Below the pieces are notes generated by a model. It was given only the letters and a program-made list of their open reading frames with translations. It was not told the DNA's origin and did not search any database. Positions 1 through 20,917 of a stretch of DNA of 20,917 bases are shown here, one piece after another. Source of the DNA: Gloeopeniophorella convolvens (Eukaryota > Basidiomycota > Agaricomycetes > Russulales); assembly GCA_022496205.1 (NCBI GenBank), contig WTXD01000179.1, positions 1-20,917 on the forward strand, given 5' to 3'. Positions within the stretch are counted from its first letter, which is position 1; each line of letters starts with the position of its first letter. Both the position numbers and the translations under genes were made by a program.

Positions 1-787
1 CCAGCCACCTTCCGAACTGTGGAGACCATCTTCACCTTCACTGTGCTGGATGACTTTCTGGTGGATAATCTAGAGTGTAAGACCACTGGACAGACCTATT
101 ATTCCAAGCTGCAGACCATCACCAATAGCATGTTTCCTCATCGTGTTTCAGTAAGTTTTCAATCAATATGTCTGGTTGAGACACATTAATATTGTGATAG
201 ACCCGATACAAGCAGCTACAACGTGCTTCAAGGCAGTGGAGAGACCTCACAAATAGGAAAAGAGCAGGTTATGGTCACACTGTGCCAGTCAAGGAGGAGG
301 AGGGCTGCATGGCCATCTTCTGTCCAGCATGTCCTCAGCCTGGCATCAATCTGCCAGACAATTTTCAAGAGATCTACAAACCGTCAGTCTAACTTGTTGT
401 TCAGTGATAATACACCTAATAGTGACTTTAGTGAAGAGTTGGTTTGGACTTTCATTATGGATGGCAACTTCACTACAGAGCACATGAGGGCTCGCACATC
501 TGATGATGAGGTCCCTCTGTCTGAGGGAACTTCATTCATGGCTGAACCAACTCGATATAAGGAACATCTATCCACTGCCAATCATAAAAAGATTGTGAGT
601 TATTGATCAGTACCACAATTGAGGTTTCTAATGTGTGATTGTAGAAAAGCACCTGTAACACCTACAGAGCCATTGAGATGGCCAACTCTAGTCATCCTCA
701 TCTTGATGTCACTGGGATAGGTGCCACTGCATGTGCCCATGGTTGTTTTGTGCCTACATCGGTTGTTGACTTCCAGAAGGGTGAACG

Positions 788-871
788 GTGCGTGCACGGT
801 CCGTGTTGAAACGGCCCGTGCTAAATGGTCCATGCTAAACGGTCCGTTTTACACGTATCTATAACCACCAG
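788..871 (+). repeat. 84-nt intron of the KDZ gene holding four copies of the palindromic motif
   Basis: The coding frame closes exactly across this segment: CG at 786-787 plus A at 872 makes an Arg codon, joining KGE to RQANMDYSL. It begins GTGCGT and ends CAG. Inside are motif cores at 797-803, 812-818 and 840-846 plus a variant TGGTCCATG near 827. Other introns of this gene are 40-60 nt, so this one looks expanded by motif copies. Confidence 0.75.
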
Positions 872-1670
872 ACAAGCCAACATGGACTACAGTCTCTGTC
901 AGGCTCTCAACTACAACATGGATGGCATCCCCATTGCTGTCATCTCATATGACATCATGTGCCAGTATTGTGTCAATCTACTCAAGAGGATTGATGAGAA
1001 TGCCTTGTTGTCCATCCCTGAGGCTCTCAAGCTTCATTATGTGATTGGTCTCTTTCACATTCATGGCCACCAAGACACCTGTCTTGCTCGATTCTCACCC
1101 AGCTACACTCATGCTACCAGACAAGTGGATGGAGAGATCATTGAGACTCTGTGGTCAATATTGAACAACATATCTCGGAGTACTAGAGGGATGTCTCTAG
1201 TTCATCGTGCAGAGGTGCTAGATGCCCACATGAACTATTCTAACTGGAAGAAATTGATTAAGACCGGTCCGTGCAATCTCAAATCTCATCCTACTCATTG
1301 TTAACTGGTGTTCTAGTTCCCTTCATGCTGAAACGCTGGAAGCGTGTCCAGGAAGGTCTCCCTCTGAGTGAGGTGGCCTTTGTGGGCCTGAGTCAATGCT
1401 TCCCTACAATGATTGGGATCTGAGCACTGCAAGAGGCCGATGCACAGTCACATCGATGGGAGAATCCAGAGGCAATGGATATCTATGAGACAAAGACTAA
1501 GAAAGGTGAACATACTTGTTTGTGCTCAATATGACTTCTCTGATACTTTGAGCACTAGCCCCCACTCGCTCAGAAGTTCAAACGGAGCTCAGTAAACAGG
1601 AGAAAGCCTGGGACTCATCCAATGGCAAGGCCCAATGGATCTCATCTGGACTCACTATTCAGGAGACTCA

Positions 1671-1723
1671 GTATGGTCCATGTCTTTGCACGGACCGTGC
1701 AATTGCTGATTTTACCCCTCTAG
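1671..1723 (+). repeat. 53-nt KDZ intron carrying the full 17-bp palindrome
   Basis: The segment begins GTATGG and ends CTAG, with a CTGAT branch-point-like site near the 3' end. Removing it joins CA to A as a Gln codon and keeps the KDZ frame (QETQ to LGIRRF). The palindrome at about 1686-1702 fills nearly a third of the intron, with a variant GGTCCATG at its 5' end. Confidence 0.75.
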
Positions 1724-1878
1724 ACTTGGAATTAGAAGGTTCATTCGTGCAAAGAAGGGAAGGTTCAACACAGCTGATAAGAAGACACTTGATGATTGTC
1801 GAAGCAACCTACAATCCCTCATCAACAAGTTCCAGCATGAGGCTGATTCCTACTTGCTCAGACACACCAGTGTTGCTA

Positions 1879-2130
1879 CCTCTTGTCCCGCCTCTGCCGC
1901 CCTTCAGACCGGCCCTGGGCCCTACTGCCCACAGCCACCCCTCATCCCTTTGACTGACTTCGCATTCTACGACCCCCCTCAGCTCTACACTCGTTACCTA
2001 CACCCGATTCATACAAATGGTGGCCGGCCAGTCCAGTAGCTAGCGTCAGGTACCGACCGCGTCTTGTCGTAGACCGACTGTTGCGGAATATAAATGCTGA
2101 CCCAAAAAAAAAAAAAAAAAAAAAAAAAAA
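1879..2130 (+). mobile_element. Poly(A)-tailed retroposon or processed retrocopy with 15-bp target-site duplication
   Basis: The 15-bp sequence ACACCAGTGTTGCTA occurs at 1864-1878 and again at 2131-2145; allowing one mismatch the duplication extends to 19 bp. The insert is about 250 bp and ends in about 27 A residues (2104-2130) preceded by AATATAAA. This is the hallmark of target-primed reverse transcription by LINE machinery. A short open frame runs into the insert and stops near 2039, so it could be the 3' end of a processed mRNA, a 5'-truncated LINE or a SINE. I see no convincing Pol III A/B boxes. Deleting the insert plus one duplication restores the KDZ frame (RHTSVA to ISSIQK). Confidence 0.85.
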
Positions 2131-2338
2131 ACACCAGTGTTGCTATCTCATCAATCCAGAAAATCAAGTCTTACCATGAGTTTGATAGAGCTGATCAAGT
2201 GGATGAAGATCAGATCAATGAATCAGACTGTTCTGATGATGAAGACGTGGAGAATGAAGGTATCAGAGATGGAGATGATGGCTCTGCATCTGTGTTCCCT
2301 GAAGATGTTAACATCATGCTCCCCTCGACTCTAGGACG

Positions 2339-2823
2339 TGTTGAGACAGACAGTGTCCTGGCGGCTCTGATTAGATTAGATATGGACCTAATGATCAAGG
2401 ACTATCTTATCTAGTGTACATAATGTTCTAGACTTAAGGCTGTGTTCAGCCCCACATTCGTTTCCATGTTCTGGACTATTCTAGGGCATTCCATGACCCA
2501 CCTTGTACTCCGGTACCCACTCTTACTCCGTTTCATGTGGGTCTCTTAGGCTTTCTAAGCAGTGTTTATCACATGCTATCTGTCGTTCCTTACTGTATAT
2601 AAGGACCTCTTTCTTCGCCTTTGTAGCCTCAGTCTTTTGACCTTCTCTGACTGAGGCAAGTACACTTACACTCCTTTCACTTCTACCTTATGCTTACCTT
2701 ACCTTGTAGCGTCACTCTGTGTCCTTCAGGTATTGCACTAATGTATAAGTCTTTTGACCTTCTCTGACTGAGCGTCACTCTGTGTCCTTCAGTTGTCACT
2801 CCACCCTCTGCTGTGCTTCAACA
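2339..2823 (+). mobile_element. Solo LTR (485 bp, long variant) inserted in the KDZ gene
   Basis: The element starts TGTTGAGAC and ends CTTCAACA, an inverted TGTTGA/TCAACA terminus. Flanking 5-mers are GGACG (2334-2338) and GGATG (2824-2828), a target-site duplication with one later mismatch. It is near-identical to 15271-15638 over most of its length but has about 117 extra bp, because a TTTTGACCTTCTCTGACTGAG block is duplicated around a unique spacer. A TATA-like TATATAAGG lies near 2595. No internal retrotransposon genes adjoin it, so it is a recombined solo LTR. Superfamily not determined. Confidence 0.88.
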
Positions 2824-3628
2824 GGATGGACTTGGTGCCTCCATCATGGTGCCAAGTCACTTGCTGTCAAAGAAGCAAAGCTGAGGGTTGCTCAAGCTCA
2901 TGATGCAATCCACAAGATCCGACTTGCCCTTGGATTCAAGTCTTCACTGATCAGAACAAGGGTCAGGACTGCTAAGAGCCAGAAGACAAAGAAGAGTGCA
3001 TGGAGCAGTGTGCATGGTGTGGATGCAGGTGTTCAAGAGCATGCCAGAGTGTACAGTCTGGCAAGGGACATGTTTGATGTCCTTGAAGATGCACTCCCAA
3101 GTCAAGAATCACTCCCAGAGCTAACCAAGGCAGATATGAAGGTGCAGACCCTTGTTCTAGGCTCAAATGAACGAGGACAACAGAATGAACAACTCCCCTG
3201 GATCTGGACATTTGGGATCCAGGAGAATAACGGACCTCATTGGTTTGCTGAATGTGAGTGGCTCCATTCATTCAGTTCACTCTGTCACTGTACTAATAGT
3301 ATGTATATGTTTAGTACAACGGGTTCACTGGCTGAGAGCCAAGGCTCAGCTTGAGCGGTGGATGGAGGAGGAGTGTACGATCAAGAATGAAGCTCATTGG
3401 GTGCCAGCCTACTTCAGAAATCGAGCAGACTTCTGGATAGAGCGCATGGATCGGACCGTGCAATTGACGAGTCCAGGACACTATGCCTATGCTGCAAAGC
3501 AGAGGCACATGTGGATTCAGCTTGCCCAGAGTGCTGATGAGGCATTGAAGTTTATTAGGGAGTCTGAACCACTGGTGGACAAGTCTACATTCACTTACAT
3601 GTCTGTACCAGCTATCTATGTACCTTGA

Positions 3629-3953
3629 GCATAGCATAGAAGTGTTTAGTTATAGTATATTATGTTTATTGTTTTCTGTGGATAGTGAATAGCACAATGA
3701 GCTACTTCGCCTTGAACACGGTCCGTGCAATGACTCATTTCAAGCTTATCCACACGCTTAAGAAGATAATAAAGTGTGTATTAATGTATACACCTTGCCT
3801 TGTGTGCTTCTCAATGAATGGTCCGTGTTTGTGCACATTCAATCATATAAATCCATACTCTTATCACACATTCAATTCCACCAAGTGAAATACATCGAAA
3901 TTCCATTCATGCACGCAAGATACATTGTACAGCAAGTTTAAACAGGCCCCCAC
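3629..3953. other. AT-rich spacer between convergent element genes
   Basis: No gene seen. It holds the 3' flank of the KDZ gene and of the minus-strand gene ending at 3954. Palindromic motif copies lie at 3719-3725 and near 3818. A TGTACAATGTAT sequence (minus-strand reading) near 3913-3924 recurs downstream of the gene that ends at 20196. Confidence 0.6.
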
Positions 3954-5862
3954 TCACTTCCTGCCACAACTGGTGCTGGAAACACGCTTGGCTAGGGCAC
4001 CTGTGGAACGGACCGTGCTGCTGCCTGCTGGGAGACGAGATGGTCCAGCCACACCCTCTGCAAGGTTGTGGCTAGAGAGCAGGATGGGGGAGGGAACTGC
4101 AGAGTGAATGGGATGAAGGGACACAGAGGGAGATGGAATGGGCCGATCTGGCCTGCCTGCAGTGCCATCCTTGAGCACTTCAGTCAGCTTTTTGATCTGC
4201 TTCTGCAAATCGTGTGCAGCTATGATATATTATACATTAGAACTGTCACAACGAGTGTAGAATGATTGTACTCACTGACAAAGTTGGTAGTGCTCTTGTT
4301 AGACCTAAGATGTGTCTCTGGCCTGAACAGCAGAGGCAGAGCCCATCTTGCAGGGGGCCAGCAGCGAATCCCCAGCCTCTCACACCTGATACACTCGTAA
4401 CTTCGGGTCTCAAAGGCATCTGGCTGGATTGTGCACTCCAGCTTCGCATAGTTGCACGGACCGCACCGATCCTATCGCACGGACCGTGCACATCGCATCA
4501 GATCATCAAATATGAGCAGTAAAATTGACTTACCTTCTTGTAGTCCTTTTTTATCATGTTCACAGTGCCCTCCTCTGTGATGTAGGTGTTCTGAGGCGTT
4601 GGGGAGCTTCTGTGGGTGAATAACAAGTTAATCAATGCATTTCTAGGTGGACCTTAACTGTACTCACCCTTCCTCCTGCTCAGCAGCACCCTGAGTCGTT
4701 CCCTCAGTGTTGACCTGCAGCACGGCCCGTTTTGGCAGCGCACGGTGTTAGGGTCTAGCGGTCTCTACGCTCGGAAACCTCGGATCTGGGTATTTTGCCC
4801 TGCGAAGCGATCGGGTTGAGCTGGGTAGCAAAGGATGTGACCCCAGACTGCCCTTGAGTGCAGATGCGAGCCTGTACGTTTGTATATTGCAGTTCCCTTT
4901 ACTTCCTTTTCTTTCCTGGTTCCTTTACACTTTCGGGTCGCAGGAAACCCTTGTACCTACCGGATTTGGCTTCGGGTTCCCACGTAGTCAGTAGTACTGC
5001 ATCCTGTAGTGTTTTGGATCGAAAAGCTTCCTTTCCCCGGTGCTCCCATCTCATTTCGGGTCTGCGTCGTGTTCAGAGACTCTCCCTCACTCTCTGGAGG
5101 GCCCGAGGCCTTCCAGGACCTTCGGGTCAGCTTCAGGTTGTGTTCCTGCAAGTTTGGGTCCTTTCCTTGCGTTTCCGAGCGGATCCTTGCAGTCACTAGC
5201 TCATCCTATTGCTCATCCGACCACCCAGTCCTCATCCCATCACCCCTGGCGACTATAGCAACTCCCCTCGGTCCACATCTCTAGCTGGACTCAGGATATC
5301 AACGGGTCGGTCGGCGCTTTGCAGGGGGTTCTACAAGCACAGAGAATGTGTCAGAGATGTACAAACAAGATAGGGATACTGAGGCGCACCTGGTTCATCC
5401 ACCTCCATCTCCTCAGCTGCTGGTGGTAGCCACCACCTATCCAACTCCCCATCCTCAATCATCACCTCCTCCAGGTCAGTGCTAGACAAGACACCCTCCC
5501 TCTTGGACTTCTGACAGGCTTTAGTGATCCTCTCCATGGTGAGCTCATCCAAAGGGGTCACAGTCTCGCCTTCCCACAGGCTGGAAGCAAGCTTGATGGC
5601 TGGGTGGACAGAGAGGTGCTCCAAAGATCTCTTCTATATCATGATGGCAGTGTCCTACAGATTCTGACTGTTAGAGACTTTGAATGAAATAATGATACTG
5701 AAAACTCACCACCTCTCGCTTCAGATGCTTTTTGAAGTCCTTGTCAGGGATTGCATTGCCCTGATCCCTTGCCCTGACAGCCTCAATGATCCTACAGGCC
5801 ACCAGCAGCATATCCTGCTGCTCATCAGTGTATTTGAGGTACTCTAGACGAAGGTTAGACAT
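3954..5862 (-). pseudogene. Zn2Cys6-like cysteine-cluster protein, degenerate paralogue of the 6343-7369 gene
   Basis: The start MSNLRLEYLKYTDEQQ is at 5862. Probable exons are 5710-5862, 5390-5654, 4668-4714, 4534-4609, 4276-4471 and 3954-4219. Exon 4276-4471 encodes RCGPCNYAKLEC, a 13-residue loop, then ECIRCERLGIRCWPP, giving C-x2-C-x6-C-x13-C-x2-C-x6-C, the spacing of a Gal4-type binuclear zinc cluster. The last exon starts with a coiled-coil-like stretch (DLQKQIKKLTEVLKD), then a Pro/Ser-rich tail. An in-frame TAG at 5634-5636 early in exon 2, and a frame that does not close from exon 2 to exon 3, point to a dead gene. A 0.6-kb insertion sits in the second intron. Domain order and exon plan match the intact paralogue next door. 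DNA binding is inferred, not shown. Confidence 0.72.
4744..5336. mobile_element. Unclassified ~0.59-kb insertion, LTR-like, in an intron
   Basis: The block is richer in GC and CT than its surroundings and carries neither the palindromic motif nor a coding frame. It begins GGTGTTAGGG and ends GGTTCTACAA between two copies of GCAC (4740-4743 and 5337-5340). Inside, TTCGGGT recurs four times (about 4934, 4972, 5055 and 5121). TGTTAG at one end and CTACA at the other are an imperfect LTR-like pair. Without it the host intron would be about 82 nt, in line with the others. It may be a decayed solo LTR of a second family; boundaries are uncertain by a few bases. Confidence 0.5.
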
Positions 5863-6342
5863 TGAAGCGATGGGGATGATTGATATAGTGTGTGGAAAGT
5901 GTAAGGGGGATTTGGGACACTTTGGATGGCTTGTGACGCTGATTGAGCCCCAAACACGGCCCATGCGGGATGCATGCACGGTCCGTGTCTGGAACAGTCC
6001 ATGTCTGAAACGGCCCGGCCAGATGATCCATATCTAGCACTTAGTGATGTCATTGACTCAATTTGGAATAAATCTGATTTGATCGAGATCAGATTAGATC
6101 CTCCATTGATTTTACAGATTAGGCAGCCCCACATGTTAATGTGTATCTAAAGATTCGATGTAGATGCAATCTGGGCGCTTGAACAGCCCATTCTTGACAC
6201 GGCCCGTGCAGAGTTCTCCTACACTTTCTATCTAACAGTATTTGTGCTCTACAGAAGTAAAATACATGGAATGCAGAGTAAAAGGGTGCATACACGGCCC
6301 GTGCTCACACAGCCTATTTCTACACCCAATAGCTCTAATCCT
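5863..6342 (-). promoter_or_regulatory. Upstream region of the 3954-5862 gene with a palindrome cluster
   Basis: Four motif copies or near-copies lie at about 5957, 5979, 5995 and 6011, roughly 90-160 bp upstream of the ATG at 5862. Two more exact cores at 6200 and 6295 lie nearer the 3' end of the next gene. The rest is AT-rich and holds no gene I can support. The cluster position matches that upstream of the other two element genes, so a regulatory role is plausible but unproven. Confidence 0.5.
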
Positions 6343-7369
6343 TCACTTACTGCCACCCCCCAAACGATATATCAGTCCCTCAATCTGCTTTGTTATGTCC
6401 TTCCGTGCTACATTGTTTTGTTAGCCTTGTTCAACCATAATAAATAGTACAATTCACTCACTGACAATATCACAACCTCTGGAGCTCATTTGACGATCTC
6501 TCATGGCATACAGAAGTGGTAGGGCCCACCCAGCAGGTGGCCAGCACCTGATCCCATGCTCTGCACAGTGTGTGCATTCATAGGCTCCATCTGATTGCAC
6601 TTGATCTTGAATCTCACAGTGCCTATCATTAAGATTGCATTGCCCACATCTTCTCTGCAACACGGACCGTTCAATATATAAATAGAACACATAGAGATCA
6701 CTCACTGTGTCATATTCTTCCATGGGGATCTCCTCAATCTCCCCATCCTTAATCTCCCCATCCTCAGAAGCAGTTTGGTTTAGGATATAATCCATGGAAG
6801 ACACTGAAATATCTGGACTATGACACCTACTCAGTCTATTATCCTCTCTCAGTTGTAAAGGTATAAACTCACCTCTGCATCTCTTGATCTTGCTCAATGT
6901 CACCAGACTCAAAGTCAGGCCTCCACCACTTGGGACTGTCTGACCTTGTGTTCCCAGCATCCAGAAATCTCTCGAGCTCAGTAGTGGCTGACACACCCTT
7001 ACACTCATTGGCCACACAGTCTATAGCAATCCTTCGAAGGTTTACATCACCTAGCCTTGGTGTACTATTGCCATAGATCACTGTGGCCACCTCAGTGATA
7101 ACAGGGTGTGGCCAGAGGATGGGATTATCCATCCCCAGCTCTAGGGCAGTATCCTATCATGGATCACTAGTAAGAACATCATTGATCAAGGTATGGAAAT
7201 GACAACTTACCAGTGCATCCTCAATATGCCACAAGACTGCTGGGCTTGGCTCTACACCTTGCTGATGACATCTCCTGAGGACCTCATTGATCCTGGCAGC
7301 GATTCTAAGGATTGTCTGCTGTCCTTGAGGGAGAGCAGAGAATGTGGAGAGTTCAGCTAGGGTTGGCAT
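6343..7369 (-). CDS. Zn2Cys6-like cysteine-cluster protein of the mobile-element territory (269 aa)
   Basis: Five exons splice to 810 nt with no internal stop: 7211-7369, 6873-7153, 6706-6817, 6462-6654 and 6343-6407. All four introns (51-57 nt) are GT-AG. Start is MPTLAELSTFSALPQ. Exon 4 opens with RRCGQCNLNDRHC, a 13-residue loop, then ECTHCAEHGIRCWPP: C-x2-C-x6-C-x13-C-x2-C-x6-C at about residues 187-218. That spacing fits fungal Zn2Cys6 DNA-binding clusters, although here it sits in the C-terminal half, with an acidic stretch just before it. The tail (KDITKQIEGLIYRL) is a short amphipathic helix. The intron at 6655-6705 carries the palindromic motif. The degenerate paralogue lies directly downstream. 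Function is not established; a transcription factor or transposition accessory protein is the best guess. Confidence 0.75.
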
Positions 7370-7663
7370 GGTATTGTGTGTGATGATGATGTGGATGAAG
7401 TGATAGAGAGTGGTAGGGCGCTCTGATACCCCAATATGTTTTCTGGCCCCAACAATTGAAGAGAGGGCCTAGACTTGTCATGTGCTGTTCACACGGTCCG
7501 GTTTGCAAGGTCCCTGTCGCACGGTCCGTCTCACACGGTCCGTTTCACACAGTCCATGTCATATGATCAATTTAATTCATTCAACTCATATAATCTAATC
7601 CAAATCAGTTCTGATTATACATGGTCTGATTGTTATCCCTTCACGATCTATTCTATAGTGCTT
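7370..7663 (-). promoter_or_regulatory. Upstream region of the cysteine-cluster gene with motif cluster
   Basis: Three exact cores (7494, 7522, 7536) and a variant CAGTCCATG near 7550 lie 120-190 bp upstream of the ATG at 7369. They are separated by only about 10-20 bp. Weak similarity to the outer part of the right inverted arm persists here, so this may be where the arm decays into the gene's promoter. Confidence 0.5.
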
Positions 7664-8671
7664 GCATTATGTGTGTGGTGGACAACCTTGCAGTCACTTG
7701 ATATATTTAGTCCTGTGCATCTAATACACTTACTATACTCCATTGTATATTGGTCTTCACAACTAGTCTAATATTGTTGTAGTGTATATTGCACTCCCCA
7801 ATGGACATGCTTTATCTCTGGCTCCTTTCATATTGAAGGACTTTGTAGAGTGTATTCTCAGTTTGAGAGCATATCTTCCTTGTAGGTAAAGATATGTCTT
7901 ATGATGCTTGACACCTGGATAATCAAAGCCATCTGAGTATAGCCATTACAACAGCTTGATTGATGCAGTCCTGTCTACTCTGTATACCTAGCACAACAGG
8001 TTATAGATGAGTAGTTCACACAGATATTACCTATACTGCCTGCACAGTCTGATCTATGCATAGTCTATTCTCTAACATGATCTAATCTGTTCAGTGATCA
8101 TTCTAAACATGGACCGTTCTCTACACGGACCGTTCCATGCACGGACCGTGCACATGTAGAGTAACTGAACTATATATACAGATTTTATATGATTTGTTTA
8201 TAGGGCCTTTGCACGGTCCGTTCGATAGCACTCACACAGTCCGTGTTTCTGCCTTGTATGCACTCAGAGTACACTACATAGTCTGTAATGTAACATGGTA
8301 ACACTCATTCATCTTGAGTTACCACTCACCACCTGAGTTATGTGTATAGTGGGGGTCCTTGGAATCATCTGATGTATCTACTCACTATACTGAAGTACTT
8401 ATGTGTTTATCACTCAATGAATACTTGGATACTCCTTGGATACTACTCAAACATTCTCTGAACAGTTCTCAGATACTTCATTTTATGTTTTTCCAATCAT
8501 TCCTTCATTCAAAGTGACGCTTGCACGGTCCGTTTTGGTACATGGTCGGCCGACGCTATGACCGATAGGTGAAAACAGTCCGGTCGGCCGACGTCGGCTG
8601 TCCATGAGTCATATGGAGATTCTGCGGTCGGGCCGTTCCACAAGTGATATAGCAGGTCTTGGTCCATATGT
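7664..8671 (+). repeat. Inverted arm A of a ~1-kb repeat
   Basis: The reverse complement of this segment matches 16290-17262 nearly base for base over most of its length, with small indels; for example, the stretch around 8041-8160 matches about 16785-16920. The inner end is sharp: GGTCCATATGT stops at 8671 and the next base belongs to an LTR. GTCGGCCGAC palindromes lie within about 130 bp of the inner end. Motif cores lie at 8126, 8142, 8214, 8526 and 8629. No coding region is seen. The sharp inner end and subterminal motifs look like the terminus of a large transposon. Confidence 0.8.
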
Positions 8672-8835
8672 GGTGGGTCATGGAATGCCCTAGAAGAGTC
8701 TGGAACACGGAAACGAATGTGGGGCTGAGCACAGCCTTAAGTCTAGAACATTATGTACACAAGATAAGATAGTCCTTGATCATTAGGTCCATATCTAATC
8801 TAATCAGAGCCGCCAGGACACTGTCCGTCTCAACA
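8672..8835 (-). mobile_element. Truncated LTR fragment abutting arm A
   Basis: Read on the minus strand it starts TGTTGAGACGGACAGTG at 8835 and follows the LTR at 15271 for about 164 bp, then stops abruptly where arm A begins. The downstream half is missing. The 5-mer before its start (minus strand AATAT) has no visible partner, because the other end is gone. Arm A therefore interrupts or was recombined into an older LTR. Confidence 0.85.
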
Positions 8836-9463
8836 ATATTCTTCTTGCGCAAATCGGAACCACACACAACCACGCAGATATCTTCATGAAGGCGCTGCCC
8901 GGCCCTGCATTCCATCGGGCATGTGGGATGCTTGGTCTTCAGGGCCATAATAGCAGTGAGGGTGGGGAGGAGTAGTGTTTCAGTGGTTTCTCAACGTTCC
9001 CTTTGTTTTGTTGTTTTCTGTTGCATGTTTTGCGCTGAGGAGTGTGAGGACTCGCTGTGCGGTCCGGATTGCAGCGCGTCACGTGCGCACGCTCAGTGTA
9101 ACCGGTTCGGAATGTGTTCGCGTTCCCTCAGTTCATTCTCCATTACTGCGACTGAGGGAAGTACCAGATCTTAACAAATGGGAACGACTGTCTTCCGCAA
9201 TCAGCATAAGGTCGGCAACGGAGACTAGGTTTGGCGGGGTTCTGCGACGGGTAGCTGCTAAATCGCTGACTAGGGCCGTGCTAGAGAATTTGCATTCATT
9301 TTCTATGCATGGTCTACGGTTCGGAGATGTTTCCCTTTTCCTTTCTACCTATCGAGCAGACCCCGGAGAAATAGGAAATCAATAATGTGTAGATGCTATG
9401 GGAAGTCATCCAATAGGACAAAAGCATGAGATATGGAAACATAGCACCTGTAGAGCGAACTAC
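8836..9463. other. Spacer between truncated LTR and ammonium transporter 3' end
   Basis: No gene recognised. A minus-strand open stretch (MALKTKHPTCPMEC, 8948 to about 8836) runs into the LTR and may be a fragment of an interrupted ORF; no family was recognised. A bare CGGTCCG core at 9060 lacks the usual arms. The part near 9463 should hold the transporter 3' UTR. Confidence 0.4.
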
Positions 9464-11256
9464 CTACGACCCTCGCTTTTCTACAAGATCACTCGCAGCG
9501 ACACTGCTGTCACCATCAGCCCCACCGTGATGCGGCTCACGACCGCCACTGGTCGCATTAATCCTCTCCCGCTCTAGCCCTCCCTCGACATCCCTGACGC
9601 CCAGATCCTGTTCGAGGCCTACATAATCATAGGCAAACTCGCCCATATCGTAGTCATCAACGCCAACGATCTCAGCCTCCTCGTCACAACGGAGGCTCAA
9701 GCCTGGAATGTAGTGCATCACCCAGAGGATGATTGTTGTCACGACGAAAGAGTAACCGAAACCGGAGCACGAGTCGGCGAGCTGCCAACCCAACTGAACC
9801 CAGTGGGCGTTGAGCCAGCCGCCGGGAATGTCGGCGATGCCATCAAATCCTGCGACAGAAGACTGTGCAAAGATACCGGTGAGGATCTAGAGCGACATAC
9901 GCGGGCTGTGAGCGCATGGCGGGAACCGAGTGATAACAAACATACATTCCCAACGATACCACCGATCGTGTGGACGGCGAAAATGTCCAAGGCGTCGTCA
10001 TAACGAAGGAGGAACTTGAGCTGGGTCGCAAAGTTGCAGATAGTCCCACCCATAACACCAAAGAGAACGGCAGCAGCTGGACACGATTCACATGTGTGAG
10101 ATGGAACTAGTCGACAAATATAACACTTACGGGAGCCAACATAACCGGACGCTGGGGTGATCGCCACGAGACCCGCCACGGCACCGGAGCAGAAGCCGAC
10201 GACAGACCATTTGCGCTCAAGACGATAATCCCATAACATCCACGTCAGTCCACCCACGCTGGCGGCGAGATTGGTGACGATGCAGGCCTGAATCGCTCGC
10301 AGGTTTGCACCCAATGCCGAGCCGCCGTTGAAACCGAACCAACCAAACCAGAGGAAGACGGTGCCAAGGACGACATACGACGAGTTGTGGGGCTTGTAGG
10401 CGAGTCGCGGCGTTCCGTAGCCGCGGCGCTTGCCGAGGTAGATGCTGATGGCGAGGGCCGCGGTGCCGGACGAGATGTGGACGGGGGTTCCTCCTGCGAA
10501 GTCGAGGCCACCGTGTTTGTTAGACCAGCCTTTGGGATTCCAAGTCCAGCATGCGATGGGATCGTACACGATCGTCGACCAGATGAAGACAAAAACCATG
10601 GAAGGGCCCAGGCGCCCGTGCTCCGCAAGGGCGCCGATGGCGAGCATTGGCGTGATAGCGGCGAACATGAGCTGGTAGACACAGAAAGCCAATGCAGGGA
10701 TACGCGTGCTTCCGACCGAAGGCTTCTCCAAAACGCCCTTGAGCCCGAAGTGGCCTGCAAGCAATCAGCATACGCGCCGCTGAAGACAGCCGATAGACTG
10801 ACGAAGATCACCAATAAATGCGCTTGCTGTCTCACTGAAGGCGAGAGAGTATCTGGAGCGCGAGGGCATGAGATGGCCAAGCCAATAACGATGAATAAGG
10901 GCACGAACCCCCAGAAGAACCACTTTCAACACGGGGTAAGTACGACGCATACGACTGAGATAAAGTTGCGAACCTGGAAGGAAACGACTGCCAACGTCGT
11001 CATGCTCAGCCAAATCATGGACAAGGCGTTTTTGCGTCGGAGGAGACCAGAGTAGAAGAAACCGACGCCAGGAATCATTATCCACACGAGGGCGGTGGCT
11101 GCGAGAACCCATGCGATATCCCCTAGGTTGTAAACCACCGTCTCGCCGGTGTCTGGGTCGAACCAGTTGAGGTCGCCAGCTGCGGTGAGGTCAAGATTTT
11201 GCTGAGAACGTAGGGAGTGGCAGCGGCTCACAGGGGTCGTAAGTGATGTTGACCAT
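9464..11256 (-). CDS. AMT: Ammonium transporter (Amt/Mep family), 490 aa
   Basis: Integral plasma-membrane channel-like transporter for ammonium uptake. Seven exons splice to 1473 nt: 11232-11256, 10974-11179, 10909-10922, 10803-10852, 10131-10754, 9946-10076 and 9464-9886. Introns are 48-59 nt. The start was chosen because MVNITYDPSGDLNWFDP is a typical fungal N-terminus and the 25-nt first exon joins in frame. Diagnostic motifs are MIPGVGFFYSGLLRRKNALSM, the Amt signature GGLDFAGGTPVHISSGTAAL with the first twin His, and FAVHTIGGIVGN with the second. The length and alternating hydrophobic segments fit 11 transmembrane helices. The C-terminal cytosolic tail is acidic and Gly-rich, as in fungal Mep proteins. 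Exon 3 is only 14 nt. The gene looks intact and free of the element motif. GATA sites upstream suggest nitrogen control. Confidence 0.96.
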
Positions 11257-12343
11257 GGCGTTGGGTGAGATTCGGGGGAGGAATCGAAGCGCAAAAGTTG
11301 CGGCATAGAAGGCCCATACATATGGGAATCCGTGCAAACCTTGGCGTCCATATCCACCAATCATGATTCGCGATGCTGCTTATCTCCATCCGCAATCGAC
11401 TGACTAGATCTTCTATCGGGACGACAGCACCTATGCTTCCGTATCTTCCATGAGGCACAAGGAACCAAGGGGGCCGTGCCTCCGTTGCATGGCCTCGCTG
11501 GCAGTCCACCGAGTCGATATCCACCGCTCCTTGATCGTCCACCGCGCCTTCCATCGTGTGCGCCCACAGCGTTCACGCATCTCTAGGCTCTCTGGCTCTC
11601 ACGCTCGTCACCCGAGGGGCGTCATCTGGGGCACCGGCCCGCTTCCGTCGCATTGGTCACCTTCGCATGGCCTGCCTCCGTGCCAGTGTGCTCATGATAA
11701 GGATAGTGGTAAAGCAAATTGGCCGGCCGTCGACCCCCTGCCTCGCCGACCTCGGCCTCACGCCGATACTGTTATTGACACGGTCCTCCTGTCAACTGCG
11801 CAGTCTAGCCCAAAAATCCCTGGATTGCATCAGATAGATAGCTCAGCACTAGAGCTCAGCGCAGTTATTGGACACGCTTATCTGCCAAGCAAGTTCCCCT
11901 ATGTGATGATTGCATGACAGATTGCCGCCTTCGGGGGCACGGCCGATGCCATGTCGGGGCTGCGTCCGGGTACAGTGGCCTGGTCTGAAGCGTCACACAG
12001 CCTTGCTGTACTCACACAGCTGGGTGGCGAAGGCTGTATCGTGTACGGTGGACTTCTCCATTGAGCTTTGAAGTGATTATCGGGCCATACAACACACGTT
12101 CGTATACATCTGTATACATACGCCCGACCAAGCATGAGGATATTCTTCCCGTCAAGGCAAGCCACATGTGCCTCTCGAGTTAGCTCGATTCCAGAAGCAG
12201 GGAGAAGATCAAAGCATAATTGAAGGCAAATTGAAGGGAGATGACTTATTCCGGCGCCTACATAGTATTTGGTTCTGTTTGGTTGTGACCTAGCTTTGCG
12301 AAACGGAACTGCACTGCTCGTGAAGCTTCGCGCGACGTTGAAC
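11257..12343. promoter_or_regulatory. Divergent intergenic promoter region with GATA sites
   Basis: This ~1.09-kb region separates the divergently transcribed transporter (minus) and the 12344 gene (plus). It holds GATAAG at 11696-11701 followed by GATAG at 11702, GATAGATAG at 11833-11841, CTTATC at 11877-11882 and TTATC near 12077. AreA/Gln3-type GATA factors govern ammonium transporter genes in fungi, so these are good candidates. No coding region is supported. The GATA motif is short, so some matches will be chance. Confidence 0.5.
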
Positions 12344-13439
12344 ATGTCCCTCCTGATCCAAAACCTACGAAGGACACTCATATCTCGTCGAGCATTGTCT
12401 GCATCATCTGGTCCCCGTGCGCCCAAATGCACTACCACAGGCAGGTTATTTCACGCCCAAAGAATCTGTGAGTATTCACCTCAAAACCCAACGGCTACGT
12501 GGCTAAGTCTTCCTTAGCCTGTGCTGCCAATACATCAGCAGCGCCTCCGCCCAACGATGAGACCTCCTTCGAAGATGATGGTGAATTATTCTCGCCGGAT
12601 GCAGAGAAGACTCGGTCTCCGTCCCTACCCCCGAGCCCCGCGAAACCGGGTGGGGAGCTTCGCACTCGAAGGTTTGAGGAATCGTTTGGCTTCCTCTCTA
12701 CCCACATTGGTCGGAAGCCTTCCGCGGAGGACTCGCTCCAAGCTCGGAGTAGCACATGGCTCTATCTCTTCGACCTGGCGACGCAACCAGAACAGCTTAA
12801 ACGTGTCTCGAGCAAGTTCTCCCAATTCGTCGATGGTGGTAGGGTGTTCCCGGAAGGACATGCACTCGCATTCACTCGTGAGTGACCTCTTTGTCTCATG
12901 GCTTGATAAAGTGGAGTTCTGAAACCGGTATTTTCACCCACACAGGCCGATGTGCAGAACTCCGCTGTCCCCAGCTAGCCTTGGCCGTTTTCAGCGACCG
13001 CCCAACCTACCGTCTGGACCTAACTCCTGCGGCCGCTCGTCACCTCATGTACGCTCTCCACGAACAGCGCCCACTCTCCGACGTCATTGCCCTGGCCACT
13101 CTTTACCGCTTGTACAAGCTTCCTCCGCTCTCCGCAGATCCTGTCAGCTGTGCGCTCCTGATCTCGGCTTGCCTTCGTGAGGCAACTGCTTCCGGCTCTG
13201 AGCCAGCTAGCACGATCGCCACCGCGCTACTTCCCGGTTTCAAAGACCTGCTCTCAAGGACTGAGCTTATGCCGACTCCGCAGTCCGCGACGGAGAATAA
13301 CAGCCTGAAGGAACGTTTATGGATGGAACGTGCCGCCTTGAATATTCTCGAGGTCCTATCTTCCCGGGGCGACGACACAAAGTGGATTGAGGATTGGTGT
13401 ACAAGAAATGGGTACACCCCGTCGGAAGGTGCTCCTTGA
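12344..13439 (+). CDS. Hypothetical protein, probably mitochondrial, 325 aa
   Basis: Three exons (12344-12467, 12518-12877, 12946-13439) splice to 978 nt with no stop; introns of 50 and 68 nt begin GTGAGT and end in TTAG and ACAG. The N-terminus MSLLIQNLRRTLISRRALSASS is Arg/Ser/Leu-rich without acids, like a mitochondrial targeting peptide. A low-complexity acidic and Pro-rich linker follows (about residues 50-90). The C-terminal two thirds is predicted helical by composition (LTPAAARHLMYALHEQ, DVIALATLYRLYKL, WMERAALNILEVLSSR), resembling a helical-repeat fold such as PPR-like mitochondrial proteins. I do not recognise the family firmly. It ends NGYTPSEGAP at 13439. Codon use and lack of the palindromic motif mark it as an ordinary host gene. 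Confidence 0.8.
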
Positions 13440-14848
13440 CTTAAACGATACAGGCACGCATCCGTTCCGTGGAGTCAACTCTACAAGCCGAGTTTGGAAA
13501 AGCTTACTGGGCGACTCAGTCTTGCTACATAATTAGCCCTATCGGACATGCGTCGGCCTGAGATGATCGTCTCTAGTTCATCCATCGTTGTTTTATACAC
13601 ATGTGCTAGATCCACGATTAATGCCGCAGATATGCAGATTAGCCCTCCTCCATTCAATATCCGGAAAGGCTGGATTGTGTGCCTGATACAAATAACACGA
13701 GCCCGAGGCTTGAGGCCTCGAGGTCTGCCTCTGTTTCCCTGCAGCCTACGTCTGATTCAGCACATATAATGGCTGCGACGATTTCTCCCTGTCCACTTGC
13801 TAGCTAGCCCGTGACGCTAGATACGCAGTTTCAACCCCCACCCACGCACTTCGCTGTGCCCAGCCTCAACACCAGTGACCAAGTTGACACGACGCTCCGT
13901 CCTTAGCGGCTCACTGAGCGCCCCAGCGCTAGCCGATCTCCACCTCTATACACACGGTACTAGCGCCCGCGTGAAGTTTGGAAATGGCACATGATTACTT
14001 AGCTTATGGGTGAGCCTGCCTCAATCAATGCTCCCTACCTATGCATCGCTACAGCCTGAGATTAGAGGTGTATGGAGTTCATATGTACTGCAAGTAGCCG
14101 TCAAGATTTTGAGCCATAATCTGCAATGGATACAAAGCTATTGCTAAATTAACTCAGACAAACCACTTGATCTCTTTCTAGCTGTAGAGCACTGTAGAAA
14201 TTTGTAGAAACCATAACTTTATTTCCACAGCAACATGTCATATATCTGATACTTTGTCTACAATACCAGGCTGATTGACCAACTACAGAAGCTAGGAGAG
14301 CTTGAATGGGTTCTGTTACTCTATAGCTGTGTGGTACTTGCACATTTCTTGCCTCCCTACCCTTCAAACTGGCTCTTGAATTCAGTACATAGTATACGTC
14401 AAATTTTCCCTTTAGATGTACCCTAAGATCTTGTAGCATGAACCACTGAAGCTGCTAATCTAGCTGATTCAATCTAGGGGATGCATGTTACCAAATGTGT
14501 TCTGGCCATTTCTCAAGACTGAATGAACCAACAAATGCCATACTTCATACATAGCCTCATCCATACATGATAGAAACACATGTATATTCTGGTAATTCTT
14601 GTGATTTTATCCAGAGCTCTGGAAATCAAACAAGGTAGAGCCCCCAGTCTGTAGTAATTCAACAATATCTCTGAATCCACTGGGACTTAGAACTTGAAAC
14701 ATGGAAGGACATTAGAGCTAGTATACACCATCATGTGTGTTAAATTTCAGAATGGTAAATCGTGTAGGTCATCCAGCGTTGAAGGAGGAACAATGTTTGG
14801 GTGCTGACCAATCACGTGCTGTTTCCAAACTTTGTGCGGGCACGAGTA
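13440..14848. other. Long intergenic stretch, no gene seen
   Basis: About 1.4 kb from the end of the 12344 gene to the Tc1-like element. The first 500 bp are mixed in composition; the rest (about 14000-14750) is AT-rich with short frames only. No tRNA, rRNA or motif copies were seen. A small GC-rich inverted repeat around 13702-13720 is unlikely to be meaningful. It ends in GAGTA, with TA at 14847-14848 as the insertion target of the Tc1-like element. Confidence 0.5.
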
Positions 14849-14876
14849 CTCACTGTGACCAAAAGTATCCGGACAC
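14849..14876 (+). repeat. Left terminal inverted repeat of the Tc1-like element
   Basis: The sequence CACTGTGACCAAAAGTATCC directly after a TA target dinucleotide resembles Tc1/mariner termini, which commonly share a CAAAAGTAT block. No matching right end is seen, because the element is truncated. Confidence 0.65.
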
Positions 14877-15270
14877 GTCACATGTGTCACGTCGTAGTTA
14901 CATCGTCGATCATCTTTGCTCTGTATCACCATGGCCCGAGGACCTGTTAAGCTCACACCTTCCAAGAGGATTAAGATCCTCACCCTCCATGGATTAAACC
15001 ACTCAGTTCGCAAGATCTCTGCCTTAACAGGCATTCCCAAGTCTACTTGTCATGACACCATCCGATGTGATCACTTGTTCCACACATACCGATCTCTCCC
15101 CCGATCTGGCCGTCCACATGCGATTGATGATCGTACTGGGCGAAGGGTCATCCGAACTTTACACAAGCATCGCTTTGACACCTATCGCAAGGTTGCTGAG
15201 ATGGTTGGAGGCCTTTCAAGGCGTCAAGTTCAACATGTTGCCAACTCTGCTGGCTATCATTGCTGGATTG

Positions 15271-15638
15271 TGTTGAGACGGACAGTGTCCTGGCGGCTCT
15301 GATTAGATTAGATATGGACCTAATGATCAAGGACTATCTTATCTTATGTACATAATGTTCTAGACTTAAGGCTGTGCTCAGCCCCACATTCGTTTCCGTG
15401 TTCCGGACTCTTCTAGGGCATTCCATGACCCACCTTATACTTCGGTACCCACTCTTACTCCGTTTCATGTGGGTCTCCTAGGCTTTCTAAGCAGTGTTTA
15501 TCACATGCTATCTGTCGCTCCTTACAATATATAAGGACTCCTTTCTTCGCCTTTGTAGCCTCAGTCTTTTGACCTTCCTTGACTGAGCGTCACTCTGTGT
15601 CCTTCAGTTGTCACTCCACCCTCTGCTGCACTTCAACA
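15271..15638 (+). mobile_element. Solo LTR (368 bp, short variant) with perfect GATTG duplication
   Basis: It runs from TGTTGAGACGG to CTTCAACA and is flanked by GATTG at 15266-15270 and 15639-15643. Excising the LTR and one GATTG restores the transposase frame (HCWIACRKPYL). A TATA-like ATATATAAGG lies near 15527. The perfect target-site duplication implies a recent insertion followed by LTR-LTR recombination. Same family as 2339-2823 and the truncated 8672-8835. Confidence 0.92.
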
Positions 15639-15770
15639 GATTGCTTGCCGCAAACCCTACCTCACCAAGTCAACTGTTCGGAGGAGGTTGGCATGGGCTT
15701 GGGCTAACACCAACCGCATCAGCAAAACCGACCGAGAATGATAAGAATTGATGAAACCTACTCTCGATGA

Positions 15771-16289
15771 TAAGTGTAAGACATCTCAAGATGACAACTG
15801 GTAACGCGATGACATAGCAAGATGTTAGTTTACCTATGTTATGCAGTTGCTGTCTTGTCATTATCGGCCCTCATCAACGCGCCTGTCGTGTCACCTAGCC
15901 ATATCAATTTGTTAGTACCCTTGACAATGTCTGCTAGATAGAATATAAAACCCACTGTACCTTGATAACCCTTGATCGCGAGACTATATACCCTTATCAC
16001 ACTCACTACCAACCTTGCCATGCATATATCACACCTTGTCAATCCAGCTGAGTTGTTATAAAAAGTTACCACCCCGCGAGCCCAGCGTCCGCGAGTACAA
16101 GCTCATCCCAGTCTACATACTCGAGCTCCTCGTCCCTAGCATTCACCCTCCACCCTCTCCTTTCATCCTCCACGTCCGGATCGTCCGCCTCCAAATCCTC
16201 CCACTTGTCCACCTTGGCGTCCTCCCCTCCACCAAGTGCCTCCTCCGCCTCCTCCGCCTCCTCCGCCTCTCAAGCGGCCCCCTCAGCGC
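15771..16289. other. Unassigned spacer with a CT-rich end
   Basis: No gene supported. It begins past the broken Tc1-like transposase, has two TATAAAA-like sites (near 15945 and 16058), and becomes strongly CT-rich up to the sharp start of arm B. It may be the remains of another LTR or a host promoter; there is no decisive evidence. Confidence 0.4.
16238..16270 (+). repeat. 9-bp tandem repeat GCCTCCTCC
   Basis: Three full copies and one partial copy of GCCTCCTCC in tandem. It lies in a CT-rich stretch just before arm B. An open frame reads it as Ser/Ala-rich, but nothing supports a gene here. Confidence 0.7.
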
Positions 16290-17262
16290 ACATATGGACC
16301 AAGACCGGCTATATCACTTATGGAACGGCCCGACCGCAGAATCTACATATGACTCATGGCCAGCCGACGTCGGCCGACCGGACCGTTTCTGCACATGACT
16401 CATGGGTTGGCCGACCGTCGGCCAAAACAGACCGTGCAAACATCGTTTTGAGTGCAGCCATGACTAGGAAAACATAAAATGAAGTATTAAGGAGTACCCA
16501 AGTAGTATCCCAGTACTCATTGAGTGATAAACACATAAGTACTTCAGTATAGTGAGTAGATACATCAGATGATTCCAAGGGCCCCCACTATACACATAAC
16601 TCAGGTGGTGAGTGGTAACTCAAGATGAATGAGTGTTACCATGTTACATTACATACTATGTAGTGTACTCTGAGCGCATACAAGGCAGAAACACGGACCG
16701 TGCGAGTGCTATCGAACGGACCGTGCAAAGGCCCTATAAACAAATCATATAAAATCTGTATATATAGTTCAGTTACTCTACATGTGCACGGTCCGTGCAT
16801 GGAACGGTCCGTGTAGAGAACGGTCCATGTTTAGAATGATCACTGAACAGATTAGATCATGTTAGAGAATAGACTATGCATAGATCAGACTGTGCAGGCA
16901 GTATAGGTAATATCTGTGTGAACTACTCATCTATAACCTGTTGTGCTAGGTATACAGAGTAGACAGGACTGCATCAATCAAGCTGTTGTAATGGCTATAC
17001 TCAGATGGCTTTGATTATCCAGGTGTCAAGCATCATAAGACATATCTTTACCTACAAGGAAGATATGCTCTCAAACTGAGAATACACTCTACAAAGTCCT
17101 TCAATATGAAAAGGAGCCAGAGATAAAGCATGTCCATTGGGGAGTGTAATATACACTACAAGAATATTAGACTAGTTGTGAAGACTAATATACAATGGAA
17201 TATAATAAGTGTACTAGATGTAAAGGACTAGATACATCAAGTGACTACAAGGTTGTCCGCCA
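16290..17262 (-). repeat. Inverted arm B of the ~1-kb repeat
   Basis: Its reverse complement matches 7664-8671. The inner end opens ACATATGGACCAAGACC, mirror image of the end of arm A at 8671. GC-rich GTCGGCCGAC-type palindromes lie at about 16363-16425 and motif cores at 16325, 16382, 16694, 16717, 16789 and 16805. Compared with arm A it lacks several short segments near 16490-16510. No coding content. As with arm A, the sharp inner end and subterminal repeats suggest a transposon terminus; the element body would lie to the right. Confidence 0.8.
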
Positions 17263-17515
17263 TAAACATAACTCAGATGATGAGTGATAAATCAAGATAG
17301 GTGAGTGTAACCATAATACACTAGATACTATGTAGTGTACTCTGAATGCATACAATGTAGAAACACGGACCATGCAAGCACTTTAGAACGGACCGTGCAA
17401 GGAGTACTCATATAAGTCATTTAAACTCAATGGATATGGAGTACTTACACTACATATGCACAGACCATTTCTGAATCGGACCGTGTATAAAACGGTCCGT
17501 GCAAAAACTATAATC
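17230..17515 (+). repeat. Diverged direct repeat of 16556-16850
   Basis: Both segments share TAGATACATCA, ACATAACTCAG, TACTATGTAGTGTACTCTGA and the same order of motif copies (a pair of ACGGACC sites, then a trio around GCACGGTCC). The spacing is about 674 bp. Arm B thus holds an older internal duplication; this second unit is more diverged and is only partly present outside arm A. Confidence 0.65.
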
Positions 17516-17609
17516 ATGGTAGTACACCTCAAACACCAACAACCTAGGTACACAATAAATAGAAACTACCTAGGCAATGCAGTATAACCTAGAAACTATA
17601 CTCCACCAC

Positions 17610-19767
17610 TCAAGAAGTCATTGGGAACTCTCCCTGCCCCTCGTCCTCTATCAGGATTGCTGTAGGGTAAGGAACAATGTCAGTACCACAAGATAGTGGA
17701 TAGAGAGAAGAATTGTACCTAGCCTTTTCAGTCAGCATAGTGTTACGCTTTGGACGACTTGTGCTTGTAGAGAGTGCCATGGCAGGCACTGATCCACCAC
17801 CACTGCCTCGCTCATGCACCACAGGCTCACCATCATCCCCCTCAATGGCTGCCACATTGGGTCGCCTTCTAGACCTACTTGTGGCTGCTGTGATAGATGA
17901 TGGGCCACCACGAGTGTTGGATGAGCCTTCATTGCTTTGATTGGCCATAGATGCACCTGCAACTGTCGAGGCAAATGTCACAGATGCACCTGAGGGTGCA
18001 CCACGAGCTCTGGATGGCAAGGGGGCAAAGGTGCGCGTTGGAACGGGCCGTGCGCGCCTAGAACCTCCACCAGTGGCTATATTAATGTCAGATATGTTTC
18101 ATATGGATAAGAGTGGCCATGCATACTAGGACGGTCAAGATCTGGCTCCAACACATCAAGAGGGAGCTGGGGTGATGGTAGGGGAGCCTCAGGTTCTTGA
18201 GCACGAGGAACAGGCCTAGGAATGTTAGAGACACGAGGTGGCTCATCCCTTAGGAGGGGACAAGTGCTCTTCCACTCTACAGGTTGAATTCCAGCCTCTT
18301 CCTACTCATACCTGTAGTCAAGGAGACGCTGAACATCATCCTTGCTCATCTTGGATGGATCTTGTAGCTGGAGATCTGTGGGGAGACTGTCCTCTTGGAG
18401 CCAAGCAAATTGATCTTTCTTAAGGGCACTCCAGCTAATAGCAAGGTTTTTGCGGCCTGTGACAAACTCTATAATCATGTTATAAGGAGTAATAAACAAG
18501 GTGAAGGGTGACTCACTGAGATGTAGGGTGAGAAAGTCTCTGACAGCACCCTGAATGACTTTGGCATGATGCTGAGAATAGTCTGCAATCACTGGAACTA
18601 GAGGACATCCTTCTCTATCAAGTTCAATCATGATCGGCTCATGATTGGCCTTTCCAGATGCTGGTGGTGCTGGAACATGCATAGCTAGCAGGGATATTAG
18701 TGATAGAGATATTGAAGATAGATAAACACAGACCGTTTGCAAAGCACCTCTGAGAATATCTCTTCCAGCTATTCCACAATGGGGCTGTCTCCCAGTCTCT
18801 GATCATACTCTTGAAGTCGACTCCATTGTCAATATATTTGTTATACTCTTGTCTGATCACCAAATTAGCATTATACATAAGGGATAATAGAAGCATATAT
18901 TTCACTCACCCACAAGCTCTGATGGTATTTGTCTCATCTGTCCAGGTGCAGAGGACAAATGTTCTGATACCACAGTATCGATATAGCTGCTCCTGGAAGT
19001 CTCTGATGACTCTTCCTCGCATCTTAAGTGCAAGACTGTGAGATTGCACGGGCCGATCAGGGGGTTAGAACGGTCCGTGCAAAGGGGACAATATGGAAAT
19101 GACTGACCGACACTGGATCTCACGAGGTGGGCCTCTGAGAGACCACTCATTGGCTGTTTCCTGAAGCACAGCCATCTCATCTTCTGTCACAGGTACCATG
19201 AGCTCTGTGGTGGTACGCTGCAGGTATCCAAAGTAGACTGGAGTGCCAGGAGGTGCTCCAGAGTTCTGTTTAGTGAGATTCATGATCTTGTCACGGTTCT
19301 CTTGATAGAACACATTTCTGGCAGACCACTTGCATGTGAAATGCATAAATCTGGCTAGGGCTTTGCGAGATCGGTTGTCAAACCACTTGCGGACTTTCTG
19401 AGACAATGGTGAGCCAGGGAATGCTAAAATGATACACAGAACGGACCGTGCGAGCCTCCCCTTTGTCAAAATCATCCCCCTCATCTCTCAGTGCTGTGAG
19501 GTCACCCAGAACATGATTGACTAGAAGAGCTCTGTCTGGTGCATCGCTGACTCGATATTCATCCAGATTCTCATGCAGAATCTCTAGATCGGCCTCAGTC
19601 AGCTTGAAGGGAGAGTCATCATCATCCTCTTGTTGTATGTGCCTTCTGAGCGATCAGGTGAGCGATCAAGATGATTTGAGGCAGGGAGAGGTTTTCAAGG
19701 TCCCAGCCTTCTTGTTCATCTTCACCAGGACCGAAACATCATCAGCAGTGTTGTAGAGATGGGCCAT
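17610..19767 (-). pseudogene. Multi-exon hypothetical gene of the element territory, probably decaying
   Basis: Likely coding segments are 19506-19767, about 19107-19423, 18910-19022, 18748-18852, 18517-18684, 18312-18468, 18127-18276 and 17610-18076, with short GT-AG introns between. Visible features are an acidic N-terminal part (EDDDDSPFKLTEADLEIL), a basic block (QKVRKWFDNRSRKALARF), a helical region with MRGRVIRDFQEQLYRYCG, a middle domain around WSALKKDQFAWLQEDSLP, and a disordered Ser/Thr/Gly/Pro-rich C-terminus. I do not recognise a family; similar proteins with a WF-N-SR block are frequent in Agaricomycetes. In-frame stops at 19666-19668 and about 19654, beside a repeated TGATCGCTCA, and a frame that does not close after 18748, suggest decay. 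Introns at 18685-18747, about 19024-19106 and 19424-19505 carry motif copies, and the C-terminal exon has one in coding sequence (18044). Confidence 0.55.
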
Positions 19768-20195
19768 GGAGTAGTAGAGCAGTTGACAGTAGTAGAGGAG
19801 TGATACAAGCTAGTGAAATCAATGCAGATGGCTGATGCGTGCTCAAACATGCTTAATTATATCTATGTGTTGAGATAATGATTAGATGTGGGTGGAACGG
19901 GCCGTGAATTGGCCGGGCCATGATGAGCAGTCAATGTAAAGTGTAGATTGTGATCAAGCACGGGATATGATAAGATATCGGCAACACGGGCCGTGTGTAG
20001 AACGGACCGTGCAGAACGGACCGTGCAATCGCACAAATTCACACAAGTCGAGAGATTTAAGGAACACAGCAATATTAAATAGTTCACACAAGTTCAGACA
20101 AGTTCAGACATCACAGAGCATAGCAAAAACGCGAGATACATTGTACAATGATGAGTGCAGACAGAAGGAAACAGGATATGGATAGTACAATGTAT
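19768..20195 (-). promoter_or_regulatory. Upstream region with five palindrome copies; 3' flank of the next gene
   Basis: Cores at 19898, 19987, 20003 and 20017 and a variant GGCCGGGCC near 19911 lie 130-260 bp upstream of the ATG at 19767. Near 20135-20194, ATACATTGTAC and GTACAATGTAT form an inverted repeat around a ~40-nt loop just past the stop codon at 20196. No gene otherwise. Confidence 0.5.
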
Positions 20196-20917
20196 TTAGG
20201 CCCTTGAGTGGCCACTCATGATGGAAGCGAAGTCCCTCACCTGCTCACAGCGCCCCTTCAAGGCCTCCAGCTCACTGATAATGTCCTCCATCTCCCTGAG
20301 AACATCAACAAAGTTGTTGATGGTCCTGTGGGTCTGAGGGGAGGTGGAGATGTCCTCAGCAGAGGGTCAGCCTCTGCACGGCGCAGAGTGAGAAGGGGAC
20401 GCCTTGGGGACTCTTGAGGCTCGTCCTTGATGATGGGGGAGTGCTGTGTTACCCTGGGGCGTTTCCTGGGTTGTTTAAGGCTCTAAAACAAGGTGAGATG
20501 TGTCTAGGATCGGACCGTGCAACAGCGCACCTCAGGGGAGTCTGGCTCATCCTGCACCTCGATCTCCTCGTCCTCATCCTCCTCAGCGGCTCACTCTGGG
20601 TCTTCTGGGGTTTCTCCCATGCTTTCCATGAGCTGGCCAAGCTCTTGAGCTTCGCACCAGGGAGAATGGGTGAGGGAGGGGTGGGGGATGCCATTCTGAC
20701 ATCAGCTGTGGCCTGCTTGACCTTGTTCTAAAGGATAACAGCTTGTAGCATGGAGAATAGCACATATACATTGTCAGACTCACCTTTCCCTTTTCCACCT
20801 TCCTGGTGGGTGGGGCCTCTTCCCCAGACGACTCAAAGGTTGCCTGAACAGCCTTTGGCTCCTGCTTGGACCTGGTGGAGGCTGCACGGCTTGGTGCACG
20901 AGAGGCAGCAGGCTCTG
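20196..20917 (-). CDS. Hypothetical coiled-coil protein, 3' part only
   Basis: The gene enters from the right edge and stops at 20196-20198. Visible parts are a basic Ala/Ser/Pro stretch (EPAASRAPSRAASTRSKQEP), an intron of about 50 nt near 20735-20785, an acidic run (EEDEDEEIEVQDEPDSPE), a Lys/Arg-Pro segment (KQPRKRPRV, a possible nuclear localisation signal) and a C-terminal coiled coil (FVDVLREMEDIISELEALKG). The 48-nt intron at 20483-20530 contains a palindromic motif (core 20511). Frames change between segments, so either further introns or decay are present. The acidic/basic blocks and terminal coiled coil recall the cysteine-cluster genes, and its 3' flank shares TGTACAATGTATCT with the gene ending at 3954, so it may be a further relative. 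The cysteine domain itself would lie outside the window. Confidence 0.5.

Follow-up and report, generated by a model that had tools for sequence, protein, structure and literature searches.

A window of 20,917 nt from the wood-inhabiting fungus Gloeopeniophorella convolvens, the whole stretch of DNA analysed here, contains 44 copies of the palindromic core CGGNCCG between positions 797 and 20511. In this species the palindrome marks one family of KDZ transposons, which also carries genes for cysteine-cluster proteins. We consider it probable, from comparison of sites, copies and encoded proteins, that the palindromes are dispersed sites for DNA-binding cluster proteins encoded by the same transposon.

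The window holds parts of two copies of the element on either side of a host island (Table 1). The KDZ transposase domain (PF18758) was recognised at 825–1304 (E 7e-29, 101.5 bits against a cut-off of 26.6). The ends present, which come from two different copies, have terminal inverted repeats of about 1 kb with the common terminus CACATATGGACC. An 8-bp target site duplication is known for Zisupton (PMC12730594).

Table 1. Features of the analysed window.
Feature	Position	Strand	Remarks
Right-hand part of a first element copy, from KDZ gene to right terminus	1..8672	+	homologous copies end at 8672; 24 cores at 797–8629
Terminus of the copy at 1..8672			CACATATGGACC, read on minus strand
Left part of second element copy, from left terminus	16289..20917	+	copies end at about 16289; terminus CACATATGGACC; 18 cores at 16326–20511
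Host island between copies	8673..16288	.	ammonium transporter gene, second host ORF, Tc1-like HTH fragment, LTR pieces
KDZ transposase gene	1..3628	+	exons approximate, by eye; interrupted by inserts
Three cores within one KDZ intron (about 788–871)	797..846	+	intron by eye
Core overlapping KDZ intron 5' splice site	1265..1271	+	ACCG/GTCCGT, split at bar; by eye
Nested insert	1883..2126	.	no core
Nested solo-LTR-like insert	2338..2826	.	no core
Cysteine-cluster gene B	3958..5862	-	limits approximate
Gene B cluster exon	4281–4471	-	CGPCNYAKLEC..CIRCERLGIRC
Gene B intron core	4480..4486	-	8 nt before 3' splice site
Nested insert	4746..5301	.	no core
Gene B promoter cluster, two cores	5979..6017	.	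about 115–155 bp upstream of gene B ATG
Cysteine-cluster gene A	6454..7369	-	
Gene A cluster exon	6454–6654	-	CGQCNLNDRHC..CTHCAEHGIRC
Gene A intron core	6663..6669	-	8 nt before 3' splice site
Gene A promoter array, three cores and one decayed	7494..7542	.	14-bp steps; about 125–170 bp upstream of ATG
Long terminal inverted repeat	7667..8672	.	pairs with 16289–17271; inverted repeats I1, I4, I6, I7
Left-copy subterminal/TIR cores	8126..8635	.	8126, 8142, 8214, 8526, 8629
Subterminal GTCGGCCG/CGGCCGAC repeats	8545..8592	.	candidate transposase site
Long terminal inverted repeat	16289..17271	.	partner of 7667–8672
Right-copy subterminal/TIR cores, nine	16326..17499	.	
Subterminal GTCGGCCGAC	16369..16378	.	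candidate transposase site
Right-side gene	17610..19767	-	ATG 19767; exons approximate
Right-side gene promoter cluster, four cores	19898..20023	.	last three spaced by 16 and 14 bp

When each region was shuffled 200 times with dinucleotides preserved, 0.19 copies of CGGNCCG were expected at 1–8900 (maximum 3) and 0.14 at 16301–20917 (maximum 2), against 24 and 18 observed, whereas the island (8901–16300) contained 2 against an expected 1.72 (maximum 6). The 42 cores of the mobile-element flanks amount to about 125 times the shuffled expectation, and five control 3-1-3 words were there close to theirs. This abundance is doubly unexpected, since the core has two CpGs and the flanks are CpG-depleted (observed/expected 0.41 and 0.44, against 0.88 in the island). 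A few cores are duplicates of one another, as the ends of the element form an inverted repeat with 98% identity over 625 bp. The word CACGGNCCGTG was found 11 times in the window, with 8, 0 and 3 copies across the three regions scanned. Delimited from substitution patterns, the conserved unit is 11 bp, MACGGNCCGTK, of which the window holds 30 copies. The original prediction, which put about 44 cores in the flanks, gave the right total but not the right flank count; its descriptions of the abundance as far above expectation and of the two island cores (8673..16288) as bare, neither with the arms, were accurate. The 17-bp palindrome it took for the repeat was rejected as the unit, because the 17-mer TTGCACGGWCCGTGCAA has one exact copy (1686) and conservation spans 11 bp. 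Nor does the motif cross gene, intron and intergenic boundaries indifferently, as had been suggested: with approximate exon models, 36 of the 42 flank cores are noncoding, and core density is eightfold higher in noncoding than in coding DNA (6.96 against 0.88 per kb).

The noncoding cores lie in promoters, introns and subterminal DNA, and the nested inserts, 1,289 bp in total, contain none, against 42 in the 12,012 bp around them. The most constant position is in the intron preceding the cluster exon, where each of the six paralogues A–F has a core at a distance of 7–8 nt from the 3' splice site, intact in five and with one CpG-type change in F. The 28 upstream positions of the same intron are only 25–50% identical among A–F (64% for D/E). 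Among 21 copies with a readable cluster the intron core is intact in 15, and the other six carry CpG-type transitions only. The intron of gene C is confirmed by the deposited model P0006. It is highly improbable that the palindromes are RNA-level signals, the intron copies acting in the pre-mRNA as hairpins or through splice regulation near the 3' splice site: the fixed distance in six paralogues agrees with such a signal, and in two introns GTCCGT of the palindrome forms the 5' splice site (as judged by eye and with the deposited model), but 26 of the 42 flank cores, sorted by eye, belong to promoters, intergenic DNA or terminal repeats rather than to genes.

Comparison of element copies showed that the sites are conserved. 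In fam1 alignments below 88% identity (199 site comparisons, which are not independent as the element copies are related), non-CpG motif positions differ in 0–5% of cases, CpG motif positions in 12–20% and the six flanking positions on each side in 8–47%. CpG retention was 0.78 in the core against 0.74 outside in fam1, and 0.89 against 0.74 in fam2; core retention being only slightly higher, these values argue weakly for protection of the sites from methylation. The original prediction also offered a spreading micro-element. The local 14/16-bp arrays, which include decayed units and represent local duplication of the palindrome, fit a functionless tandem repeat or micro-element propagating itself within the family. 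Many sites are single, however, conservation stops at 11 bp, the non-CpG positions resist substitution and the intron core is kept in six of six paralogues, once CpG-decayed, which makes this explanation very unlikely.

Genome-wide (36.7 Mb), ACGGWCCGTGCA gave 115 + 76 matches against 5 + 7 for the reversed control, and among the matches listed (100 rows, 84 distinct sites) 81 sites were clustered and 3 isolated. A genome search for cysteine-cluster ORFs returned 44 matches on 22 contigs. Fourteen of the 16 contigs examined (13 and that of the window, C89) are dense in CGGNCCG, a count that leaves out C24, C224, C259, C336, C398 and C399; the two others are C297, where 5 kb contain 2 cores, and C350, where GCTNAGC stands in place of CGGNCCG. 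The protein F locus (L027) has only two cores, and there CGGNCCG was not the top palindrome in an unbiased scan. Several other CpG-poor repeat stretches of the genome contained no cores. Equal frequency of the palindrome in host gene regions, which would have spoken against the original prediction, was not observed in the host stretches seen, with the exception of one host-like 5-kb region (L028), which has 11 cores and no cluster detectable by regular expression.

KDZ genes were found on many palindrome-bearing contigs, and no KDZ match was obtained near fam2 elements, several of which sit at contig ends. The motif is not KDZ-wide: six other KDZ loci (L030–L035, 29,978 bp) have four bare cores, none with the ACGG..CCGT arms, and no cysteine cluster by six-frame regular expression, so that the enrichment near KDZ genes in general that had been proposed failed. 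The same loci speak against the palindromes as KDZ transposase sites needed for transposition, another option of the original prediction. The clustering of cores in the long terminal inverted repeats and the KDZ genes on shared contigs agree with that option, but the cores also occupy internal promoters and introns, throughout the element. Moreover, another palindrome, GTCGGCCGAC, is found near the termini of fam1 and fam2 alike (9 of 10 loci listed, L010 being without it) despite their differing dispersed motifs, and we regard transposase sites as unlikely.

Family copies encode up to three paralogous cluster proteins (A, B and C) with the pattern CX2CX6CX13CX2CX6C, placed near the C-terminus or internally. 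The loop between the third and fourth cysteines has 13 residues in A–E, 12 in F and 11 in G, and the G cluster has an extra cysteine in its first half. Fungal Zn2Cys6 (Gal4-type) proteins read CGG triplets, and their consensus is CX2CX6CX5-12CX2CX6-8C, so the A–E loop is one residue over that range. By its sequence the cluster appears close to this class, although below the Pfam cut-off: Zn_clus (PF00172) matched three of five cluster sequences weakly (best 12.5 bits, cut-off 21), and hhalign against five Zn2Cys6 domains gave 22.9% over 13 columns, with the second half aligned to the first half. A Pfam scan of protein A found no family near its cut-off, the pieces tested of the right-side gene had no Pfam match, and a PDB sequence search with the cluster returned two chance-level matches only (E 5.4 and 7.6). 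AlphaFold models of the 59-residue cluster domain and of P0006 were unusable (pLDDT 50.1 and 40.0). With A as query a protein search gave 5 proteins and with C 3; seven of these eight are named as G. convolvens. The literature searched, which lay mostly outside subscription journals, gave no account of this palindrome or protein family, and the passages seen from papers containing the string CGGNCCG did not concern transposons.

Motif and protein diverge together, as a correlation, and this is clear from the sequences of fam1 and fam2. The base adjoining CGG is A rather than C in 133:11 fam1 half-sites but in 3:32 half-sites of fam2 (proteins D/E), and related elements with diverged cluster proteins carry the dialect GACCGGNCCGGTC. 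Another dialect, AGGACCGGTA, is without a known protein. Less surely, GCTNAGC may be the dialect of related elements with a diverged protein; the correlation here is moderate and comes from two homologous loci, the only copies found. In the unbiased palindrome scan GCTNAGC reached z 7.2 and 10.9, against 3.4–6.5 in 13 control stretches and higher values in five others (L028 7.0, L012:1–2800 8.2, L033 8.6, L027:3001–5000 9.3 and the AT-rich L005:1–8000 36). Its arms differ at 5 of 90 positions and its centres at 4 of 15, with a background of 8.4%, and the genome-wide excess of TTGCTNAGCAR is not strong (222 against 127 for the reversed control). It is quite unlikely that a host factor reads the palindrome, whether in silencing, in boundary formation or because the element borrowed an ordinary host regulatory site. 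The CpG depletion of the elements is consistent with methylation, L028 is host-like and CGGnCCG is listed as a conserved promoter motif, M18, in Fusarium (PMC2853525), but several other CpG-poor repeats lack the palindrome and the dialects differ along with the element's own protein. Conservation of a target for its own silencing is not what one would expect of an element, and the silencing or boundary signal of the original prediction leaves that conservation unexplained.

The original prediction was thus partly supported, its accessory-protein binding site being the best supported option. As dispersed sites for the cluster proteins, the palindromes would be read by a zinc-binding dimer contacting both CGG triplets of CGG-N-CCG and 2 bp on each side, with dimer pairs 14 or 16 bp apart, and the cluster genes would be autoregulated. 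Another element gene that co-varies with the sites could be the binder. Most likely, binding would allow self-recognition among copies of the element and keep these copies transcribable, by activation or anti-silencing, a role suggested by the concentration of sites in promoters, introns and subterminal DNA. In a narrower form of this reading, whose probability overlaps with it, the cluster proteins would be ordinary activators or repressors of element genes with no anti-silencing. This has an appreciable chance of being right, if short of even: arrays precede the start codons of genes A and B and of the right-side gene by about 115–260 bp, and Zn2Cys6 factors offer a precedent (PMC5468973). 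Intron and subterminal cores distant from start codons exceed the needs of a promoter, which is not decisive.

Several known systems resemble the proposed one. TnpA of maize En/Spm, which is linked to demethylation, and Ac transposase bind many short subterminal repeats limited to the element ends; the candidate binder in G. convolvens would likewise be an element protein on many short repeats, whereas here the palindromes run through the whole element. VANDALs are Mutator-type elements. In the Arabidopsis VANC/VANDAL system, a short motif is dense in the noncoding DNA of its own family (introns, upstream regions), and the motif and an element-encoded accessory protein diverge together (PMC5735166; PMC10398659). 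The G. convolvens motif is similarly dense in its own family, rare elsewhere and correlated in its divergence with an element protein. The VANDAL motif, however, is described as YAGTATTAY in single-orientation arrays, in contrast to a 3-1-3 palindrome; here a KDZ element is involved, with a cysteine-cluster protein as candidate; and binding and methylation loss are reported for VANC, whereas binding in G. convolvens is predicted from sequence. As in Zn2Cys6 factors, there are two CX2CX6C halves and a palindromic site of CGG triplets, and the tabulated site of one such factor, CLR-1, CGGN5CGGNCCG, includes CGGNCCG (PMC5468973). The site reported for PoxCxrA, also Zn2Cys6, GCTGAGTCCTT (PMC6498484), is a loose parallel to GCTNAGC. 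Unlike these factors, the cluster proteins have the 13-residue A–E loop, lack a Pfam-level match, are transposon-encoded in several paralogues and occur with other dialects in related elements. Fungal KDZ transposons with accessory TET/JBP genes, whose dioxygenases act on methylcytosine, have been described (PMC12730594); they share the KDZ transposase and an accessory gene with the present family, but here the accessory genes encode cysteine-cluster proteins. A search for a TET/JBP partner gave no match in the genome and was silent in control genomes too.

We tentatively propose that fungal KDZ transposons independently evolved VANC-like self-recognition and anti-silencing, in which cluster proteins would each be paired with a private 3-1-3 dialect (MACGGNCCGTK, GACCGGNCCGGTC, GCTNAGC and perhaps AGGACCGGTA) across promoters, introns and ends, and in one lineage the core triplet of the protein would have changed from CGG to GCT. 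One well-studied example, from plants, bears on the open question of how transposons escape silencing without harm to their host. If true, the proposal would suggest that self-recognition through densely dispersed sites arose repeatedly in evolution. The protein–site pairs would be compact and easily assayed, with several paralogues in each element and several dialects within a single genome; they would form a natural series for how cysteine-cluster proteins shift specificity, and could yield orthogonal DNA-recognition pairs.

The 44 CGGNCCG cores of the window lie mostly in its element flanks, with 24 observed against 0.19 expected in 1-8900 and 18 against 0.14 in 16301-20917, an enrichment of about 125-fold, whereas the host island holds 2 against 1.7 expected. 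The original prediction that the palindrome core is concentrated in mobile-element flanks is thus borne out. The 7.6 kb host island sits between two copies of one transposon family (fam1); both element ends start with CACATATGGACC and carry inverted repeats of ~1 kb, and the left copy encodes a KDZ transposase (Pfam PF18758, E 7e-29). Same-family copies seem to be nested in one another at L015:6658, L018:9545, L019:2376 and L022:8440 in other sampled loci, close to contig ends, so that none of the copies seen is complete at both ends. The first LTR-like copy resembles, by eye, a solo LTR with a 5-bp duplication (GGACG/GGATG), and the end of the left element falls within the second.

Coordinates of elements, cysteine-cluster genes and neighbouring repeats (window positions unless a contig is given)
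Feature	Location	Strand	Remark
Gene A	7369-6454	minus	encodes C-x2-C-x6-C-x13-C-x2-C-x6-C cluster
Gene B	5862-3958	minus	encodes C-x2-C-x6-C-x13-C-x2-C-x6-C cluster
Gene C, third paralogue	C83:16.0-17.4 kb		mid-element; deposited gene model P0006
Left element copy, right part	ends at 8672		homologous copies elsewhere stop at same point
Right element copy, left part	starts ~16289		homologous copies elsewhere stop at same point
LTR-like repeat, first copy	2338-2826		three copies of one repeat
LTR-like repeat, second copy	8673-8836
LTR-like repeat, third copy	15271-15646
Tc1-like transposase, N-terminal fragment	14898-15302		HTH_23 match, E 4.7e-6

Approximate exon models place 36 of the 42 flank cores in noncoding DNA, at a density of 6.96 per kb, and the other six in coding sequence, at 0.88 per kb; the three nested inserts of the window elements contain none. 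Sorted by eye, the noncoding cores fall into roughly 14 that are terminal or subterminal, 12 in promoters or intergenic DNA and 10 in introns. Core pairs are frequent at separations of 14 or 16 bp: counted over unique contexts, fam1 has nine pairs at 14 bp and six at 16 bp, with 0-5 at every other distance to 60 bp. The motif's central GTCCGT forms the 5' splice site of two introns (window 1265; the gene C intron, L015 ~1965). The gene B codons for the CGPCN cluster start (4457-4471, TGCGGTCCGTGCAAC) contain a CGGTCCG core and resemble the DNA motif.

Where aligned fam1 copies are less than 88% identical, positions -2, -1, 2, 4, 7 and 8 (relative to the start of the core) show differences in 0-5% of 199 comparisons. 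Many of these draw on related copies more than once, so the figures show a pattern and should not be read as an independent sample. The core centre differs in 6% and the CpG positions in 12-20%. The six flanking positions on each side differ in 8-47% against a background of 9.4%, so the sites lie in more divergent parts of the alignments. CpG retention is slightly higher in cores (0.78) than outside (0.74), a weak protection signal that fits poorly with self-recognition of the elements.

Throughout the assembly (36.7 Mb, 404 contigs; the window is C89:1-20917), ACGGWCCGTGCA matched 191 times and its reversed control 12 times, and 81 of the 84 distinct sites among the matches listed are clustered. 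On the motif contigs examined, dense cores adjoin host-like or repeat stretches with few or none. Enrichment near KDZ genes generally, the check originally proposed, did not hold, as six KDZ loci that lack cluster genes (L030-L035; 29,978 bp together) contain 4 cores, all of them bare. Searched with A, the genome yielded 44 matches spread over 22 contigs; of the 16 contigs examined, 14 are CGGNCCG-dense, C297 has two cores and C350 carries GCTNAGC. Six paralogues, A-F, carry a core in the intron that directly precedes the cluster exon, at a distance of 7-8 nt from the 3' splice site (with one CpG-type change in F), and the 28 positions upstream are 25-50% identical (D/E 64%). Among 21 copies with a readable cluster, this core is intact in 15 and the other six differ by CpG-type transitions alone.

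Related elements encoding proteins D/E (fam2; C5, C6:8-12.5 kb, C240 and C372) share the terminus CACATATGGA and subterminal GTCGGCCGAC, and their cores are flanked by GAC/GTC, not CA/TG. The A:C half-site counts at the base beside CGG are 133:11 in fam1 and 3:32 in fam2. Five fam2 core pairs are spaced at 16 bp (one in an adjoining fam1 piece), against four at all other distances together. No KDZ match was found near fam2 elements, which fits poorly with self-recognition. A still more diverged cluster, G, occurs at C5:41 kb, adjoining a KDZ match at C5:38 kb, and at C350:7 kb. These loci have one CGGNCCG or none; GCTNAGC is the top palindrome at both (832 classes scanned), with 13 and 14 copies against 2.3 and 1.4 expected, and by eye is also present inside gene G introns. 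The evidence for GCTNAGC as the dialect of cluster G elements is moderate, because the two loci are homologues of each other and, in the scan, five of the control stretches reach scores of 7-36. Beside another related terminus, at L012:142-768, AGGACCGGTA units recur at 16-bp steps; L012:1-1206 (C40:15.0-16.2 kb) is a further element, these arrays are a possible fourth dialect, and the search with A found no cluster gene on that contig.

Three further results fit poorly with self-recognition. The host-like L028 (C1:1386501-1391500), of normal CpG content, has 11 cores, of which four read ACCGGNCCGGT, and a regex search of it found no cysteine cluster; it may be a regulatory stretch of the host that a similar factor recognises. 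The protein F locus has two cores only. The cluster loop is X13 in A-E, one residue over the Zn2Cys6 consensus.

The cysteine spacing closely resembles that seen in fungal Zn2Cys6 proteins. Membership in PF00172 is not claimed, since the cluster scored below the profile cut-off and both AlphaFold models were too poor to use (pLDDT 50.1 and 40.0). Known Zn2Cys6 members typically read CGG. A site containing CGGNCCG is listed for CLR-1 (PMC5468973). In the Arabidopsis VANC system, the sources describe a dense short motif that lies within the element's introns and upstream regions and is bound by an element protein, protein and motif coevolving (PMC5735166, PMC10398659). Self-recognition through a dispersed motif and an element protein is the most likely reading here and would work in the same way, with dimers of proteins A, B and C predicted to bind the palindromes. 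Their binding throughout promoters, introns and element ends would keep element copies recognisable and expressed, and may act against silencing.
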